Shown one piece after another: positions 1-64,000 of a stretch of 64,000 bases of DNA (position 1 is its first letter; the number at the start of each line of letters is the position of its first letter). The translations under genes were made by a program, and so were the position numbers. This stretch comes from an uncultured Reyranella sp. (GTDB lineage Bacteria; Pseudomonadota; Alphaproteobacteria; Reyranellales; Reyranellaceae): assembly GCF_945957355.1 (NCBI RefSeq), contig NZ_CAMFKM010000003.1, positions 124,001 to 188,000 on the forward strand, read 5' to 3'. The notes under the pieces are model-generated. The model saw only the letters and a program-made list of their open reading frames with translations, was not told the DNA's origin and did not search any database.

Positions 1-1
1 G

Positions 2-493
2 CTGTTCCCGGGCGGTCCCCTCCAGGCCCTGGCCTATGTCAGCGAGCGCGCCGACCGGCGCACCGTCGAGGATATGGAGAAGGAGGGCGCTTCGGCCCTC
101 AAGATCCGCGACCGCATCACACGGGCGGTCCGTATCCGGCTGGAACGCCACATCGGCCCGCGTGAGGCGGCTCGCCGGGCGCTCTCGATGCTGTCGTTGC
201 CGCTCAATGCCGGGCTGGCGCTGAAGCTGCTCTACAGGACGGTCGACGCCATGTGGTACGCGGCCGGCGATACCAGCACCGACTTCAATTTCTACACCAA
301 GCGCGCCACCCTGGCGGGCGTCTATTCCTCGACCCTGCTCTACTGGCTGAACGACCGGTCGCCCGGCGCCGAGGCCACCTGGGCCTTCCTTGACCGCCGC
401 ATCGACGACGTCATGAAGTTCGAGAAGCTGAAGGGGCAGGTCAGGTCCTGGGCGGGCGGGAACCGGGCGACCCGGCCGGCAGCACGTAGGTGA
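2..493 (+). CDS. COQ9-family ubiquinone biosynthesis protein, 3' part
   Basis: The frame is already open at the window edge, so only the C-terminal 163 residues are visible. They start with LFPGGP, continue through an acidic/basic helical stretch, and contain a run with WYAAGDTSTDFNFYTKR, which is the conserved core of the COQ9 family. COQ9 proteins bind lipids and assist the hydroxylation steps of ubiquinone synthesis at the membrane. The last residues, rich in Arg and Ala, look unconserved. The 3' end overlaps the convergent purK by 53 bp. The family call is firm; the N-terminus and promoter lie outside the window. Confidence 0.85.
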   Translation: MFPGGPLQALAYVSERADRRTVEDMEKEGASALKIRDRITRAVRIRLERHIGPREAARRALSMLSLPLNAGLALKLLYRTVDAMWYAAGDTSTDFNFYTKRATLAGVYSSTLLYWLNDRSPGAEATWAFLDRRIDDVMKFEKLKGQVRSWAGGNRATRPAARR

Positions 494-1541
494 CATGACC
501 CATCTTGCGGCCGGGGCGGGCTTCCGCCTTGCCGTAGAGGTGCAAGCGCGCCGTCGGCTCGGCGAGGTAGCGCGGCCAGTCATTGGCTTCGTCGCCGATC
601 AGGTTTTCCATGCGGGAGGGGGCCAGCACGTCGACCGAGCCCAGCGGCAGCCCGCAGATGGCGCGCACCAGCTGCTCGAACTGGCTGGTGGCGCAGGCGT
701 CCATGGTCCAGTGACCCGAATTGTGCGGCCGCGGCGCCATCTCGTTGGCGAGGACCTTGCCGTCCTTGGTCACGAACATCTCCAGCGCCACGAGGCCCAC
801 GAGATCGAGGCCCTGGGCCAGCTCGACGCCGAAGCGCTCGGCGGTCGCCAGCGTCGTGGCCGGGAGGCCTGACGGCACGGACGTAGTGCGCAGGATGCCG
901 TCGCCATGGACGTTGATGCCGATGGGGAAGCACCGCGTGCCGCCGTCGAGGCCGCGCGCGACGATGGCGGAGACCTCGCACTCGAAGTCGACCATTGCCT
1001 CAAGGATGCATTCGCGCCGGCCGAGCTTCTCCCAGGCCGCGGCCAACTGGCCCCGGTCGGCGACGCGGGCCTGGCCTTTGCCGTCATAGCCCTCGGTGCA
1101 GGTCTTCAGGATGCCGGGCAGGGCTGTGGCCGCCGCAATGTCGGCCTCGGAGCGGATGGGCTGGTAGTCGGCGGTGCCGATGCCGAGCTTGCGCAGGAAA
1201 TCCTTCTCGCGCAGCCGGTGCTGGGCGAAATGGATCGGCTTCACGCCGGGGCGCACCGGCTTCAGCTTCTCGCATTCGAGGACGGCCGCCTCGGGTACGT
1301 TCTCGAACTCATAGGTGACCACATCGACCTGGCCGGCGAAGCGGGCGAGGGCCTCGGCATCCTCGTAGGCGCCTCGGACATAGCCGGCACAGACCTGGGC
1401 GGCGACTGGATGGTCGTCGGGGGCGTAGACGATGCAGGGATAGCCCAGCCGCGCGGCCGCCAGCGCGGTCATGCGGCCCAATTGGCCGCCCCCCAGGATG
1501 CCGATGGTCGATCCCGGCGGCAGAGGTTGAAAAGCCTTCAT
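441..1541 (-). CDS. purK: N5-carboxyaminoimidazole ribonucleotide synthase (PurK)
   Basis: ATP-grasp enzyme that carboxylates AIR to N5-CAIR in purine synthesis. Near the N-terminus GILGGGQLGRM forms the nucleotide-binding loop. TYEFENVP, KTCTEGYDGKGQ and NEMAPRPHNSGHWTMD follow in family order. The chosen start, [11 protein letters not shown], has its ATG overlapping the purE stop as TGATG, so purE and purK are translationally coupled. The open frame extends 22 codons further upstream, but that part lies inside purE and is not conserved. The gene is of normal length (366 residues), and its tail runs 53 bp into the convergent coq9-like gene. Confidence 0.96.
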   Translation of the reverse strand: MKAFQPLPPGSTIGILGGGQLGRMTALAAARLGYPCIVYAPDDHPVAAQVCAGYVRGAYEDAEALARFAGQVDVVTYEFENVPEAAVLECEKLKPVRPGVKPIHFAQHRLREKDFLRKLGIGTADYQPIRSEADIAAATALPGILKTCTEGYDGKGQARVADRGQLAAAWEKLGRRECILEAMVDFECEVSAIVARGLDGGTRCFPIGINVHGDGILRTTSVPSGLPATTLATAERFGVELAQGLDLVGLVALEMFVTKDGKVLANEMAPRPHNSGHWTMDACATSQFEQLVRAICGLPLGSVDVLAPSRMENLIGDEANDWPRYLAEPTARLHLYGKAEARPGRKMGHVTYVLPAGSPGSRPPRT

Positions 1542-2074
1542 CAGCGGTGGGCTGGAGCGTCGTCGGAGGGGATCTTGGCGACGGCCAGCGACTGACGGGT
1601 TCGCCAAGCTTCCAGCGCCGCCATGATCTTGGCGTTGCCAAGACCAACGATGGAAGCCGCAAGAAGGGCCGCATTGATCGATCCCGCGCGGCCGATCGCC
1701 AGGGTGCCGACAGGGATGCCAGCCGGCATCTGGACAATGGAAAGAAGGCTGTCCTGGCCCTTCAGAGCAGCGCTTTCCACGGGAACGCCCAGGACGGGGA
1801 GCGGCGTCATGGCCGCGGTCATTCCTGGGAGATGGGCGGCACCGCCGGCGCCGGCGATGATCACCTTCAGGCCGCGGCCTTTGGCGCCCGAGGCATAGTC
1901 CATCATGCGCTTCGGCGTCCGGTGCGCGGAAACGATGCGGGCCTCGAAGGGGACGCCCAGGGCCTCCAGAGTTTCGGCGGCGTGGCGCATGGTGGACCAG
2001 TCGGACTGGCTGCCCATGATGAGGCCGACCACCGGCTTCGAGGCCAGTCGGCGTTTGGCGGTTTTCTTGGCCAT
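1541..2074 (-). CDS. purE: N5-CAIR mutase (PurE, class I)
   Basis: Converts N5-CAIR to CAIR, the step after PurK. The 177-residue protein has a short Lys/Arg-rich N-terminus, then [13 protein letters not shown] (substrate phosphate loop) and SAHRTPKRM with the catalytic His. [12 protein letters not shown] stretch is the third conserved loop. The C-terminus ends with an ordinary helix. It is first in a purE-purK operon and lies 8 bp downstream of a DUF465 gene on the same strand, so it may be co-transcribed with that small gene. Confidence 0.96.
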
Positions 2075-2082
2075 GTCTCTTC

Positions 2083-2307
2083 TCAGGCGATGATATCGGG
2101 AATGAGCTGGCTTTCCAGCCGCAGGATCTGGTCCTTGAGACCGAGTTTTCGCTTCTTCAGGCGCTGGAGCTGGAGCTGGTCGAACGGCGGCTTCTCGACC
2201 AGGCGATCTATCACCTCGTCGAGGTCGCGATGCTCGCTCTTCAGGGCCTCAAGCTTGGCCTTGATGGTCTGTGAATCAGGAGGATCAGACGACGTCAGGT
2301 CATTCAT
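2083..2307 (-). CDS. YdcH/DUF465 small protein
   Basis: A 74-residue soluble protein of the DUF465 family, whose function is unknown. The hallmark is a helical pair: [12 protein letters not shown], then a short loop, then [16 protein letters not shown]. The fold is probably a short antiparallel coiled coil. It sits just upstream of purE on the same strand. A second DUF465 gene lies about 0.8 kb away on the opposite strand at 3119-3295 and shares the LKKRKL-IKDEI element. Confidence 0.85.
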
Positions 2308-2416
2308 GCGGGGCGCACTCGTCCAGGCAGGCTAGCCACGTCGCTCTTGGCCGTGTACCCCGGAGCCCGCCCAAAGGGAAGCACGCAAAAGCCCCCCCAG
2401 CAAGTCATAGGCAGCC

Positions 2417-2980
2417 GTGTCGGATTTTCTCCCCCACCCGTTCTGGAACTTCTCGCTCGAGCTCTATGCCGGGGAGGGCGTGGCCGAGGCCTGCCTCGAC
2501 CTGCAGGACCGCCGCGGCTGCGACGTCAACATCCTGTTGTTCTGCTGCTGGCTGGGCGCCTCGGGCCGGCCCACCCTGACCGCCGACCGGCTGCGCACCA
2601 TCCTGGCGGCGAGCGACGCCTGGCAATCCGACGTCGTGAAGCCGCTGCGCGAGATGCGTCGGCGGCTGAAGGACAAGGTCTGGCCCGGCGCGCTGCCCGA
2701 GACCGTGGATGCGGTCCGCCGCCGCGTGGCCGATGCGGAGCTGGCGGCCGAACATGCCGAGCAGCTCAAGCTCGCGGGGCTGCATTCACCGCCCGCCGAT
2801 CGCGAGCGTTCGCTGGAGAAGCGGCTGCGGGCGGCCATCGGCAATCTCGGTGTCTATGCGGTGTGCCTGGGCGTGGTGCCGGACGAGGCGGATCGCAAGT
2901 CCGTGGCAGCGCTGATGCGCGCCACGTTCCCCGCCTTTGCGCCCGTGGAAGTCGCGGAGGCGGTCGGACTCGCAGCTTGA
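2417..2980 (+). CDS. TIGR02444-family protein of unknown function
   Basis: A 187-residue soluble protein. The N-terminal FWNFSLELYAGEGVAEACL followed by LQDRRGCDVNILLFCCW is diagnostic of the TIGR02444 family found in many Proteobacteria; its function is not known. The rest is helical and rich in Arg, Glu and Ala. A GTG start is used, with only a weak purine tract before it. It stands alone between divergent DUF465 genes. The stop codon lies in a 6-bp-arm inverted repeat, TTGAAC-N5-GTTCAA, at 2977-2993. Confidence 0.8.
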   Translation: MSDFLPHPFWNFSLELYAGEGVAEACLDLQDRRGCDVNILLFCCWLGASGRPTLTADRLRTILAASDAWQSDVVKPLREMRRRLKDKVWPGALPETVDAVRRRVADAELAAEHAEQLKLAGLHSPPADRERSLEKRLRAAIGNLGVYAVCLGVVPDEADRKSVAALMRATFPAFAPVEVAEAVGLAA

Positions 2981-3118
2981 ACGAATGGTTCAACACTGCT
3001 GACGGCTTATTCACATTCTTCGCATGACCGTTCGATTGCGGGTTGATTCGACGTGACTCCACCCAATGTCAGAGTCAGACTTCCATCGTCCCGCTAACAA
3101 ACTCGGAGGTATCCGACT

Positions 3119-3295
3119 ATGAGCACCGTGGACCACATCGAAGCTCTCAAGAACAAGCATGCGACTCTTGAGCAGGCGATCCATCAAGAGACGACCCGGC
3201 CGCATCCCGACGACGATGCGATCTGCAGCCTCAAGAAGCGAAAGCTCATGATCAAGGACGAGATCGTCCGACTGAGCGAGCCAACCTCCCACTAG
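3119..3295 (+). CDS. YdcH/DUF465 small protein, second copy
   Basis: A 58-residue protein beginning MSTVDHIEALKNKHATLEQ and containing CSLKKRKLMIKDEIVRL, the second helix of DUF465 proteins. A good Shine-Dalgarno (CGGAGG) lies 8-10 nt upstream of the ATG. It is shorter than the copy at 2083-2307 and more acidic at the hinge (HPDDDAI). Function unknown. It ends 4 bp before the convergent azlD gene. Confidence 0.8.
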   Translation: MSTVDHIEALKNKHATLEQAIHQETTRPHPDDDAICSLKKRKLMIKDEIVRLSEPTSH

Positions 3296-3299
3296 TTCC

Positions 3300-3608
3300 T
3301 CACGTCAGGCCCGCCCAGCGGGCCAGCGCCACGGCGCCGACGGCGCCGAACAGGCCGGCGGTGAACCCGCCGACCGTTCGGGTCAGTGCGGCGCCGACCA
3401 CCGCGCCGACGATGAACGCACCGCCGCCTTGCGTGAGCGGAACGACAGCCGCCGACACGAGCACCGCGCCCGGGGCGTGATCCAGCAGCGCGTTTACGAA
3501 GCGATGGCGGCCGAGCCAGCGCATGGCGATGAACCCACCGCCCTTGGCCGCCATGGCCGCGAGCGCCATGACCAGGATCGCCACGAGATTCTCAGGACTG
3601 GCGGACAT
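3300..3608 (-). CDS. azlD: AzlD-type branched-chain amino-acid exporter subunit
   Basis: A small membrane protein of about 102 residues with four hydrophobic segments; GGGFIAMRWLGRHRFVNALL and HAPGAVLVSAAVVP are typical AzlD features. It works with AzlC to export branched-chain amino acids or analogues. The start MSASPENL is preferred because it lies at the usual position and overlaps the azlC end by only 17 bp; an in-frame ATG 17 codons earlier lies deeper inside azlC. Confidence 0.85.
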   Translation of the reverse strand: MSASPENLVAILVMALAAMAAKGGGFIAMRWLGRHRFVNALLDHAPGAVLVSAAVVPLTQGGGAFIVGAVVGAALTRTVGGFTAGLFGAVGAVALARWAGLT

Positions 3609-4317
3609 GGCCGTTCCTGAGGTCTCGCAGCGCGCCGAAGAGGCCGCCGGCCAGTCCACCGATCACGATGTACCAGTTGCCGCCGATCGCCCACTTGGCC
3701 ACGAGTGCCGCCGCGACCGCTACCGCCCAGGGAGCGATATCGCGCTTGCCGCGGAACAGGATGGTGGCCACGACGACGAACACGGCCACCCCGACGAAAT
3801 CGAGGCCGAGGCGTCGCGCCATGGTCGGATCGGACAGGATGCCGCCGGCCGCGAGGTGGCCGGCCAGGGTCGAGCCCGACCAGATGCAGGCCATGACGAA
3901 GCCGCCGCCCAGGAACTTGCCGAGGTCCCCGTGGCCGCGGCGATACTCCGCGATGTTGACCGCCCAGTTCTGGTCGACCGTCACGTACCAGACCGGCGGT
4001 TGCAGCCACCACGGCAGATGGGGCAGGTGCGGCTGCAGGGCTGCGCCCATGACGAAGTAGCGCAGGTTGGCCACGAACACCGACACGGCCAGCGCCATCA
4101 GCGGCAGCGGCTGGGCCCAGATGTCGAGCGCCACCATCTGGCTGGTCCCGGCCATGACGGTGAAGCTCATCAAGGTCGTCTCGAAGGCGCTGAGGCCCTT
4201 CTGCGCGGCGGCGACGCCGAAGCCGATGCCGAACGGAAGGGAAGCGAGGCCGGGCAGGATCATGCGTAGCGCACCGGCCTGGAAACTGCGCCACGTCACG
4301 CGCGCGGAGAGGGACAC
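3592..4317 (-). CDS. azlC: AzlC-type branched-chain amino-acid exporter subunit
   Basis: Integral membrane protein of 241 residues. It has the AzlC signature in its first half (LPFGIGFGVAAAQKGLS, then FTVMAGTSQMVALDIW) and several hydrophobic helices after it. It partners with AzlD, encoded immediately downstream with a 17-bp overlap, to form an LIV-E-type exporter in the inner membrane. No dedicated regulator is visible beside it. Confidence 0.9.
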   Translation of the reverse strand: MSLSARVTWRSFQAGALRMILPGLASLPFGIGFGVAAAQKGLSAFETTLMSFTVMAGTSQMVALDIWAQPLPLMALAVSVFVANLRYFVMGAALQPHLPHLPWWLQPPVWYVTVDQNWAVNIAEYRRGHGDLGKFLGGGFVMACIWSGSTLAGHLAAGGILSDPTMARRLGLDFVGVAVFVVVATILFRGKRDIAPWAVAVAAALVAKWAIGGNWYIVIGGLAGGLFGALRDLRNGHVRQS

Positions 4318-4407
4318 TGATGTTACCGGATGAGGAACGGGGCGGGCACTCTATGGGAGGTGCCACAACGCCGGAACCGAGTTTAGCTCAGCCGCCCATT
4401 AGCCGGG

Positions 4408-5769
4408 TCAGTTGAGCTTGTGCAGGTTGACCGACCAGCGGACCGGCGCTCCGTAGGCGTTGCGCGACTGGCCGCTGCAGATCGCGACATTGTCGGCGCC
4501 GCGCTGGCAGACCAGCTGGTCGGCGAACCAGCGTGAGCCGTCGTTGCACGTCGAATCGGCGTCGCGCAGGCGCAGCACTGCACCCTCGAAGCGCGCCTGG
4601 GCGCGCGTGCGGCAGGCGGTACGGCCGCGCCGCCATTCGAGTTGGCCCGCGCCGCTCGCATCGAAGCAATAGGACGAGACGCCCGGCTGCAGCTGCACCG
4701 TCTCGTGTCGGAACGGGTCGGTCCGCCAGCAACCCTGCATGAAAGAGTAGTCGTTGGTCGGCGCAGGCGGCAGTCGCAAGCGATTGTCCGCCGGGTTGCG
4801 CGGTTGCGGAGCCGGCGCGGGCGGCGGGGCGGGCTTCGGCGGTGCGACCTTGGGCGGTGCGGGGGCTGGAGCTGGCGGCGGCGGCGCGACCGCGACCTGC
4901 GGCGGCTTCGGCGGTTCGGGCGGTTTGCAGTCCGCGATACGCCGCTTCAGCTCCGCCTCGGCAAGACCCAGTTCGACCTTCAGGACTCGCTCGCGCGATT
5001 GCTCGGCCGAGTAGGAGGCCTTGAGCGCCGGCAGCGGGTCGGGCGGGGCTTCCGGCGCCGGCGGAGCGTTCGGCCCCTCGCGGGTCGCGATGGCGACGTC
5101 GGGCGGGACCGGCAGCAGGCCGCGCAGCAGCCACGCGCCGGCGATCAGGAGCAGGAGGAGCGGCAGGGCGGCGGCGAGCGTCCGCCACCAGGGAATGCCG
5201 GCGGCGGGAAGGAGGGCCGGCGGCGTGGATACCGGCGCTCTTTGCGCAACATCGAGGACGGGCCGTCGCTCCACGACGCGCGCATCGGGCACGCGAGGAA
5301 GGGCAAGGGGCAGCAACGCACTTGCGGCCTCGGTTTCGTAGCCCCACGCGACGATCACCGGCCGGTCGCCCACCAGGAAGACGAAGGCGGGCGAGGGTGC
5401 GCGGGCCGCGAGTTTCAGCGAGAGGCCGACGACGCCGGTCTCTTCCCTGGGACCATGGCCGGCCAGCATGTCGCCCAGCCGCCGGATCTCCGCCAGCCTG
5501 CGCTCGACGCCCGCCAACACCGCGTCGCGCTCCGCCGGAGGCAGGTCGGTGACGGCGCGAACCGCGCCGGACCAGCCAGCATACCAGTCGATGCCCTGGT
5601 CGTTCTCGTGGAGCTGGGGATCCGCGAGCAGGTCGGCGGTTTCGTCACCCAGCCGACGCCGCACCACGCGGCGCAGCTGCGGCGCGGCATTGTGCAACGG
5701 CTCGCCGCGCACGCCCAGCGGGCGCACGCCGCTGCGGGTCGTCACGATGAGCGTTGCTTCGCCGGGCAT
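4408..5769 (-). CDS. Membrane-anchored proline-rich protein, possibly SrfA-like
   Basis: A 453-residue protein in three parts. Residues 1-190 are a soluble domain with a GIDWYAGW element and a later FVFLVGDRPVIVAWGYE strand. A single membrane helix (WWRTLAAALPLLLLLIAGAW) follows near 195-215. Then comes a long Pro/Ala/Lys-rich linker (about 280-330), and the final 110 residues form a Cys-containing domain with FMQGCWRTDPFRHE and four further cysteines, probably periplasmic. The GxIDWY element and overall plan recall SrfA-type proteins of srfABC clusters, but no srfB or srfC is next to it, so this is only a suggestion. Function unknown. Confidence 0.6.
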   Translation of the reverse strand: MPGEATLIVTTRSGVRPLGVRGEPLHNAAPQLRRVVRRRLGDETADLLADPQLHENDQGIDWYAGWSGAVRAVTDLPPAERDAVLAGVERRLAEIRRLGDMLAGHGPREETGVVGLSLKLAARAPSPAFVFLVGDRPVIVAWGYETEAASALLPLALPRVPDARVVERRPVLDVAQRAPVSTPPALLPAAGIPWWRTLAAALPLLLLLIAGAWLLRGLLPVPPDVAIATREGPNAPPAPEAPPDPLPALKASYSAEQSRERVLKVELGLAEAELKRRIADCKPPEPPKPPQVAVAPPPPAPAPAPPKVAPPKPAPPPAPAPQPRNPADNRLRLPPAPTNDYSFMQGCWRTDPFRHETVQLQPGVSSYCFDASGAGQLEWRRGRTACRTRAQARFEGAVLRLRDADSTCNDGSRWFADQLVCQRGADNVAICSGQSRNAYGAPVRWSVNLHKLN

Positions 5770-5869
5770 GGGATGCGGAAACTAGCCCGGCGATTATGGC
5801 AGCGCGATGGTTTGCCGTCGCTGCTGCAGGGACCGCGTCAGTTTGGTCACCTGTTGGCCACGCGTTGCG

Positions 5870-7795
5870 CTACGCGGCTTTTGCCCACTCGCGCAGGACG
5901 AACTTCTGCACCTTGCCGGTCGAAGTCATCGGCAGGTCGCGGAACACCACGTAGCGCGGGCATTTGAAGCTGGCGAGGTGGGCGCGGCAGTGGGCGATGA
6001 TGTCCTCCGCCGTGGCGGTGGCGCCGGGCTTCAGCATCACGAAGGCGCAGGGCGTCTCGCCCCACTTCTCGTCCGGTTTGGCAACCACGGCGGCATTGGC
6101 GACGGCGGGATGGGCGATGATCACGCCCTCGACCTCGATGGTCGAGATGTTCTCGCCGCCCGAGATGATGATGTCCTTGGAGCGGTCGCGCAGCTCGATG
6201 TAGCCGTCCTCGTGCATCACGCCGAGGTCGCCGGAATGGAACCAGCCATTGGCGAACGCGTCGCGCGTGGCAACCGGATTCTTGAGGTAGCCCTTCATGG
6301 TGATGTTGCCGCGGAACATGACCTCGCCCATCGTGGCGCCGTCGCGCGGCACCTCCTTCATGGTCCTCGGGTCCATCACCGTGACGCCGTCCTGCGCGGC
6401 GTAGCGCACGCCCTGGCGCGCCTTCAGGCGGGCGCGATCGTGGGCGGGCAGGGCGTCCCATTCCTGATGCCACGAACAGATCGTGGCCGGGCCGTAGACC
6501 TCGGTGAGGCCGTAGACGTGGGTGACCCGGAAGTTCTGCTTCTCCAGCGCCTCGAGCACGGCGGCGGGCGGCGGCGAGGCTGCGGTCATGAACTCGACCT
6601 TGCGGGCGAGCGGCCGGCGTTCGGCCTCGGTCGCGCCGATGATGAGCTGCATGATGATCGGCGCACCGCACATGTGGCTCACGTCATTGTCGGCCAGCGC
6701 GTCGAAGATCGCCTTGGCGGCGGGGCGGCGCAGGCAGACCGAGGTGCCGGCGACCAGGGCCAGCGTCCAGGGGAAGCACCAGCCGTTGCAGTGGAACATC
6801 GGCAGAGTCCAGAGATAGACCGGATGCAGGCCGATCGGCCATTGCGTGGCGTTGCCGTAGGAGGACAGGGTCGCGCCGCGGTGGCTATAGACGACGCCCT
6901 TGGGATTGCCGGTCGTGCCCGACGTGTAGTTGAGCGTGATCGCATTCCACTCGTCCGACGGATAGGACCAGGCGAAGTCGGGATCGCCATCGGCGATGAA
7001 CTCCTCCCAGGTCGTGTCACCGATCTGTGCTCGGTCCTCGCAGCCAGGATCGTCGATATCGACGACCAACGGCTGGGTTTTGGCGATCGCCAGCGCCTCG
7101 GTGACGACGCGATGGTATTCGCGATCGACCAGCAGCACCTTGGTCTCGCTATGGTCGATGATGAAGGCGACCATCGCGGCATCGAGGCGGGTGTTCAGAG
7201 AGTTCAGCACGCCGCCGGTCATCGGCACGCCGAAATGCGCCTCGTACATCTCGGGAATGTTGGGCGCCATGATCGCCACCGTGTCGCCGGTGCCGATGCC
7301 GACCTTGACCAGCGCCGACGCAAGCCGCCGGCAGCGAGCGTAGGTCTCGGCCCAGGTCTGGCGGCGTTCGCCGTGGATCAGGGCGACGTGATCGGGATAG
7401 ACGCTGGCGGTGCGCTCGATGAACTGCAGGGGCGTCAGCGCCGCGAAATTCGCCGGGGTCTTGTCGAGGTCGCGCTCGTAGATGTTGTGCGCGGCGAGGA
7501 CGGTCTTGTGCGAGACCGGACGCGGCGAGGTCAGACGGGTGACCGATGTCCGGCTCTTGACCGAGCGGCGCAGGCCCGGCCGGACGATCGGCTTCTGCGC
7601 CGTGAGCTTCTTGGGCGCAGGCGCCTTCTTCGGCGCACCGGTCTTCTTCGGCACTGTGGCCTTCTTCGGCGAGGCTGCTTTCCGGGGAGCGGCCTTCGCA
7701 GCCTTCTTCACCGGCTTCTTCGCCTTGGCGGCGACCTTGCGCTTGGCCGGAGCCTTCGACTTGCTGCTGCCTTTTCCCGTCTTGCGCTTGGCCAT
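5870..7795 (-). CDS. AMP-dependent acyl-CoA ligase with basic H1-like N-terminal tail
   Basis: Adenylate-forming ligase (641 residues) that makes acyl-CoA from a carboxylic acid, ATP and CoA. The AMP loop is YTSGTTGNPKG; VYGLTEVYGPA, GDLGVMHEDGYIELRDRSKD and the C-terminal TSTGKVQKFVLRE (catalytic Lys) are all present. The catalytic part resembles medium-chain or DmdB-like ligases. The first 65 residues are unusual: almost only Lys, Ala, Pro and Arg in KKA/PKK repeats, like bacterial histone-H1 or AlgP tails. The start MAKRKTGKG has a GGAAGAG ribosome site. Substrate not predictable. Confidence 0.9.
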   Translation of the reverse strand: MAKRKTGKGSSKSKAPAKRKVAAKAKKPVKKAAKAAPRKAASPKKATVPKKTGAPKKAPAPKKLTAQKPIVRPGLRRSVKSRTSVTRLTSPRPVSHKTVLAAHNIYERDLDKTPANFAALTPLQFIERTASVYPDHVALIHGERRQTWAETYARCRRLASALVKVGIGTGDTVAIMAPNIPEMYEAHFGVPMTGGVLNSLNTRLDAAMVAFIIDHSETKVLLVDREYHRVVTEALAIAKTQPLVVDIDDPGCEDRAQIGDTTWEEFIADGDPDFAWSYPSDEWNAITLNYTSGTTGNPKGVVYSHRGATLSSYGNATQWPIGLHPVYLWTLPMFHCNGWCFPWTLALVAGTSVCLRRPAAKAIFDALADNDVSHMCGAPIIMQLIIGATEAERRPLARKVEFMTAASPPPAAVLEALEKQNFRVTHVYGLTEVYGPATICSWHQEWDALPAHDRARLKARQGVRYAAQDGVTVMDPRTMKEVPRDGATMGEVMFRGNITMKGYLKNPVATRDAFANGWFHSGDLGVMHEDGYIELRDRSKDIIISGGENISTIEVEGVIIAHPAVANAAVVAKPDEKWGETPCAFVMLKPGATATAEDIIAHCRAHLASFKCPRYVVFRDLPMTSTGKVQKFVLREWAKAA

Positions 7796-7849
7796 GATCT
7801 CTTCCGTCTGCCTCCCTGGGTGGTAGCACTCTCTCACAGGGCGCCGCGC

Positions 7850-8818
7850 CTACTCCAGCTTGATATCGAGGTCCTTCAGCAGCTTTGCGAAATATACCTG
7901 ATCTTCACGCACCTGCCGCGCGAAGTCGGTGTTGGACTGATGTTCCACGTTCTGGGCCACGAGGAGCAATTTCTCCTTCAGGTCGGGCAGCGCGGCCGCC
8001 TGTGCCGCCGCGTCGGACAGTCGCTTGAGGACGGTCTCGGGCGTGCCTTTGGGGGCAAAAAGGCCGAACCAGCTTCGGGCGCGGAAGCCCTTGAGGTCGA
8101 GGCCGACCTCGGCCGTCGTGGGCGTGTCCGGCAGCTCGGGCAGGCGCGCCGGCTGGTCGACGAAGGCGGCGAACACCTTGCCGGCCTTGGCATAGGGCAC
8201 GAAGGAGGGATCGAAGACCATCTGGATGCGGCCGTCGAACACGTCGCCCGTGGCGTCGACGATAGTCTTGTAGGGCGAGTGCTGCATCTGGATGCCGGCA
8301 GCGCGGGTCAGCACCTCGCCGGTGAGATGAGTGATGGTGCCGAGGCCCGAGGAGCCGAACCAGTATTTGCCCGGGTTCGCCTTGGCCAGCACGACGAACT
8401 CGGCCCAGCTTTTGGCGCCCAGCGCGTTGGTGAGGGTGACGACCAGGATCGGGGTCGAGAGGCGCGCGACGGCAACGAGGTCGCTCGGATTGTACGGCAC
8501 CTTCCGAGCCGCCGGCGTGATGGCCATGATCGCGGTCGGCGACAGGAGGAGCGTGTAGCCGTCAGGAGGTGCCGTCGCCACCATCTGCGCGCCGACGCCG
8601 CCCGAGGCACCGGGCTTGTCCTCGACGATGATCTGCTGGCCGAGCGAGGCGCTCATCTTCTCGGCATAGAGGCGGGCCACCTGGTCGGCCGAACCGCCGG
8701 GCCCGTAGGGCACGATCAGCCGGATCGGCTTGGCGGGCCAAGTCGTGGTTTGAGCCTGCACACGCGTCGACGCCAGCGCGGCAAGCCCGCCCAGCGTCAC
8801 CTCACGGCGACCGACCAT
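7850..8818 (-). CDS. Bug-family tripartite tricarboxylate transporter binding protein
   Basis: Periplasmic solute receptor of 322 residues. An N-terminal export signal (RREVTLGGLAALASTRVQA) ends near residue 22. The mature protein begins with WPAKPIRLIVPYGPGGSADQ and carries DKPGASGGVGAQ and PPDGYTLLLSP, the Bug fingerprint. No TctA/TctB membrane genes are next to it, which is usual for this expanded family. It lies 54 bp upstream of the acyl-CoA ligase on the same strand and may feed it a carboxylate ligand. Confidence 0.88.
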   Translation of the reverse strand: MVGRREVTLGGLAALASTRVQAQTTTWPAKPIRLIVPYGPGGSADQVARLYAEKMSASLGQQIIVEDKPGASGGVGAQMVATAPPDGYTLLLSPTAIMAITPAARKVPYNPSDLVAVARLSTPILVVTLTNALGAKSWAEFVVLAKANPGKYWFGSSGLGTITHLTGEVLTRAAGIQMQHSPYKTIVDATGDVFDGRIQMVFDPSFVPYAKAGKVFAAFVDQPARLPELPDTPTTAEVGLDLKGFRARSWFGLFAPKGTPETVLKRLSDAAAQAAALPDLKEKLLLVAQNVEHQSNTDFARQVREDQVYFAKLLKDLDIKLE

Positions 8819-8886
8819 CGTTCCCTCCCAGGAACATTCTTGTTGCCGGGAGGATAGCGGGAGACGGCGAGCGGCGACAGCCGATC

Positions 8887-9405
8887 CTAGACGAGGGCAA
8901 AGGACTCGAGGAACTGGCGGGTCGCTGGCTGGTTCTCGATGCCGGCCGTGCCGTCGACCACGAGCTGGAATAGGCGGCCGCGCGCCCAGTAGATGCGGGT
9001 GACGGCGACGTTGCCCTTGCCCTGCACGACCGTGAACTCACGGCCCTCGACGCGACCGATCTGCAGTTTCTTCTCGTCGCGATAGGAATTGCCGGCCGCG
9101 GCGCCGTTGCGGACCTGGTTCAGGATCACGTCGGCCGAGGCGCCTTTCGTGATGGCGGGCGGATAGTCGACATAGGAGGCGATGTAGGCGACCCGCGAGA
9201 CCACGGAGGTCGCTTCGGTCATCGGCACGGAATTGCCGTTGCCGATCGGCACCTGGACGATGGCGATCTTCGGCAGCCCCGGTAGCTCCACCCGGAAGCG
9301 TCCACCCTCGGGCTTGTATTCCAGCCAGCCTTGCGCACGCGCCATCGCCGGCAGCAGCGCCGCGACGCCGCCCGTCATCAGCCCTGCAAGGAAACGTCTC
9401 CGCAT
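8887..9405 (-). CDS. Exported hypothetical protein
   Basis: A 172-residue protein with an N-terminal signal (MRRRFLAGLMTGGVAALLPAMARA), Arg-rich as in Tat substrates, ending in an AxA cleavage site. The mature part starts WLEYKPEGGRFRVELPG and looks beta-rich. It contains VVQGKGNVAVTRIYWARGRL and a final ATRQFLESF helix, a pattern seen in small periplasmic proteins of unknown function. It is oriented with the Bug gene and divergent from the P450 gene. Confidence 0.65.
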   Translation of the reverse strand: MRRRFLAGLMTGGVAALLPAMARAQGWLEYKPEGGRFRVELPGLPKIAIVQVPIGNGNSVPMTEATSVVSRVAYIASYVDYPPAITKGASADVILNQVRNGAAAGNSYRDEKKLQIGRVEGREFTVVQGKGNVAVTRIYWARGRLFQLVVDGTAGIENQPATRQFLESFALV

Positions 9406-9537
9406 CGCAATACTCCTCTGACGCCCGCACGCTACGAATACGTCGACAAGGTGCGAGGCGACAGGCCATTTTAGGTCGAGTCACGATGTCGGCCGCTGGT
9501 CCTCGGGAACTCGAACTCTGTGTGAAGGCATCGCATC

Positions 9538-12500
9538 ATGTCGCTGAACGAACCGGTTCCCCAACCGCCGCTGAAACCCATCGTCGGCAATCTCACGGAG
9601 CTGCAGGGCGGCTGCCCGGTGCAGAGTCTCATGGCGCTCGCCCGCACCTACGGGCCGTTCTTCAAGCTCACCATCATGGACCACGACGTCCACGTCGCGA
9701 GCTCGCAGGAACTGGTCAACGAACTGTGCGACGAGACGCGGTTCGGCAAGCGCGTCCAGGGAGCCCTGAAGGAAATCCGGGCGATCGCCGGAGACGGGCT
9801 CTTCACCGCGTATGGCCACGAGCCCAACTGGGCCAAGGCCCATCGCATCCTGGTTCCCGCGTTCGGGCCGATCGCCATCCGCGGCATGTTCGACAGGATG
9901 CTCGACATCGCAGACCAGATGTTCGTGCGCTGGGAGCGGTTCGGCCCGAGCGCGGTGATCGAGGTTGCCGACAACATGACGCGCCTCACCCTCGACACGA
10001 TCGCCCTCTGTGCCTTCGATTACCGCTTCAACAGCTTCTATCAGGACGACATGCATCCCTTCGTGTCGGCCATGGTGGGCACGCTGCAAGAGGCCTCGAA
10101 CCGGGCGCGCCGGCCGAAGCTCCTGAGCAACCTCATGCTGTCCAAGGCGCGCCAGTTCCAGGCCGACAAGGAGCTGATGGACAAGGTGGCGCGCGAGCTC
10201 ATCGCCGAGCGCCGCCGCGACCCGAAGGGCAACGAGAAGAACGACCTGCTCAATCTGATGCTGAACGGCGTCGATCCCGTCACCGGCGAGAAGCTGAGCG
10301 ACGAGAACATCGGCTATCAGATGATCACCTTCCTGATCGCCGGCCACGAGACCACGAGCGGGCTTCTGTCCTTCGCGACCTATCTGCTGCTCAAGAATCC
10401 GGACGTGCTGCAGAAGGCGCGGGCCCTGGTCGACGAGGTGCTGGGCGAGGAACTGCCGCGGGTCGAGCATCTGGCGCAGCTCCGCTACATCGAGCAGATC
10501 CTGATGGAGGCGCTGCGCATCTGGCCGACCGCCTCAGTCTTCTCCGTCAGTCCGCACAAGGACACTGTGCTTGGAGGCAAGTATCCGCTCACGACCAAGG
10601 ACATCGTGATGGTCCTGGAGCCGATGCTGCATCGCGACCCCAAGGTCTGGGGCGATGATGTGGAGGCCTTCAGGCCGGAGCGCTTTGCGCCGGAGAATGC
10701 CAGCCAGCTGCCGCCGAACGCCTGGAAGCCCTTCGGCAATGGCGCGCGCGCCTGCATCGGGCGGCCCTTCGCCATGCAGGAAGCGCAGCTCGTCCTCATT
10801 CTGATGCTGCAGCGCTTCGACTTCGTGCTCGACGACCCGTCCTACACGCTGAAGATTCACGAAACGTTGACGCTGAAGCCGGAAGGGCTGCGCATCCGTG
10901 CCCGGTCGCGCCGCACGGGAGCGTCGCTGCGGCGTAGCACCGTGCCGTCGACGCGACAGAAGCCGCTGACGCCGCAGCCCGCGCACCGACACGCTTCGGA
11001 GGCCGCCACCACGCCGCTGCTCGTTCTCTATGGCAGCAATACCGGCTCGTCGGAGGCCTTTGCCAACCGTATCGCCGACGAGGCGCCGGCCAACGGTTTC
11101 GCGCCGACCGTGGCGGCGATGGACGATTACGCGGGCAGCCTGCCCCGCGAGGGCGCGATCGTCGTGGTCACGGCCTCCTATGAAGGCCAGCCGCCCGACA
11201 ACGCGCGCCAGTTCGTCTCCTATGTCGAATCGCTACAGGAAGGCGCGCTCGCGGGCGCCCGTTTCGCGGTGTTCGGCTGCGGCAACCGGCAATGGGCGCG
11301 CACTTATCAGGCGATCCCCAAGCGGGTCGATGCTGCTCTCGCCAAGGCCGGCGCTACGCGGCTCGCCGAGCGCGGCGAGACGGACTCGGGCGGTGACTTC
11401 TTCGGCGCCTTCGACGAGTGGTGGGCAGGCTTCCTGCCGCGGTTGCGCGAGGCGCTGGGCAAGGAGGCTACCGCGGCCCCGGCGGCGGCCGGTCTGCAGG
11501 TCGAGTACGTCAAGGACGGTCGCGAGGGCGCCCTGCGACTGGGCGATCTGCAACGCGGTGTCGTGGTCGAGAACCGCGAGCTCGTCGACATGAGCGCTCC
11601 GAACGCGCGCTCGAAGCGGCACCTCGAATTCTCGCTGCCCGACGGGATGACGTATCGGGCGGGCGACTATCTGGCGGTCCTGGCGACCAACCCGCAGGAG
11701 CTGGTCGATCGCGTGCTGCGGCGCTTCGGCCTGGCGCGCGACACGCTCGTGGTGCTTCGCCGCGACGGCGCGGCCAGCCTGCCGATCGGCCGGCCGGTCA
11801 CCTGCGGCGAGCTGCTGTCGAACTATGTCGAACTGGCGCAGCCAGCGACTCGCGCCCAGGTGGCCGCGCTTGCCGCGGCGACGCCGTGTCCGCCCGAGCA
11901 GGCCGAGCTGGAAGCCATGGCGGGCGAGGCTTACGCCACATCGGTGCTCAAGCCGCGCTGTAGCGTGCTCGACCTGCTCGACCGCTTCCAGTCCTGTGTC
12001 TTGGGCTTCGGGGCCTTTCTCGACATGCTGCCGCCCATGCGGGCGCGGCAGTACTCTATTTCCTCGTCGCCACTCTGGAAGCCCGACCATGTCACCCTGA
12101 CGGTCTCCGTCGTCGACGCACCGGCCTATTCGGGGCGCGGCACTTTCCGCGGCGTGGCCTCGTCCTATCTCGCGCACCTGCAACCGGGCGACCGCATCTC
12201 ACTCGCGGTGCGCCCGTCGAACGCGCGTTTTCATCCGCCGGCGGACCCCCGGACGCCGATCATCCTGATCTGCGCCGGGTCGGGCATCGCGCCGTTCCGC
12301 GGCTTCCTGCAGGACCGCGCCATGCAGAAGGGGGGCGGTCAGGACATCGGCCCCGCCTTGCTCTTCTTCGGTACCAACCATGCCGACGTCGACTATCTCT
12401 ATCGCGACGAACTCGCATCCTGGGAGGCGGCGGGCGTCGTCACCGTTCTGCCGGTCTTCTCGCTGCAGCCGCGGGGTGAGGTCTCGTTCGTCCAACATCG

Positions 12501-12714
12501 CGTCTGGGAAGAGCGCGCCCGCATCGTGGAACTCTTCCGGCAGGGCGGCACCGTCTTCGTCTGCGGTGACGGTCAATACATGGCGCCGGCCGTGCGCGAG
12601 ACGCTGGTGCGAATCTATCGCGAGGCCTCGGGTGCCAGCGAGGCCGATGCCCAGAAGTGGGCCGAGACCGTTGAACATGAGCACGGACGCTTCGTTTCCG
12701 ACGTCTTCGCCTGA
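9538..12714 (+). CDS. Self-sufficient cytochrome P450-NADPH reductase fusion (CYP102 type)
   Basis: A 1058-residue fusion of a P450 hydroxylase and its diflavin reductase, like P450-BM3. Residues 1-455 are the heme domain: AGHETTSG in the I helix near 267, an EALR ExxR motif near 323, and the heme loop FGNGARACIGRPFA with Cys406 as thiolate ligand. After a basic linker, the FMN flavodoxin domain opens with LYGSNTGSSEAFANRI near 498. The FAD/NADPH part has RQYSISSSP and ICAGSGIAPFRGFLQDR, ending in KWAETVEHEHGRFVSDVF. Such enzymes usually hydroxylate fatty acids below the terminal methyl. The gene is divergent from 8887-9405 and followed by acyl-CoA genes. Confidence 0.96.
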   Translation: MSLNEPVPQPPLKPIVGNLTELQGGCPVQSLMALARTYGPFFKLTIMDHDVHVASSQELVNELCDETRFGKRVQGALKEIRAIAGDGLFTAYGHEPNWAKAHRILVPAFGPIAIRGMFDRMLDIADQMFVRWERFGPSAVIEVADNMTRLTLDTIALCAFDYRFNSFYQDDMHPFVSAMVGTLQEASNRARRPKLLSNLMLSKARQFQADKELMDKVARELIAERRRDPKGNEKNDLLNLMLNGVDPVTGEKLSDENIGYQMITFLIAGHETTSGLLSFATYLLLKNPDVLQKARALVDEVLGEELPRVEHLAQLRYIEQILMEALRIWPTASVFSVSPHKDTVLGGKYPLTTKDIVMVLEPMLHRDPKVWGDDVEAFRPERFAPENASQLPPNAWKPFGNGARACIGRPFAMQEAQLVLILMLQRFDFVLDDPSYTLKIHETLTLKPEGLRIRARSRRTGASLRRSTVPSTRQKPLTPQPAHRHASEAATTPLLVLYGSNTGSSEAFANRIADEAPANGFAPTVAAMDDYAGSLPREGAIVVVTASYEGQPPDNARQFVSYVESLQEGALAGARFAVFGCGNRQWARTYQAIPKRVDAALAKAGATRLAERGETDSGGDFFGAFDEWWAGFLPRLREALGKEATAAPAAAGLQVEYVKDGREGALRLGDLQRGVVVENRELVDMSAPNARSKRHLEFSLPDGMTYRAGDYLAVLATNPQELVDRVLRRFGLARDTLVVLRRDGAASLPIGRPVTCGELLSNYVELAQPATRAQVAALAAATPCPPEQAELEAMAGEAYATSVLKPRCSVLDLLDRFQSCVLGFGAFLDMLPPMRARQYSISSSPLWKPDHVTLTVSVVDAPAYSGRGTFRGVASSYLAHLQPGDRISLAVRPSNARFHPPADPRTPIILICAGSGIAPFRGFLQDRAMQKGGGQDIGPALLFFGTNHADVDYLYRDELASWEAAGVVTVLPVFSLQPRGEVSFVQHRVWEERARIVELFRQGGTVFVCGDGQYMAPAVRETLVRIYREASGASEADAQKWAETVEHEHGRFVSDVFA

Positions 12715-12801
12715 GCCCCTGCGAGCCGGTTTCACATAACCACATTGCGACGGGCCGGGACCGGGGCTAAGCCAAGGGCGGAAACGCAAAGGATGCCGGT
12801 C

Positions 12802-14706
12802 ATGGCTGTTGGCGACGAATATCGTGCGCTGCATGCGCGGTCGCTCCAGGATCCCGAAGGATTCTGGGCCGAGCAGGCGGCGGCGATCGACTGGACGAAG
12901 CGCTGGGACAAGGTCCTCGACGGCGCCAATCCACCTTTCTATCGCTGGTTCGAGGGCGGCGAACTCAACGCCTGCCACAATGCGCTCGATCGCCACGTGG
13001 AGGGTGGCCGGGCGGATCAGGCGGCGCTGATCTACGATTCGCCACTCACGAATACGAAGAAGACCTTCACCTATCGCGAACTGCGCGACCAGGTGGCGCG
13101 CATCGCCGGGATGATCGCCGCGCAGGGCGTGGGCAAGGGCGACCGCGTCATCCTCTACATGCCGATGATCCCCGAAGCGGTGATGGCGATGCTCGCCTGC
13201 GCGCGCATCGGCGCGATCCATTCGGTGGTGTTCGGCGGCTTCGCGGCCAAGGAACTGTCGAGCCGCATCGACGACTGCGCGCCGAAGCTGATCCTCACCG
13301 CCTCGTGCGGCATCGAGCCGTCGCGCATCGTGCAATACAAGCCGCTGGTCGACCAGGCGATCGAGCAGGCGAAGCGCAAGGTGCCGCGGGTCATCCTGCT
13401 GCAGCGGCCGCAATGCGCCGCGACGATGGTGGCCGGCCGCGACCTCGACTGGAACGAGGCCCTCGCGTCGGCGCAGCCCGCGGCGTGCGTGCCCGTGAAG
13501 GCGACCGATCCGCTGTACATCCTCTATACGTCGGGCACGACCGGCCAGCCCAAGGGCGTCGTGCGCGACACCGGCGGCTACTGCGTGGCGCTCGCCTGGT
13601 CGATGAAGAACCTCTATGGCGTGCAGCCGGGCGAGGTCTACTGGTGCGCCTCGGACGTGGGCTGGGTGGTGGGCCACAGCTACATCGTCTACGGGCCGCT
13701 GATCCATGGCGCGACATCCATCCTCTACGAAGGCAAGCCGGTCGGCACGCCCGACGCCGGCGCCTTCTGGCGCGTGATCTCCGAACACAAGGCGATGGCG
13801 TTGTTCACCGCGCCGACCGCCTTCCGCGCGATCAAGCGCGAGGATCCGGACGGCAAGCTGCTGAAGAACTACGACCTCTCGAACTTCCGCACGCTGTTCC
13901 TCGCCGGCGAGCGTGGCGATCCGCCGACCGTCGAATGGGCGCAGAACCTGCTGGGCGTGCCGGTGATCGATCACTGGTGGCAGACCGAGACCGGCTGGGC
14001 GATCTGCGGCAACTTCCAGGGGCTCGACCCGATGCCGGTGAAGCTCGGCTCGACCTCGGTGCCGTCGCCGGGCTGGCATCTCGACGTGCTGGACGAGAAC
14101 GGCCATCAGATGAAGCCGGGCGAGGTGGGGGCGCTGGCCGGCAAGCTGCCGCTGCCCCCGGGAACCTTCCCGACGCTGTGGAACGCCGACGAGCGTTACA
14201 AGCAGAGCTACATGAGCGAGTTCCCCGGCTATTACAAAACCGGCGACGCGGGTTTCATCGACCAGGACGGCTACGTCTCGGTGATGACCCGCGTGGACGA
14301 CGTGATCAACGTCGCGGGCCATCGCCTCTCGACCGGTCAGATCGAGGAAGTGCTGGGCGCGCATGCCGATGTTGCCGAGTGTGCGGTGATCGGCATCGCC
14401 GACGAGTTGAAGGGACAGGTGCCGCTCGGCTTCCTGGTGCTGAAGGCCGGCGTCAACCGGCCGCCGCAGGAGATCACCGCTGAGGTCGTGCAGATGGTGC
14501 GCGATCGCATCGGTCCCGTCGCCTTCTTCAAGAGCGCGCTGGTCGTGCAGCGGCTGCCCAAGACACGCTCGGGCAAGATCCTGCGCGGCACGATGCAGAA
14601 GATGGCCGACAGCCAGCCATGGACCCTGCCGGCCACGATCGAGGATCCAGTCGTGCTGGATGAAATCAAGGACGGTCTGAAGACCGCCGGCTTCGCAAAC
14701 AAGTAG
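12802..14706 (+). CDS. prpE: Propionyl-CoA synthetase
   Basis: ACS-type ligase of 634 residues that activates propionate (possibly acetate). ASCGIEPSRIVQYKPLVDQA is the typical PrpE element. YTSGTTGQPKGVVRDTGG is the AMP loop, WWQTETGW the adenine-site motif, and RSGKILRGTMQKM near the C-terminus holds the catalytic Lys. The start at 12802 is chosen because AAAGG lies 8 nt before it; in-frame ATGs at 12793 and further upstream have poorer spacing. The next gene, a 3-hydroxyacyl-CoA dehydrogenase, follows after 8 bp in the same operon. Confidence 0.94.
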   Translation: MAVGDEYRALHARSLQDPEGFWAEQAAAIDWTKRWDKVLDGANPPFYRWFEGGELNACHNALDRHVEGGRADQAALIYDSPLTNTKKTFTYRELRDQVARIAGMIAAQGVGKGDRVILYMPMIPEAVMAMLACARIGAIHSVVFGGFAAKELSSRIDDCAPKLILTASCGIEPSRIVQYKPLVDQAIEQAKRKVPRVILLQRPQCAATMVAGRDLDWNEALASAQPAACVPVKATDPLYILYTSGTTGQPKGVVRDTGGYCVALAWSMKNLYGVQPGEVYWCASDVGWVVGHSYIVYGPLIHGATSILYEGKPVGTPDAGAFWRVISEHKAMALFTAPTAFRAIKREDPDGKLLKNYDLSNFRTLFLAGERGDPPTVEWAQNLLGVPVIDHWWQTETGWAICGNFQGLDPMPVKLGSTSVPSPGWHLDVLDENGHQMKPGEVGALAGKLPLPPGTFPTLWNADERYKQSYMSEFPGYYKTGDAGFIDQDGYVSVMTRVDDVINVAGHRLSTGQIEEVLGAHADVAECAVIGIADELKGQVPLGFLVLKAGVNRPPQEITAEVVQMVRDRIGPVAFFKSALVVQRLPKTRSGKILRGTMQKMADSQPWTLPATIEDPVVLDEIKDGLKTAGFANK

Positions 14707-14714
14707 GAGTAGAT

Positions 14715-16229
14715 ATGAGTCTCGACATCAACCGCCCCGATCTTACCGTCGGCGTCGTGGGAACCGGCGCCATGGGCCGCGGCATCGCCCAGGTCACCGC
14801 GCAAGGCGGCATGAAAGCGATCATGTTCGATGCGGCGCCCGGTGGCGCGGCGAAGGCCAAGGCGGCGATCCTCGACACGTTGAGGGGGCTGGTCGCCAAG
14901 GGCCGACTCACTGAAGCCGACCTCGCCAAGGCGGACGCCAATCTCGGCGTCGCCGACAAGATCGAGGACCTCAAGGGCTGCCACGTCGTCGTCGAGGCGG
15001 TGTTCGAGAATCTCGAAGTGAAGCAGAAGCTGTTCGGCGAACTCGAAGCGGTGATCGCGCCCAACGCCATCCTGGCCTCCAACACCTCGTCGATCCGCAT
15101 CGCCTCGATCGCGCGCGCGCTGAAGCATCGCGACCGGGTCTGCGGCATGCACTATTTCAATCCCGTGCCGCTGATGAAGCTGGTCGAGGTCATCCGTGCC
15201 GCCGACACCGCGCAGTGGGTGGTCGACGCCATGGTGGCGCTGGGCAAGCGCCAGACCCGCGTTCCCGTGGTAGTCGGCGACACGCCGGGCTTCCTGGTCA
15301 ATCTCGGCGGCACCGCGATCGGCACCGAAGGCCTGCGCATCATGCAGGAGGGCAGGGCGACGCCGTCTCAGGTCGACGCCGTGATGCGCGACACCTGCGG
15401 CTTCCGCATGGGCCCGTTCGAGCTGATGGACCTCACCGGCATCGACGTGAATTTCCCGGCGCGCAAGATCATCTATGAGGGCTTCTTCCACGACCGGCGC
15501 ATGACGCCGAGCCCCTATCACGAAAGCCTCTATGCGGCCGGCAAGCTCGGCCGCAAGACCGGTGGCGGCTGGTACGCCTATGACGAGAAGGGCGCGAAGA
15601 TCGACGCCGGGGCCGACCATCCGACCTCGCACGTGCCGGCGTCGAGCGTCGTCATCATGGACACGCACAACACCAAGCTGATGGGCCTGGTGAATGCCGA
15701 CGGCGCGAAGATGCTGGCGGCTGACGACGGCAAGAGTCCGATCCTCGTGGCGCCGATTGGCAAGGACTGCACCACGACGGCGATCGAACTCGGGCTCGAC
15801 CCGAAGCGCACCGTGGCGGTCGACCTGACCGGCGACGTCTCCAAGCGCATCACCATCATGATGGCGCCCGGCTTCGATCCCGCGATCCGCGACGCCACGG
15901 TGGCGCTGCTCGCCAAGTCCGGCACCAAGGTCACGGTGATCAAGGACTCGCCCGGCTTCATCGCCCAGCGCATGTGTTCGATGATCGCCAATCTCGGCTG
16001 CGAGATGGCCATGATCGGCATCGCTTCGGCCGCCGACGTCGATACGGCGATGACGCTCGGCCTCAACTATCCGCGCGGGCCGCTGGCGCTGGCCGACTGG
16101 CTGGGCGTCAAGGAGTGCCATGAGATCCTGGTGCAGATCCAGGCGATCACCGGCGATGACCGTTACCGCCCGAGCCAGTGGCTGCGCCGCCGCGCGATGC
16201 TGGGCCTCAGCGCGACGACGGTCGAGTAG
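14715..16229 (+). CDS. 3-hydroxyacyl-CoA dehydrogenase (HbdA/PaaH type)
   Basis: NAD-dependent oxidation of 3-hydroxyacyl-CoA. The Rossmann loop GVVGTGAMGRGIAQV is near residue 13. SNTSSIRIASIA and HYFNPVPLMKLVEVI supply the catalytic Ser, His and nearby residues. The 504-residue length and a second C-terminal domain repeat (DSPGFIAQRMCSMIANLGCE, then LNYPRGPLALADWLG) fit the long two-C-domain form seen in PaaH-like enzymes. An AGGAG ribosome site lies in the 8-bp gap after prpE. Confidence 0.93.
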   Translation: MSLDINRPDLTVGVVGTGAMGRGIAQVTAQGGMKAIMFDAAPGGAAKAKAAILDTLRGLVAKGRLTEADLAKADANLGVADKIEDLKGCHVVVEAVFENLEVKQKLFGELEAVIAPNAILASNTSSIRIASIARALKHRDRVCGMHYFNPVPLMKLVEVIRAADTAQWVVDAMVALGKRQTRVPVVVGDTPGFLVNLGGTAIGTEGLRIMQEGRATPSQVDAVMRDTCGFRMGPFELMDLTGIDVNFPARKIIYEGFFHDRRMTPSPYHESLYAAGKLGRKTGGGWYAYDEKGAKIDAGADHPTSHVPASSVVIMDTHNTKLMGLVNADGAKMLAADDGKSPILVAPIGKDCTTTAIELGLDPKRTVAVDLTGDVSKRITIMMAPGFDPAIRDATVALLAKSGTKVTVIKDSPGFIAQRMCSMIANLGCEMAMIGIASAADVDTAMTLGLNYPRGPLALADWLGVKECHEILVQIQAITGDDRYRPSQWLRRRAMLGLSATTVE

Positions 16230-16268
16230 AGATCGGCAGGGAACAGTGCCGCTGAAACGCCGTTCACT

Positions 16269-16289
16269 CCCCTGCAGCCATTGCAGGGG
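16269..16289 (+). promoter_or_regulatory. Hairpin covering the ribosome site of the next gene
   Basis: CCCCTGCA at 16269-16276 and TGCAGGGG at 16282-16289 form a perfect 8-bp stem with a 5-nt loop. The 3' arm contains the AGGGGA ribosome-binding sequence of the gene starting at 16296, so folding would hide it. This could tune translation, or simply be a structured leader without poly-U. Confidence 0.45.
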
Positions 16290-16295
16290 AACCCG

Positions 16296-16865
16296 ATGAC
16301 GATGCGGAGCAAGTGGACGGCGGCCGGTGTGGCCCTGCTGATGGGCCTTACCGGCGGCGCGCTGCAGGCGCAGCAGCTCAAGGACGAGAACCTGCTCGTG
16401 GGCATGCCGCAGGGCTTCAAGCTGGGCTTCAAGGATTCGAAGAACGGCATGAACATGCAGGAGTTCGTGCCGGCTTCGGAGACCGTGGAGAACTGGACGG
16501 AGATGGTCACCGTCCAGGTTTTCCTCGGCCGCAAGGATCTGCAACCGTCGCAGTTTCTCGCCCTGATGCAAAAGCAGTGGGCCGAGGCCTGCAAGGGCAG
16601 TACCGCGACGCCGGTCGCCACCGGCAAGGTGAACGGCTACGACGCTGCCTCGATCCTGCTGCGCTGCCCGCTACTCACCTCGACCAACAAGCCCGAGACC
16701 ACGGTGCTGAAGGCGATCAAGGGCAACGACAGCTTCTATGTCGTGCAGCGCGCCGTGCGGTCGGTGCCGACGCCCGAGCGGCTGGAGACGATGAAGAAGT
16801 ACATCGAGAGCGTCAGCGTCTGTGACTCGCGCCTGCCGACGCGCCTCTGTCCGACTGTTAAGTAG
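16296..16865 (+). CDS. Exported hypothetical protein
   Basis: A 189-residue protein beginning MTMRSKWTAAGVALLMGLTG, with a signal peptide that ends at LQAQQ. The mature domain starts KDENLLVGMPQGFKLGFKDS and contains NMQEFVPASETVENWTEMVT, a pattern typical of small secreted proteins of unknown function in rhizobia-like bacteria. Two cysteines near the end (VCDSRLPTRLC) could pair. The start at ATG 16296 matches an AGGGGA ribosome site with 5-nt spacing. It follows the dehydrogenase but has its own structured leader. Confidence 0.7.
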   Translation: MTMRSKWTAAGVALLMGLTGGALQAQQLKDENLLVGMPQGFKLGFKDSKNGMNMQEFVPASETVENWTEMVTVQVFLGRKDLQPSQFLALMQKQWAEACKGSTATPVATGKVNGYDAASILLRCPLLTSTNKPETTVLKAIKGNDSFYVVQRAVRSVPTPERLETMKKYIESVSVCDSRLPTRLCPTVK

Positions 16866-16912
16866 AGACGGCGCTTAGAGTCTTTTCGAGTTTGGAAGGA
16901 TCGCTACCCCTA

Positions 16913-17049
16913 ACCTCATGCTGAGGAGCGCTCCCCCCTCGAATACCTCGGGGTAAACTCCGGAGCGCGTCTCGAAGCATGGGCACGATCACCACGCCTG
17001 TTGCCGATCCCTTCGAGACGCGGCCTGCGGCCGCTCCTCAGGATGAGGT
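16913..17049. repeat. Intergenic palindromic repeat, copy 1
   Basis: A 137-bp compound palindrome. Outer arms are ACCTCATGCTGAGGAGCG and CGCTCCTCAGGATGAGGT; inner arms are GCGTCTCGAAGCATGGGC and CCCTTCGAGACGCG. The left arm carries an insert, CCTCGAATACCTCGGGGTAA, that is absent from the right arm. The same sequence in inverse orientation lies at 19107-19240. Short flanking arms GAGTCTTTT (near 16878) and AAAGACTC (near 17072) extend the symmetry and may act as a bidirectional terminator between the converging genes. Confidence 0.85.
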
Positions 17050-17078
17050 GGTGCGGGTCGACGTGAAGCCGAAAGACT

Positions 17079-17825
17079 CTAGGCGAGGGTCAGGATCAAC
17101 GGTCCGCGGCGCGTCGCGACCAGCGTGTGTTCGTACTGCACCGTAGCCTCGCGCCCCGGCGGGCGCAGCGTCCAGCCATCGTCCATTTCCTCGACATGGT
17201 CGGCCCCCAGCGACAGGAAGGGCTCGATCGTGAAGACGAGGCCTTCGGTGACGCGGCGGCGGTCGTGCTTTTCGTACCAGGTGGGGATTTCCGACGGCTC
17301 GTCGTGCAGCGACCGTCCGACGCCGTGGCTCGCCAGGTTGCGCACCAGGCTGTAGCCCTTCTTCCGGGCGAAGGCCTCGATGGAGCGGCCGACCTCGTTC
17401 AGGCGCGCGCCCGGCTTCACGGCGCGGATGCCGGCCCACATGGCGCGCCGTCCGTCCTCGCAGAGGCGTTCGATGCGCGGGCTGGTCGGCGGGACGGCGA
17501 AGCTCGCGCCGGTGTCGCCGAAGAAGCCGTCCAGCTCGGCCGAGACGTCGATGTTGATCAGGTCGCCGGCTTTGATGACCGTATCGTCCGGGATGCCGTG
17601 GGCGCAGTCGGGGCCCACCGAGATGCAGGTCGCGCCCGGGAATCCGTAGGTCACTTCCGGGGCCGAACGGGCGCCTTCCTTCTCCAGCAAAGCGCGGCCG
17701 ATATCGTCCAGCTCCTTGGTGGTCATGCCGGGCTCCAGCGCCCCGCCCATGGCCGCCAGGGTGCGCGCCACCAGCCGGCCGATGATACGCAGTTTCTCCA
17801 GCTGGTCTTCATTTTCGATGGTCAT
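17079..17825 (-). CDS. map: Type I methionine aminopeptidase
   Basis: Removes the N-terminal Met from new proteins; dinuclear metal enzyme of 248 residues. Metal ligands appear in order: Asp in NIDVSAELDGFF, Asp in GDTGASF, His in SHGVGRSLHDEP, Glu in FTIEPFL and Glu in QYEHTLVA. HGIPDDTVIKAGD holds the substrate-side His. The ATG at 17825 is preferred over the GTG two codons earlier because GGAGG lies about 6 nt upstream of it. It is divergent from the acyl-CoA dehydrogenase gene, and the shared gap contains a MerR-like operator. Confidence 0.94.
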   Translation of the reverse strand: MTIENEDQLEKLRIIGRLVARTLAAMGGALEPGMTTKELDDIGRALLEKEGARSAPEVTYGFPGATCISVGPDCAHGIPDDTVIKAGDLINIDVSAELDGFFGDTGASFAVPPTSPRIERLCEDGRRAMWAGIRAVKPGARLNEVGRSIEAFARKKGYSLVRNLASHGVGRSLHDEPSEIPTWYEKHDRRRVTEGLVFTIEPFLSLGADHVEEMDDGWTLRPPGREATVQYEHTLVATRRGPLILTLA

Positions 17826-17845
17826 GGTCACCCTCCTAACCGCCG

Positions 17846-17876
17846 TTGACGTTTACGTAAAGGTAAACTACCTACC
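17846..17876 (+). promoter_or_regulatory. Putative MerR-type promoter/operator
   Basis: TTGACG at 17846-17851 as a -35 box, and a weak -10 at CCTACC after a 19-bp spacer. The spacer holds the near-palindrome TTTACGTAAAGGTAAA (17852-17867). Long spacers with a dyad inside are the mark of MerR-family control, and the dyad resembles the LiuR motif used for acyl-CoA degradation genes. Orientation points to the acyl-CoA dehydrogenase gene. No merR-type gene is in the window. Confidence 0.4.
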
Positions 17877-17950
17877 TTGGGCTGGCGGACGAACCGCCGG
17901 CGGCTCACAGTCCTCTCAAGAAGACTGACCCTACCGATCGTTGGAGGACG

Positions 17951-19099
17951 ATGCTCGTGACTGCCGCTCTGGCCGCGCATTACACGCAAGAACACCAGAT
18001 GTTCCGTGAGACCTGCCGGCGCTTCTTCGAGAAGGAAGTGACCCCGTTCCACATGAAGTGGGAGAAAGAGGGGATCGTGCCGCGGGAGCTGTGGCGCAAG
18101 GCCGGGGAGCAGGGGCTTCTAGGCATGACCATGCCCGAGGCCTATGGCGGCGCCGGCGGCGACTTCCTCTACAGCGCCATCATGATCGAGGAGCAGGGAC
18201 GGGCGCTGGCCTCGGGGCCGGCCTTCTCGCTGCACAACGACATCGTGGTGCCCTACCTGCTCCACTACGGCACGGAAGAGCAGAAGAAGAAGTGGATCCC
18301 GAAGGCCTGCTCCGGCGAACTCGTCACGGCCATCGCCATGACCGAGCCGGGTACGGGCTCCGATCTGCAGGCGGTCAAGACGACGGCCGTCATGGACGGC
18401 AACCACTGGGTCATCAACGGCTCGAAGACCTTCATCTCGAACGGCCAGCTCGCCGACCTGGTGATCGTGGTGGCCAAGACCGATCCGGCGCTCGGCGCCA
18501 AGGGCACATCGCTGATCGCCGTTGAGACGAAGAGCGAGGGCTTCAAGCGCGGCCGCAATCTCGAGAAGATCGGCATGAAGGCGCAGGACACGTCGGAGCT
18601 GTTCTTCCAGGACGTGAGGGTGCCGGCGGATCACCTGCTGGGCGGGCCGGGCATGGGCTTCGTGCAGCTGATGCAGCAGCTGCCGCAGGAGCGGCTGGTC
18701 ATCGCCATCCAGGCGGTGGCGGCGATCGAGGCGGCGCTGGAGCATACGCTCGCCTACGTGAAGGAGCGCAAGGCGTTCGGAAAGCAGATCATCGATTTCC
18801 AGAACACGCGCTTCAAGCTGGCCGAACTCAAGACCAAGGCCCATATCGCACGCGTCTTCGTCGACGACTGCGTGGCCAAGCATCTCAAGGGCGAGCTCGA
18901 CGTCGCGACCGCGGCGATGGCCAAGTACTGGACGACCGAACTCCAGTGCGAGCTGATCGACGAGTGCCTGCAGTTCCACGGCGGCTACGGCTACATGTGG
19001 GAATACCCGATCGCGCGCCTCTACGCCGACGCCCGCGTGCAGAAGATCTACGGCGGCACCAACGAGATCATGAAGGAACTCATTGGGCGCACGCTCTGA
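17951..19099 (+). CDS. Acyl-CoA dehydrogenase
   Basis: FAD flavoprotein of 382 residues doing the first step of beta-oxidation, passing electrons to ETF. The N-terminal helical domain has FRETCRRFFEKEV; AMTEPGTGSDLQAVKT is the flavin/substrate loop; the end has ECLQFHGGYGYMWEYPIAR and YGGTNEIMKELIGR. The YGGTNE motif lacks the Glu that medium-chain enzymes use as base here, so the base is probably the Glu in PQERLVIA, as in long-chain and isovaleryl types. Strong GGAGG ribosome site. First gene of a beta-oxidation run. Confidence 0.94.
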   Translation: MLVTAALAAHYTQEHQMFRETCRRFFEKEVTPFHMKWEKEGIVPRELWRKAGEQGLLGMTMPEAYGGAGGDFLYSAIMIEEQGRALASGPAFSLHNDIVVPYLLHYGTEEQKKKWIPKACSGELVTAIAMTEPGTGSDLQAVKTTAVMDGNHWVINGSKTFISNGQLADLVIVVAKTDPALGAKGTSLIAVETKSEGFKRGRNLEKIGMKAQDTSELFFQDVRVPADHLLGGPGMGFVQLMQQLPQERLVIAIQAVAAIEAALEHTLAYVKERKAFGKQIIDFQNTRFKLAELKTKAHIARVFVDDCVAKHLKGELDVATAAMAKYWTTELQCELIDECLQFHGGYGYMWEYPIARLYADARVQKIYGGTNEIMKELIGRTL

Positions 19100-19106
19100 C
19101 TGACCA

Positions 19107-19240
19107 CCCTCATCCTGAGGAGCCGCGCTTCGCGCGGCGTCTCGAAGGATGGGCAACACCAAGACTGGTTCCCACCCTTCGAGACGCGGTCCGGAGTTTA
19201 CCCCGAGGTATTCGAGGGGGACCGCTCCTCAGGGTGAGGT
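19107..19240. repeat. Intergenic palindromic repeat, copy 2 (inverse of copy 1)
   Basis: A 134-bp compound palindrome with the arms CCTCATCCTGAGGAGC and GCTCCTCAGGGTGAGGT and inner arms GCGTCTCGAAGGATGGGC and CCCTTCGAGACGCG. Here the insert TTTACCCCGAGGTATTCGAG is on the right arm; it is the reverse complement of the left-arm insert of the copy at 16913-17049, so the two copies are in opposite orientation. It starts 7 bp after the dehydrogenase stop and ends 36 bp before the thiolase start. Confidence 0.85.
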
Positions 19241-19276
19241 CAAAGGGTAATCTGAACTATCGAATAGGAGACCGAC

Positions 19277-20488
19277 ATGACCGACGCATACATCTACGAC
19301 GCCGTTCGTACCCCGCGCGGCAAGGGCCGCAAGGATGGATCCCTCCACGAAGTGACGCCGGTGCGCCTGGCCGTCACCGCGCTGCAGGCCCTGCGCGACC
19401 GCAACAATCTCGACACGCACATGGTCGACGACATCGTGCTGGGCTGCGTCATGCCGATCGGCGAGCAGGGTGCCGACATCGCGCGCACCGCGTCGGTGAT
19501 GGCGGGCTATGCCGAGACCGTGTCGGGCGTGCAGGTCAACCGCTTCTGCGCCTCCGGCCTCGAAGCCACCAACATGGCGGCGGCACAGGTCATGTCCGGC
19601 CAGAGCCAGGCCGCGATCGGTGGCGGCGTCGAGAGCATGAGCCGCGTGCCGATGGGCTCGGACGGCGGCGCCTGGGCGGTCGACCCGGCCGTGGCGATCC
19701 CGATGTACTTCGTGCCGCAGGGCGTTTCGGCCGACCTGATCGCCACCAAGTACGGCATGAGCCGCGACGACGTCGACAGCTACGCCGTCGAGTCTCAGAG
19801 GCGGGCCAAGGCCGCCTGGGATGCCGGCTACTTCAAGAAGTCGATCGTCCCGGTTCACGACCAGAACGGCATCGAGCTGCTGGCACGCGACGAGTTCCTG
19901 CGCCCGACCACGACCATGCAGACGCTGGCCGCGCTGGAGCCCAGCTTCAAGATGCAGGGTGAGATGATGCCCGGCTTCAACGCGGTGGCGCAGCAGCGCT
20001 ATCCCGAGGTCGAGAAGATCAATCACGTGCACCATGCCGGCAATTCTTCGGGCATCGTCGACGGCGCTGCCGCGATCCTGGTGGGCTCCAAGGAGTTCGG
20101 CGAGAAGGCCGGCCTGAAGCCGCGCGCGCGCATCCGCTCCTTCGCCTCGATCGGTTCGGAGCCGGCGATCATGCTGACCGGCCCGGCGCCGGCCTCGGAA
20201 AAGGCGCTGAAGCGCGCCGGCATGTCGGTGAGCGACATCGACCTGTTCGAACTTAACGAGGCCTTCGCCGCCGTCGTGCTGCGCTACATGCAGATCCTCA
20301 AGATGCCGCACGACAAGATCAACGTGAACGGCGGCGCGATCGCCATGGGCCATCCGCTGGGCGCCACCGGCGCGATGATCCTGGGCACGCTGCTCGACGA
20401 GCTCGAGCGCCGCAACCTCTCGACCGGCCTCGCCACGCTCTGCGTCGGCGGCGGCATGGGCACCGCCACCATCATCGAGCGCGTCTGA
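19277..20488 (+). CDS. Acetyl-CoA C-acyltransferase (thiolase)
   Basis: Thiolytic cleavage of 3-oxoacyl-CoA, last step of beta-oxidation. The nucleophile is Cys91 in [24 protein letters not shown] gives the His and [15 protein letters not shown] the second Cys close to the C-terminus, so all three catalytic blocks are present in 403 residues. [23 protein letters not shown] is a typical FadA/FadI-like start. It pairs with the FadB/J-like protein downstream, as in alphaproteobacterial trifunctional complexes. Confidence 0.95.
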
Positions 20489-20490
20489 GG

Positions 20491-20570
20491 GCTGGGGGCG
20501 CGCGACTCCAGTCGCGCGTCATCGCCGGCCGCAATGGAAGATCGCGCCACTGGAGTGGCGCGCCCCCAGC
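20491..20570. repeat. Double-hairpin intergenic repeat
   Basis: An 80-bp element bounded by GCTGGGGGCGCGC and GCGCGCCCCCAGC. Inside each end is its own palindrome: GCGCGACTCCAGTCGCGC on the left and GCGCCACTGGAGTGGCGC on the right. It could fold as a stem carrying two hairpins. It lies between thiolase and the FadB/J-like gene, where it could stabilise or attenuate the transcript. Unrelated to the repeats at 16913 and 19107. Confidence 0.75.
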
Positions 20571-20592
20571 GAAGAACTGAAGGACTACAACC

Positions 20593-22842
20593 ATGATCAA
20601 CTACAACGTCGATTCGGACGGCATCGCCACCATTACCTGGGACATGCCGAACCGCGCGATGAACGTGCTGAACGAGGCCTCGATGACGGCCTATGCCGGT
20701 GCGCTCGAGACCGCCCTCAAGGATGACAAGGTCAAGGGCATCATCATCACGTCGGGCAAGGACAGCTTCATCGCCGGTGCCGACCTCGAGATGATCCTGG
20801 GCCTCGACACGTCGGACGCGTCGAAGCTGATGGAGCAGTTCAGCCAGCTGCAGAAGATGTTCCGCCGCCAGGAGACCGGCGGCAAGCCGGTCGTGGCTGC
20901 GATCAACGGCACGGCGCTGGGCGGCGGGTTCGAGATCTGCCTCGCCACGCACTACCGCATCGCCGCGGCCAACCCGAAGACCAAGGTCGGCCAGCCCGAG
21001 GTGAAGATCGGCCTGCTGCCCGGCGGTGGCGGCACGCAGCGCATTCCGCGCCTGATCGGCGTGCAGAACGCCGCGCCGATCCTGCTCGAAGGCAAGGACC
21101 TCACGGTCGACGCCGCCAAGGGCCTCGGGCTGATCCACGAGGTCGTGCCGGCGGGCGAACTGCTGGCCCGTGCGAAGGCATGGCTGACGGCGCCGGCGAC
21201 CGAGCAGGTCGTGCCGGAATATGCCGGCAAGGGCGCCAAGGCGATCGACGGCCGCGCCGTGCAGCCGTGGGATCGCAAGGGCTTCAAGGTGCCGGGCTTC
21301 CCCGGCGGCCAGGTCTGGAGCCCGCCGGGCGTCATGACCTTCATCGGCGGCAGCGCCATGGTGCGCGGCAAGACCAACGGCGTCTATCCGGCCCCGAAGG
21401 CGATCATGAGCTGCGTCTACGAAGGACTGCAGCTGCCGTTCGATGCCGGCCTCAAGGTCGAGACGCGTTACTTCGTCTCGCTGCTGCGCGACCCCGTCGC
21501 CAAGAGCATGATCCGCACTCTGTTCTTTGGCCTGCAGGAAGCCAACAAGCTGGTGCGCCGGCCCAAGGGCGTGCCGAAGCAGGAATACAAGAAGATCGGC
21601 GTGCTGGGTGCCGGCCTGATGGGCGCGGGCATCGCTACCGTCTCGGTGCAGGCCGGCCTCGACATCGTGCTGATCGACCGTGACCAGGCGGCCGCCGACA
21701 AGGGCAAGGCGCACATCGCCGACGAGCTCGCCAAGCTGGTGAAGCGCAAGCGCCTCGACCAGGCGAAGGCCGACGCGATGCTGGCCAAGGTCACGGCAAC
21801 GCCCGATTTCGGCGCGCTCAAGGACTGCGACCTCGTCATCGAGGCGGTGTTCGAGAACCGCGACGTGAAGGCCGAGGCCACGAAGAAGGCCGAGGCCGCG
21901 CTGCCGAAGACCGCCGTGTTCGCCTCGAACACCTCGACCTTGCCGATCACCGGTCTCGCCGAAGCCTCGTCGCGGCCGGACCAGTTCATCGGCCTGCACT
22001 TCTTCTCGCCGGTCGAGAAGATGCCGCTGGTCGAGATCATCGTCGGCAAGAAGACCTCGCAGGAGACGCTCGCGCGCGCCCTCGACTTCGTCCAGAAGAT
22101 CCGCAAGACGCCGATCGTCGTGAACGACAGCCGCGGCTTCTTCACCTCCCGCGTCTGCGGCGCCTTCATCAGCGAAGGCCATCGCATGCTGAAGGAAGGC
22201 GTGCCTGCCGCCATGATCGAGAACTGCGCGCGCTACGCCGGCATGCCGGTGGGCCCGCTGTCGCTCAACGACGAGGTCGCCATCGACCTCTCGTGGAAGA
22301 TCATGGACCAGACGCGGCGCGACGCCGAGGCGGCCGGCCAGAAGTTCGAAGGCGCCGGCACCGAGGACATCCTCGAGCTGATGGTCAAGAAGCTGGAGCG
22401 TTTCGGCCGCAAGAACGGCAAGGGCTTCTACGAGTATCCGGCCGACGGCAAGAAGCGCCTGTGGCCGGAGCTGGAGAAGTACTTCCCGGCCGATCCCAAG
22501 CTGCTCTACGGCGAGGGCGAGGAGAAGCGCGCCAAGGAGGACGAGATCAAGAAGCGTCTTCTCTACGTGCAGGCGGTCGACACCGCGCGCTGCCTCGAGA
22601 GCAACGTGCTGACCAACCCGCAGGACGGCGACGTCGGCTCGATCATGGGCCTGGGCTTCGCGCCGCAGACCGGCGGGGCGATCAGCCTGATCGACCAGGT
22701 CGGCGTCAAGAAGTTCGTCGCCGAGTGCGACGCGTTCGCCAAGAAGTACGGCGCCCAGTTCGAGGTGCCGAAGCTCCTGCGCGACATGGCCGCCAAGGGC
22801 GAGAGCTTCTACGGCAAGTACCAGCCGGCGAAGGCGGCCTGA
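20593..22842 (+). CDS. Bifunctional enoyl-CoA hydratase / 3-hydroxyacyl-CoA dehydrogenase (FadB/FadJ-like)
   Basis: A 749-residue alpha subunit of the beta-oxidation complex. Residues 1-190 are a crotonase domain with GADLEMI and the oxyanion/Glu elements [10 protein letters not shown] and [14 protein letters not shown]. From about 335 the NAD domain begins ([15 protein letters not shown]), with SNTSTLPIT and [15 protein letters not shown] for catalysis. 3HCDH C-terminal domains follow, including [16 protein letters not shown] and a final [13 protein letters not shown]. All active-site blocks look intact. It follows thiolase in the same run, separated by the double-hairpin repeat. Confidence 0.95.
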
Positions 22843-22874
22843 ACAGGGCTGCATCGCTTGCACTGACGCGGCGA

Positions 22875-22917
22875 CACGGCAATTATCCCTCCCTCAAATC
22901 TGGAGGGAATTGCCGTG
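22875..22917 (+). promoter_or_regulatory. Long hairpin enclosing ribosome site and GTG start
   Basis: The left arm 22875-22892 and right arm 22902-22917 pair over 16 bp with a single 2-nt bulge (AT) on the left and a 9-nt loop. The right arm is GGAGGGAATTGCCGTG, that is, the Shine-Dalgarno plus the GTG start codon of the next gene. In RNA the start would be closed. No U-run follows, so an ordinary terminator is less likely than translational control or a DNA operator. Confidence 0.6.
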
Positions 22918-23703
22918 GACGCCAAGGAAATCGCCGCACTCGCCGACCGTATTGTCGAAGGCCGGCGCTCGAAGACGACGATGGACTGGCTCGCGGATGC
23001 GACGGCGAGCCTCTCCGAGGCCGATGCCTACAAGGTCCAGTTCGCGGTCCACGACAAGCTCGAGGCCGCCGGCTGGAAGCTCGCCGGCTGGAAGGTGGCC
23101 TTCGCCGTTCCCGCGCAGTACGAGCCGCTGAAGCTCTCGGGTCCGGCCTTCGCCGGCATCTACACCAGCGGCATCCGGCAGAGCGGCGCCGTGTTCGAGA
23201 AGGGCTGGCCGCTCAAGGCCGGCGTCGAATGCGAGATGGTCGCGCGCATGGGCAAGGACGTGCCGACCGGCACGGAATATACCGCCCAGTCGATCCAGGC
23301 CTTCGTGTCCAACCTCTATTGCGGCATGGAAGTCGTCGAGAACCGCTACGGCGACGTCTCCAAGCTGGGCGGTCCGGGCCGCATTGCCGACGACGTGCTG
23401 CAGGCCGCCTGCATCGTCGGCACCGAGATCAAGGACTGGCAGAAGACCGACTTCGTGAACGTGAAGGGACGCTCCGAGTTCGAGGGCAAGGAGATCGGCG
23501 CCGGCCCGGGCAGCAACGTGATGGGCGGCGCGATGATCTCGCTCGCCTGGCTCGCCAACAGGCTGATCGCCAACGGCAAGCAGCTGAAGGCCGGCGACAT
23601 GATCCTGACCGGTTCGGTGCATCCGCCGCAGTTCCTGCCGGCCGCCGGCGTCGCCAGGACCGAGTTCGTCGGGCTGGGCGGCGCGGAGATCACCGTCAAG
23701 TAA
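22915..23703 (+). CDS. 2-keto-4-pentenoate hydratase / FAH-family protein
   Basis: A 262-residue member of the hydratase/decarboxylase family (MhpD, DmpE, HpcG relatives), which act on 2-oxo-4-enoates in aromatic meta-cleavage pathways. GWKLAGWKVAF, VECEMVARMGKDV (metal Glu) and NVMGGAMISLAWLAN followed by GDMILTGSVHPPQF match the family. GTG start with GGAGGG 7 nt upstream, both inside a hairpin. It follows the FadB/J-like gene by 72 bp; real substrate unknown, and no other meta-cleavage gene is adjacent except a cupin. Confidence 0.82.
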   Translation: MDAKEIAALADRIVEGRRSKTTMDWLADATASLSEADAYKVQFAVHDKLEAAGWKLAGWKVAFAVPAQYEPLKLSGPAFAGIYTSGIRQSGAVFEKGWPLKAGVECEMVARMGKDVPTGTEYTAQSIQAFVSNLYCGMEVVENRYGDVSKLGGPGRIADDVLQAACIVGTEIKDWQKTDFVNVKGRSEFEGKEIGAGPGSNVMGGAMISLAWLANRLIANGKQLKAGDMILTGSVHPPQFLPAAGVARTEFVGLGGAEITVK

Positions 23704-23730
23704 GAGCATCCCCCCAATCCGGAGGCGGAC

Positions 23731-24198
23731 ATGGTGAAGCCGATCGTGAACCTCGACGACGTGGCGTTCGACGACGTCGAGGAGGATGGCCTCTACACCT
23801 CCCGCCGCGCCCGGTTCAGCGACGGGATCGGTGCCCGGAACCTCGGCTACAATCTCACGGTCCTGCCGCCGGGCAAGGCCCAGTGCCCGTTCCACAGCCA
23901 TCACGGTGAGGAGGAGATGTTCCTCATCCTGGAGGGCGAGGGCGAACTCCGGTTCGGGAACGAGCGCCATCCGATCCGGCGGCACGACGTCATCGCCTGC
24001 CCGCCGGGCGGCGCGGACGTCGCACACCAGATCATCAACACGGGCACGGAGACGATGCGCTATCTCTCCGTGTCGACCCGGGTCCCGCTCGACGCTTGCG
24101 AGTATCCGGATTCCGGCAAGATCTCGATCGTCGCCGGCAACGGCAACTCCACGAAGCTCTGGAAGATGTTCCGCGCCGAGACCACGGTCGACTACTAA
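23731..24198 (+). CDS. Cupin-domain protein
   Basis: A 155-residue single cupin. The first motif is FHSHHGEEEMFLILEGEGEL with the usual two His and Glu, and the second contains GADVAHQIINTGTETMRYLSVS with the third His. It is likely to bind a divalent metal. It is spaced 27 bp from the hydratase gene and probably co-translated with it; it may act on a related sugar- or keto-acid, but nothing in the sequence fixes that. Confidence 0.82.
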   Translation: MVKPIVNLDDVAFDDVEEDGLYTSRRARFSDGIGARNLGYNLTVLPPGKAQCPFHSHHGEEEMFLILEGEGELRFGNERHPIRRHDVIACPPGGADVAHQIINTGTETMRYLSVSTRVPLDACEYPDSGKISIVAGNGNSTKLWKMFRAETTVDY

Positions 24199-24234
24199 GA
24201 CCGCGAGAAGAAGTAAGTCCGGGACGGGGCGAAG

Positions 24235-24603
24235 TCAGTCGTCGCGGCCGGCGGCAAACATGCGATCGAGATGCGCGGTCTCGTCCGACCAGCCGCCCGG
24301 CGGCCACGGCGCGGACGGGTCGATCGGTTCTCGCAAGGGGGCGGCCGGCATCCCGGTGCCTTCCAGTATCTCGACATCGATCCTGAAATCCTCGTCCTGC
24401 TCGAAGCCGTGCCAGTGCAGGAATTCGACGTAGGCGCGCCGGCCGTCACGGAGCTTCAGCACGAACCCCGCCGAACTGTCGTGCATGTCGCCATAGGCCC
24501 AGAACCATTCGACGCACGAGACGTCGAACGGCGCGAAGCCATGGGTGTCGGCGTCGAGGACGTCGAGCGTATGGCCGAATTCGTAGAAGCCGCGAATCTG
24601 CAT
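24235..24603 (-). CDS. Hypothetical protein, possibly SOS-linked
   Basis: A 122-residue acidic protein with no family I can name. Notable are FDVSCVEWFWAYGDMHDSS and GRRAYVEFLHWHGFEQDEDF, rich in Trp and His, and a polar end. Its start is about 60 bp from a perfect LexA box at 24662-24676, which also faces the 2H phosphoesterase pair. The 3' end is 36 bp from the convergent cupin stop. Confidence 0.55.
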   Translation of the reverse strand: MQIRGFYEFGHTLDVLDADTHGFAPFDVSCVEWFWAYGDMHDSSAGFVLKLRDGRRAYVEFLHWHGFEQDEDFRIDVEILEGTGMPAAPLREPIDPSAPWPPGGWSDETAHLDRMFAAGRDD

Positions 24604-24661
24604 GCTTCCATCGTATCAAATGTTTCGGCCCAGCCCCGAGCCCTTGCCTTACCCCCATATA

Positions 24662-24676
24662 GAACATAACATGAAC
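24662..24676. promoter_or_regulatory. LexA (SOS) box, alphaproteobacterial type
   Basis: GAACATAACATGAAC is an exact GAAC-N7-GAAC, i.e. GTTC-N7-GTTC on the other strand, which is the LexA site of Alphaproteobacteria. The half-sites are a direct repeat as expected. It lies in the 94-bp gap between the divergent genes 24235-24603 and 24698-25357 and could repress either or both. Confidence 0.7.
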
Positions 24677-24697
24677 AAATAGCTGAGGAGGCAGGCT

Positions 24698-25357
24698 GTG
24701 GGCGCACATTTCGGGGCGACGATCGAAACATACGGAGCGCGCTCGCCGCTCGCCCCGCGGTTGGAGCGGGGTCCTTCGCGCCTGGGCATGGACCGGCTCC
24801 ACCGGCGTCATGCAGGGATGCGCCGCACCCGGCAGAGCTTCACCGACCGTCTGTTCTTTGCGGTCCTGCCGGACGCCGAGACGGCCGAACGCATCTCCGA
24901 GCGCGCCGCTGCCTGGCGGGCCGCTCACGGTCTGACGGGGCGGCTCCTGAAGGCCGGGCATTTCCACGTCACCCTGGCCGCGGTTCATGAAGGCCATGGC
25001 CTGCCGGATGCCGGCGAGATCGACGGCTGGATGGCGCGTGCCGGTGGGATCGTGATGCCGTCCTTTCGCGTCGGGTTCGATCGTCTGATGAGCTTCTCGA
25101 ATGGGGCCCTCGTGCTGACGGGCGATGACTCCACGGTCGGCATGGAAGTCCTCCAGCAACGCCTCTGCGATTCGCTCGACGATACGCCGCGGCCGGCCCG
25201 GCGCTACACGCCGCACGTGACCCTGCTCCATGACGGCCGTCACATCGAGCCCGAGCCGGTCGAGCCGATCATCTGGACGGTCCGCGAGGTCGTGCTGGTA
25301 CACAGCCTCATCGGCCAGACTACGCATCGGCACGTCGCCCGGATTCCGCTGGGCTGA
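24698..25357 (+). CDS. 2H phosphoesterase (LigT/ThpR-type), first of a tandem pair
   Basis: The 2H fold is marked by two HxTx motifs: HFHVTLAAV and PHVTLLHDG, both intact. Relatives act as 2'-5' RNA ligases or cyclic phosphodiesterases, and some cleave cyclic oligonucleotides. The start is a GTG with GAGGAGG upstream; it gives a 40-residue nonconserved lead before TDRLFFAVLPDAE, so an ATG at 24788 or 24818 is possible. The next gene is a paralogue: both share TDRLFFAV, the two motifs, and a VLVHS...HRHV end. Confidence 0.82.
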   Translation: MGAHFGATIETYGARSPLAPRLERGPSRLGMDRLHRRHAGMRRTRQSFTDRLFFAVLPDAETAERISERAAAWRAAHGLTGRLLKAGHFHVTLAAVHEGHGLPDAGEIDGWMARAGGIVMPSFRVGFDRLMSFSNGALVLTGDDSTVGMEVLQQRLCDSLDDTPRPARRYTPHVTLLHDGRHIEPEPVEPIIWTVREVVLVHSLIGQTTHRHVARIPLG

Positions 25358-25374
25358 AATCTTCGAGCGACGCA

Positions 25375-25944
25375 ATGATTACGGTGCGGCCGACCGATCG
25401 GCTGTTCTTCGCCGTGATTCCCGACGAGAAGACGGTTGAAGCGATCTGCAGCGAACGCCGGAAGCTCTGCGAAAAGACCGGCCTCACGGGCGCGGACGTC
25501 CTGCCTGAGCATCTGCATGTCACGCTGTGGCATGTCGGCGATGACATCGTGCCGCCGACGTCGGGGGAAATCGACGCCCTCATACAACGTGCCTGCGACG
25601 TCGAGGCACCGCCGTTCCAGATTTGCTTCAGGCGCGCGAAGTCGCTCGGCCGTGGAGCCCTGGTGTTGTACGGCGGCAAGGGAAGCGCCGACCTCGAAGC
25701 GATTTCCATCGGACTCCGCAACGTGTTGGTCCGGCCGGACGCGGAAAAGAAGCCTCCATCCGTGCCTCACATGACGCTGTTGAGGAGCGAGACGATCCTG
25801 CCGCCACGCGCGATCAAGCCGATCGCCTGGACGGCGCGCGAGATCGTTCTCGTGCACAGCCTGCTCGGCAAGGGCATCCATCGTCACGTTGGGCGCCTCC
25901 CGTTACGGGGACGGCAGCTGTCGTTGCCGGGATTCGATTTCTGA
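25375..25944 (+). CDS. 2H phosphoesterase (LigT/ThpR-type), second of a tandem pair
   Basis: A 189-residue paralogue of the gene 17 bp upstream. The motifs are HLHVTLWHV and PHMTLLRSE, so both catalytic His-Thr pairs remain. The body is clearly diverged, but the end (REIVLVHSLLGKGIHRHVGR) is nearly the same as in the first copy. The pair is likely one transcript read from the LexA-box region. It is the last host gene before the integrated element; its stop is about 80 bp from the left attachment repeat. Confidence 0.82.
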   Translation: MITVRPTDRLFFAVIPDEKTVEAICSERRKLCEKTGLTGADVLPEHLHVTLWHVGDDIVPPTSGEIDALIQRACDVEAPPFQICFRRAKSLGRGALVLYGGKGSADLEAISIGLRNVLVRPDAEKKPPSVPHMTLLRSETILPPRAIKPIAWTAREIVLVHSLLGKGIHRHVGRLPLRGRQLSLPGFDF

Positions 25945-26008
25945 GGGGCTGCCTTCGGCTATGATGCGCGCATGAAACCCTATGCTTCCTGTTCACGCCA
26001 ATGTTTCC

Positions 26009-26028
26009 GGGCTTTTCAGCCCCTTTTT
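26009..26028 (+). terminator. Rho-independent terminator after the phosphoesterase pair
   Basis: GGGCT-TTTC-AGCCC followed by CTTTTT: a 5-bp GC stem, 4-nt loop and T-run on the plus strand. It lies about 65 bp after the second phosphoesterase gene. It covers the stop codon of the integrase gene on the other strand and touches the left attachment repeat, so the element seems to have inserted at the end of this terminator. Confidence 0.55.
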
Positions 26029-27155
26029 GGCACCGGACTGGCACCGAGGGCCCGATTGATCGCTTCGGCCGCCGCGGCGTCGTCCTTCTCGAAAAGGTGG
26101 GCATAGATCGCCAGCGTGATCGTCGGCTTAGCGTGACCGAGGCGCGTGCTGATCAGCACCACGTCAAGCCCGGCGGCGATCAACTGCGACGCATGCGTGT
26201 GTCTCAGCCCGTGAAAATGCAGGTCTGCGGCATCGGCCCGCCGCCAGTCGCGCGAAAGGTTCGACGGCCGCTTGATGCCGCCGTGGCCAGCAGGATAGAC
26301 CAGCGCATCGTCGCCAGGCTTACCGAGGCCGAGCGCAAGCCGCAGCTCGAGCTGCTGCCGGCGGAGATCCCGAAGGGCTTCGATGACGATGTCCGGCGCG
26401 GTGATCGAGCGGATACCGGCTTTGGTCTTCGGCGCCTTCACGGCCAGCGGCTCGCCGTGCACCTCCTCGACGCTCTCCCTGACGTGGATGACCTTCTTGT
26501 CGAGGTCGACGTTCGCCCAGCGCAGGGCACAGATTTCGCCGGCCCTGAGGCCGCAGAACAGCGCCAGCATGGCAGGGGCGAACATCGGCGTTCCGCGAAG
26601 TTTTTCGACGACGCCCTCGATCTCGCCAGCGCGGATGATCTCGACTTCGTCGTTGGGCACCTTGGGCGACCGCTGGCCCTCTCTGCCGGCAACGTTGTGG
26701 GTGACGATCTTGTGCCTCACGGCATCGGCCAGTGCCTTAGAGAGGAGGCGATGGCAGTGGCGGACGGTGCGCGGCGCCAGCGGCGTGTCGCGCAACTTCT
26801 TGTGCCAACCCTCGACATCGGTGGTCGAGAGACGCTGCACCGCGATCGCGCCGATGTGCGGGCGGATGTGTAGGTCGAGGATATCGCCGTAGCGCTTGAA
26901 GCTGTGGGGTCCGATCTCGCCGGCAGAATGCCATAGGTCTATGCGCGACCGGATGTGATCGGCGAGGGCGAGCTTGGACGGCTCGACGAAGGTGCCCTTG
27001 CCGATCGCCGCGAGCTGCTCATTGAGCTTGGCCTGGGCATCCTTCTTGCCGCCTCTGACGGTGACGTACTGCGTGTTGCGCTTCCCATCGGCGGATGGTG
27101 CGTCGAATTTCAGGCGCCAGGATGACTTGCCGCGACGGGTGATGGTGCCCTTCAT
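26016..27155 (-). CDS. int: Tyrosine-type site-specific integrase
   Basis: A 379-residue phage-type integrase. A basic N-terminal arm-binding part (TRRGKSSWRLKF) is followed by a SAM-like core-binding domain at about 60-150 and a catalytic domain. Catalytic residues are visible: Arg204 (CGLRAGEICALRW), Lys243 region (KAPKTKAG), His315 and Arg318 (HGLRHTHAS), His341 (LGHAKP) and nucleophile Tyr351 (AIYAHLF). Its start overlaps the upstream RHH gene as ATGA. The last codons lie in and beyond the candidate attL core, so part of the C-terminus may be host-encoded. Confidence 0.95.
   Translation of the reverse strand: MKGTITRRGKSSWRLKFDAPSADGKRNTQYVTVRGGKKDAQAKLNEQLAAIGKGTFVEPSKLALADHIRSRIDLWHSAGEIGPHSFKRYGDILDLHIRPHIGAIAVQRLSTTDVEGWHKKLRDTPLAPRTVRHCHRLLSKALADAVRHKIVTHNVAGREGQRSPKVPNDEVEIIRAGEIEGVVEKLRGTPMFAPAMLALFCGLRAGEICALRWANVDLDKKVIHVRESVEEVHGEPLAVKAPKTKAGIRSITAPDIVIEALRDLRRQQLELRLALGLGKPGDDALVYPAGHGGIKRPSNLSRDWRRADAADLHFHGLRHTHASQLIAAGLDVVLISTRLGHAKPTITLAIYAHLFEKDDAAAAEAINRALGASPVPKRG
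26027..26040. other. Candidate attL core (14-bp direct repeat)
   Basis: TTGGCACCGGACTG, repeated exactly and in the same orientation at 43398-43411. The two copies bracket all phage-type genes. Both sites also carry a second GGCACCG next to the core, which may be an additional integrase-binding repeat. Confidence 0.6.
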
Positions 27156-27772
27156 ATGTCAGCCCCTGGTTTCGGCAGCCGATCGAATAGCGGGCCCAGC
27201 ATGTCCTTCGTCCGGTTGATCCAGCGTTGATCTTTCACGGTCGACTCTTCGCCGCGCAGTCCATCTAGGACGTTCTTAGCAAACCACTCGCCCCAAGTTT
27301 TGCTGTCGGTGGACTTCGTCAGAACGCGCATGGTTTCGAGGAACCGTTCGTTGGAAATATTGGGCTGTTCCGTCCACTTGGGGGGCTTAAACTTCTCAAG
27401 GATCGTGGCGGCCGCCTTCTGGGCCTGTTCGTAGGCGAAGCGATCATCAAGCCAAGAAGCACCCTCATTTCCGGTCGGGCTGTGCCTGTAGCCGGACGCG
27501 CGACCAGCATCAGCCATTGCCCGCGCCATGACGACCAGCAGGGCAGCGGCTTCGCGGCCGTAGGCCAACTCCATCATTTCCCACATTAGTTCGGCTCGCT
27601 CGAACGAGCGCTCAATCCGATATTCGACCTCCTGGCTGAGCGTGCGCCCTTCCTCTTCGGCCGATTGTTCAAGCTGGCGGCGCAGCCTCTCTCGGATCGT
27701 CACCGAAAGCTTGTAGCTACGTCGACTGTCAGGCTTCAGCGGCGGGCGACCCCGGCGAGGTTTCTTAGGCAT
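27152..27772 (-). CDS. Ribbon-helix-helix (Arc-like) regulator upstream of int
   Basis: About 206 residues. After a basic GRPPLKPDSRR stretch comes SYKLSVTIRERLRRQLEQSA and TLSQEVEYRIERSFER, which is the strand-helix-helix pattern of Arc/CopG-type DNA-binding proteins. The remaining 140 residues are of unknown fold. The start MPKKPRRG is chosen for a GAGGG site 8 nt upstream; a TTGACA box at 27826-27821 would place the transcript start near 27791, too close to the earlier ATGs. It ends with an ATGA overlap into int, so it probably controls int expression. Confidence 0.65.
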   Translation of the reverse strand: MPKKPRRGRPPLKPDSRRSYKLSVTIRERLRRQLEQSAEEEGRTLSQEVEYRIERSFERAELMWEMMELAYGREAAALLVVMARAMADAGRASGYRHSPTGNEGASWLDDRFAYEQAQKAAATILEKFKPPKWTEQPNISNERFLETMRVLTKSTDSKTWGEWFAKNVLDGLRGEESTVKDQRWINRTKDMLGPLFDRLPKPGADI

Positions 27773-27797
27773 TAGCGCATCCCTCTTTTTCATCCCC

Positions 27798-27849
27798 CAA
27801 TGTGACGCAAATAAAGGCCTTGTCAAACCAGAAAGGGACGAACATTAAT
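27798..27849. promoter_or_regulatory. Divergent promoters sharing a -35 region
   Basis: TTGTCAA at 27820-27826 reads as TTGTCA rightward and TTGACA leftward. Leftward, ACATTG (27803-27798) is a weak -10 at 17-bp spacing for the RHH-int operon. Rightward, ATTAAT (27844-27849) is a -10 at 18-bp spacing for the HTH operon. Back-to-back promoters are typical of an element's decision region. Confidence 0.4.
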
Positions 27850-27884
27850 ATCTTCCGTTCAGCGGGTGAAAAAGGAGCCCATCA

Positions 27885-28085
27885 ATGACAAAGAAGACCG
27901 ATGAGAAGCCCGATGTCCTGACGGTCGAGGAGGCGCGAGCCCGGCTGCGCATCGGCAAGAACGCGATCTACGACGCATTGGCGCGCAACGAGATCCCGAA
28001 CATCAGGATCGGCAGGAAGTACTTCGTGCCGCGCATCGCCTTCGAGCGGATGCTGGCGGGCGAGACCGTCAAGACGGCCGCCTGA
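27885..28085 (+). CDS. Excisionase/AlpA-like helix-turn-helix protein
   Basis: A 66-residue protein. DVLTVEEARARLRIGKNAIYD is a MerR-like winged HTH start and RNEIPNIRIGRKYFVPRIAFE is the wing with the usual arginine pattern of the excisionase family. It has an AAGGAG ribosome site. It is first in the rightward operon and faces the RHH-int operon. It is likely to act in excision or as an activator of replication, as AlpA does in satellites. Confidence 0.75.
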   Translation: MTKKTDEKPDVLTVEEARARLRIGKNAIYDALARNEIPNIRIGRKYFVPRIAFERMLAGETVKTAA

Positions 28086-28351
28086 TGGCCCGCAAGCCAT
28101 CGCCCAGCGCGGCGCCTCCCCGAAGCCAAGAGCCTTGGCGGCTCAGGCGCGGCCCGTCGGCGGAAGAAATGGTCGAGAACCCGACGCCGAGCCTGCTGGA
28201 TAATCTCGACGAGCACCTCGATCACGTCGCGAGCGCCATCGAGAAGCTCGGGCGAGGCAGCCCGGAGAAGGTGGCCAGCGACAAGCTGCAGATCATCGCC
28301 GTCGTGAACCTGCTGTCACGGCTATGGCGTGATCGACGGGGCGCCGCCTGA
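28085..28351 (+). CDS. Small hypothetical protein of the element
   Basis: An 88-residue protein that starts in a TGATG overlap with the HTH gene. A Pro/Ser/Arg-rich N-terminus precedes a helix-rich part (LLDNLDEHLDHVASAIEKL, then DKLQIIAVVNLLSRLWRD). No known family. Its stop overlaps the upstream open extension of the replication-like gene, so the three genes are probably coupled. Confidence 0.55.
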   Translation: MARKPSPSAAPPRSQEPWRLRRGPSAEEMVENPTPSLLDNLDEHLDHVASAIEKLGRGSPEKVASDKLQIIAVVNLLSRLWRDRRGAA

Positions 28352-28437
28352 GGAAGCCCAGCAGCCTCGGACGCGGCGTCGATATAAAGGGCCGCAGCAA
28401 GAAAGAACCGCGACACGTCCGCATCTATCACACCGAG

Positions 28438-28953
28438 ATGCGCACGCTGGCGTATAGGTCCCTGTGCAATGGCGCGCGCGCTTTGCTGATCGAGCTGAAG
28501 GCCCTCTATTACGGCGGGGCTCGGACGAACAACGGCAAGCTGTTCCTGTCGATCCGGGACGCGGCGCTGCTGCTAGGCGCCGGCAAAAGCTCCGTGGCCG
28601 AATGGTACATCGACCTCTACGACCGCGGATTCATCAAGCCGCGTGATCGCGCCACTTTCGACTTCAAGGCGGGCGCGAAGACGGGCAAGGCCACGACCTG
28701 GATCTTGACCGAGTTCCCTTACGGCGACCGGCCGGCCACGCGGGACTTCCAACGCTGGGTGCCGACCCCGCAGTCACAGCGAGTGCCAGAAATCATTTCT
28801 CGGTCCGTCCTGGAGGACGGTTCGTACCCGACAGCGGACAGTCTGTACCCGACAGCGGACAGTCCACCCGAAACTGTACCTGAGGGCGGACGCTTTGGCC
28901 CCGAAACGGCATCGATCGGCCCTTCGGGTGTACCTGAGGGCGGACGCATATAG
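28438..28953 (+). CDS. Replication-initiator-like HTH protein
   Basis: At least 171 residues. The core (LAYRSLCNGARALLIELKAL, then NGKLFLSIRDAALLLGAGKS and YDRGFIKPRD) matches a family of phage and plasmid proteins with a winged HTH that sits in replication modules. Family resemblance appears to continue upstream of the ATG at 28438: the frame is open from 28333 and reads KGRSKKEPRHVRIYHTE just before it, so translation may begin at an unusual codon (a CTG at 28348 overlaps the previous stop). The last third holds four DNA repeats (28824-28947). Role in replication is inferred. Confidence 0.6.
   Translation: MRTLAYRSLCNGARALLIELKALYYGGARTNNGKLFLSIRDAALLLGAGKSSVAEWYIDLYDRGFIKPRDRATFDFKAGAKTGKATTWILTEFPYGDRPATRDFQRWVPTPQSQRVPEIISRSVLEDGSYPTADSLYPTADSPPETVPEGGRFGPETASIGPSGVPEGGRI
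28824..28947 (+). repeat. Four iteron-like repeats, probable element origin
   Basis: GTACCCGACAGCGGACAGTC at 28824 and again at 28845, and GTACCTGAGGGCGGACGC at 28876 and 28930. The common core is GTACC-GA--GCGGAC. Start-to-start distances are 21, 31 and 54 bp, close to 2, 3 and 5 helical turns. Copies 1-2 and 3-4 are read in different codon frames (YPTADS versus VPEGGR), so it is the DNA that is conserved, not the peptide. Iterons inside an initiator gene are known from lambda-like phages and satellites. Confidence 0.6.
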
Positions 28954-28974
28954 TTACCAGGGAGAGAGAGGCGA

Positions 28975-29262
28975 ATGATGGATGGCCCCGCTGTTGTCGG
29001 CCCACATCGGGACGAAACCACCTTGCCTGCCCGGCTCCGAAAGCCCCGCCTGCGACGCACGGAGGCAGCCGAATATCTCGAGCTGCGCCACGGCATCAGA
29101 ATCGCGCCGGCGACGTTGGCGAAATGGGCCTGCGTCGGCCGCGGTCCGCCCTACGGGAAGCTCTACGGCTCGCCCTTCTACGAGCCCGCCGCCATCGATG
29201 CCTGGGTCGCTGCCGAGCTGGCGCCGGTCGCCCGCGTCAACGTGAAGGACAAGGCGGCTTAG
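28975..29262 (+). CDS. Small helix-turn-helix protein
   Basis: A 95-residue protein; LRRTEAAEYLELRHGIRIAP followed by LAKWACVGRGPPYGKLYGS and FYEPAAIDAWV is the shape of AlpA/excisionase-type DNA-binding proteins, with an extended wing. It stands between the replication and head modules, the place where a small terminase is often found, so a DNA-recognition role in packaging is an alternative. GAGAGAG precedes the tandem ATGATG start. Confidence 0.6.
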   Translation: MMDGPAVVGPHRDETTLPARLRKPRLRRTEAAEYLELRHGIRIAPATLAKWACVGRGPPYGKLYGSPFYEPAAIDAWVAAELAPVARVNVKDKAA

Positions 29263-29346
29263 ATCATCCATCGGCGGCGATGCTGATTGAGCCCTCGCCG
29301 CAGCAATCGCTTGCCCGCCATCGGGCCGCGCCGACACTTGCCGCCA

Positions 29347-30543
29347 ATGTTCGGCAAGTTGCGCGCGCTCTTCGGCAGTGAACGGAAATCGATCGATGCC
29401 TGGTCGGCTCTGATCGATGCCGGATCGCGAACGGCCGCCGGGATCATGGTCTCGCCGGATCGCGCGCTGCGGTGTGTGCCGGCCTATGCCGGTGTCCGCG
29501 TCATCGCCGAGACGATGGGCACGCTGCCGATCCATCTGTACCAGCGCGCGGCGGACGGCTCGAAAACCCGGGCCACGGATCATCCGCTCTGCAAACTGTT
29601 GCACGATCGGCCGAACGGTTGGACCTCGGCGGCTGAATTCGTGATGGGCCTGCAGAAGGATGCCCTGACTCACGGCGCCGGCCTGGCCTTCGCCAATCGC
29701 AGCGGCGACCGCATCGTCGAGCTGATCCGTCTGCCGGCGGGATCGACGGCGATCGAGATCGACCGCGACACCCTGGAGCCGGTCTACAAGACCACGCTGA
29801 AGAACGGCGGCACACGGACCTATCGCTGGCAGGATGTGCTGCACGTTCCCGCGCTCGACGGCATGGCGCCGATCAAGCAAGCCAGCGAGGCGATCGGCCT
29901 CTGCATGGCGATGGAAGAGCATGCGGCCAATCTTTTCAGTCGAGGTGGCAGGCCTTCCGGTGTGCTGAAGAGCGCGAAGAAGCTCGCCGAGGAGACTGCC
30001 AAGCGTCTCAAGGCCTCGTGGAACGGCGCGCATGGCGGCAGCAATTCCGGGGGCACCGCGATCCTCGAGGATGGTGTCGAGTTCGAAGCGCTGACTTTCA
30101 ACAGCGTCGACCTGCAGTTTCAGGAGCTGCGGGCGTTTCAGGTCACCGAGATCGCCAGGGCACTGCGGGTGCCGCCGACGTTGCTGCAGGATTTCGGTCG
30201 CGCCACCTGGGGCAACGCCACCGAGATGAGCCAGAACTTCCTGACCTTCACGGTGATGCCGTGGACCAAGCTATGGCAGGGCGCGATCTCTCGGCTGCTC
30301 TCGACCGAGGAACAGGCGACGTACTTCCCCGAGTTCCTGGTCGACGACTTGGTCAAGGCAGACATCGCGGCGAGGTTCACGGCGTACGCCCAAGCGGTCC
30401 AGTCGCGGATCATCCTGCCGAACGAGATCCGCGCGATGGAAAACCGCGCACCGATCCCGGGCGGTGACGAGTTCCCGGCCGTGACCAGCACTCCCATTGA
30501 CCCGGCGCAGCAGCAGCGCCCGAAACCGCGAGCGGTGGCATGA
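29347..30543 (+). CDS. Phage portal protein (HK97 family)
   Basis: A 398-residue portal forming the dodecameric channel at one capsid vertex. PAYAGVRVIAETMGTLPIHLY and LLHDRPNGWTSAAEFV are typical of the N-terminal half; SRGGRPSGVLKS, RVPPTLLQDFGRATWGNATE and FTVMPW typify the second half. The start MFGKLRALFG is chosen by alignment to family starts; an in-frame ATG 20 codons earlier adds only Arg/Pro-rich residues. It overlaps the protease gene as ATGA. Confidence 0.92.
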   Translation: MFGKLRALFGSERKSIDAWSALIDAGSRTAAGIMVSPDRALRCVPAYAGVRVIAETMGTLPIHLYQRAADGSKTRATDHPLCKLLHDRPNGWTSAAEFVMGLQKDALTHGAGLAFANRSGDRIVELIRLPAGSTAIEIDRDTLEPVYKTTLKNGGTRTYRWQDVLHVPALDGMAPIKQASEAIGLCMAMEEHAANLFSRGGRPSGVLKSAKKLAEETAKRLKASWNGAHGGSNSGGTAILEDGVEFEALTFNSVDLQFQELRAFQVTEIARALRVPPTLLQDFGRATWGNATEMSQNFLTFTVMPWTKLWQGAISRLLSTEEQATYFPEFLVDDLVKADIAARFTAYAQAVQSRIILPNEIRAMENRAPIPGGDEFPAVTSTPIDPAQQQRPKPRAVA

Positions 30544-31082
30544 GCGAAAAGGCAACTGATTTCGGATACTCGCTCGAGTTCGACGTCAAGGCCGTCACGG
30601 CTGAGGGCGAATTCGAAGGCTATGCCTCGGTCTTCAACGTCGAGGATCTCGGCCGCGACATCGTCTTGCCTGGCGCCTTTACGAAGTCGCTGCAGCGCCG
30701 GCCGGCCGGCAAGGTGAAGATGCTCCGCGGTCACGATCCCGGCGACCCCATCGGCATCTGGACCGAGCTCGTCGAGGACTCGAAGGGCCTCCGCGCCAAG
30801 GGCCGCCTGATCCTGGAAACCGTGCGCGGTCGCGAGACGCACGTCCTGATGAAGGCCGGTGCGCTCGACGGTCTCAGCATCGGCTACCGGTCGCTGAAGG
30901 ACCGCTTCGATCGCGGCAAGGGCACACGCCTCTTGGAAGAGATCGACCTTCCCGAAATCTCGGTCCTCGCCTTTCCGATGAATCCGCGCGCGACGGTATC
31001 GAGGGTCAAGTCAGAACACGCTGCAGAGCACGCGCGGGCGCTCGTGGCCGAAATCAACCGCATCAAGGAGCGAATTCGATGA
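30540..31082 (+). CDS. Prohead protease (HK97 family, U35)
   Basis: A 180-residue serine protease that matures the procapsid. GEFEGYASVFNVEDLGRDIV starts the fold; MLRGHDPGDPIGIW gives the catalytic His, and MKAGALDGLSIGYRSL the catalytic Ser. It is translationally coupled with portal (before) and capsid (after) by ATGA overlaps at both ends. Confidence 0.92.
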   Translation: MSEKATDFGYSLEFDVKAVTAEGEFEGYASVFNVEDLGRDIVLPGAFTKSLQRRPAGKVKMLRGHDPGDPIGIWTELVEDSKGLRAKGRLILETVRGRETHVLMKAGALDGLSIGYRSLKDRFDRGKGTRLLEEIDLPEISVLAFPMNPRATVSRVKSEHAAEHARALVAEINRIKERIR

Positions 31083-32233
31083 GCCATATCCGTCGTAAGC
31101 GACACCTCGCGCCGTTCGAATACAAGGACGGCGGCGACGATCCCATTGCCGCCATCCGCGCGCTCGGCGTGTCGCTGGAAGAGAAGTTCGGGCTGGTGAA
31201 TGACGAAGTGAAGAAGCTTCGCGACCAGCTCGATCAGGAGATCGTGAAGCGCAACCGCCCCGGCGCCGAGAACAAGGGCGAGGGCGACGGCCTCGAGGCC
31301 AAGGCATTCACCACGTTCCTGCGCAAGGGCGACGCCGCGCTGAGCGCCGACGAGATCAAGTCCCTCCGGGTGTCCAACGACACCACGGGCGGCTATCTCG
31401 CGCCGCCGGAATTCTCGGCCGAGGTCGACAAGAACCTCGTCCAGTTCTCGCCGGTGCGCGCCGCGGCCCGTGTCGGCCAGACCAGCGCCGGCTCTGTCAT
31501 CATCCCGCGGCGCACCGGCAAGCCCACGGCGGGGTGGGTTGGTGAAACCGAGACGCGGCCCGAGACGGGCTCGACCTACGGCCAGGTTGAAATCCCGGTC
31601 GACGAGATCGCGGCGTGGGTCGATGTCTCGAAAAAGCTGCTGGAGGACTCGGCCGTCGACATCAACGCCGAGGTCGCATTCGATCTCGCCGAGGAGTTCG
31701 GTCGCCTCGAGGGTGCATCGTTCGTCGGCGGCGACGGTGTCAAGAAGCCGCTGGGCTTCATGTCCGATACGAACGTTGCCTACAGCGTGTCGGGCTCGGC
31801 TTCGGTCATCGCCGATGCCGACGGCGGCGTCGATGGGCTCATCGATCTGATGTATGCCCTTCATCCATTCTACAGGTCGCGCGGCGTGTGGATGGCCAAT
31901 GGCAGCACGATCGGCAAGCTGCGCAAGCTCAAGGATGCGGACAAGAATTACATTTGGACCGCATCGATCCGCGACGGCGAGCCGGCCACGCTGCTGGGAC
32001 GTCCCATCATCGAGGCGCCCGACATGCCGGACATCAGCGGCGGCACCTATCCGCTGGTCTTCGGCGACTTCGCCACGGCCTTCAGGATCTACGACCGCGT
32101 CGGCATGTCCTTCCTGGTCGATCCCTACACGCAGGCGACCTCTGGCCTGACCCGGATCCACGCCCGCAAGCGTGTCGGCGGCCGCCTCGTCCGACCCGAG
32201 GCCATCCGCAAGCTGAAGATCGGCACGAGCTGA
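31079..32233 (+). CDS. Major capsid protein (HK97 fold)
   Basis: A 384-residue shell protein. Residues 1-85 are the charged helical delta/scaffold part removed by the protease (KKLRDQLDQEIVKR). The mature part starts around AFTTFLRKGD and contains VSNDTTGGYLAPPEFSAEV, then VGETETRPETGSTYG, the E-loop/P-domain region, and later GRPIIEAPDMPDI and FGDFATAFRIYDR. All are hallmarks of HK97-type capsids. Confidence 0.94.
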   Translation: MSHIRRKRHLAPFEYKDGGDDPIAAIRALGVSLEEKFGLVNDEVKKLRDQLDQEIVKRNRPGAENKGEGDGLEAKAFTTFLRKGDAALSADEIKSLRVSNDTTGGYLAPPEFSAEVDKNLVQFSPVRAAARVGQTSAGSVIIPRRTGKPTAGWVGETETRPETGSTYGQVEIPVDEIAAWVDVSKKLLEDSAVDINAEVAFDLAEEFGRLEGASFVGGDGVKKPLGFMSDTNVAYSVSGSASVIADADGGVDGLIDLMYALHPFYRSRGVWMANGSTIGKLRKLKDADKNYIWTASIRDGEPATLLGRPIIEAPDMPDISGGTYPLVFGDFATAFRIYDRVGMSFLVDPYTQATSGLTRIHARKRVGGRLVRPEAIRKLKIGTS

Positions 32234-32300
32234 TCGACGACAAGGCGACCCGTCCGACAGCGGGTCGCCCCTTCACCTTCACCCTTTCCCGGAGACTTCA

Positions 32301-32723
32301 ATGCGAGACATGGCGAACAACATCACGCCCAAGCCGGTCCTAGCGCCGGCGGTGGGCACCGACGACACCCCACTGGTCGGGGCGATCATCGATCGGCTCG
32401 GCTACGATTCCCTCACGTACCTGATCCAGACCGGCACGCTGGCCGATGCCGGTGCCACCTGGACGGCTCTGCTCGAGGAGAGCGACGACAGCGGCATGAG
32501 CGGGGCGAATGCCGTGGCTGACGCCGATCTCATCGGGAGCGAGGCCCTGGCGAGCCTGACGCAGGCCAATGACGGCGTCTGCCGCAAGCTCGGCTATGTC
32601 GGGAACAAGCGCTACACCCGCCTGACGCTGACGCCCTCAGGCAACGCCGGCAACGCGCCGATCTCGGCAATGGCGGTGCTCGGCATGCCGTACTCGCGCC
32701 CGACCGCGAACCCGCCGGCCTAA
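32301..32723 (+). CDS. Capsid-adjacent phage protein, possible head decoration
   Basis: A 140-residue protein found beside HK97-type capsid genes in many prophages. It contains SLTYLIQTGTLADAGATWTA, then LIGSEALASLTQANDGVCRK and GYVGNKRYTRLTLTPSGNAG; the pattern is beta-rich. It is too short for a usual tail-tube subunit. A GGAG site stands 5 nt before the ATG. Decoration or head-fibre role is a guess from position. Confidence 0.6.
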   Translation: MRDMANNITPKPVLAPAVGTDDTPLVGAIIDRLGYDSLTYLIQTGTLADAGATWTALLEESDDSGMSGANAVADADLIGSEALASLTQANDGVCRKLGYVGNKRYTRLTLTPSGNAGNAPISAMAVLGMPYSRPTANPPA

Positions 32724-32729
32724 GCGGCG

Positions 32730-33404
32730 ATGTCCCGCGATCCGATGTTCGAGGTCACGTCGCCCGCTGCGAATGCCGCAGCGCGCCGGCTGACCACGGC
32801 CGCCAAGGTGCAGGCGGTGCGGTTCGGTGGCGCCACCACTGACACCGCCCTCATCGAGGCGATGATCGATCGCGTCAGCGCCAGGGCCGCACGGCACTGC
32901 AACCTCGCCAAGGATGCCAGCGGTATCGTGCCGACGTTCGGCCGGGAAACCTGCAGGGCGACTTGGCCGGTGCGTGGTGGATCGTGTGACGAGGTGCTGT
33001 TCCTGCCCTGGCGCATACCGGTGACATCGATCTCATCGGTGGTCGAGGATGGCGTCACGCTGTCCGCCACGGGCTACAGGCTGAGGGGCGGGGCCATCCT
33101 GGAGCGTCTGAGCGATGATGTCCCGGTGCCATGGTCGAGGGCCAAGATCGTGGTGACGTATGTTGCCGGGTGGCAGCTGGAGAGTGCCGATCAGGTTCCT
33201 CCGGACCTCGAGGCGGCCGTCATCGATCAGGTCAAGGCGATGTATGAGAGCCGCACCCGGGATCAGACGCTGCTGAGCGAGCAGGTGCCGGACGTCTACA
33301 GCGTCACATACGGCGTCGCCGGAGGACACGGCATCAGCGGTGACGGTCTCCTGGCCCATGTCGAGGCGGCCCTGGCCGACTACCGGGCTCCTACGATCCT
33401 GTGA
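32730..33404 (+). CDS. Head-tail connector (gp6/phiE125-gp8 type)
   Basis: A 224-residue adaptor expected to attach under the portal. Its first half has ALIEAMIDRVSARAARHCNL, then RIPVTSISSVVEDGVTL and a TGYRLRGGAILERL hairpin; VVTYVAGW and PPDLEAAVIDQVKAMYESR belong to the family end. Its stop overlaps the GTG start of the HNH gene by GTGA. Confidence 0.78.
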   Translation: MSRDPMFEVTSPAANAAARRLTTAAKVQAVRFGGATTDTALIEAMIDRVSARAARHCNLAKDASGIVPTFGRETCRATWPVRGGSCDEVLFLPWRIPVTSISSVVEDGVTLSATGYRLRGGAILERLSDDVPVPWSRAKIVVTYVAGWQLESADQVPPDLEAAVIDQVKAMYESRTRDQTLLSEQVPDVYSVTYGVAGGHGISGDGLLAHVEAALADYRAPTIL

Positions 33405-33772
33405 GCGATCCATTCTATCGGTCGCGCGAGTGGAGGCGGCTGCGGGCCGCGACGTTGGCGCGCGACCCGATGTGCGTTACCCGGGGCTGCGGCCAGCCCT
33501 CCAGCCATGCCGATCATGTCGTGCCCCGGAGCGAAGGCGGCGCCGACAGCCTCGATAACCTACGTGGCCTCTGCGGGCCCTGCCATAACCGCAGGAGTGC
33601 CAGCGGCAACGCCGCACCCCGGGCAGTGGGCTGCCTGCCTGACGGCACGCCACGCGATCCCGGGCACCCCTGGCTGGCATGGGACGGCGGGGCGACCCCC
33701 GGCCCTAAACTTTCGGCAGGGGACCGCGACCGCGGGGGTCCTCGTTCGCGCACTAAGTTTCCGAGGCAGTAA
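33401..33772 (+). CDS. HNH endonuclease
   Basis: A 123-residue nuclease. YRSREWRRLRAATLARDP is the usual lead-in helix. SHADHVVPRSEGGADSLDNL holds the first H and the N, and GLCGPCHNRRS the last His with the zinc Cys pair (the other pair is in MCVTRGC). HNH proteins of this kind stand beside terminase genes and help DNA packaging. The GTG start overlaps the connector stop and the TAA stop overlaps the terminase ATG. Confidence 0.88.
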   Translation: MSDPFYRSREWRRLRAATLARDPMCVTRGCGQPSSHADHVVPRSEGGADSLDNLRGLCGPCHNRRSASGNAAPRAVGCLPDGTPRDPGHPWLAWDGGATPGPKLSAGDRDRGGPRSRTKFPRQ

Positions 33773-35430
33773 TGGGCCTCCGGGGACCGGGCGCCAAGGC
33801 GCTGCGGCGGAAGCCCGGCGACCCGCCGGCGGCCCCTCAGGAGCCGCAAAAACACCCCTGGGACGAGCCCGGCCTGTCCCGGGCCGAACGGGTGATCCGG
33901 TTCGTCGAATCGCTCCCGGTGACCAGCGGCGCCCTGGCTGGCACGCGATTCCGCCTGCGGCCATTCCAGCGGAAGATCATCGGTCGCATCTACAAGACCA
34001 CCCGGGCGGGTCGCCGGCAGGTCCGGACGGCGGTGCTCAGCCTGGCTCGGAAGAACGGCAAGACCGATATCGCCGCCCGCCTGGCGCTCTGTCACATCGC
34101 CGGGCCTGAAGCAGAGGCCCGCGGCGAGGTCTACAGCGCGGCCAACGACCGGTTTCAGGCCGGCCGAACCTTCTCTGAAATCTGCGCGATCATTACCCGC
34201 ACGCCCTGGCTGGCGGACCGAGTATCGATCCGGCGGCATTCCAAGGAGCTGGAGGACCTCGAGGAGGCCGGTGGGACCGGCACGATCTATGCCGCGCTGT
34301 CGGCCGACGTCGGGACCAAGCACGGCCTGTCGCCCAGCTTCGTGGTCTACGACGAGTACGGCCAGGCCTCGACCAGCGACCTCTACGACGTGCTCGACAC
34401 CGCCATGGGTGCCCGTGCCGAGCCCCTGATGATGGTTATCTCGACGCAGGCGGCGCGCGACGAGGCCCCGCTGTCGCAGCTGATCGACTACGGTCTCAGG
34501 GGCCAGCGCGGTGAGGTCGACGATCCCAGCTTTTACCTGGCCCTGTTCACGGCACCACCTGAGGCCGACCCGTGGGTGCGGGAGACCTGGAAGCTGGCCA
34601 ATCCCGCCCTGGGTGATTTCCGGTCGCTGGAGGACGTCCAGCGCATGGCGCTGCAGGCACAGAGGATGCCGAGCAAGGCGGCGGCCTTCCGAAACCTGAT
34701 CCTGAACCAGCGCGTCGACACCACCGCTCAATTCCTGTCGGCCGCGGTGTGGAAGCCCTGCGGTGGCGCCGTCGAGGTCGAGCACCTGAAGGGGCGACAG
34801 TGCTTCGCTGGCCTCGACCTCTCCCAGAGCCGCGATCTCACCGCGCTGGTGCTGACCTTCGAAGATGACGACGGGTCTTTCGACGTGCTGCCATTCTTCT
34901 GGCTTCCGGCCGACGATCTCCGCGAGCGCGAGGACACCGATCGCGTGCCCTATGTCCGCTGGGCTGAGGAAGGCTACCTGCTGACCAGCCCCGGCCGGAC
35001 GATCGATCCTCATGCGGTCGCCCTGAAGATCGCCGAGCTGCACGGCCAGTACAACATCGAGGCGCTGGCATACGATCGCTGGCGCATCGAGGATCTGCGG
35101 CGCGAGCTCGACGCCATCGGCTGCGATGTGGTGCTGGTGCCGCACGGCCAGGGCTTCAAGGACATGTCGCCATCGATCGACGTCCTGGAGCGGCTGATAT
35201 TCGAGGCCAGGATCCGGCACGGCAGCCATCCAGTGCTCACGATGTGCGCGTCGAATGCGAAGACGGCCAGCGACCCCGCCGGAAACCGGAAGCTCGACAA
35301 ACAGAAATCGACGGGCCGAATCGATGGCCTGGTCGCGATGACCATGGCGATCGGCAAGGCGGCATCGGGTGCCAGCCTGCGGTCGGTCTATGAGGGCGAC
35401 GACCGGCCGGACGGGCTCTTGGTGATCTGA
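33772..35430 (+). CDS. Terminase large subunit
   Basis: Packaging motor and nuclease, 552 residues. The Walker A-like loop is ARKNGKT at 92-98, and Walker B with catalytic Glu is VVYDEYG (Asp194-Glu195). The C-terminal RNase-H-like nuclease has GLDLSQSRDLTALVLTF with its metal Asp and a later EALAYDRWRIED. The order portal-protease-capsid-connector-HNH-terL differs from the more usual terS-terL-portal order. No clear small terminase was found; the HTH gene at 28975 is the best candidate. Confidence 0.92.
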   Translation: MGLRGPGAKALRRKPGDPPAAPQEPQKHPWDEPGLSRAERVIRFVESLPVTSGALAGTRFRLRPFQRKIIGRIYKTTRAGRRQVRTAVLSLARKNGKTDIAARLALCHIAGPEAEARGEVYSAANDRFQAGRTFSEICAIITRTPWLADRVSIRRHSKELEDLEEAGGTGTIYAALSADVGTKHGLSPSFVVYDEYGQASTSDLYDVLDTAMGARAEPLMMVISTQAARDEAPLSQLIDYGLRGQRGEVDDPSFYLALFTAPPEADPWVRETWKLANPALGDFRSLEDVQRMALQAQRMPSKAAAFRNLILNQRVDTTAQFLSAAVWKPCGGAVEVEHLKGRQCFAGLDLSQSRDLTALVLTFEDDDGSFDVLPFFWLPADDLREREDTDRVPYVRWAEEGYLLTSPGRTIDPHAVALKIAELHGQYNIEALAYDRWRIEDLRRELDAIGCDVVLVPHGQGFKDMSPSIDVLERLIFEARIRHGSHPVLTMCASNAKTASDPAGNRKLDKQKSTGRIDGLVAMTMAIGKAASGASLRSVYEGDDRPDGLLVI

Positions 35431-35563
35431 TCGGGCCCGGCGGTCCATCGTTGGCGAACACGGGGAAACGGCGGCAAAGCTGAATGCCCTCGCGCGGCTG
35501 TCATGTCGTGCAGCGGGCCCGTCGATAGCGACAATGTGGTGATCCACCACAAGGGCGCGCCGC

Positions 35564-38500
35564 ATGGCTGAAGGCAGCACCACCAAAGTCATTCGAATCG
35601 TTATCGATGCCCGTGGCGCCAGGTCCGGCGGCGACGAAGCCACCCGCGCCCTTGCCGCCGTCGAGCGAAGCACGAACTCGATGGGCTCGGCGATGGATCG
35701 GCTAGAGCGCGCCTTGGGTGGAATCGGCGGCGCCCTTCGCGCGCTGTCTGCGGGGATGGTGGGCCTCGAATTCCTGAGAGCGGCCGACAGTGTGACGCGC
35801 TTCGGCAACAGCCTCCGCGTCGCCGGCATCCAGGGTGAGGCCCTTGCTGGTGTCCAGCAGCGGCTCTTCGACATGGCGGCTCGAAACGGCGTCGAAGTCG
35901 AAGCGCTGGGCCAGATGTACGGCCGCGTCGCGATGACGAGTCGCGAGCTGGGAGCGTCGCAGGCAGACATGCTCAAGTTCGTGGGCGGCGTCACCGACGC
36001 GCTCAAGGTGCAGGGCGGCTCGGCGGAACAAGCCTCAGGCGCGCTCCTGCAGCTATCACAGGCCATGGGGGCCGGTGTCGTCAGGGCCGAAGAATTCAAT
36101 TCGATCCTCGAGGGCGCGCTACCGATCGCCCAGGCCGCGGCGCGCGGGATCGACGGCATGGGCGGCTCGGTCGCCAAGCTCCGCGCCGAGATCGTCGCCG
36201 GCAACGTGACCTCGCGTGCATTCTTCGACGGCCTCTTGAAGGGCTTCGACCAGACGAAGGTGCAGGCTGACAGCGCCACCCGGACGATGGGCAGCGCACT
36301 CGCCGGCGTGAAGACGCGATGGACCGAACTCAGCGGCGCCATGGATCAGATGTCGAACGCGAGTCCGACGATCATCGGTGTGCTGGATGCCATTGCGGGA
36401 TCGCTGGGCAAGATCACCGCGGCGGCGCGCGAGAGCCGCGGCTCGCTGCTGTCGTTCATGGGTAGCGTCATCAGTCCTGATTTCGGGCCGCAAAAGCAGG
36501 CGCTGGAACTGCAGATCCTGCAGAAAGAGGCCAAGGAGTCCCGCGACAGGCTCGACAAGATCACCGGAACCGGGTTGCTCGCCAATGCCTCGCGCAATCG
36601 CGAACAGACCTTCCTCGATGCTAGGCTCGGCCGCATTTCGGAGATCGAGCGAGCTATCCAAGTCACCAATGTTGGCGGCAAGTCGTTGCCGGCGTTGGCG
36701 GACGATCCCGACAACATCGGTCTCGTCATCAAGCGGCCGCCGGCGTCGCCTCTGAAACCGAAGGGGGACGGCGGCGACGGCAACCGCCTGGCTGAGGCCC
36801 TGCAAGATGCGCAGCGCGAACTTGATCAGGCCCGCGCCTTCGCCGAGGTCGCAAATCAGGGCGCCGACGCCATCGCGAAAATGGAGGTCCACTTCAAGGC
36901 CTTGAAGACCTCGCAGGATGTCTTCTCGAAAACGGCCAACGACAATTCGGGCGCGGCGAAGGCGCTCGCCGATTCGCTGGAGAAGGCCGGCCTCGAAACG
37001 CTCAAGCTCAAGAACCTCGGCGATTTTCGAGGCGGCACCGCTTCGCTGCGGGATCAGAACGAATTGCTCGAGGCGGAGCTGCGCCTTGCCAACGCGCTGC
37101 CGGAGGTGCGGGCGAAGGAACTGGCCGTCCTAAAGACGATGCAGGAGGTCCGGGAGAAGGGCCTCGCTGACAACAAGCAAGACATCGCCGATCGCATCGC
37201 CGTGGTGGAGACCAATGAGCGGCTGAAGCTGCAAGGCGAGGAGCTGAAGCGCTCGAATGAACTGTGGACGGCGCCATTGAAGAGCGCGCTGGAGAACATC
37301 CAGAGCAGCACCGCCGACTGGATCGACAAGATGCTCGAAGGGCTGCAGCAGGGCAAAGCGGCCGTCATCGATTTCGGGCAGATCGGCATCAGCATCGTGC
37401 GCCGCATGGTGTCGGAATTTGCCTCGCTGGCGATCATGCGGCCGATGATGGGGTCCCTGGTCGGCGGCCTGGCATCGATCGGGCTAGTGAGCCCGGCGAC
37501 GGCGTCGAGCCTCGGCTATGGCCAGAGCATCAGCGGGCCCGCTGTGGCTGGCGGTGGCGGCGGGCTGGGCAGCCTGTTCGGCGGCGGCAGCAGCTTCTTC
37601 AGCCAGCCCATCGCGTCGCTTTTCCCGTCTTCTACGCCATCGGGCGGGTTCGCCAGCGTGGGTGACCTGCTCGCCAGCGGGCAGACCGGCGCCAGCGCGT
37701 CGGCCTCGGGCATCGGCGGCCTGGGTGGCATCAGTATCGGGCAGGGGCTGGGAGCGCTCGCCGGCGCCGGCATGGGCATCTACAACCTGGCCACGGCGAA
37801 CGGGAACACCGGCAAGACCATCGGCGGCATAGGCAGCATCATCGGCGCCGGCGTGTCGTTGATCCCCGGCATCGGCCAGATCGCCGGCCCGATCATCAGC
37901 ATCCTGTCGAGCATCGTGCCCAGCCTGTTCGGCGAGGGCGATACCCGCACCCACAGCTCGACGAATGCGAACCTGCGCTACGGCAGCGGCGGCTGGTACA
38001 CGACCGGCGGCGCCTACGGCTCCGGCGCCAACTCCGGCCAATCGGAAAGCGCGCTGCGCGGCACCACGGCGGGCATCGATTCGGTGTTCGATCTTATGGG
38101 CGGCGTGAAGGATGCCTCGAAGGTCTGGGGCCTGAACCTCTCCAGCTGGACCGCCCAGGGCAAGGACTGGAGCTATACCTCGAACGCCACGCACCTCGTC
38201 GATCCCAACGGCAACCGCGAAGCCTGGCGGATGAACATGTCCGACATGCTCGATACGGGCAGCGCGCAGGTCGCGATCCGGTCGATCCTGTCCGGTGCCG
38301 TCGGCGAGATCACGGACACCATGAAGGGCGCGCTGGAGCACATGCGCGCGGCTTCGATGGGCATCAAGGAGACCGCGGAGAGCATCGTCTTCGTCGACGA
38401 GGTCTATGAGCGTCTCGGCAAGGGCGCGCTCACGGTCCGGGCGCAGTTCCGCGAGCTGGAGAAGCAGTTCGGCGACATGACCGACACCGCGAAGAAGCTC

Positions 38501-39208
38501 GGTCTCTCACTGGAACCCGTCATCGCGGAGCAGAAGAAGCAAACGGAACGGCTCGGCCAGGACTACATCGACAATCTCATCAATCCCATCGCGGCTCAGC
38601 TGCGTGCCTGGGAGGACGAGAAGCAGTCGATCCTCGCGAACACCGCCTACATCGCCGAGCACACCGACGTCGTCGTCGACATGGCGCGGGTCAATGAGGC
38701 GCTGCTCCGCAAGGAAGCCGCGCTGAAGAACGAACTCTATGGCGGCGCGGTCTCTCAGCTCGAGGATGCCATCGCGCGCCTGATGCCAGGCGGCAATCTC
38801 TCGAACCTCGACCCATCCGGCACCTTTGCCGGCTTGAAGGCTTCCTACCAATCGACCTACGCACAGGCCGCTGCGGGCGATGCCGCCGCAATCGGCCGGT
38901 TCGGCGCCGAGAGTACGGCCTATGCCGAGTATGCCCGCAGCTACTTCGCCGGTTCTGCGGAATACGAGGCGATCCGCCAGCAGATCGTCGAGGCGCTGCG
39001 GACGGTGCAGGTTGAGGTCACAGGCGGTGCGGCCAACGGGAGCGGTGGCACGAACATGGCCGCTGAAATGCAGCAGCTCAAGCAGCTGGTGCAGACCGTC
39101 GTGGCGAACGATCAAGCCAAGTCGCAGGAGTCAGCCGAGCTGCTGGCCGTCATGACCCGCATGACGAACCTGCTGAGCCGATACGTCACCAACGGCGTGA
39201 GGGGCTGA
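35564..39208 (+). CDS. Tail tape measure protein
   Basis: A 1214-residue protein. The N-terminal tape-measure domain (about 70-270) contains FGNSLRVAGIQGEALAGVQQ and EEFNSILEGALPIAQAAARG. A helical middle part at 390-600 is rich in charged coiled-coil. A Gly/Ser-rich hydrophobic stretch at about 620-790 has putative membrane segments (IGGIGSIIGAGVSLIPGIGQ). The C-terminal part is again helical. At about 1.5 angstrom per residue it would specify a tail near 180 nm. It is the only clear tail-shaft gene here and lies directly after terL, ahead of the small connector genes. Confidence 0.88.
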   Translation: MAEGSTTKVIRIVIDARGARSGGDEATRALAAVERSTNSMGSAMDRLERALGGIGGALRALSAGMVGLEFLRAADSVTRFGNSLRVAGIQGEALAGVQQRLFDMAARNGVEVEALGQMYGRVAMTSRELGASQADMLKFVGGVTDALKVQGGSAEQASGALLQLSQAMGAGVVRAEEFNSILEGALPIAQAAARGIDGMGGSVAKLRAEIVAGNVTSRAFFDGLLKGFDQTKVQADSATRTMGSALAGVKTRWTELSGAMDQMSNASPTIIGVLDAIAGSLGKITAAARESRGSLLSFMGSVISPDFGPQKQALELQILQKEAKESRDRLDKITGTGLLANASRNREQTFLDARLGRISEIERAIQVTNVGGKSLPALADDPDNIGLVIKRPPASPLKPKGDGGDGNRLAEALQDAQRELDQARAFAEVANQGADAIAKMEVHFKALKTSQDVFSKTANDNSGAAKALADSLEKAGLETLKLKNLGDFRGGTASLRDQNELLEAELRLANALPEVRAKELAVLKTMQEVREKGLADNKQDIADRIAVVETNERLKLQGEELKRSNELWTAPLKSALENIQSSTADWIDKMLEGLQQGKAAVIDFGQIGISIVRRMVSEFASLAIMRPMMGSLVGGLASIGLVSPATASSLGYGQSISGPAVAGGGGGLGSLFGGGSSFFSQPIASLFPSSTPSGGFASVGDLLASGQTGASASASGIGGLGGISIGQGLGALAGAGMGIYNLATANGNTGKTIGGIGSIIGAGVSLIPGIGQIAGPIISILSSIVPSLFGEGDTRTHSSTNANLRYGSGGWYTTGGAYGSGANSGQSESALRGTTAGIDSVFDLMGGVKDASKVWGLNLSSWTAQGKDWSYTSNATHLVDPNGNREAWRMNMSDMLDTGSAQVAIRSILSGAVGEITDTMKGALEHMRAASMGIKETAESIVFVDEVYERLGKGALTVRAQFRELEKQFGDMTDTAKKLGLSLEPVIAEQKKQTERLGQDYIDNLINPIAAQLRAWEDEKQSILANTAYIAEHTDVVVDMARVNEALLRKEAALKNELYGGAVSQLEDAIARLMPGGNLSNLDPSGTFAGLKASYQSTYAQAAAGDAAAIGRFGAESTAYAEYARSYFAGSAEYEAIRQQIVEALRTVQVEVTGGAANGSGGTNMAAEMQQLKQLVQTVVANDQAKSQESAELLAVMTRMTNLLSRYVTNGVRG

Positions 39209-39209
39209 C

Positions 39210-39518
39210 ATGCGGGCCGCAAACGACAACGATCTCGCCCTTCCCGATCTCAGCGAGAGGCTACGCGATCTCGCGATGGCGGCCGCTGACCGGCTGTCCG
39301 CTATCAGTGAGTACGGCGATGCGGCATTCGATGCGGTGTTTCGGCGTGAGCGTCAGGAATTCCGGAATGTCGTGCGGGGGGTCGAGATCGTCGCGATGCA
39401 GATGGACGTCGCGATGATGCAGCGCTTCAACGCTCTTCAGAACGAGAAACTGCAGGCGCTCCGAGCCCAAGCCATCGCTCTCGGGATCGATCCCGATAAC
39501 GAAGCGACCTGGCCATGA
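39210..39518 (+). CDS. Small helical phage protein
   Basis: A 102-residue protein that starts 1 nt after the tape measure stop. It is nearly all helix (LRDLAMAAADRLSAISEYGD, then MDVAMMQRFNALQNEKLQAL) and ends in an acidic tail. It could assist tape measure folding, as small tail chaperones do, but there is no recognised family. Its stop overlaps the next start (ATGA). Confidence 0.55.
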   Translation: MRAANDNDLALPDLSERLRDLAMAAADRLSAISEYGDAAFDAVFRRERQEFRNVVRGVEIVAMQMDVAMMQRFNALQNEKLQALRAQAIALGIDPDNEATWP

Positions 39519-39841
39519 GCATCGTCGCCGCGGTCTCCCGCATCATCGATCAGCACGGCGAGACGATGACGTTGCAACGCGCCGGACACACCGATCTCGC
39601 CGTGAAGGGCAAGCGCGTCGCTGGCGGTTCGACCGAGCCCATAGGGGGCACGGCGAGGCAGCAGGAATTCGACGTGAAGCTGTCGCTGACCCAGCTGCTC
39701 GCATCGGCCTGGGCGAGCAAGGCCCCCAGCGCGAGCACCGATAGCATCGTGATCGATGGTCGTGTCCGCGCGATCCTCGACGTTCGGCCGCTGCGGCACG
39801 GCGCCGACGTCGCGGCCTATGTGCTGACCGTGGCGGGCTGA
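39515..39841 (+). CDS. Probable head-closure/head-tail joining protein
   Basis: A 108-residue beta-rich protein: IDQHGETMTLQRAG, a middle loop with GTARQQEFDVKLSLT, and IVIDGRVRAILDVRPL followed by a DVAAYVLTVAG end. This layout resembles small head-closure (stopper) proteins that follow connectors. The assignment is from layout and context only. It overlaps its neighbours at both ends. Confidence 0.5.
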   Translation: MSIVAAVSRIIDQHGETMTLQRAGHTDLAVKGKRVAGGSTEPIGGTARQQEFDVKLSLTQLLASAWASKAPSASTDSIVIDGRVRAILDVRPLRHGADVAAYVLTVAG

Positions 39842-40707
39842 TGGCCCGTGCGAAGCGCAAGAAGAAGGAGCGGGCCCGGCGGCTCCATCAGGAGCCGATC
39901 GTTAGAGCGATCGCCCGGATCCTCGACGCTGGCACACCCACGAAGTTCCGCTGGGAAAGCGCCTGTCGTCACGGCTTGCGAGGCGCCTATTGCATGAAGG
40001 GCTGGAAGTGGAAGGAAGCCGACGAGCAGGCCGCTAAGATCATCACATTAGCGCTTCACCGCATCGGCTCCGGCATCCGGCCTACATGGCGCGTGGCCCA
40101 GCTCGATCCGAGAGAGCACGAATATCACAGCTGCAAAGGATGCGGCGGTTACATGGGGCCAAGCCCGGTTCCGTATTGCAGCAGGGAGTGCGGCCACCGG
40201 CTTTGGAGCCGCAACTATCTATCGAGGCTCGATGATGCTAACCGAGCACGCGCGATGAGGGTGGCCCTCACTGGTGGTGCCGAGCTACCCCGGCCGCCCG
40301 AAGAGCGTCTCTGCCGCAGGTGCCGTAAGCCTTTCCCGCTTTCACCTCACCATCGGCGACAGCTGTTCTGTTCGCATGCCTGCAGCCAGCACGCTGCGCT
40401 GGGTCGCCTTGAGATGCGCGACTGCATCGTCTGCGCCGAACCGTTTAAGCCCAGCGCTAACAACCAGATGGCGTGCAACCTGCGATGCCAGCGGGCCGCG
40501 CGCATGCGGAGTCAGCGGAGGCCGTCTCGCGAGCGGGCCAAGTGTCTGCACTGCCATGAGTTCTTTGACCTGGCGACGACCGGCATTCCGGCCGCGTATT
40601 GCGGCAATCTCTGCAGGGGCAGGGCAAAGCGAGCGAGGCTGCGAGCCGAGGCCGCGCAGAAGTCTTGGGACGAATCGCAAATGGCGAAGATCGCGGAGGC
40701 GGCTTGA
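39841..40707 (+). CDS. Protein with four tandem CX2C-CX3C zinc-finger motifs
   Basis: A 288-residue, very basic protein. After a Lys/Arg-rich N-terminus, four modules repeat: Cys98/101-113/117, 158/161-177/181, 195/198-212/216 and 235/238-254/258. Each is CX2C-X(11-15)-CX3C, with an aromatic or hydrophobic residue before the third Cys (YCSREC, FCSHAC, ACNLRC, YCGNLC), like FCS/treble-clef fingers. The linkers are Arg-rich, pointing to nucleic-acid binding. It interrupts the connector module between 39515-39841 and 40707-41387, with overlaps at both ends. No function known to me. Confidence 0.75.
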   Translation: MARAKRKKKERARRLHQEPIVRAIARILDAGTPTKFRWESACRHGLRGAYCMKGWKWKEADEQAAKIITLALHRIGSGIRPTWRVAQLDPREHEYHSCKGCGGYMGPSPVPYCSRECGHRLWSRNYLSRLDDANRARAMRVALTGGAELPRPPEERLCRRCRKPFPLSPHHRRQLFCSHACSQHAALGRLEMRDCIVCAEPFKPSANNQMACNLRCQRAARMRSQRRPSRERAKCLHCHEFFDLATTGIPAAYCGNLCRGRAKRARLRAEAAQKSWDESQMAKIAEAA

Positions 40708-41387
40708 TGCCGGTCATCATCGAAGGCTTGAAGGGCGGCCCGCCGATCGGCCAGACCATCGATCAGTGGATCAAGGAAGCCACGATCGAGGCCGCCGAGC
40801 GGGCACTTATCGAAGAGGTCGGCCAGGGCTTCGACGACCATCCCGTCGTGATTACCGACGGCGTCATGGGCCGCGACTATCGATCGGTGAAGCCTTTCGG
40901 CGGGATCGAGTTCGTGGCCAGGACCACGATGGTCGACGCCGTGCTCTGGACGCTGGACGAGCTCAGGAAGCGGTCGCCGGTGCTCACCGGTCGCTACGTC
41001 CAGTCGCACATCGTGATGCTCAACGGCGCCTCGATAGAGCGGGATCTTCGCCAGACCCTGATGAGAGTGAAGCCTGGCGACAGGGTGCAGCTGGTCAATA
41101 CCCAGCCCTACGCGCGCAAGATCGAAGGCGCGACGGCCAGCAGGCGCACCGGCCGGGAAAGGCGGCGCGGATCGAGCCGCCAGGCCAGGGGTGGCGTCTA
41201 TCGTGTCGTGCAGCGTGCGGTGCTGCAGCGGTTCGGCCGGCAGCTCTTCTGTGACTTCGCCTATGTCCGGCTCGACACCGGCGTCCGTGTCTGGGGCTGG
41301 CAGGGCGGCAAGGGCGGCCGGCGGGTGCGGCGCGATCAGGTCTATCCCGCGATCCGCATGATGATGAAATCCAACGACAGGGGCTGA
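40707..41387 (+). CDS. HK97-gp10-like phage protein
   Basis: A 226-residue protein whose start overlaps the zinc-finger gene stop (TGATG). WTLDELRKRSPVLTGRYVQS, GDRVQLVNTQPYARKIEGAT and the basic TGRERRRGSSRQARGG loop fit gp10-type proteins, where the SGxLR/TGRY segment and a YAxxIE motif are usual; the end is DQVYPAIRMMM. These proteins are thought to sit at the head-tail interface. Longer than average gp10. Confidence 0.65.
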   Translation: MPVIIEGLKGGPPIGQTIDQWIKEATIEAAERALIEEVGQGFDDHPVVITDGVMGRDYRSVKPFGGIEFVARTTMVDAVLWTLDELRKRSPVLTGRYVQSHIVMLNGASIERDLRQTLMRVKPGDRVQLVNTQPYARKIEGATASRRTGRERRRGSSRQARGGVYRVVQRAVLQRFGRQLFCDFAYVRLDTGVRVWGWQGGKGGRRVRRDQVYPAIRMMMKSNDRG

Positions 41388-41389
41388 CG

Positions 41390-41857
41390 ATGGCTGGTGA
41401 TCCTCTTCGCGATGCCTTTCGGACCGAGCTCGACACCGTCATTGCGGCGGCTTCGCCGGCGATCCTGTGGGCGCGCAAGGACCTGCTCAACACCACCGAT
41501 CAGCCGGCGCCGCCACCGGCCGGGGCCAGCGCCGCGGCGTCGGGATGGTTTGAGATCGAATTCCCCGGAGGGACCGAACAACAGGTCACGTTCGGCGCCC
41601 CTGGCGCGAACCTTCACCGCGAACAGGGGCAGGTGACGATTCGGGCCGTCACCCGGCTACGTGCTGGGAAGACGATCCGCGACCTGGCTGAGACTTACAT
41701 GGCTCAGGTGCGCACCGGCTTCAGGATGCGACGCTTCACGGCCGGCGGCCTCGATATTCAGGTGACGTCGACCGGGGCGATGGGTGGCGGCGAGGACGAG
41801 GCCGGCCAGTGGGCTGAAAGCCTCGCCCTCGCGTACAGCGTCTATAACCGGGGCTGA
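41390..41857 (+). CDS. Tail-terminator-like protein (DUF4128 type)
   Basis: A 155-residue protein: LRDAFRTELDTVIAAASPAI at the start, then WFEIEFPGGTEQQVTFGAPG, RADK-like strand HREQGQVTIRAVTRL and WAESLALAYSVYNRG at the end. This matches small tail-terminator/completion proteins. It is the last head-tail gene; a major tail protein would be expected next but is missing. Its end overlaps the convergent gene by 16 bp. Confidence 0.65.
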   Translation: MAGDPLRDAFRTELDTVIAAASPAILWARKDLLNTTDQPAPPPAGASAAASGWFEIEFPGGTEQQVTFGAPGANLHREQGQVTIRAVTRLRAGKTIRDLAETYMAQVRTGFRMRRFTAGGLDIQVTSTGAMGGGEDEAGQWAESLALAYSVYNRG

Positions 41858-42138
41858 GGCGGCGGTGCCTTGATGGCGGCCAGCATCGCCCTGGCGCACG
41901 CCGCGTAGGTCTGGCGCTTGATGTCCATGCCGCAGTCGAGAAGCTGGCGGTAGTCGACGCCGGGCATGATGTCCCGGCAATTCCAGACCATCCCGCACGC
42001 CTTGCTGATCGGGATCTCGACGGGCTCGTAATTGACCTCGTGCTCGCAGGTCGGTTCGGGCTCGCCGGTGTTCCAGGCCATGTAGGCTTCAACAGCGTTG
42101 AGGAAGGTCTGCCGGACGTGGCCGGGTGCGTGTGTCAT
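41842..42138 (-). CDS. Hypothetical protein, reverse strand of the element
   Basis: A 98-residue protein, MTHAPGHVRQTFLNAVEAYM then EVNYEPVEIPISKACGMVWN and a GVDYRQLLDCGM segment, with five cysteines. GGAGAT precedes the ATG at 42138. It is read against the structural genes, like moron or accessory genes at the right end of prophages. No family recognised. Confidence 0.55.
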   Translation of the reverse strand: MTHAPGHVRQTFLNAVEAYMAWNTGEPEPTCEHEVNYEPVEIPISKACGMVWNCRDIMPGVDYRQLLDCGMDIKRQTYAACARAMLAAIKAPPPQPRL

Positions 42139-42345
42139 TGCGATCTCCAGTCGTTGAAAGGAGACCTTGGCGCGCTCCCCGATCACGCTCGAGCCGCCAG
42201 AAGGTCATTGGCCATACGGCCCCATGCCTCGCGTTACCGCGCCTGTGACGGGGTAAGCCGCCACACCTCAGAAACTCAGATCGGGTCGTTCCTGAGGAAT
42301 TGGCGCGGACGATACACCGGGCAGCGCACGCGCGCCAGTGGAGCG

Positions 42346-42471
42346 ACGCTACACGAACTGTAGCCTGTCACAGGCCCTGTCGCTGACCCTGTGACAGGCG
42401 GCGGATTTCCGGACGCGCGCCAGCGGCCACCCTGGCGGGGTGGTGCATGGTGCGGAAATTTCGTGTAGCGT
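42346..42471. repeat. Nested inverted repeats
   Basis: Outer arms: ACGCTACACGAA at 42346-42357 and TTCGTGTAGCGT at 42460-42471, perfect over 12 bp. Inner arms: GCCTGTCACAGG at 42363-42374 and CCTGTGACAGGC at 42388-42399, also perfect, and each inner arm is itself a dyad (CCTGT-C-ACAGG). It looks like protein-binding sites rather than a terminator, since no T-run follows. Confidence 0.65.
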
Positions 42472-42678
42472 GTCCGTGGGTGTCAGAACCCGGACCAGTG
42501 TGGCAGGCCGACCGTTTGGCGACGGTTGCCGAGCCCCGCGGCGTACGCGCCTTGGCGGGCACGTTCGTCGCATTTTAGAGGCGCCTTGGCGGGCGCGCTC
42601 CACTCCGACCTTATGGCCGGGGGCGGCGTGCCATGTCCAGCGGGAAACCGTAAAAGCGCGTCGACCAGTCTCACTGGC

Positions 42679-42730
42679 TGGTTCTGACCCCCCGGCTGCC
42701 GGTCTGCCACCGGCACGGCTGTCAGAAGCC
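42679..42730 (+). promoter_or_regulatory. Stem-loop upstream of the last accessory genes
   Basis: A core hairpin of TGCCGGT (42697-42703) and ACCGGCA (42709-42715) with a 5-nt loop; outside it GGTTCTGAC pairs with GTCAGAAGCC with one mismatch. It ends about 9 bp before the next start codon and could affect its translation. Confidence 0.4.
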
Positions 42731-42738
42731 GAAAACCA

Positions 42739-42990
42739 GTGAGCAACATCATGACCACCAAGACGACAATGTCACCACCGCCCGCAATCCGCCGGGAGGT
42801 ACTGGCTGCCTTTGCCGGCGCCCTGTGCATTCCGACGATCGCCACCGTCCCGAGCCGGATACCAGCGCCCGACCCGCTCGACGTCATCCGCCGACAGGCC
42901 GACCTGCTCGCCGCGATGATGGCAGAGGCCCGCGGCGGAAAGTGGCAGGTGCTCATCGTCGAGATGGTCGACGTCGGCGGTGCATCATGA
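42739..42990 (+). CDS. Small hypothetical protein
   Basis: An 83-residue protein from a GTG at 42739, or 79 from the ATG at 42751. The N-terminus has a hydrophobic stretch (REVLAAFAGALCIPTIATVP), then DPLDVIRRQADLLAAMMAEA and GKWQVLIVEMVDVG, a helix and strand. No family recognised. Its stop overlaps the next ATG (ATGA). Confidence 0.5.
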   Translation: MSNIMTTKTTMSPPPAIRREVLAAFAGALCIPTIATVPSRIPAPDPLDVIRRQADLLAAMMAEARGGKWQVLIVEMVDVGGAS

Positions 42991-43349
42991 GTGCCCGCCG
43001 TCTCCCGACCGAGATCGACGCCGCAGACGCGTTGCTGGCCCAGGCGCTGGCGAGCGGTCACTACGTCAAGACACCGGCCGACGAACAGTGCCCCGCTGGT
43101 GTCTGGATGCTCGTCCCCCTCGATCGGCGACTCGTCCGGATCCTAGAGATGGCCGACCAAGCGCGCGCCGACCTGGAGGATGACGAGCGCGAGCCCGATC
43201 TCGACGACGAGCCTTCGCTGGGGTCGTCTGATCGCTGCCGCTCTCAGGAGGATTGGTCGGAGGGCATAAGCGGGCGCGTCGTCGTCGACGAGGAGCGAGA
43301 CGAGGCGGCCTTCGTCCACCCTGTGCTGGGCTGCTTCCAGCCGCTCTAG
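42987..43349 (+). CDS. Small acidic EPSLG-type protein
   Basis: A 120-residue protein; the second half is acidic (DLEDDEREPDLDDEPSLGSS, later VVVDEERDEAAFVHP). The DxEPSLG segment followed by DRE/DEE is seen in many short alphaproteobacterial proteins of unknown function, often on prophages. It is the last gene before the right attachment repeat (49 bp away). Confidence 0.6.
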   Translation: MSARRLPTEIDAADALLAQALASGHYVKTPADEQCPAGVWMLVPLDRRLVRILEMADQARADLEDDEREPDLDDEPSLGSSDRCRSQEDWSEGISGRVVVDEERDEAAFVHPVLGCFQPL

Positions 43350-43397
43350 TTTGCTGCGGCCGGGGCGGCGGTGCTGCCCCGGCTGTTGGCACCGGAA

Positions 43398-43411
43398 TTG
43401 GCACCGGACTG
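43398..43411. other. Candidate attR core (14-bp direct repeat)
   Basis: TTGGCACCGGACTG, identical to 26027-26040. A partial copy TTGGCACCGGA stands just upstream at 43386-43396, similar to the GGCACCG doublet at the left end. Confidence 0.6.
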
Positions 43412-43506
43412 CAGAATACAGGCCAATATTCAACGATACCAACGGTGGTCGCGGCTGCCGGAAAGCCCTACAAAACAATACCTTTCAGCACCATCCGAGA
43501 CAGCCC

Positions 43507-44223
43507 ATGACGACGAACCGGCGTCCCTATGTCCTCTGCCACATGGTCTGCAGCGTCGACGGTCGGATCTGGGGCAGCCGTTGGCGGCCGAAGGTGAATG
43601 TCGTGCCCAACCTGTTCGAGCGGCTGCACGACCAGATGGGCGGTGGCTCGTGGCTTTGCGGGCGGGTGACGGCGCAGGAATTCGCCAAGGGGACTGAGCC
43701 GCACTACCCACCGACCGACCAGGTGTTCCCCCGCGAGAACTGGTTCGCGCAGCGCGAGGCCAGGGCGTGGGGGATCTTCCTCGATGGGCATGGCAAGGCG
43801 GTGTGGGCGCGGCGGGACATCGGCGGCGATCCGATCCTCGTGATCCTGACCGAGGCGGTATCGGACCGGCACCTCGCAGGCCTGCGCGCCGACGGCGTCT
43901 CCTACATCTTCGCCGGCAAGACCGAAATCGATCTGGCAGCAGCGCTTGAGACGCTGAACCGCGAACTCGGCATCGAGCGGATCATGCTGGAGGGCGGAGG
44001 CGGGGCGAACGGCGCGTTGCTGCGCGCCGGGCTGATCGACGAGTTGAGCCTCGTGATCTGCCCCGTGATCGACGGCAGCACTGGCGGGCCCATCGTGTTC
44101 AACTCGGGTGACGTGGATCTCGGACCGGCGCCGATCGAGAGCATGACGCTGGTTAGCCACGACGTGCTCGAGGGCGGCACGATGTGGCTGCGCTACAAGC
44201 TGCGTTCGACCGCGGCCGGATGA
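43507..44223 (+). CDS. RibD C-terminal / dihydrofolate-reductase-like protein
   Basis: A 238-residue NADPH-reductase fold. RRPYVLCHMVCSVDGRIWGS is the first strand with the substrate Asp; LCGRVTAQEF and LGIERIMLEGGGGANGALL (nucleotide loop) and LIDELSLVICPVIDG complete the RibD-C pattern. The chosen ATG has a weak ribosome site; the open frame reaches upstream into the attachment region but is not conserved there. First host gene right of the element. Its stop abuts the convergent thioesterase stop with no gap. Confidence 0.82.
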   Translation: MTTNRRPYVLCHMVCSVDGRIWGSRWRPKVNVVPNLFERLHDQMGGGSWLCGRVTAQEFAKGTEPHYPPTDQVFPRENWFAQREARAWGIFLDGHGKAVWARRDIGGDPILVILTEAVSDRHLAGLRADGVSYIFAGKTEIDLAAALETLNRELGIERIMLEGGGGANGALLRAGLIDELSLVICPVIDGSTGGPIVFNSGDVDLGPAPIESMTLVSHDVLEGGTMWLRYKLRSTAAG

Positions 44224-44700
44224 TCAGTCCGCGGCCTTCCGGTCGAGGAACTCGAGCGTGCCGTCGCTGCGCTCGCCCTTGAGATAGCGGAAGGTGCCGG
44301 CGCCGGTGGCGAGCAGCTCGTTCGCCTGGTTGTAGATCTCGGTTTCGGCGGCAAAGGTGCTCTGGCTGGTGGAAGGGCGCCAGGCGCCCAGGATCGTGAG
44401 CACGTCGCCTTCGCGGCCGGCCTTGATGAACTGGGTGGTGAAGGCGAGCGTCACCGAGAGCCGCCGCGCTGTCGCCGTCTCGTTGAAGGTGCAGGCGAAG
44501 CCGCTGGCCGAATCGAGCAGCGTCATCAGCACGCCGCCGTGCAGCAGGCCGTTGGCGTTGCACAGTTCCGGCCGCACCTCGAGGCGCATCTCGACGAAGC
44601 CGGGACGCCACGCCACGACCTGATGGCCAATCACGCCATTGAAGCCGCGGAACACATAAGGAGCGACCGGCCGCGCGTCGGCCGGTCGTTGGATTGCCAT
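44224..44700 (-). CDS. PaaI-type hotdog thioesterase
   Basis: A 158-residue single hotdog domain. CNANGLLHGGVLMTLLDSASGF has the HGG motif and the catalytic Asp/Ser helix; VTLAFTTQFIKAGREGDVLT is the usual central strand, followed by AAETEIYNQANELLATG. It probably hydrolyses an aromatic or medium-chain acyl-CoA. It lies 30 bp downstream of the IclR gene on the same strand and may be controlled with it. Confidence 0.85.
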   Translation of the reverse strand: MAIQRPADARPVAPYVFRGFNGVIGHQVVAWRPGFVEMRLEVRPELCNANGLLHGGVLMTLLDSASGFACTFNETATARRLSVTLAFTTQFIKAGREGDVLTILGAWRPSTSQSTFAAETEIYNQANELLATGAGTFRYLKGERSDGTLEFLDRKAAD

Positions 44701-44730
44701 GTCTCAAATGCCTCGGAAAGAGGGGTGCGC

Positions 44731-45663
44731 CTAGCGGCGCGCCATCGCCGACATCGGCGGCCGATGCCCGTTGGTCATCATCGGGCGCATCGCTGCGCCG
44801 TTCGAGGTCGTGAGGGCCGGCTGGGCCGCCATGCCGGTGCGAATGTCGCGCGCGACCTTGACCAGACGCGGGCCCCAGTCGGCTTCGAGGCGGTCGCGGC
44901 TGATCTGGTAGATCGGCGCCGAGGCGTTGACGGCATAGGCCGCGGTGCCGTCGGAGTTGCGCAGCGGGGCGCCGACGCCGCAGAGTTCGGGCAGCCACTC
45001 GCCCCAGGTGACGCAGAAGCCGCGGTCGGTCAGTTCCTTGAACGAGCGCTCTAGGCCGGCCTTGACCTTGGTCCAGTCGTCGCGCCAGCGGCGGCGGATG
45101 GCATCGATCTGCTTGTTGCGATCGACGTCGGGCAGGGTGAACAGGTAGGCGCGGCCCATTGCCGTGCTGGCCATCGGCACGCGCGTGCCGACATCGTGGG
45201 TGATCGCGACGACCGACGGGCCGCGGCAGGCTTCGAGGTAGATCATCGAGTGACGGTCGCGGCCGCCCAGCGCGGTCGAGGCGTTGAGGGCGTGCGCGAG
45301 CTGCTCCAGCGGCTGACGCGAGGCGCGGCGCACGTCCATGCTCGAGATGGCCGCATAGCCCAGCGCCAGAACCGAGGCGCCGAGTTCGTACTTCCGGAAG
45401 CGGCGGATGTAGTTGAGGTAGCCCAGCTCGGTCAGCGTGTGGGTGAGGCGGGCGACGGTCGGCTTCGGCAGACCGGTGCGGTGGGCGATCTCCTGGTTGC
45501 CCAGCATGCCTTCGCCGGCATGGAAGGCGCGGAGGATGTCGAGGCCGCGCGCCAGCGCGGTGACGAACTGGCGGTCCTTGCTGTTGGATCCCTCGGCGAG
45601 GCCGTTTTCGATCGAGCTCTGGAAGGCTGCGGTCCGCGTGACGAGATGGCTTACATTGCCCAT
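44731..45663 (-). CDS. IclR-family transcriptional regulator
   Basis: A 310-residue regulator. The winged HTH at about 35-95 contains ALARGLDILRAFHAGEGMLG and AHRTGLPKPTVARLTHTLTE; the IclR effector domain follows, with LEACRGPSVVAITHDVGTRV, MASTAMGRAYLF and GVGAPLRNSDGTAAYAVNAS. The start MGNVSHLV has GGAG 7 nt upstream. The frame is open far upstream, but that extension runs antisense through xseB and is rejected. Regulators of this type control aromatic or acid catabolism. Confidence 0.92.
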   Translation of the reverse strand: MGNVSHLVTRTAAFQSSIENGLAEGSNSKDRQFVTALARGLDILRAFHAGEGMLGNQEIAHRTGLPKPTVARLTHTLTELGYLNYIRRFRKYELGASVLALGYAAISSMDVRRASRQPLEQLAHALNASTALGGRDRHSMIYLEACRGPSVVAITHDVGTRVPMASTAMGRAYLFTLPDVDRNKQIDAIRRRWRDDWTKVKAGLERSFKELTDRGFCVTWGEWLPELCGVGAPLRNSDGTAAYAVNASAPIYQISRDRLEADWGPRLVKVARDIRTGMAAQPALTTSNGAAMRPMMTNGHRPPMSAMARR

Positions 45664-45936
45664 GCGCTTACTCCTGGTGAATGGCCGTTTATTTCTTTGC
45701 GGGGCGGAACCTGCCATCGGCTCACGGCGACCGCAATGCGATGGGCGAGGTTTTGGCCTGCGAACATGCAAAGCGGCCATGTCACAGATGCGTGATTCGA
45801 TTATCGAGAGTTGCAGAGACGCAATTTTGCTCTCTGTTTTGGGAATTTTCGGCCTATTTACGTGACGCGGGCGGCATATTTCGACATGTTCGCCGCCTCC
45901 CGCTACGATCCACGCCGACCCCTTGAGAGGCAAGAA
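45664..45936. promoter_or_regulatory. Divergent intergenic region iclR / xseB
   Basis: A 273-bp gap, clearly more AT-rich than its surroundings around 45780-45870 (TTGCTCTCTGTTTTGGGAAT and nearby), so it probably holds promoters for both directions. I see no certain operator. The purine-rich GAGAGG near 45925 is the ribosome site of xseB. Confidence 0.45.
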
Positions 45937-46191
45937 TTGGCAAAAGAACCCACCCTGCCGAAGGACATCACCGCCCTGTCTTTCGAAGACGCGCTGAAGG
46001 AGCTGGAGGGCATCGTCCAGCAGCTGGAGCGCGGCCAGGTGAAGCTCGACGAGGCGATTTCGGCCTACGAGCGTGGCGCCCTTTTGAAGCGCCACTGCGA
46101 GCAACGGCTGGCCGAGGCCAAGATGAAGGTGGAAAAGATCGTATTCTCCGCCGACGGCTCGGTCGGCACGCAACCCGCCGACCTCGGCTGA
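45937..46191 (+). CDS. xseB: Exodeoxyribonuclease VII small subunit
   Basis: An 84-residue protein that with XseA degrades single-stranded DNA. FEDALKELEGIVQQLERGQV and KLDEAISAYERGALLKRHCE are the family helices. A TTG start is preferred because GAGAGG lies 7 nt before it and homologous proteins begin near here; an ATG at 45886 is the alternative. First gene of an xseB-ispA-dxs cluster. Confidence 0.92.
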   Translation: MAKEPTLPKDITALSFEDALKELEGIVQQLERGQVKLDEAISAYERGALLKRHCEQRLAEAKMKVEKIVFSADGSVGTQPADLG

Positions 46192-46201
46192 TTTTCTCCC
46201 C

Positions 46202-47110
46202 ATGCCGTTGTCGTCGCACACCCGGTTTGGCGCTGCGCTTTCGTTTGCCGCCGAATCGGTCGAACGCACCATGGATCGCCTGCTGCCGAGCGGCGCCTCG
46301 GGCGAGGCGCGCGTCTTCGAGGCGATGCGCTATTCCAGCCTGGGCGGCGGCAAGCGGCTGCGGGCCTTCTTCGTGCTGGCGGGTGCCACCCTGTTCAAGG
46401 TCGGGGCGCTGTCTGCCCTGCGCACCGCCAGTGCCATCGAGTTCGTGCACGCCTATTCGCTGATCCACGACGACCTGCCGGCAATGGACGACGACGATCT
46501 GCGGCGCGGCAAACCTTCCTGCCATCGACAGTTCGACGAGGCGACGGCCATCCTGGCCGGCGATGCACTGCAGGCGCTGGCCTTCGAGGTGCTCGCGCAC
46601 GAGGACACGCATGGCGACCCGGCGGTGCGCGTGGCGCTGGTCGCGGAGCTGGCAAAGGCTGCCGGGGCACGGGGAATGGTCGGCGGCCAGATGCTCGACC
46701 TGCTGGCCGAGGAGGAGGGCTCCGACCAGTCGATCGGCGCCATCACCCACCTGCAACGATTGAAGACAGGCGCGTTGATCTCGTTCTCGTGCACCGCCGG
46801 CGCCATCCTCGGGAAGGCCAGCGACCCCGCTCGGTCGGCGCTTTCGATGTATGCTCACGATCTTGGCCTCGCCTTCCAGATCGTCGACGACCTGCTCGAT
46901 ATCGAGGGTGACGCGACCGAACTCGGCAAGGCGACGGGCAAGGACGAGGCGGCTGGCAAGGCGACGTTCGTCTCCATCCTGGGCGTCGAGCGCGCGCGGG
47001 CGCAGGCGGAGATGCTGGCGCGACAGGCAGCCGCGCATCTCGAACCGTTCGGCGAAGCGGCTGATCTGCTACGGCAAGCTACAGAATTCGTCGTGGCGCG
47101 TCGCACTTGA
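46202..47110 (+). CDS. ispA: Farnesyl diphosphate synthase (polyprenyl synthetase)
   Basis: A 302-residue chain-elongating prenyltransferase. The first Asp-rich motif is [17 protein letters not shown] near 88-104, the second is [20 protein letters not shown] near 229. [13 protein letters not shown] is the IPP-binding Lys/Arg region. The CLD motif with four Asp and small residues before it fits FPP rather than long-chain synthases. It follows xseB by 10 bp. Confidence 0.94.
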
Positions 47111-47150
47111 AGTTGGGGCACGGTCGGCCGTGCAGGAGTATGATAGTTCA

Positions 47151-49067
47151 ATGACCGGCCAGAGTACGACGCCGCTCCTCGATACCGTCGACGTTCCCGC
47201 CGACATCCGCCGCCTGCGCGCCGAACAGCTGCGCCAGCTGGCCGATGAACTGCGCCAGGAGACGATTTCGGCTGTCTCGGTCACTGGCGGCCATCTCGGC
47301 GCCGGGTTGGGCGTCGTCGAGCTGACCGTGGCGCTGCACTACGTCTTCGACACGCCCAGGGACCGGCTGATCTGGGACGTCGGCCACCAGGCCTATCCGC
47401 ACAAGATCGTCACCGGACGCCGCAGCCGCATCCGAACCCTGCGCCAGGAAGGTGGTCTTTCGGGTTTCACGCGTCGTGCCGAGAGCGAGTACGACCCGTT
47501 CGGCGCAGCCCATTCCTCAACCTCGATCTCGGCCGGCCTTGGCATGGCCGTCGCGCGCGATCTCGCGGGCGGCAACAACAACGTGATTGCCGTGATCGGC
47601 GACGGCGCGCTCAGCGCCGGCATGGCTTACGAGGCGATGAACAATGCGGGCGCGCTGCGCTCGCGGCTGATCGTGGTGCTGAACGACAACGACATGTCGA
47701 TCGCGCCGCCGGTCGGCGCGGTGTCGGGCCATCTCTCGCGCCTCCTGTCGGGCCGGCCCTATGTCACCTTGCGCAACCTCGGCCGCACCTTCGCCGAGAA
47801 CCTGCCCAAGCCGCTGGAACTCGCCGCCAAGCGCGCCGAGGAATTCGCCCGTGGCTTCGTGGCCGGCGGCACGCTGTTCGACGAGCTGGGCTTTTACTAT
47901 GTGGGGCCGGTCGACGGTCACAATCTCGACCACCTGCTGCCGGTGCTGAAGAACGCCCGCGACAGCCAGCTCGACAAGCCGATCCTGGTCCATGTCGTCA
48001 CCAAGAAGGGCAAGGGCTACGCGCCGGCCGAGGCAAGTGCGGACAAGTACCATGGCGTCGTGAAGTTCGACGTCGTGACCGGCAAGCAGTCCAAGCCGAT
48101 CGCCAACGCACCGCAATACACCGCGGTATTCGCCAAGGCGCTGATGGCCGAGGCCGAGGCGGACAAGAAGATCGTGGCGATCACCGCGGCGATGCCGTCG
48201 GGCACCGGCCTCGACAAGTTCGCAGAGCGTTTCCCCGAGCGCACCTTCGACGTGGCGATCGCCGAGCAACATGGCGTCACCTTCGCCGCCGGCCTGGCGA
48301 CCGAGGGCTTCAAGCCGTTCACCGCGATCTACTCGACCTTCCTGCAGCGCGCCTACGACCAGGTCGTGCACGATGTCGCCCTCCAGAAGCTGCCGGTGCG
48401 CTTTGCCATCGATCGGGCGGGACTGGTCGGCGCCGACGGCGCCACCCATGCGGGCTCCTTCGACGTGGCCTATCTCGGCAACCTGCCGGAATTCGTCGTC
48501 ATGGCGGCGAGCGACGAACTCGAGCTGATGCACATGGTGGCGACGGCGGCACAGATCGACGACCGGCCGTCGGCCTTCCGCTATCCGCGCGGCGAGGGCG
48601 TCGGTGTCGAGCTTCCGGCGAAGGGCACGCCGCTGGAGATCGGCAAGGGCCGCATCGTGCGCGAGGGCACTAAGATCGCGATCCTGAATTTCGGCGCACG
48701 CCTGCAGGAGTGCCTGGTGGCGGCGGAGGATCTCGGCGCCAAGGGGCTCAGCACCACGGTTGCCGACGCGCGCTTCGCCAAGCCGCTCGACACCGACCTG
48801 ATCCGCCGCCTGGCGCGCGAGCACGAGGTGCTGATCACGATCGAGGAGGGTTCTGTCGGCGGCTTCGCGAGCTTCGTGCTGCAGTATCTCGCGACGTCGG
48901 GCCTGCTCGATGCCGGCCTCAAGGTCCGGCCGCTGGTCCTGCCCGACCGCTTCCTCGATCACGCTTCGCCGGCCCGTCAGTATGAATGGGCCGGCCTCAA
49001 CGCGCCGCAGATCGTGGCGACAGCGCTGGCGGCCCTCGGCCAGCAGTCGGAGCGCGCGCGCGGCTAG
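47151..49067 (+). CDS. dxs: 1-deoxy-D-xylulose-5-phosphate synthase
   Basis: A 638-residue ThDP enzyme joining pyruvate and glyceraldehyde-3-phosphate, the entry to the MEP isoprenoid path. [20 protein letters not shown] and [12 protein letters not shown] contain the active His; [19 protein letters not shown] is the ThDP motif; [18 protein letters not shown] is the transketolase pyrimidine domain. The ATG at 47151 agrees with family starts; the longer open frame upstream lies inside ispA. The stop lies in a GC palindrome. Confidence 0.96.
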
Positions 49068-49087
49068 CCGCGCGGCTAGCCGCGCGG
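49057..49087. terminator. Two overlapping GC palindromes holding both stop codons
   Basis: CGCGCGGCTAGCCGCGCG (49057-49074) is centred on the TAG of dxs; CCGCGCGGCTAGCCGCGCGG (49068-49087) on the TAG of the convergent amidase. Very stable hairpins in either transcript; no T-run, so termination would need help or would be mainly 3'-end protection. Confidence 0.55.
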
Positions 49088-50482
49088 GTCGATCGGCGTG
49101 AGGCGTGGAGCGTGTGCTTCGACGATCTCCGCCGCGTCGAGGCAGAGATCCTCGCGGAAGCGGGCGGCGATCACCTGAACGCCCACCGGCGTGCCATCGG
49201 CAAGGCCCGTGGGCACCGAAACCGAAGGATAGCCCAGCACCGGCGTCGCGAGCAGGCAATGCTGCGCCGCCATCATGGCGTCGACCACCGGCTGGTCCTG
49301 GAGGTCGAGTCCGTCGGGGAAGGGCAGGACGTGCGATACGGGCACAACGGACACCGCATATTCCGCAAAGAACAGCGACCACGCGCGCATCAGCGCAAGG
49401 CGAAGGCCAAAGGCGTCGAGCAAGCCGCCTGCATCGACCTCCGGCACGTAGGCGAGATGCCCCTCGACGTTGCGCCGGGCCGCCGCATCGCCCAACGCCT
49501 GCACGGTGGCGACGAAGCCGCGCCGCTCGTCATTGACCACCATCCGATGCCATAGCTCGGCCGCCTCGCCAAGCCGAGGCGGGGCGACCCGCTCAACCAC
49601 ATAGCCTGCCGCTTCCAGTGCACGGCCGGCTTCTTCGACGGCGGCGCGAACCTCGGGCGCCACATCGTCGAAAGGGGCGGGCGCGATGGCCGCGCGCAGC
49701 GGCCGCGGCGGCGCAGGACCCGCGAGCGGCGCCGGCACCCAGTTGGGATCGCGCGCGTCGCCCATCGCCATGGCGGCGAAGGCGAGTCGAACGTCCGCGA
49801 CGGAGCGCGCGAGCGGCCCCTGCACGGACATCAGCTGTGCCGTGATCGGCCGCTCGGCGGTGGCGGACGGGTTGAAGGCCGGCACGCGCCCCGGCGTTGG
49901 GCGCAGTCCCGCCACGCCGCAGGCATAGGCGGGATAACGGATCGACCCGCCATAGTCATTGCCATGGGCGATCGGGCCCATGCCAGCCGCCAGCGCGGCC
50001 GCCGCGCCGCCACTCGATCCGCCGGGCGTCAGGCCCTTGCCCCACGGGTTGTGTGTCGGCCCGTGCAGCTCGTTGTCGGTGAACCAGCGGTGCGAGAAGG
50101 CCGGCGTGTTGGTGCGGCCGACGATCACCGCGCCGGCCTTGCGCAGGTTGGCCACGACCGGGCTGTCCTCGGTCGCCACCAGGTCGCGAAAGGCCACGAC
50201 ACCGTTGGTGGTGGCGCGGCCCTTCGTGTCGACGTTGACCTTGACCGTCACCGGCACACCGTGCAGCGGGCCCAAGGCGGCGCCGCGGTGGCGCGCGACG
50301 TCGGCTTCGCGTGCGGCCTGCACCGCCTCGTCGGCCATCACGTCGACGACGGCGTTGATCTGCGGATTGACGGCCTCGATGCGACCCAGAACGGATCGGG
50401 TCGCGTCCTCGCTCGAAACCGCGCCCCGTGCGATAGCCTGCGCCAGGTCGACCGCCGACCAGCGCCAGAGTTCGTCCGTCAT
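49076..50482 (-). CDS. Amidase-signature hydrolase
   Basis: A 468-residue amidase (GatA/aryl-acylamidase fold). The Ser-cisSer-Lys triad is visible: Lys81 in GVPVTVKVNVDTKG, Ser156 in GGSSGGAAAALAAG and Ser180 in HGNDYGGSIRYPA. Typical start with AIARGAVSSEDATRS and a final LPFPDGLDLQDQP and SVPTGLADGTPVGVQVIA. No gatB or gatC is present, so not the tRNA amidotransferase. Substrate unknown. Confidence 0.92.
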   Translation of the reverse strand: MTDELWRWSAVDLAQAIARGAVSSEDATRSVLGRIEAVNPQINAVVDVMADEAVQAAREADVARHRGAALGPLHGVPVTVKVNVDTKGRATTNGVVAFRDLVATEDSPVVANLRKAGAVIVGRTNTPAFSHRWFTDNELHGPTHNPWGKGLTPGGSSGGAAAALAAGMGPIAHGNDYGGSIRYPAYACGVAGLRPTPGRVPAFNPSATAERPITAQLMSVQGPLARSVADVRLAFAAMAMGDARDPNWVPAPLAGPAPPRPLRAAIAPAPFDDVAPEVRAAVEEAGRALEAAGYVVERVAPPRLGEAAELWHRMVVNDERRGFVATVQALGDAAARRNVEGHLAYVPEVDAGGLLDAFGLRLALMRAWSLFFAEYAVSVVPVSHVLPFPDGLDLQDQPVVDAMMAAQHCLLATPVLGYPSVSVPTGLADGTPVGVQVIAARFREDLCLDAAEIVEAHAPRLTPIDPRG

Positions 50483-50508
50483 GTCCGCACCCTCCGGCTA
50501 CTGGTTCC

Positions 50509-51171
50509 TCAGTCCTTGGGCTGGGGCACGATGCGCAGGTAGGGCTTCGGGGCCTTCCAGCCGTTCGGGTACTTGGCCTTGGCGGCCTCGTCGGACACGG
50601 CGGGAACGATGATCACGTCCTCGCCCTTCTTCCAGTTCACCGGCGTCGCCACCTGGTGCTTCGCCGTGAGCTGGCAGGATTCGAGGAGGCGCAGCACTTC
50701 GTCGAAGTTGCGGCCGCTGCTCATCGGGTAGACGAGCATCGCCTTGATCTTCTTGTCAGGGCCGATGATGAAGACCGAGCGTACGGTCGCGTTGTCGGCG
50801 GCGGTTCGGCCCTCCGAGGTCGTGCCGGCACCTTCCGGCAGCATGTCGTAGGCGGTCGCGACCTTCAGCTCGGGATCGCCAATCATCGGGAAGGTCACGG
50901 CGTGCCCTTGCGTCTCCTCGATGTCCTTCGCCCACTTGGAGTGGTTGGTCACCGGATCGACCGAGAGGCCGATGATCTTGGTGTTGAGCTTGTCGAACTG
51001 CGGCTTGAGGCCTGCCATGTAGCCGAGCTCGGTCGTGCAGACCGGCGTGAAGTCCTTCGGGTGCGAGAACAGGATCGCCCAGCCGTCGCCGATCCACTTG
51101 TGGAACTCGATCGGACCCTGGGTCGTCTCGGCCTTGAAGTCGGGCGCGGTCGAATTGATGCGAAGCGTCAT
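50509..51171 (-). CDS. 1-Cys peroxiredoxin (Prx6 type)
   Basis: A 220-residue thiol peroxidase. Cys45 in DFTPVCTTELG is the peroxidatic residue; PMIGDPELKVATAYDML and the long C-terminal domain with TPVNWKKGEDVIIVPAVSD and YPNGWKAPKPYLRIVPQP mark the Prx6 group. The start MTLRINSTAPDF follows an AGGAC site; a longer open frame upstream is unconserved. Confidence 0.94.
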   Translation of the reverse strand: MTLRINSTAPDFKAETTQGPIEFHKWIGDGWAILFSHPKDFTPVCTTELGYMAGLKPQFDKLNTKIIGLSVDPVTNHSKWAKDIEETQGHAVTFPMIGDPELKVATAYDMLPEGAGTTSEGRTAADNATVRSVFIIGPDKKIKAMLVYPMSSGRNFDEVLRLLESCQLTAKHQVATPVNWKKGEDVIIVPAVSDEAAKAKYPNGWKAPKPYLRIVPQPKD

Positions 51172-51224
51172 GGCTGAAGTCCTCCGTTTTGCGGACCGCA
51201 CCTCAACCTTTCCGCCCAGCGAGG

Positions 51225-51968
51225 TCAAGCCTTGGCAGGAATCCAGCTCGTAAGGCCCAATCCACCATCAACTTCTACTGTCGTGCCCACCATATAGCGG
51301 CCAAATCTTTCCGACAGGATCGCGACGGCGACCTGGGCGATGTCGTCGGGCGTGCCGGCGCGGCCGAGCGGAATCTGCGCGACGAGGCCGGCGAGATTGT
51401 CGGCGACGAAACCACCGCCTGGAATCGCGCCCGGTGCGATCGCGTTCACCCGGATGCCGTCGGGCGCCAGGACGCGTGCCAGCTCCTTCATCACCATCGT
51501 CATGCCGGCCTTGGAGGCGCTGTAGTGCGGCAGGTTGCGCGGCATCTCGCGGTGCTGCGAGGTGACCAGGATCATGCGGCCCTTGAGCCCGTTTTCGCGC
51601 ATGTGGCGCCCGACCTCGCGGGCGAGGAAGAATCCGGACCGCAGGTTGATGTCGGTCATCAGGTCCCACGTCTCCTCGCTGACGGACAAGGGCGTGTCGA
51701 CCTCCAGCCGGCGCGGGCTCGCCGCATGGACGAACAGCGAGATCGTGCCGAGTTTCTTCACCGCGCCGTCGAGGAGGCTCCTCCAGCCGTCGCGCCTGGA
51801 CAGGTCGGCCTGCAGGAAGTCGATGCCGTCCTCGGCGGGCGGGGCGGTGATGTCGCTGCCGAGCACGATCGCGCCCTCGGCCTTCAGTGCCTTGGCGATG
51901 CCGCGGCCGATGCCGCCGGCGCAGCCGGTGATCAGGGCGCGTTCGCCCTCCAGAAGTTTCATGCTCAT
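51225..51968 (-). CDS. SDR-family oxidoreductase
   Basis: A 247-residue Rossmann dehydrogenase. Cofactor loop ITGCAGGIGRGIAKAL and then GSDIT, whose Asp after strand 2 favours NAD(H); the catalytic Ser/Tyr/Lys occur in ILVTSQHREMPRNLPHYSASK. The end GRYMVGTTVEVDGGLGLTSW is usual. There are several possible starts (51962, 51968, 51977); a GGCGGG purine tract favours 51968 or 51962. Confidence 0.88.
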   Translation of the reverse strand: MSMKLLEGERALITGCAGGIGRGIAKALKAEGAIVLGSDITAPPAEDGIDFLQADLSRRDGWRSLLDGAVKKLGTISLFVHAASPRRLEVDTPLSVSEETWDLMTDINLRSGFFLAREVGRHMRENGLKGRMILVTSQHREMPRNLPHYSASKAGMTMVMKELARVLAPDGIRVNAIAPGAIPGGGFVADNLAGLVAQIPLGRAGTPDDIAQVAVAILSERFGRYMVGTTVEVDGGLGLTSWIPAKA

Positions 51969-52006
51969 GCCCGCCATGCTAGCAGGACGGCCGAAGGGAG
52001 ACAGTA

Positions 52007-52762
52007 TTGGCGAAGATGCGGCTGGACGTGGCGCTGGTCGAGCGCGGGCTCGTGGAAACACGGGCCGCCGCGCAACGGCTGGTCATGGCGGGGCTTGTCT
52101 TTTCGAACGATCGGCGGCTGGACAAGGCCGGGCAGGCGGTCGCTCCCGACATGCCGCTCGAAGTGCGCGGCCAGCTCCATCCCTATGTCTCGCGCGGCGG
52201 GCTCAAGCTCGAGAAGGCGCTGGACCATTTCGCGATCCCCGTGGCGGGACGGATCGCCCTCGACGTCGGCTCGTCGACCGGTGGCTTCACCGACTGCCTG
52301 CTGCAGCGCGGCGCCGCGAAGGTCTATGCCGTGGACGTCGGCACCAACCAGCTCGCCTGGAAGCTGCGCACCGACCCGCGCGTCGTCTCGATGGAGAAGA
52401 CCAACATCCGCGACGTGACGCACGCGGAAATTCCCGATCCCATCGACCTCATCGTCTGCGATGCCTCGTTCGTCGGCCTCCGGCTCGTCCTGCCGGCGGC
52501 GCTCGCGCTCGCGGCGCCGGGCGCGCATCTCGCAGCGCTTATCAAGCCGCAGTTCGAAGTGGGCAGGGGCCGCGTCGGCAAGGGTGGCATTGTCCGCGAG
52601 CCAGAGCTGCACGCGGAAGTCGTCGAGACGATTTCGTCCTGGCTGGACGAGCAACCCGGCTGGCACGTCCTCGGTGTGACGGAGAGCCCGATTACCGGCG
52701 CCGAAGGGAACAGGGAGTTCCTGATCGGCGGCCAATTCAGCGGCGCGCCAGCGTCACCCTGA
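52007..52762 (+). CDS. tlyA: TlyA family rRNA methyltransferase / haemolysin-like
   Basis: A 251-residue protein: an S4-like RNA-binding domain at 1-60 (RLDVALVERGLVETRAAAQR), then YVSRGGLKLEKAL and a SAM domain with LDVGSSTGGFTDCLL. TlyA-type enzymes put 2'-O-methyl groups on rRNA. The TTG start is preferred because AGGGAG lies 6-8 nt upstream; an ATG three codons later is possible. In many Alphaproteobacteria tlyA follows dxs directly; here 3 kb of opposite-strand genes separate them. The 3' end overlaps the convergent methyltransferase by 26 bp. Confidence 0.92.
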   Translation: MAKMRLDVALVERGLVETRAAAQRLVMAGLVFSNDRRLDKAGQAVAPDMPLEVRGQLHPYVSRGGLKLEKALDHFAIPVAGRIALDVGSSTGGFTDCLLQRGAAKVYAVDVGTNQLAWKLRTDPRVVSMEKTNIRDVTHAEIPDPIDLIVCDASFVGLRLVLPAALALAAPGAHLAALIKPQFEVGRGRVGKGGIVREPELHAEVVETISSWLDEQPGWHVLGVTESPITGAEGNREFLIGGQFSGAPASP

Positions 52763-53699
52763 ACTTGTTGTTGTCGGCCAGCGTCTCGAACGATGCGAAG
52801 TTCGCCTTCAGCAGCGGCTCGTAGGGCAGGCCGCGGTTGGCGACCATGTAGAAGCGGCCGCCGGGTTTCAGCGCGCGGACCGCGACGGCGATGAAGCCTT
52901 GGCCCAGGGCCGGTTCGGCGGCCCGGCCGGCATGGAAGGGCGGGTTGCAGACGATGGCGTCGTAGGTGGCGGGCGCTGCCTCATTGATCAGGTCGAGCCA
53001 GTGGAACGTCGCGCGCGGATCGGGGACGTTCGCACGGGCCGCTTCGACCGCGCGATGCTCGGCGTCGATGCCGTCGATCTTCGTGACGGCGGGACAATTG
53101 GCGAGAACATGCCGCGTGAGGAAGCCCCAGCCGCAGCCGAAATCGGCGACATGTCCCGCAATATCCCCGGGAAGATGCGCCGCGAGGAGGGCGGACCCGT
53201 CGTCGACATGATCCCAGGAGAAGACGCCGGGCTGGCTCAGCCACGACCCGTCGCCGACCGGCTGCAGGGTCGCGAGCTTCTGCCAATAGTCGGGCGGCGT
53301 GCGTTCGCCCTTCGTGAACCAGAAGACGCGACTGTGGAACTTGGAGAGCGTGTCGACGCCGCCGAAGGCCTTGCCGACATGCTTCTCGAGGCTCGCCGCC
53401 CCGTCATCGTTGGCGCCGGCACAAGCCAGCGTGCCGCCCGGCGCAAGCAGCGCCCAGCCGCGCGCGACGTTGGCGAAGTTCTCTTCCTTGTGCTTGGTCA
53501 GCAGCACCAGGCCGAGTTCGTGGCCACCCTTCTCCAATCTGGGCACAGCCTGCTTCAGACGGAGAAACGCCGGCCGGAACGACTGCTCCGCGTCGATCTC
53601 CGCAAAAGGCGGGTCCTCGGCGCGCAGGAAGAACGCCCGCCTTTCGGCGAGCGCTCCGGTATCGAAGGCGTGGGCGAGGGCGCGTGTCGCCTGGCTCAC
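52737..53699 (-). CDS. RsmC/RlmG-like class I methyltransferase
   Basis: A 320-residue two-domain methyltransferase. The N-terminal half is the degenerate domain (GHELGLVLLTKHKEENFANV), and the second half has DFGCGWGFLTRHVL for SAM, DAEHRAVEAARANV and CNPPFHAG, the NPPF motif of N2-guanine methylation. The probable target is a guanine in 16S or 23S rRNA. The GTG start overlaps the alcohol dehydrogenase stop (GTGA). Confidence 0.88.
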   Translation of the reverse strand: MSQATRALAHAFDTGALAERRAFFLRAEDPPFAEIDAEQSFRPAFLRLKQAVPRLEKGGHELGLVLLTKHKEENFANVARGWALLAPGGTLACAGANDDGAASLEKHVGKAFGGVDTLSKFHSRVFWFTKGERTPPDYWQKLATLQPVGDGSWLSQPGVFSWDHVDDGSALLAAHLPGDIAGHVADFGCGWGFLTRHVLANCPAVTKIDGIDAEHRAVEAARANVPDPRATFHWLDLINEAAPATYDAIVCNPPFHAGRAAEPALGQGFIAVAVRALKPGGRFYMVANRGLPYEPLLKANFASFETLADNNKFRVTLARR

Positions 53700-54748
53700 G
53701 GGACGAGGACGGCCCGCCCCATGATCAGGCCCTTGCGCAGTTCCTGCAGTGTCGTGTCGGCCTCGTCGAGCGTGCGCTTGATGACCGGCACCGGGGTCAC
53801 CTTGCCGGCGGTGACGAGATTCATCATCTCCTTCATCTCGCCCGGGCTGCCGGTGACGGAGCCCACGATCTGGCAGCCGGTGAAGGCGAACATCGGCATC
53901 GGCAGCGAGAAGGTGCCGCCGAACAGGCCGACGACGATCAGCCGGCCGCCGCGAGCCAGCGCCTTGACGCCGAACTGTGCGGTGCTCTCGGCGCCGACGA
54001 AGTCGATGGCCGCGCCCACGCCGGTGCCGCCGGTCAGTTCGAAGATCTTCTTGCGGGCGTCCTTGTCGCGCGGATCGATCGCGGCGACCGCGCCGTTGTC
54101 GAGCGCGAGCTTGCGCTTGTTCTCGTCGATGTCGGCGACGATCGGCGCATGCCCCAGCACCGACTGCGCGAACTTCACGCCCATCAGGCCGACGCCGCCG
54201 GCGCCGATCACCAGGATGGGCTTGCCGGCATCCTCGCCGACCGCCTTCTTCACGGCGCTGAAGGCGGTGATGCCGGAGCAGGCATAGAGGCAGGCCAGCT
54301 CGGTGGGGATGTTGCCGTAGGGATAGAGATACTTGGCGTCGGGGACGAGGACATGGTCGGCATAGCCGCCGTCCTTGTTGACGCCCAGCGCACGCGGGGC
54401 GGGGCAGAGATGCTCGCGGCCGTTGGTGCAGTACCAGCAGGTGCCGCAGCCGATCCACGGATAGACGACAGCCTTGTCACCGACCTTGGCGCCCTTGGCG
54501 TCGGGACCCAGTGCCACGACCTCGCCCACGATCTCGTGGCCCATGGTACGCGGCGGGTTCATCGTCTTCTGCGTCGACACCTTGTTGCCGCCGCCCATGT
54601 CGAAGAAGCCTTCCCACAGATGCACGTCGCTGTGGCAGACGCCGGCGGCCGTGACCTTGACCAGCACCTCGGCCCCCTGCGGCGCGGGATTGCTCTCCTC
54701 GACCTTCTGCAGCGGCTGGCCGAATTCGACGACCTTGTAGCTCTTCAT
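53696..54748 (-). CDS. Zinc-dependent alcohol dehydrogenase
   Basis: A 350-residue MDR enzyme. The catalytic zinc site starts with GVCHSDVHLWEG and MGHEIVGEV; the structural zinc has four Cys in GCGTCWYCTNGREHLC. The cofactor loop is VIGAGGVGLMGVKFAQ followed by DIDENK, indicating NAD. The ATG at 54748 begins MKSYKVVEFG. Its promoter region is shared with the transport/catabolic operon on the other strand, with a perfect palindrome between. Confidence 0.93.
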   Translation of the reverse strand: MKSYKVVEFGQPLQKVEESNPAPQGAEVLVKVTAAGVCHSDVHLWEGFFDMGGGNKVSTQKTMNPPRTMGHEIVGEVVALGPDAKGAKVGDKAVVYPWIGCGTCWYCTNGREHLCPAPRALGVNKDGGYADHVLVPDAKYLYPYGNIPTELACLYACSGITAFSAVKKAVGEDAGKPILVIGAGGVGLMGVKFAQSVLGHAPIVADIDENKRKLALDNGAVAAIDPRDKDARKKIFELTGGTGVGAAIDFVGAESTAQFGVKALARGGRLIVVGLFGGTFSLPMPMFAFTGCQIVGSVTGSPGEMKEMMNLVTAGKVTPVPVIKRTLDEADTTLQELRKGLIMGRAVLVP

Positions 54749-54850
54749 TGGGACTTCTCCGTTACGAAACGGGCCGGAGAATAGGCCGAAAGAAGCGCCG
54801 CGTCTGCGGCTTCGGCGCCGCGCCGAATCCGCCACTTCGCCACGGTTCAA

Positions 54851-54873
54851 TATTTTCGAAAGTTTCGAAAATA
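54851..54873. promoter_or_regulatory. Perfect 23-bp palindrome, probable operator
   Basis: The core TTTTCGAAAGTTTCGAAAA with further flanking A/T gives 11-bp perfect arms around a central G; it also reads as two tandem TTTCGAAA blocks. It lies 103 bp after the divergent dehydrogenase start and 78 bp before the first gene of the catabolic operon, in AT-rich DNA. The GntR/FCD regulator at 59480 is the most likely binder. Confidence 0.6.
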
Positions 54874-54951
54874 CGATTTACTTACGAGGATCGATCCGCC
54901 ACGATCGCTCTCAACGGCGCTCAAACAAATAAGCGTCGAAGGAGGAAACGG

Positions 54952-56172
54952 ATGCGCGAGCGGATGGGCTCATGGCGTCGTCGCCATGTCTTGGCTGGAT
55001 TGATGGGCACGACGGCAGTGCTCGCGGCCCCGGCGATCGTCCGGGCGGCGCCGTCCGGCAAGCCGGTGAGGGTGGGCGGCACGCTCTCGTTGACGGGGTT
55101 CCTGGCGCAGACCGCCGTCATCCACAAGATCGCCTCGGAGATCATGGTCGAGGAGATCAACAGCCGCGATGGCTTCCTCGGCCGACCGGTCGAGTATGTG
55201 CTGCTCGACGACCAGTCCAAGCCGGACGTGGCCCGCAGCCTCTACGAGAAGCTGATCACCGTCGACAAGGTCGACCTCATCCAGGGACCCTATGCCACGG
55301 CGCCGATCCTGGCGGCGATGGGCGTGGCCCAGCGCTACGGCAAGGTCATCATCCAGAGCAGCATGGGCATCCCCAAGCTGCAGACCTACGACATGGCTTT
55401 CCCGGCGACGCCGTTCGGGCCGGAGCCGGACAAGAGCTATCCCAACGTGATCCTGGACGCGATGGCCAGCCTGCCGACGCCGCCCAAGAGCATAGTGGTT
55501 TTGACCAGCAAGTTCCCCTCGGCGCAGTTCATGGCGCAGGGCATGAAGACCGAGGCCGAGAAGCGCGGCGTGAAGGTGTCGCTCTATCTCGAATACGAGG
55601 CCGGCAACCGCGACTTCGGCGCCATCGCTGCGCGCGTGAAGGAGGCCAATGCCGACTTCCTGTGGGTCGGATCGCTGGGCCTGGAAAGCAACCAGATCCT
55701 CGAAGCATTGCGCAAGCTCGACTACACGCCGAAGGGCAGCTTCCATCTCTACCCCGCGCCGGGGCCGTTGGCGCTGTCGCCCGACGGCAATCTCGCCTGG
55801 TCGTCGACCTTCCTCGAGCCGGATGAGCCGTTCATGAGCCGGCCCGGCGTTGCCAGGATCGCCGAGGCCTACAAGGCGCGCGCCACCAAGGCGAACCTGC
55901 CTTATCCGCACATCGATGCGCAGGCCGCGGGCATGGTCTCGGAGTGGCAGATCCTCGAGCAGGGCGTGAACGGCGCCAAGAGCCTGGAGGACAAGCAGAT
56001 CGCGGCCTTCCTCAAGAAGAACGTGGTCAACACGATCTACGGGCCGCTGAAGTTCGACGGCCTGTACAATCACGGTGCTCCGGCGCAGCTCATCCGGCAG
56101 GTGCAGAACAAGCAATGGAAGGTCGTCTGGCCCAGGGAGTTTGCGGCGCCGGGCGTGAAGCTGCTGCCGTAG
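54952..56172 (+). CDS. Branched-chain-amino-acid-type ABC transporter binding protein
   Basis: A 406-residue periplasmic receptor (LivK/AmiC-like). Twin-arginine type signal SWRRRHVLAGLMG with a cut after IVRAAP; mature domain begins VRVGGTLSLTGFLAQTAVIH and includes INSRDGFLGRPVEYVLLDDQ, then VDLIQGPYATAPILAAMGVA. A strong AAGGAGG ribosome site precedes the ATG. First gene of the operon. In such catabolic clusters Liv-type systems often carry aromatic acids or amides instead of amino acids. Confidence 0.92.
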   Translation: MRERMGSWRRRHVLAGLMGTTAVLAAPAIVRAAPSGKPVRVGGTLSLTGFLAQTAVIHKIASEIMVEEINSRDGFLGRPVEYVLLDDQSKPDVARSLYEKLITVDKVDLIQGPYATAPILAAMGVAQRYGKVIIQSSMGIPKLQTYDMAFPATPFGPEPDKSYPNVILDAMASLPTPPKSIVVLTSKFPSAQFMAQGMKTEAEKRGVKVSLYLEYEAGNRDFGAIAARVKEANADFLWVGSLGLESNQILEALRKLDYTPKGSFHLYPAPGPLALSPDGNLAWSSTFLEPDEPFMSRPGVARIAEAYKARATKANLPYPHIDAQAAGMVSEWQILEQGVNGAKSLEDKQIAAFLKKNVVNTIYGPLKFDGLYNHGAPAQLIRQVQNKQWKVVWPREFAAPGVKLLP

Positions 56173-56178
56173 TCACAG

Positions 56179-57030
56179 ATGCCAAGTGCCACGCTTCTCG
56201 GCCAGGCGCTGATCTCGGGCGTCCTGGCCGGCGGGATGTACGGGTTGCTGGCGCTGGGGCTCAGCCTCAGCTGGGGACTGCTGCGGCTGGTCAACCTCAG
56301 CCATTTCGCGCTGGCCTTCCTCGCGGCCTACCTGACCTACGAATTGGGCACGACCTATCACGTGGCGCCTTGGTGGTCGGTGCTGCTGATTGTGCCCGCG
56401 ATGTTCGCCATTGGTCTGGCGCAACACTGGGTCTTCGTCCGCTTCAAGGTGAACGAGCTGGGGTCGCTGCTGATCACCTTCAGTTTCGCCGTCATGCTCG
56501 AAGTCGGCATCCAGCTCTACTGGACCGCCGACTATCGCCGCTTCGAGACGCACTACTCGACTTTGTCGATCAAGGCGGGGCCGTTCTACATCCCGGTGCT
56601 CGAGCTGATCCTCTGCCTCGTCGCAGGCGTGCTGTCCTGGGGGACCTGGCTGTGGCTGCGCAAGACCTATGTCGGGAAGGCGCTGCGGGCGAGCGCCGAG
56701 GATGCCGACATCGCTGCCGCCTATGGCGTCGATCATCGCAGGCTCGCCTACCTGCTCTCGGGCATCGGTGCGGCCTATGCCGGCATCGCCGGCACCTTCA
56801 TCGCCCTGATCGCGACCCTGGCGCCGGCCCAGATCTGGGCCTGGCTGGGCGTCGTCTTTGCGGTGGTGATCATTGGCCGGCTGGGCAATCCGCTGGGCGC
56901 GCTGTTGGCCGGCCTGCTGATCGGCGCCAGCGAATCGATCGCCATGGCGGTGCTCAGCCCCGCCTGGGCGCCGGTCGTGTCCTTCTCGGTGCTGATCGCC
57001 ATCCTGCTGTGGGATCCGGAGTGGTCATGA
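56179..57030 (+). CDS. livH: ABC transporter permease, LivH type
   Basis: A 283-residue integral membrane protein with about 8 hydrophobic segments. LISGVLAGGMYGLLALGLSL near the N-terminus and GKALRASAEDADIAAAYGVD (the EAA-like cytoplasmic loop) are LivH marks; VIIGRLGNPLGALLAGLLIG closes it. It starts 6 bp after the receptor gene and overlaps the next gene as ATGA. Confidence 0.93.
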   Translation: MPSATLLGQALISGVLAGGMYGLLALGLSLSWGLLRLVNLSHFALAFLAAYLTYELGTTYHVAPWWSVLLIVPAMFAIGLAQHWVFVRFKVNELGSLLITFSFAVMLEVGIQLYWTADYRRFETHYSTLSIKAGPFYIPVLELILCLVAGVLSWGTWLWLRKTYVGKALRASAEDADIAAAYGVDHRRLAYLLSGIGAAYAGIAGTFIALIATLAPAQIWAWLGVVFAVVIIGRLGNPLGALLAGLLIGASESIAMAVLSPAWAPVVSFSVLIAILLWDPEWS

Positions 57031-58775
57031 CGGCCGGACAGACCCTTCCCAAGGCCGCCGCGGCGCTCGGCATCGTGGCTTTTGCAATCCTGCCGACCGC
57101 AGGCCTGCCGGCCTTCTACGATTCGTTCTTCTATCTCGTCTTCTTCTGGGTCTCGCTGTCGACGAGCTGGGCGCTGCTCTCGGGCTTCGCAGGCTATTTC
57201 AGCTTGGGCCATGCCGCCTTTTTCGGGGTCGGCATGTACACGACCGCGACGCTCACGACCAAGGCGGGTATGCCGTTCCTGGCCACGGTGCCGCTCGCCG
57301 CGGCGATGGCGGCGCTGCTGGGCGTTGGCATCGGCGTCGTTGTGTTCCGCATGAAGCGGCTGCGCGGCGAGCTGTTCGCGCTGCTGACGCTTGCGGTCAC
57401 CTTCGTGATCGCCACGATCATCCTCAACACGCCGATCGACGGCGGTGCCGGCGTGTTCATGAGCGCCGTACCACTGCCGCATCTGATGCCGACCCAGACC
57501 GGCACGATCTATATGCTGGGCTTCGCGATGTGCGTGCTGACGCTTGGCGTCGCCTGGTGGGTCGCTCATTCGCGGCTGGGCCTCGGCCTGTTCGCCATCC
57601 ACGACGACGAGGACGTGGCCGAAGCCAAGGGCGTGCCGACCTTCCGCTACAAGCTGATCGCCTTCGCGCTGTCGTCGGGCATCGCCGGTGCCGTGGGCGG
57701 CATCCACGCCATGTATGTCGGCTTCCTCACGGTGGGCGGCACGTTCGAACTCACCGTTCCGCTTTACGTGGTGCTGATGAGCGTGCTGGGCGGCTCGCGC
57801 AACTGGTTTGGCCCCGCCGTCGGTGCCACGATCATCACGACCCTACTCTACGCCTTCATCAGCGGCGGCGAGGCAATGGTGGGGCGCGCGATCGTCGCCC
57901 TGATCCTGATCCTGGCCATCCTCTGGCTGCCGGACGGCATCGTGCCGGCGGTCAAGACGTGGCTGAAGCGGCGGCGGCCCGCCGAGGCGAAACCACATGC
58001 TGCCGTGGTGCCGGTCGTGCCGGCCACGCCGCCCCGGATCGGCACGCGCAATATTCTGGAGGCGAGGGGGGCGGCGAAGCGGTTCGGCGGCCTGCAGGCG
58101 CTGGCGGGAGTCGATCTCGACGTGCGGGAGGGAGAAATCCTCGGCCTGGTCGGACCCAACGGCTCGGGCAAGACGACGCTGATCAACGTCATTTCCGGGT
58201 TCTATCCGCTGACCGGCGGTACGATCACGGTCGACGGGGCGGAGATCGGTCATCTGCCGGCGCATGAAATCGCGCGGCGTGGCGTGGCCCGCACCTATCA
58301 GATTCCGCGGCCCTTCACGAACATGACCGTGCTCGACAATGTGGCGATGGCCGCGACCTTCGGCGGGCCGCAGCGCACGGCGGCCGAGATCAGGGACGAG
58401 GCGCTGCACTGGATCGGCTTCACCGGCCTTGCCGGCAAGGAAGAGGCGTTGCCGGCCGAGCTGAACCTGCACGAGCGCAAGTTCCTGGAACTGGCGCGCG
58501 CCTTGGCGGCCAAGCCCAAGCTGCTGTTGCTCGACGAGGTCCTATCGGGGCTCAATCCAGCCGAGGTCGACAATGCCATCCGGCTCGTGCGCGCGATCCG
58601 GGCACAGGGCGCCACCATCGTGTTCGTCGAGCATCTCATGCGGGCCGTGGTCGAACTCTCCGACCGGGTCGCCGTCCTGAACGAGGGCAAGCTCTTCGCC
58701 CTGGGCGCCCCGCGCGAGGTCATGCGCGATCCTAGGGTCGTCAGCATCTATCTCGGCAAAGCCTATGCTGCTTGA
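57027..58775 (+). CDS. Fused ABC permease-ATPase (LivM-LivG)
   Basis: A 582-residue fusion. Residues 1-315 are LivM (GYFSLGHAAFFGVGMYTTAT, later RLGLGLFAIHDDEDVAEAKG and YVVLMSVLGG). A short Ala/Pro/Val linker leads to the LivG ATPase at about 335-582: Walker A GPNGSGKTTL near 377, Q-loop RTYQIPRPF, Walker B LLLLDEV near 500. The ABC signature is degenerate: LNLHERKFLELARAL in place of LSGGQ, as in some relatives. One chain thus supplies one permease and one nucleotide-binding half. Confidence 0.92.
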   Translation: MTAGQTLPKAAAALGIVAFAILPTAGLPAFYDSFFYLVFFWVSLSTSWALLSGFAGYFSLGHAAFFGVGMYTTATLTTKAGMPFLATVPLAAAMAALLGVGIGVVVFRMKRLRGELFALLTLAVTFVIATIILNTPIDGGAGVFMSAVPLPHLMPTQTGTIYMLGFAMCVLTLGVAWWVAHSRLGLGLFAIHDDEDVAEAKGVPTFRYKLIAFALSSGIAGAVGGIHAMYVGFLTVGGTFELTVPLYVVLMSVLGGSRNWFGPAVGATIITTLLYAFISGGEAMVGRAIVALILILAILWLPDGIVPAVKTWLKRRRPAEAKPHAAVVPVVPATPPRIGTRNILEARGAAKRFGGLQALAGVDLDVREGEILGLVGPNGSGKTTLINVISGFYPLTGGTITVDGAEIGHLPAHEIARRGVARTYQIPRPFTNMTVLDNVAMAATFGGPQRTAAEIRDEALHWIGFTGLAGKEEALPAELNLHERKFLELARALAAKPKLLLLDEVLSGLNPAEVDNAIRLVRAIRAQGATIVFVEHLMRAVVELSDRVAVLNEGKLFALGAPREVMRDPRVVSIYLGKAYAA

Positions 58776-59472
58776 AGTTCGCAACCTCCATGTCGGCTAT
58801 GGCGATGCGCCCGCGGTGTGGGACGTGTCGCTCGATGTCGATGCCGGCGAGATCGTCTCGGTGATCGGGCCCAACGGCGCGGGCAAGACGACCTTGATCA
58901 ATGCGATCGCCGGCATGTTGCGCTCCCGCCAAGGGGAGCTGCGCTTCGACAGCGCCGACATGAGGAAGGTTCGCGCCCACGGCTACTGCGGTCACGGCAT
59001 CGCGCTGGTGCCCGAGGGGCGGCGACTGTTCACCAAGATGACGGTCGAGGAGAACCTGGAGCTGGGCTGCTATCTGCCCGGTCCCCGCAACGCGCGGGCG
59101 CAGTCGCTGGAGCGGGTCTACGACCTGTTCCCGATTCTGCGGCAGAAGCGCAGCCAGCCGGCCGGCGAGCTGTCGGGCGGGCAGCAGCAGATGGTGGCGA
59201 TCGGCCGTGCCCTGATGGCACAGCCGCGCATCGTCCTATTCGACGAGCCGTCGCTTGGACTCGCACCGACCATCGTCGACGACATGTTCGACATCATCGT
59301 CCGGGTCCGTGACGAGGGCGCCGCGGTGCTGCTGGTCGAGCAGAACGTGGTGAAGGCCCTGAGCGTCGCCGACCGCGCCTACGTGCTGGAGCAGGGGCGC
59401 ATCGTGGCAACCGGACTGCCCGATGAGCTCATGAAGCAGCCTCACATTCGCGAAGCCTATCTGGGAGTTTGA
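58765..59472 (+). CDS. livF: ABC transporter ATP-binding protein, LivF type
   Basis: A 235-residue ATPase that starts 11 bp inside the previous gene. Walker A GPNGAGKTTLINAI, signature LSGGQQQMVAIGRAL (canonical, unlike the fused LivG), Walker B IVLFDEPSLGLAP and the LivF-type VEQNVVKALSVADRAYVLEQ. It completes the importer with LivH, the LivMG fusion and the binding protein. Confidence 0.94.
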   Translation: MLLEVRNLHVGYGDAPAVWDVSLDVDAGEIVSVIGPNGAGKTTLINAIAGMLRSRQGELRFDSADMRKVRAHGYCGHGIALVPEGRRLFTKMTVEENLELGCYLPGPRNARAQSLERVYDLFPILRQKRSQPAGELSGGQQQMVAIGRALMAQPRIVLFDEPSLGLAPTIVDDMFDIIVRVRDEGAAVLLVEQNVVKALSVADRAYVLEQGRIVATGLPDELMKQPHIREAYLGV

Positions 59473-59479
59473 AGCGATC

Positions 59480-60262
59480 ATGGCCAAGATCCTTCCCGCT
59501 GCTCCGTTCGAGGGCGCCAACGAGAACCTGGCGGCAACCACTGCGCCGCAGGATGTCAGCCGCGAGGATGCCGCGACCTTCGATGTCCTGCGCAAGATGC
59601 GCGAGGACATCCTCTGCTGCGTCCTGAAACCCGACCAGAAGTTGAAGTTCGGCGAGCTGCGCCAGCGCTACGACACCAGCGTCGGCACGTTGCGCGAGGC
59701 GCTGTCGCACCTCGTGTCGGAGGGGCTGGCGCGCACCGAAGCGGGGCGCGGCTTCCAGGTTTCGCCGATCTCGCTCGCCGACTTCCTCGATCTCTCCGAA
59801 CTGCGGGTCTATCTCGAGACCAAGACGCTGGCCGACGCGATCCGACACGGCACCGATGCCTGGGAAGCCGAGATCGTCAGCTCGTACTTCCTGCTGAGCA
59901 AACTCGGCGCCCCCAAGCAGGATGATTCTCTGTCGGTGAAGCAGGAGTGGGGCAAGCGCCACAAGCGCTATCACGACGCGCTGGTGGCGACCTGCCGCTC
60001 GCCCTGGTCGCTGCATTACCGCAGCGAGCTGTTCGACCAGGCGCGCCGCTACCACTGGCTGACCATGATCCACAGCCGGCTGCATCGCCGGAACGAGCAT
60101 CTCGAGATCCGCGACGCCGTGCTGGCGCGCGATTCCGATCTCGCTTGCTCCCTTATGGAGCAGCACATCCGTACCACGGTCGAGCAGGCGGTCGCCGACG
60201 TTCCGGGGTTGATCCGCGGCAATGCCCGTGTGCTGAAGCCCGGCAAGCGTCGAAAGAGCTAG
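59480..60262 (+). CDS. GntR-family regulator with FCD domain
   Basis: A 260-residue regulator. The winged HTH at about 30-90 reads LRKMREDILCCVLKPDQKLK and TSVGTLREALSHLVSEGLAR; the C-terminal FCD ligand domain contains LRVYLETKTLADAIRHGTDA, then WGKRHKRYHDALVATCRS and a final MEQHIRTTVEQAV with the metal-ligand His. It lies 7 bp after livF inside the operon and probably senses its substrate, binding the palindrome at 54851. Confidence 0.9.
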   Translation: MAKILPAAPFEGANENLAATTAPQDVSREDAATFDVLRKMREDILCCVLKPDQKLKFGELRQRYDTSVGTLREALSHLVSEGLARTEAGRGFQVSPISLADFLDLSELRVYLETKTLADAIRHGTDAWEAEIVSSYFLLSKLGAPKQDDSLSVKQEWGKRHKRYHDALVATCRSPWSLHYRSELFDQARRYHWLTMIHSRLHRRNEHLEIRDAVLARDSDLACSLMEQHIRTTVEQAVADVPGLIRGNARVLKPGKRRKS

Positions 60263-60272
60263 GGAGGGAAAT

Positions 60273-61502
60273 ATGGACACGATTCAGAAGGCAGCGAGTT
60301 ACGATGTCGGCGGCGTGCGCTATCCGCGGCCGTTCAAGATCCGCCGTCTCGGCCATTTCGGCTTCAACGTCGCCGACCTTGAGAAGGGCCTCGACTTCTA
60401 TTCTCGGCTGCTCGGGTTTCGTGTCACCGACACGCGCGACTTCTCCAAGGTGCCGGGACGCGAGGAGATGGCGAAGCGGCTGCAGGATCCGCGCATCGTC
60501 TTCATGAGCCACAATTCCGACCATCACGCCTTCCTGCTGGCGCACAAGTCGCTGGGGGCGATCTTCGGCGACGACGCCGTCTCGCGCGACGTCACGGTGA
60601 ACCAGATCACCTGGCAGGTCGGCACGATGGACGAGGTCTTCGCCGCCGCCGATTACTTCCGCGAGCGCGACGTGGAGATCCGCCGGGTCGGCCGCGACAT
60701 GCCGGGCAGCAACTGGCACACCTACATCCGCGACCCCGACGGCCACACTGTCGAACTCTACTACGGCATGGAGCAGATCGGCTGGGACGGCCGCTCCAAG
60801 CCTGAGTCGATGTACTACCGCGCCTTCCGCGAGACGCCCGAGCTGCCGCAGATCTCCGAGGAGCAGGAGGTGCGTGATGCCATCGCCAAGGGCATCGACA
60901 TCAACGCCGGCAACGTCATCCAGGATCGCACCGGCGAGGAATATGTCGTCGCCGGCACGCGCCTGCCGCGGCCGTTCAAGGTCACGAGCATCGGCCCGAT
61001 GAGCCTGTTCGTGGCCGATGTCGGTGCCTCTGAAGCCTTCTACACGCAGACGATGGGCTTCATCCGCACGGAGGTCGTGACCTGGAAGGGCCATCGCTGC
61101 GTCTTCCTGCGCAACGGCAGCGAGCACCATTCGCTCTCGCTCTTCCCCAAGGCATTGCGCGGCGAGCTGGGACTGAACTCGGAGACGAGCTGCGCGTCGA
61201 TGGGCGTCGAGGTCGGCAGCTACCAGCAGCTGCGCGATGCGGTGAAGTTCCTCAAGAAGAACGGCGTGCAATTCACCGACGCCATTCCGCCCGAACTCTA
61301 TCCCGGCGTCGACTATGCCGCGCACATCCTCGATCCGGCCGGCCATTGCATCATGCTGCACTACTACATGGAGCGGATCGGCTGGGACGGCAAACCGCGT
61401 CCGGCCGAGCTGCGCCGCAAGGTCGGCAAGGACTGGCCTGAGGCGATAGATCCGATGTCCGACACCTACGCCGATCAGACGTTCATGGGACCGTTGGGAT
61501 AA
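60273..61502 (+). CDS. Double VOC-domain, extradiol-dioxygenase-like protein
   Basis: A 409-residue protein made of two similar halves: PRPFKIRRLGHFGFNVADLE versus PRPFKVTSIGPMSLFVADVG, and YYGMEQIGWDG versus YYMERIGWDG. In the first half a possible metal triad is kept (His of LGHFGF, His of SDHHAF, Glu of HTVELYYG); the second lacks the first His. In type I extradiol dioxygenases the active site is usually in the C-terminal half, so this layout is unusual. The likely role is ring cleavage of a catechol-like compound. Confidence 0.78.
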   Translation: MDTIQKAASYDVGGVRYPRPFKIRRLGHFGFNVADLEKGLDFYSRLLGFRVTDTRDFSKVPGREEMAKRLQDPRIVFMSHNSDHHAFLLAHKSLGAIFGDDAVSRDVTVNQITWQVGTMDEVFAAADYFRERDVEIRRVGRDMPGSNWHTYIRDPDGHTVELYYGMEQIGWDGRSKPESMYYRAFRETPELPQISEEQEVRDAIAKGIDINAGNVIQDRTGEEYVVAGTRLPRPFKVTSIGPMSLFVADVGASEAFYTQTMGFIRTEVVTWKGHRCVFLRNGSEHHSLSLFPKALRGELGLNSETSCASMGVEVGSYQQLRDAVKFLKKNGVQFTDAIPPELYPGVDYAAHILDPAGHCIMLHYYMERIGWDGKPRPAELRRKVGKDWPEAIDPMSDTYADQTFMGPLG

Positions 61503-61537
61503 CGACGGCCCGAATAATAAAAACAGGAGGAGGAAAC

Positions 61538-62503
61538 ATGAGACGCAGGACCTTGCTGATGTCTGCCGCGGCGGCGACGGTCGGCGCCCCCGCGATTGCG
61601 CGTGCGCAGGCCTACCCGTCGCAGACCATTCGCCTGATGCACGGCTACGATGCCGGATCCAACCCTGACACGATCGCCCGCCATCTCAGCGTGCCGCTGA
61701 TCGAGATTCTCGGCCAGCAGATCGTCATCGAGCCGAGGCCCGGTGCGGCCGAGCGGCTGGCGGCCACCCAGATCGCGCGCATGAAGCCCGACGGCTACAC
61801 GCTCTACCTGATGACGGGCGGGCAGGCCGTGGTGTCGGCGACCGACCGGAGCCTGTCCTACGATCTCCTGAAGGACTTCGACTTCATCTCGATCGTGACG
61901 CGCTTTCCCTTCGTCCTCTGCGTAGCGCCGGATTCGCGCTTCAAGACGGTGCGGGCCTACTTCGATGAAGCGAGGAACGAACCCGGCAAGATCACCTACG
62001 GAACATCGGGAGTCGGCTCGACCCTGCACATGGCCATGGAACTCATTCTGGCGAAGACGGGGATCAAGATGGTCCACGTTCCCTACAAGGGCGGCATGGG
62101 AGCGCCGTACAACGACCTGGTCGGCGGCCGGCTCGACATGCATATCGCCACTTTCTCCAGCGCGCAGCCGCTGATGAAGACGGACAAGATGCGCGCGCTC
62201 GCGGTCACCTCGAAGGAACGGCATCCGGGCTTCAAGGATGTCCCGACGATCGCCGAGACGCTCGTGCCGGACTACGACGTCGTATCATGGCTCGGGTTCA
62301 CCAGCCCTGCCGGCCTGCCGCCCGCCATCAGTGACCGCCTTTACGAGGCGTTCAAGCAGGCGATGGCGCGGCCGGAGGTGAAAGCCAAGCTGGAAGAGCT
62401 GGGCAACGACACGCAGGTCACCAGTCCGGCCGAGTTCCGGGCCCGCGTTGAGGCGGACATGGCGCGTTGGCGCCCGCTCGCCCACGTCGTCAGCCAGTCC
62501 TAG
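61538..62503 (+). CDS. Bug-family binding protein
   Basis: A 321-residue periplasmic receptor. Twin-arginine type signal MRRRTLLMSAAAATVGAPAI ending ARAQA; the mature domain has YPSQTIRLMHGYDAGSNPDT, EPRPGAAERLAATQIARM and PDGYTLYLMTGG, then VPYKGGMGAPYNDLVGGRLD. AGGAGG ribosome site. A second uptake receptor in the operon beside the Liv system, with no TctAB subunits nearby. Confidence 0.9.
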   Translation: MRRRTLLMSAAAATVGAPAIARAQAYPSQTIRLMHGYDAGSNPDTIARHLSVPLIEILGQQIVIEPRPGAAERLAATQIARMKPDGYTLYLMTGGQAVVSATDRSLSYDLLKDFDFISIVTRFPFVLCVAPDSRFKTVRAYFDEARNEPGKITYGTSGVGSTLHMAMELILAKTGIKMVHVPYKGGMGAPYNDLVGGRLDMHIATFSSAQPLMKTDKMRALAVTSKERHPGFKDVPTIAETLVPDYDVVSWLGFTSPAGLPPAISDRLYEAFKQAMARPEVKAKLEELGNDTQVTSPAEFRARVEADMARWRPLAHVVSQS

Positions 62504-62550
62504 AGTCAGCCAGTCAGAGAATCGGATAGGCGTTCGCGGGAGAGACCTTC

Positions 62551-64000
62551 ATGAGCAAGTATGGAATCGGCCAGCCTGTATTGCGTTTCGAGGATCCGCG
62601 CCTGTTGCGCGGACAGGGCCGCTTCGTCAACGACGTGAACCTGCACGGACAGGTCTACGCGGTGTTCGTTCGCTCTCCACACGCCCACGCGAATATCCGC
62701 GCGATCAACACCGAGGCCGCAAAGGCGGCCCCCGGTGTTCTCGCCGTCTACACAGGCCACGACGTGGTGGCCGACGGGCTGGGCATGCCCAAGGCCAACA
62801 TGCCGAGGAAGCGGCCCGACGGTAAGCCGATGTTCGCGCCGCAGCGGCCGGCGCTGGTCGTCGATCGGGTGCGCTACGTCGGCGACCCGGTGGCGATGGT
62901 GGTCGCCGACACGCTGGCCCAGGCCAAGGATGCGGCCGAGCTGGTCGAAATCGACTACGAGCCGATCCCGTCGGTGACATTGACCGAGGACACGGTGAAG
63001 CCCGGGGCTCCGGCCGTCTGGGACGACTGTCCCGACAACATCTCCAACTTCGTCGAGCGCGGGAACAAGGCGGCGACCGAGGAGGCGATCAAGGGCGCCG
63101 CGAAGGTCATCAGGCGCCGCTACGTCATCACGCGCGTACACGCCCAGTACATGGAGCCGCGCGGGACGCTGGGCGTCTACGACCAGGGCGAGGACCGCAT
63201 GACGCTCTATGCGGACGTGCAGTATCCCCATCGCGTGCGCAACATGCTGGCGCAGAACGTGTTCAAGGTTCCCGAGAGCAAGATGCGGGTGATCACGGGC
63301 GACGTCGGCGGCGGCTTCGGCACCAAGGGATGGCAGTATGTCGAGCATCGCCTGACCCTGTGGGCCGCCCGCAAGCTCCTGCGGCCGGTCAAGTGGTGCT
63401 GCGAGCGCTCCGAGGCGGTGATGGCCGACGAACATGGCCGCGACAATGTCGGCGAGCTGGAGCTGGCGCTCGATGCGGACAACAGGTTCGTGGCACTGCG
63501 CCTCAACATGCTGGCCAACATCGGCGCCTATGTCGGCTCCGACCGCAATCTGCTGTCGCCCTTCGGCATGATCGGCACGGTGCTGGGCGTCTACCTGATC
63601 CCCAAAGCCTACATCAATGTCGTCGGTGTCCTCTCCAACACCAATCCGACGGCTCCCTATCGTGGCGCCGGGCGGCCGGAGGCGATCTACCTGATAGAGC
63701 GGCTGATCGACGATGCGGCGCGCGAGCTGGGGGTCGACCGGGTCGAGCTGCGGCGCAAGAACATGCTGTCGGAGGCGGCCCTGCCGTATCAGAGCCCGGT
63801 CGGACCCTACTACGACTGCGGCGAGTTCGAGAAGAACATGGACATGGCGCTGAAGCTCGCCGACGTGGCGGGCTACGGGGCGCGCGCCGAGGAGTCGAAG
63901 AAGCGCGGCAAGCTGCGTGGCCTCGGCATCATCAATGCCATCGAGCAGGCGGCTGGCACGGCGCAGCCCGAATATGCCGAGATCCGCTTCAACCCGGCCG
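62551..64000 (+). CDS. Molybdenum hydroxylase large subunit (xanthine dehydrogenase/CoxL family), 5' part
   Basis: The frame is open to the window edge; 483 residues are visible of an expected 750-800. YGIGQPVLRFEDPRLLRGQG at the start is typical of CoxL/aldehyde-oxidase subunits; GDVGGGFGTKGWQ is the molybdopterin loop and TAPYRGAGRPEA the second cofactor/substrate element. The catalytic Glu near the C-terminus lies outside. Such enzymes hydroxylate aromatic or N-heterocyclic carbon or oxidise aldehydes. The FAD and FeS subunits are not in the window. Last gene of the operon seen here. Confidence 0.9.
   Translation, partial: MSKYGIGQPVLRFEDPRLLRGQGRFVNDVNLHGQVYAVFVRSPHAHANIRAINTEAAKAAPGVLAVYTGHDVVADGLGMPKANMPRKRPDGKPMFAPQRPALVVDRVRYVGDPVAMVVADTLAQAKDAAELVEIDYEPIPSVTLTEDTVKPGAPAVWDDCPDNISNFVERGNKAATEEAIKGAAKVIRRRYVITRVHAQYMEPRGTLGVYDQGEDRMTLYADVQYPHRVRNMLAQNVFKVPESKMRVITGDVGGGFGTKGWQYVEHRLTLWAARKLLRPVKWCCERSEAVMADEHGRDNVGELELALDADNRFVALRLNMLANIGAYVGSDRNLLSPFGMIGTVLGVYLIPKAYINVVGVLSNTNPTAPYRGAGRPEAIYLIERLIDDAARELGVDRVELRRKNMLSEAALPYQSPVGPYYDCGEFEKNMDMALKLADVAGYGARAEESKKRGKLRGLGIINAIEQAAGTAQPEYAEIRFNPA

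Follow-up and report, generated by a model that had tools for sequence, protein, structure and literature searches.

An integrated element in an uncultured Reyranella resembles a capsid-forming satellite and carries its own tape measure and tail terminator

The window, that is the whole 64,000-nucleotide stretch of DNA that was analysed, holds a 17,554 bp element at 25978-43531 of the bacterial chromosome, which is bounded by insertion at both ends and is apparently complete and intact. Its features are as follows.

25978..25984, unstranded: left attachment core (attL) CCCTATG, close to the 5' end of the host gene that the insertion interrupts; the flanks, once joined, align with uninterrupted empty sites (n=9 genomes)
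26016..27155, minus: tyrosine integrase (PF00589, 1.2e-19)
26029..26045, unstranded: left direct repeat GGCACC-N5-GGCACC, putative integrase arm-type, kept in G445 and G437
27152..27772, minus: ribbon-helix-helix regulator (Arc-like phrog_228, 2e-4)
27885..28085, plus: HTH_17 excisionase/AlpA-like protein (PF12728, 1.8e-10)
28085..28351, plus: small protein without assigned function (L216 counterpart 94% identical over 55 aa)
28438..28953, plus: protein named replication-like in the preliminary description (94% in L216, 33% in G437)
28975..29262, plus: small HTH-like protein, kept in G437, G445 and G025
29347..30543, plus: portal protein (PF04860, 8.9e-91)
30540..31082, plus: prohead protease S78 (PF04586, 5.5e-33)
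31079..32233, plus: major capsid protein, HK97 type (PF05065, 3.7e-83)
32301..32723, plus: small conserved head protein (phrog_5707, 6e-29)
32730..33404, plus: head-tail adaptor (phrog_442, 2.7e-26)
33401..33772, plus: HNH endonuclease, packaging type (PF01844, 2.3e-10; phrog_2323, 2.7e-20)
33772..35430, plus: terminase large subunit (TerL), HK97-group-like (PF20441, PF03354, phrog_9)
35536..35564, unstranded: cassette junction; at 35536 DNA homology breaks off for both G025 and L216
35564..39208, plus: mosaic tape measure protein, 1214 aa (PF20155, TMP_3, 8.5e-47, N-terminal part)
39210..39518, plus: 102-aa protein without assigned function; unrelated ORFs of ~90-120 aa lie here in other satellites with a tape measure
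39515..39841, plus: head closure protein Hc1 (weak phrog_161; 56% to the prophage C19 gene that occupies the head-closure position)
39841..40707, plus: multi-zinc-finger protein, kept in satellites both with and without a tape measure
40704..41387, plus: neck/tail completion protein (phrog_169, 3e-13; 60% to prophage C19)
41390..41857, plus: tail terminator (PF13554, 2.6e-4; phrog_179; fold matches)
41842..42186, minus: 114-aa protein without assigned function (coding score only)
42400..42765, unstranded: conserved stretch, candidate origin or cos, coding only where the 42739 ORF begins, with repeats GCGCCTTGGCGGGC
42739..42990, plus: small conserved protein (63% in G025, 79% in G424, 82% in L238)
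42987..43349, plus: small protein without assigned function (G025 DNA 77% identical)
43388..43411, unstranded: right direct repeats, putative integrase arm-type; GGCACCGGAATTGGCACC identical in G437 and G445
43525..43531, unstranded: right attachment core (attR) CCCTATG, from comparison of the joined flanks with the empty sites

Joining the flanks in silico gave one continuous match of ~1.3 kb (78-86% identity) in nine genomes, all of other species, and these empty sites fix CCCTATG at 25978 and 43525 as the attachment core; relatives partly occupy different sites. The repeat TTGGCACCGGACTG at 26027/43398, which had earlier been proposed as the core, is ruled out and belongs to the conserved GGCACC direct repeats just inside both ends. 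Two further elements whose integrases are related carry these repeats too, which are most likely integrase arm sites. Integrases 53-67% identical to that of the window were found in G445, G006, G025:C47, G437 and others. The candidate origin or cos stretch is 85% identical to DNA of G437, 73% to G445 and 71% to L212, and an inverted repeat, CCTGTCACAGG/CCTGTGACAGG, lies in or near it, just upstream of the GCGCCTTGGCGGGC repeats. No RNA family matched the element above cut-off, PADLOC returned nothing convincing for defence genes among the unassigned ORFs, and the 28438-28953 product matched no family in the Pfam or PHROGs searches.

Pfam and PHROGs agree with the preliminary description on the head set, terL, int, the regulators and the tape measure. 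TerL is 47% identical to that of HK75/mEp390, and the HNH protein also matches the TerS family phrog_4581, over its HNH part; neither a small terminase subunit nor a primase was recognised in the element by Pfam and PHROGs, whilst primase/helicase-type genes are present in the relatives L238 and G445. The head genes are under purifying selection (dN/dS 0.11-0.52) and their frames are open, in keeping with the lack of decay noted previously. In the portal and capsid trees the element and its relatives group with tailless satellites in a clade that excludes the prophages C19 and C14, and the capsid clusters with tailless satellite-like contigs.

The gap in the tail and lysis genes claimed at the outset was borne out: Pfam, PHROGs and a search in which each called gene of five related prophages was used as a query against the element turned up no tail tube, chaperone, tip, fibre, holin or lysin. 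The prophage genes with a homologue there were those for the portal, protease, capsid, g32313 protein, adaptor, TerL, head closure, neck, terminator and tape measure, and no others. The assignment of 41390..41857 as a tail terminator is supported by weak profile calls and by an AlphaFold model (pLDDT 75) whose fold matches in the PDB are mostly tail terminators, including lambda gpU and the SaPI1/T5 terminators, or neck/collar proteins; a sequence search found no related solved structure.

At least four other elements, three from the same genus and one from IMG/VR, share the head at 69-91% portal identity. G025:C36, G437:C189, G445:C19 and L212 have the same head module and a tape measure, and no tail tube; the four chromosomal elements (that of the window and the first three of these) measure about 17.1-18.4 kb. 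The closest relative, L216, has still fewer tail genes than the window element, the tape measure being absent from it and from L238. The L216 and L212 contigs may be incomplete or contain errors, and TerL and int are frameshifted in L216.

By sequence comparison the tape measure is a cassette, since DNA homology to both G025 and L216 breaks 28 bp upstream of its start codon, G025 has an unrelated tape measure and L216 has none. From portal through TerL the window element and G025 share 82% DNA identity, beyond which the tape measures are unrelated, and L216 is 87% identical in DNA to the window. Over residues 407-1211 the protein shares 65% identity with its counterpart in C19, a prophage of the same genome; the N-terminal part of the C19 protein falls in other tape measure families than the TMP_3 of the satellite. 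Used as a query against the genome contig and viral contig collections the tape measure returned no relatives, and the best matches among phage records covered part of the N-terminal region only (the top one 49% over 18% of the protein). As close relatives carry a different tape measure behind a nearly identical head, the comparison suggests that this ruler is a swappable part fitting the satellite to the tail of a given helper.

Three complete prophages of the genus, C19, G029:C14 and G008:C42, have a head, connectors, a terminator and a tape measure C-terminal part homologous to those of the satellite, but differ in continuing into a tail tube, chaperones and a tail tip and in having a different TerL. 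Prophage C19 codes for a tail tube-like protein (no second one of this type was detected in the genome), together with chaperones, downstream tail genes and an endolysin that the satellite lacks, and on these sequences is a candidate helper, although it leads G008:C42 as the best tape measure match by a small margin only. Resident prophages offered a candidate helper for G000 and a plausible one for G025, and the draft genomes of G437 and G445 showed no matching prophage.

The nearest known systems are the capsid-forming PICIs (cf-PICIs), reportedly described by Alqurainy et al. in 2023. As described in PMC10690885 and PMC10803314, these likewise have their own capsid, portal, protease, connectors, HNH and TerL, an integrase, an AlpA-like HTH and a small size, and no tail tube, tip or lysis genes; the window element has this whole head and connector set, and the integrase, AlpA-like regulator and site-specific integration as in cf-PICIs. 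However, no TerS or primase was recognised in it (the cf-PICI packaging set being HNH, TerS and TerL), its order is portal-protease-capsid-adaptor-HNH-TerL-TMP, its nearest relatives are in its own genus and IMG/VR, and, whereas cf-PICIs need a helper for tails only and have no tail genes of their own, it adds a tape measure and a tail terminator. The initial remark that a satellite would not usually have a tape measure was fair, but satellite-encoded tape measures as such are already known from work of 2026 on PLEs and, as putative tmp genes, in some cf-PICIs (PMC12987554). The PLE satellites put their own tape measure into chimeric tails, where it is needed for efficient transduction, and the tape measure of PLE11 of Vibrio cholerae has been shown by experiment to replace that of the helper (PMC12987554). 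PLEs further differ in using helper capsid proteins, where the window element makes its own head, in carrying a chaperone (TAC) and a hub protein, neither of which is encoded here, and in their helper, ICP1, a contractile-tailed lytic phage, as opposed to related prophages with siphophage-like tail genes (PMC12987554). The MulchRoom/MiniFlayer satellites of Streptomyces combine their own capsid and packaging genes with a helper tail, as proposed here; they were compared by description only, and PMC10690885 mentions no tape measure for them.

Taken together, the element is probably an integrated satellite of the capsid-forming, cf-PICI-like kind, which assembles a chimeric tail; such a satellite had been one of two readings offered initially, and it is supported by the tailless head-sharing relatives, the separate head clade and the empty sites. 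We infer that the element depends on a helper, can be induced and packaged, and builds the tape measure into its virions. The satellite would make its own head from portal, protease and capsid, HNH and TerL would package its DNA, and its own adaptor, head-closure and neck proteins would seal the head. Since genes for a tail tube, chaperones, a tip, receptor binding and lysis are absent, these functions would be supplied by the helper phage, whilst the satellite, unlike the usual head-only satellite, would also contribute the tape measure and the terminator. At the neck of phage 80alpha the N-terminus of the tape measure contacts the tail completion protein, and at the tip its C-terminus contacts Tal (PMC11661146). 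In the satellite's protein the C-terminal two thirds, being like the tape measures of local siphophages, would dock on the tail-tip complex of the helper. Helper tube protein would then polymerise around the tape measure to its length, and the satellite terminator would cap the tube and link it to the satellite neck and head, giving a chimeric tail.

It is also conceivable, though unlikely, that the tape measure is a decoy which stays out of the virion, vies with the helper's own tape measure for the tail tip and thereby poisons its tails, the satellite taking pre-made helper tails like a standard cf-PICI. Interference with the tail assembly of a helper is known in satellites (Rta in PLE11), the C-terminal part resembles those of complete prophages, and the close relatives L216 and L238 presumably manage without a tape measure. 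However, PLE tape measures enter virions (PMC12987554), the tape measures of the window element and G445 travel with a terminator and a neck protein, and the satellite and resident-prophage lengths lie close together (1214 vs 1257 and 865 vs 857 aa), as those of a working ruler would.

The other reading offered initially, that an ordinary siphophage lost its tail and lysis genes in one deletion just after the terminator, is very improbable. The connectors, capsid and tape measure are indeed homologous to those of C19, and in complete phages the homologous connectors are succeeded by a tail tube, the order in the related prophages and in 18 IMG/VR contigs, some of them near-duplicates, being adaptor-Hc1-neck-terminator-tail tube-chaperone-TMP-tip. 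However, only where the head is of phage type does a tail tube come directly after the terminator, and the head lineage here is distinct from such heads. Nor is there a simple cut-off, as the element has HNH-TerL-TMP between adaptor and head closure, a rearranged order that a single deletion cannot produce. Close relatives continuing into tail genes had been named as the check; L212, G025, G437 and G445 all stop likewise, with frames open and conserved. Purifying selection, the presence of both attachment cores and the existence of empty sites likewise argue against a decaying prophage. A domesticated gene transfer agent or other host-owned particle, which the small genome, head genes, tape measure and absent lysis genes might recall, is the least credible reading of all, as such clusters are inherited vertically without integrase, excisionase or att core, and the element has an integrase, an excisionase-like gene and an att core, besides nine sites that stand empty in other species, with relatives at partly different sites.

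For the satellite with a chimeric tail, the tape-measure and connector block may, at about even chances, be a helper-choice module, in which a conserved chassis of head, HNH and TerL repeatedly gains, behind terL, tape measures that are mosaic with those of local prophages and is thereby retargeted to another helper tail; the chimeric junction at about residue 400 would then part a head-side half from a helper-tip half. The system bears on how satellites choose and reshape stolen tails, chimeric satellite tails having first been shown in 2026 and only in PLEs. Nearly the same head occurs with one tape measure (the window), an unrelated one (G025) and none (L216), and with this near-isogenic natural set and the candidate helper prophages, whether the tape measure decides which helper tail is used is directly testable.

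The element is bounded by the attachment core CCCTATG at 25978 and 43525, and in nine genomes of the genus its outer flanks, when joined, match a single continuous stretch of ~1.3 kb (78-86% identity), which defines a 17,554-bp insertion (25978-43531). A repeat at both ends was considered as the true core and rejected, as it is part of a recurring set of GGCACC direct repeats found just inside the ends, also in two other elements with related integrases, which look like integrase arm sites. The target is a RibD/DHFR-like gene (43507-44223), entered close to its start codon; the new start ATG at 43507 comes from the element and the gene remains open, the product changing from MKPYV... to MTTNRRPYV.... 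The gene content is as follows.

Early end of the element: tyrosine integrase, RHH regulator, HTH_17 regulator and small early genes
Head and packaging genes: portal, S78 protease, HK97-type capsid, small conserved head protein, adaptor, HNH and terminase large subunit (TerL)
Genes 3' of TerL: 1214-residue TMP_3 tape measure, 102-aa ORF, head closure, zinc-finger protein, neck and tail terminator

Only small ORFs lie 3' of the terminator. The sequence match of the terminator itself is weak; the call is supported by an AlphaFold model (pLDDT 75) whose PDB matches include the tail terminators of SaPI1 and T5, lambda gpU and collars of R-pyocins. Over its N-terminal domain, the tape measure has a match in 9occ, a tape measure of solved structure. 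The zinc-finger protein (39841-40707), with several CxxC/FCS-like motifs, is conserved whether or not a satellite has a tape measure and possibly has a role in late regulation or packaging. The stretch 42400-42765, non-coding apart from the start of an ORF at 42739, carries GCGCCTTGGCGGGC repeats, has a perfect inverted repeat (CCTGTCACAGG/CCTGTGACAGG) nearby and is 85% identical to the related element of genome G437, versus 74% in the head genes; it is a candidate replication origin, cos or regulatory site. Among named sequences, the best relatives of the terminase come largely from Alphaproteobacteria, a hint at the host that is only suggestive.

When every called gene of five related prophages was searched against the element, homologues were found for the portal, protease, capsid, small head protein, adaptor, TerL, head closure, neck, terminator and tape measure, and none for the tail tube, tip or lysis genes. 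In related prophages, as in 18 phage contigs of IMG/VR (some of them near-duplicates), the tube lies directly 3' of the terminator, followed in long enough contigs by chaperones, tape measure and tip. The tube, tip and lysis genes, which the preliminary description did not recognise, are therefore really missing.

The tape measure has a mosaic make-up. TMP_3 accounts for the first ~280 residues, which are 51-55% identical to those of satellites in genomes G445 and G006 and of a phage (G008:C42), whilst residues 407-1211 share 65% identity with the tape measure of C19, a complete prophage of the same genome; the N-terminal part of the C19 protein falls in other TMP families, and the two lengths are close (1214 versus 1257). 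The best match of the G025 satellite tape measure (865 residues) is that of a resident prophage (857), at 48-51% over the C-terminal half. C19 encodes a tail tube-like protein, the only one of its kind found in the genome, together with chaperones, downstream tail genes and an endolysin. In one metagenome (IMG/VR 3300001605), two satellites of this head type (L216 and L238) occur with a phage carrying C19-like tail genes (L303), a possible natural satellite-helper set.

The gene content suggests that the element depends on a helper phage. In phage 80alpha the tape measure reaches from the neck, where its N-terminus touches the tail completion protein, to the tip, where its C-terminus touches Tal (PMC11661146). 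Going beyond gene content, the satellite tape measure would probably use its C-terminal part, which is helper-like, to dock on the helper's tip complex, the helper's tube would grow around it, the satellite terminator would cap the tube, and the capped tail would join the satellite's own neck and head. The PLE satellites of Vibrio cholerae are an experimental precedent: their own tape measure goes into chimeric tails, and most transduction is lost when it is missing (PMC12987554). The main rival to such a chimeric tail is that the tape measure would act as a decoy.

An alternative raised in the preliminary description, a prophage truncated by deletion, is rejected, as relatives sharing the head end alike, head-gene dN/dS is 0.11-0.52, the heads form a separate clade, and HNH-TerL-TMP sits between adaptor and head closure, an order which itself disfavours deletion. 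The head recurs in three more genomes of the genus, in G025:C36, G437:C189 and G445:C19 (portal 69-91%, TerL 84-93% identity), with partly different sites and integrases (G445 shares the target gene), each element having short connectors beside a tape measure, and nothing further; the four chromosomal elements are ~17.1-18.4 kb each, and IMG/VR contains a fifth (L212). In distant relatives (L240-L248, portal 53-62%), heads and terminases are present, and the 11-18 kb stretches read showed neither recognised tail genes nor ORFs as large as a tape measure; several relatives are metagenome contigs, possibly incomplete, and genes in relatives were called by a simple codon-usage caller. In portal and capsid trees, satellites and distant relatives form one clade apart from the phage heads of C19 and prophage G029:C14.

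The tape measure behaves as a cassette. Window and G025 DNA are 82% identical from the portal to 35536, 28 bp 5' of the tape-measure start, beyond which the G025 tape measure is unrelated. Identity to the closest relative, L216, is 87% up to the same base, past which this metagenome contig passes directly to head closure and the zinc-finger gene, without tape measure, neck or terminator. L238 (portal 75%) is also without a tape measure, and that of G437 lies 3' of the zinc-finger gene rather than 5' of head closure. These sequences are most simply read as a single head chassis on which tape-measure blocks were repeatedly gained, exchanged or lost; carriers and non-carriers are intermingled in the trees, at support too low to count events.

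Other satellite types were also met. One (G006:C26:28516-45768; L027, L028) carries a primase, a helicase, a ClpP-like protease and an 1127-aa tape measure beside a related integrase (64%), with no portal, capsid or terminase found. Another (L124, G025:C47:181345-195832) combines a related integrase with a Toprim primase, an AAA helicase and a Phage_capsid_4 head protein; its tape measure, of 813 aa, is from another family and comes with a small tail protein, and the contig ends before the element does. Compact HNH-TerL-capsid-protease-portal-integrase elements, in which tail genes were not recognised, occur in Caulobacteraceae, Oryzibacter, Rhodoblastus, Sedimentitalea and the window's genus (L131, L132, L133, L134 and G440:C241, L072); this is a broad family of capsid-forming satellite-like elements.

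One defining feature of capsid-forming PICIs (cf-PICIs) is "no tail genes", whereas the window element has some; as TerS and primase were also not recognised in it, it is named cf-PICI-like rather than cf-PICI. According to the legend of Extended Data Fig. 10 in a 2026 paper, putative tmp genes occur in PLE-like elements and a sampling of cf-PICIs (PMC12987554), and a satellite with a tape measure is thus a known kind. What appears to be new is this lineage, the combination of a self-made head with its own terminator, neck and tape measure, and a natural series in which one head occurs with different, mosaic or absent tape measures.
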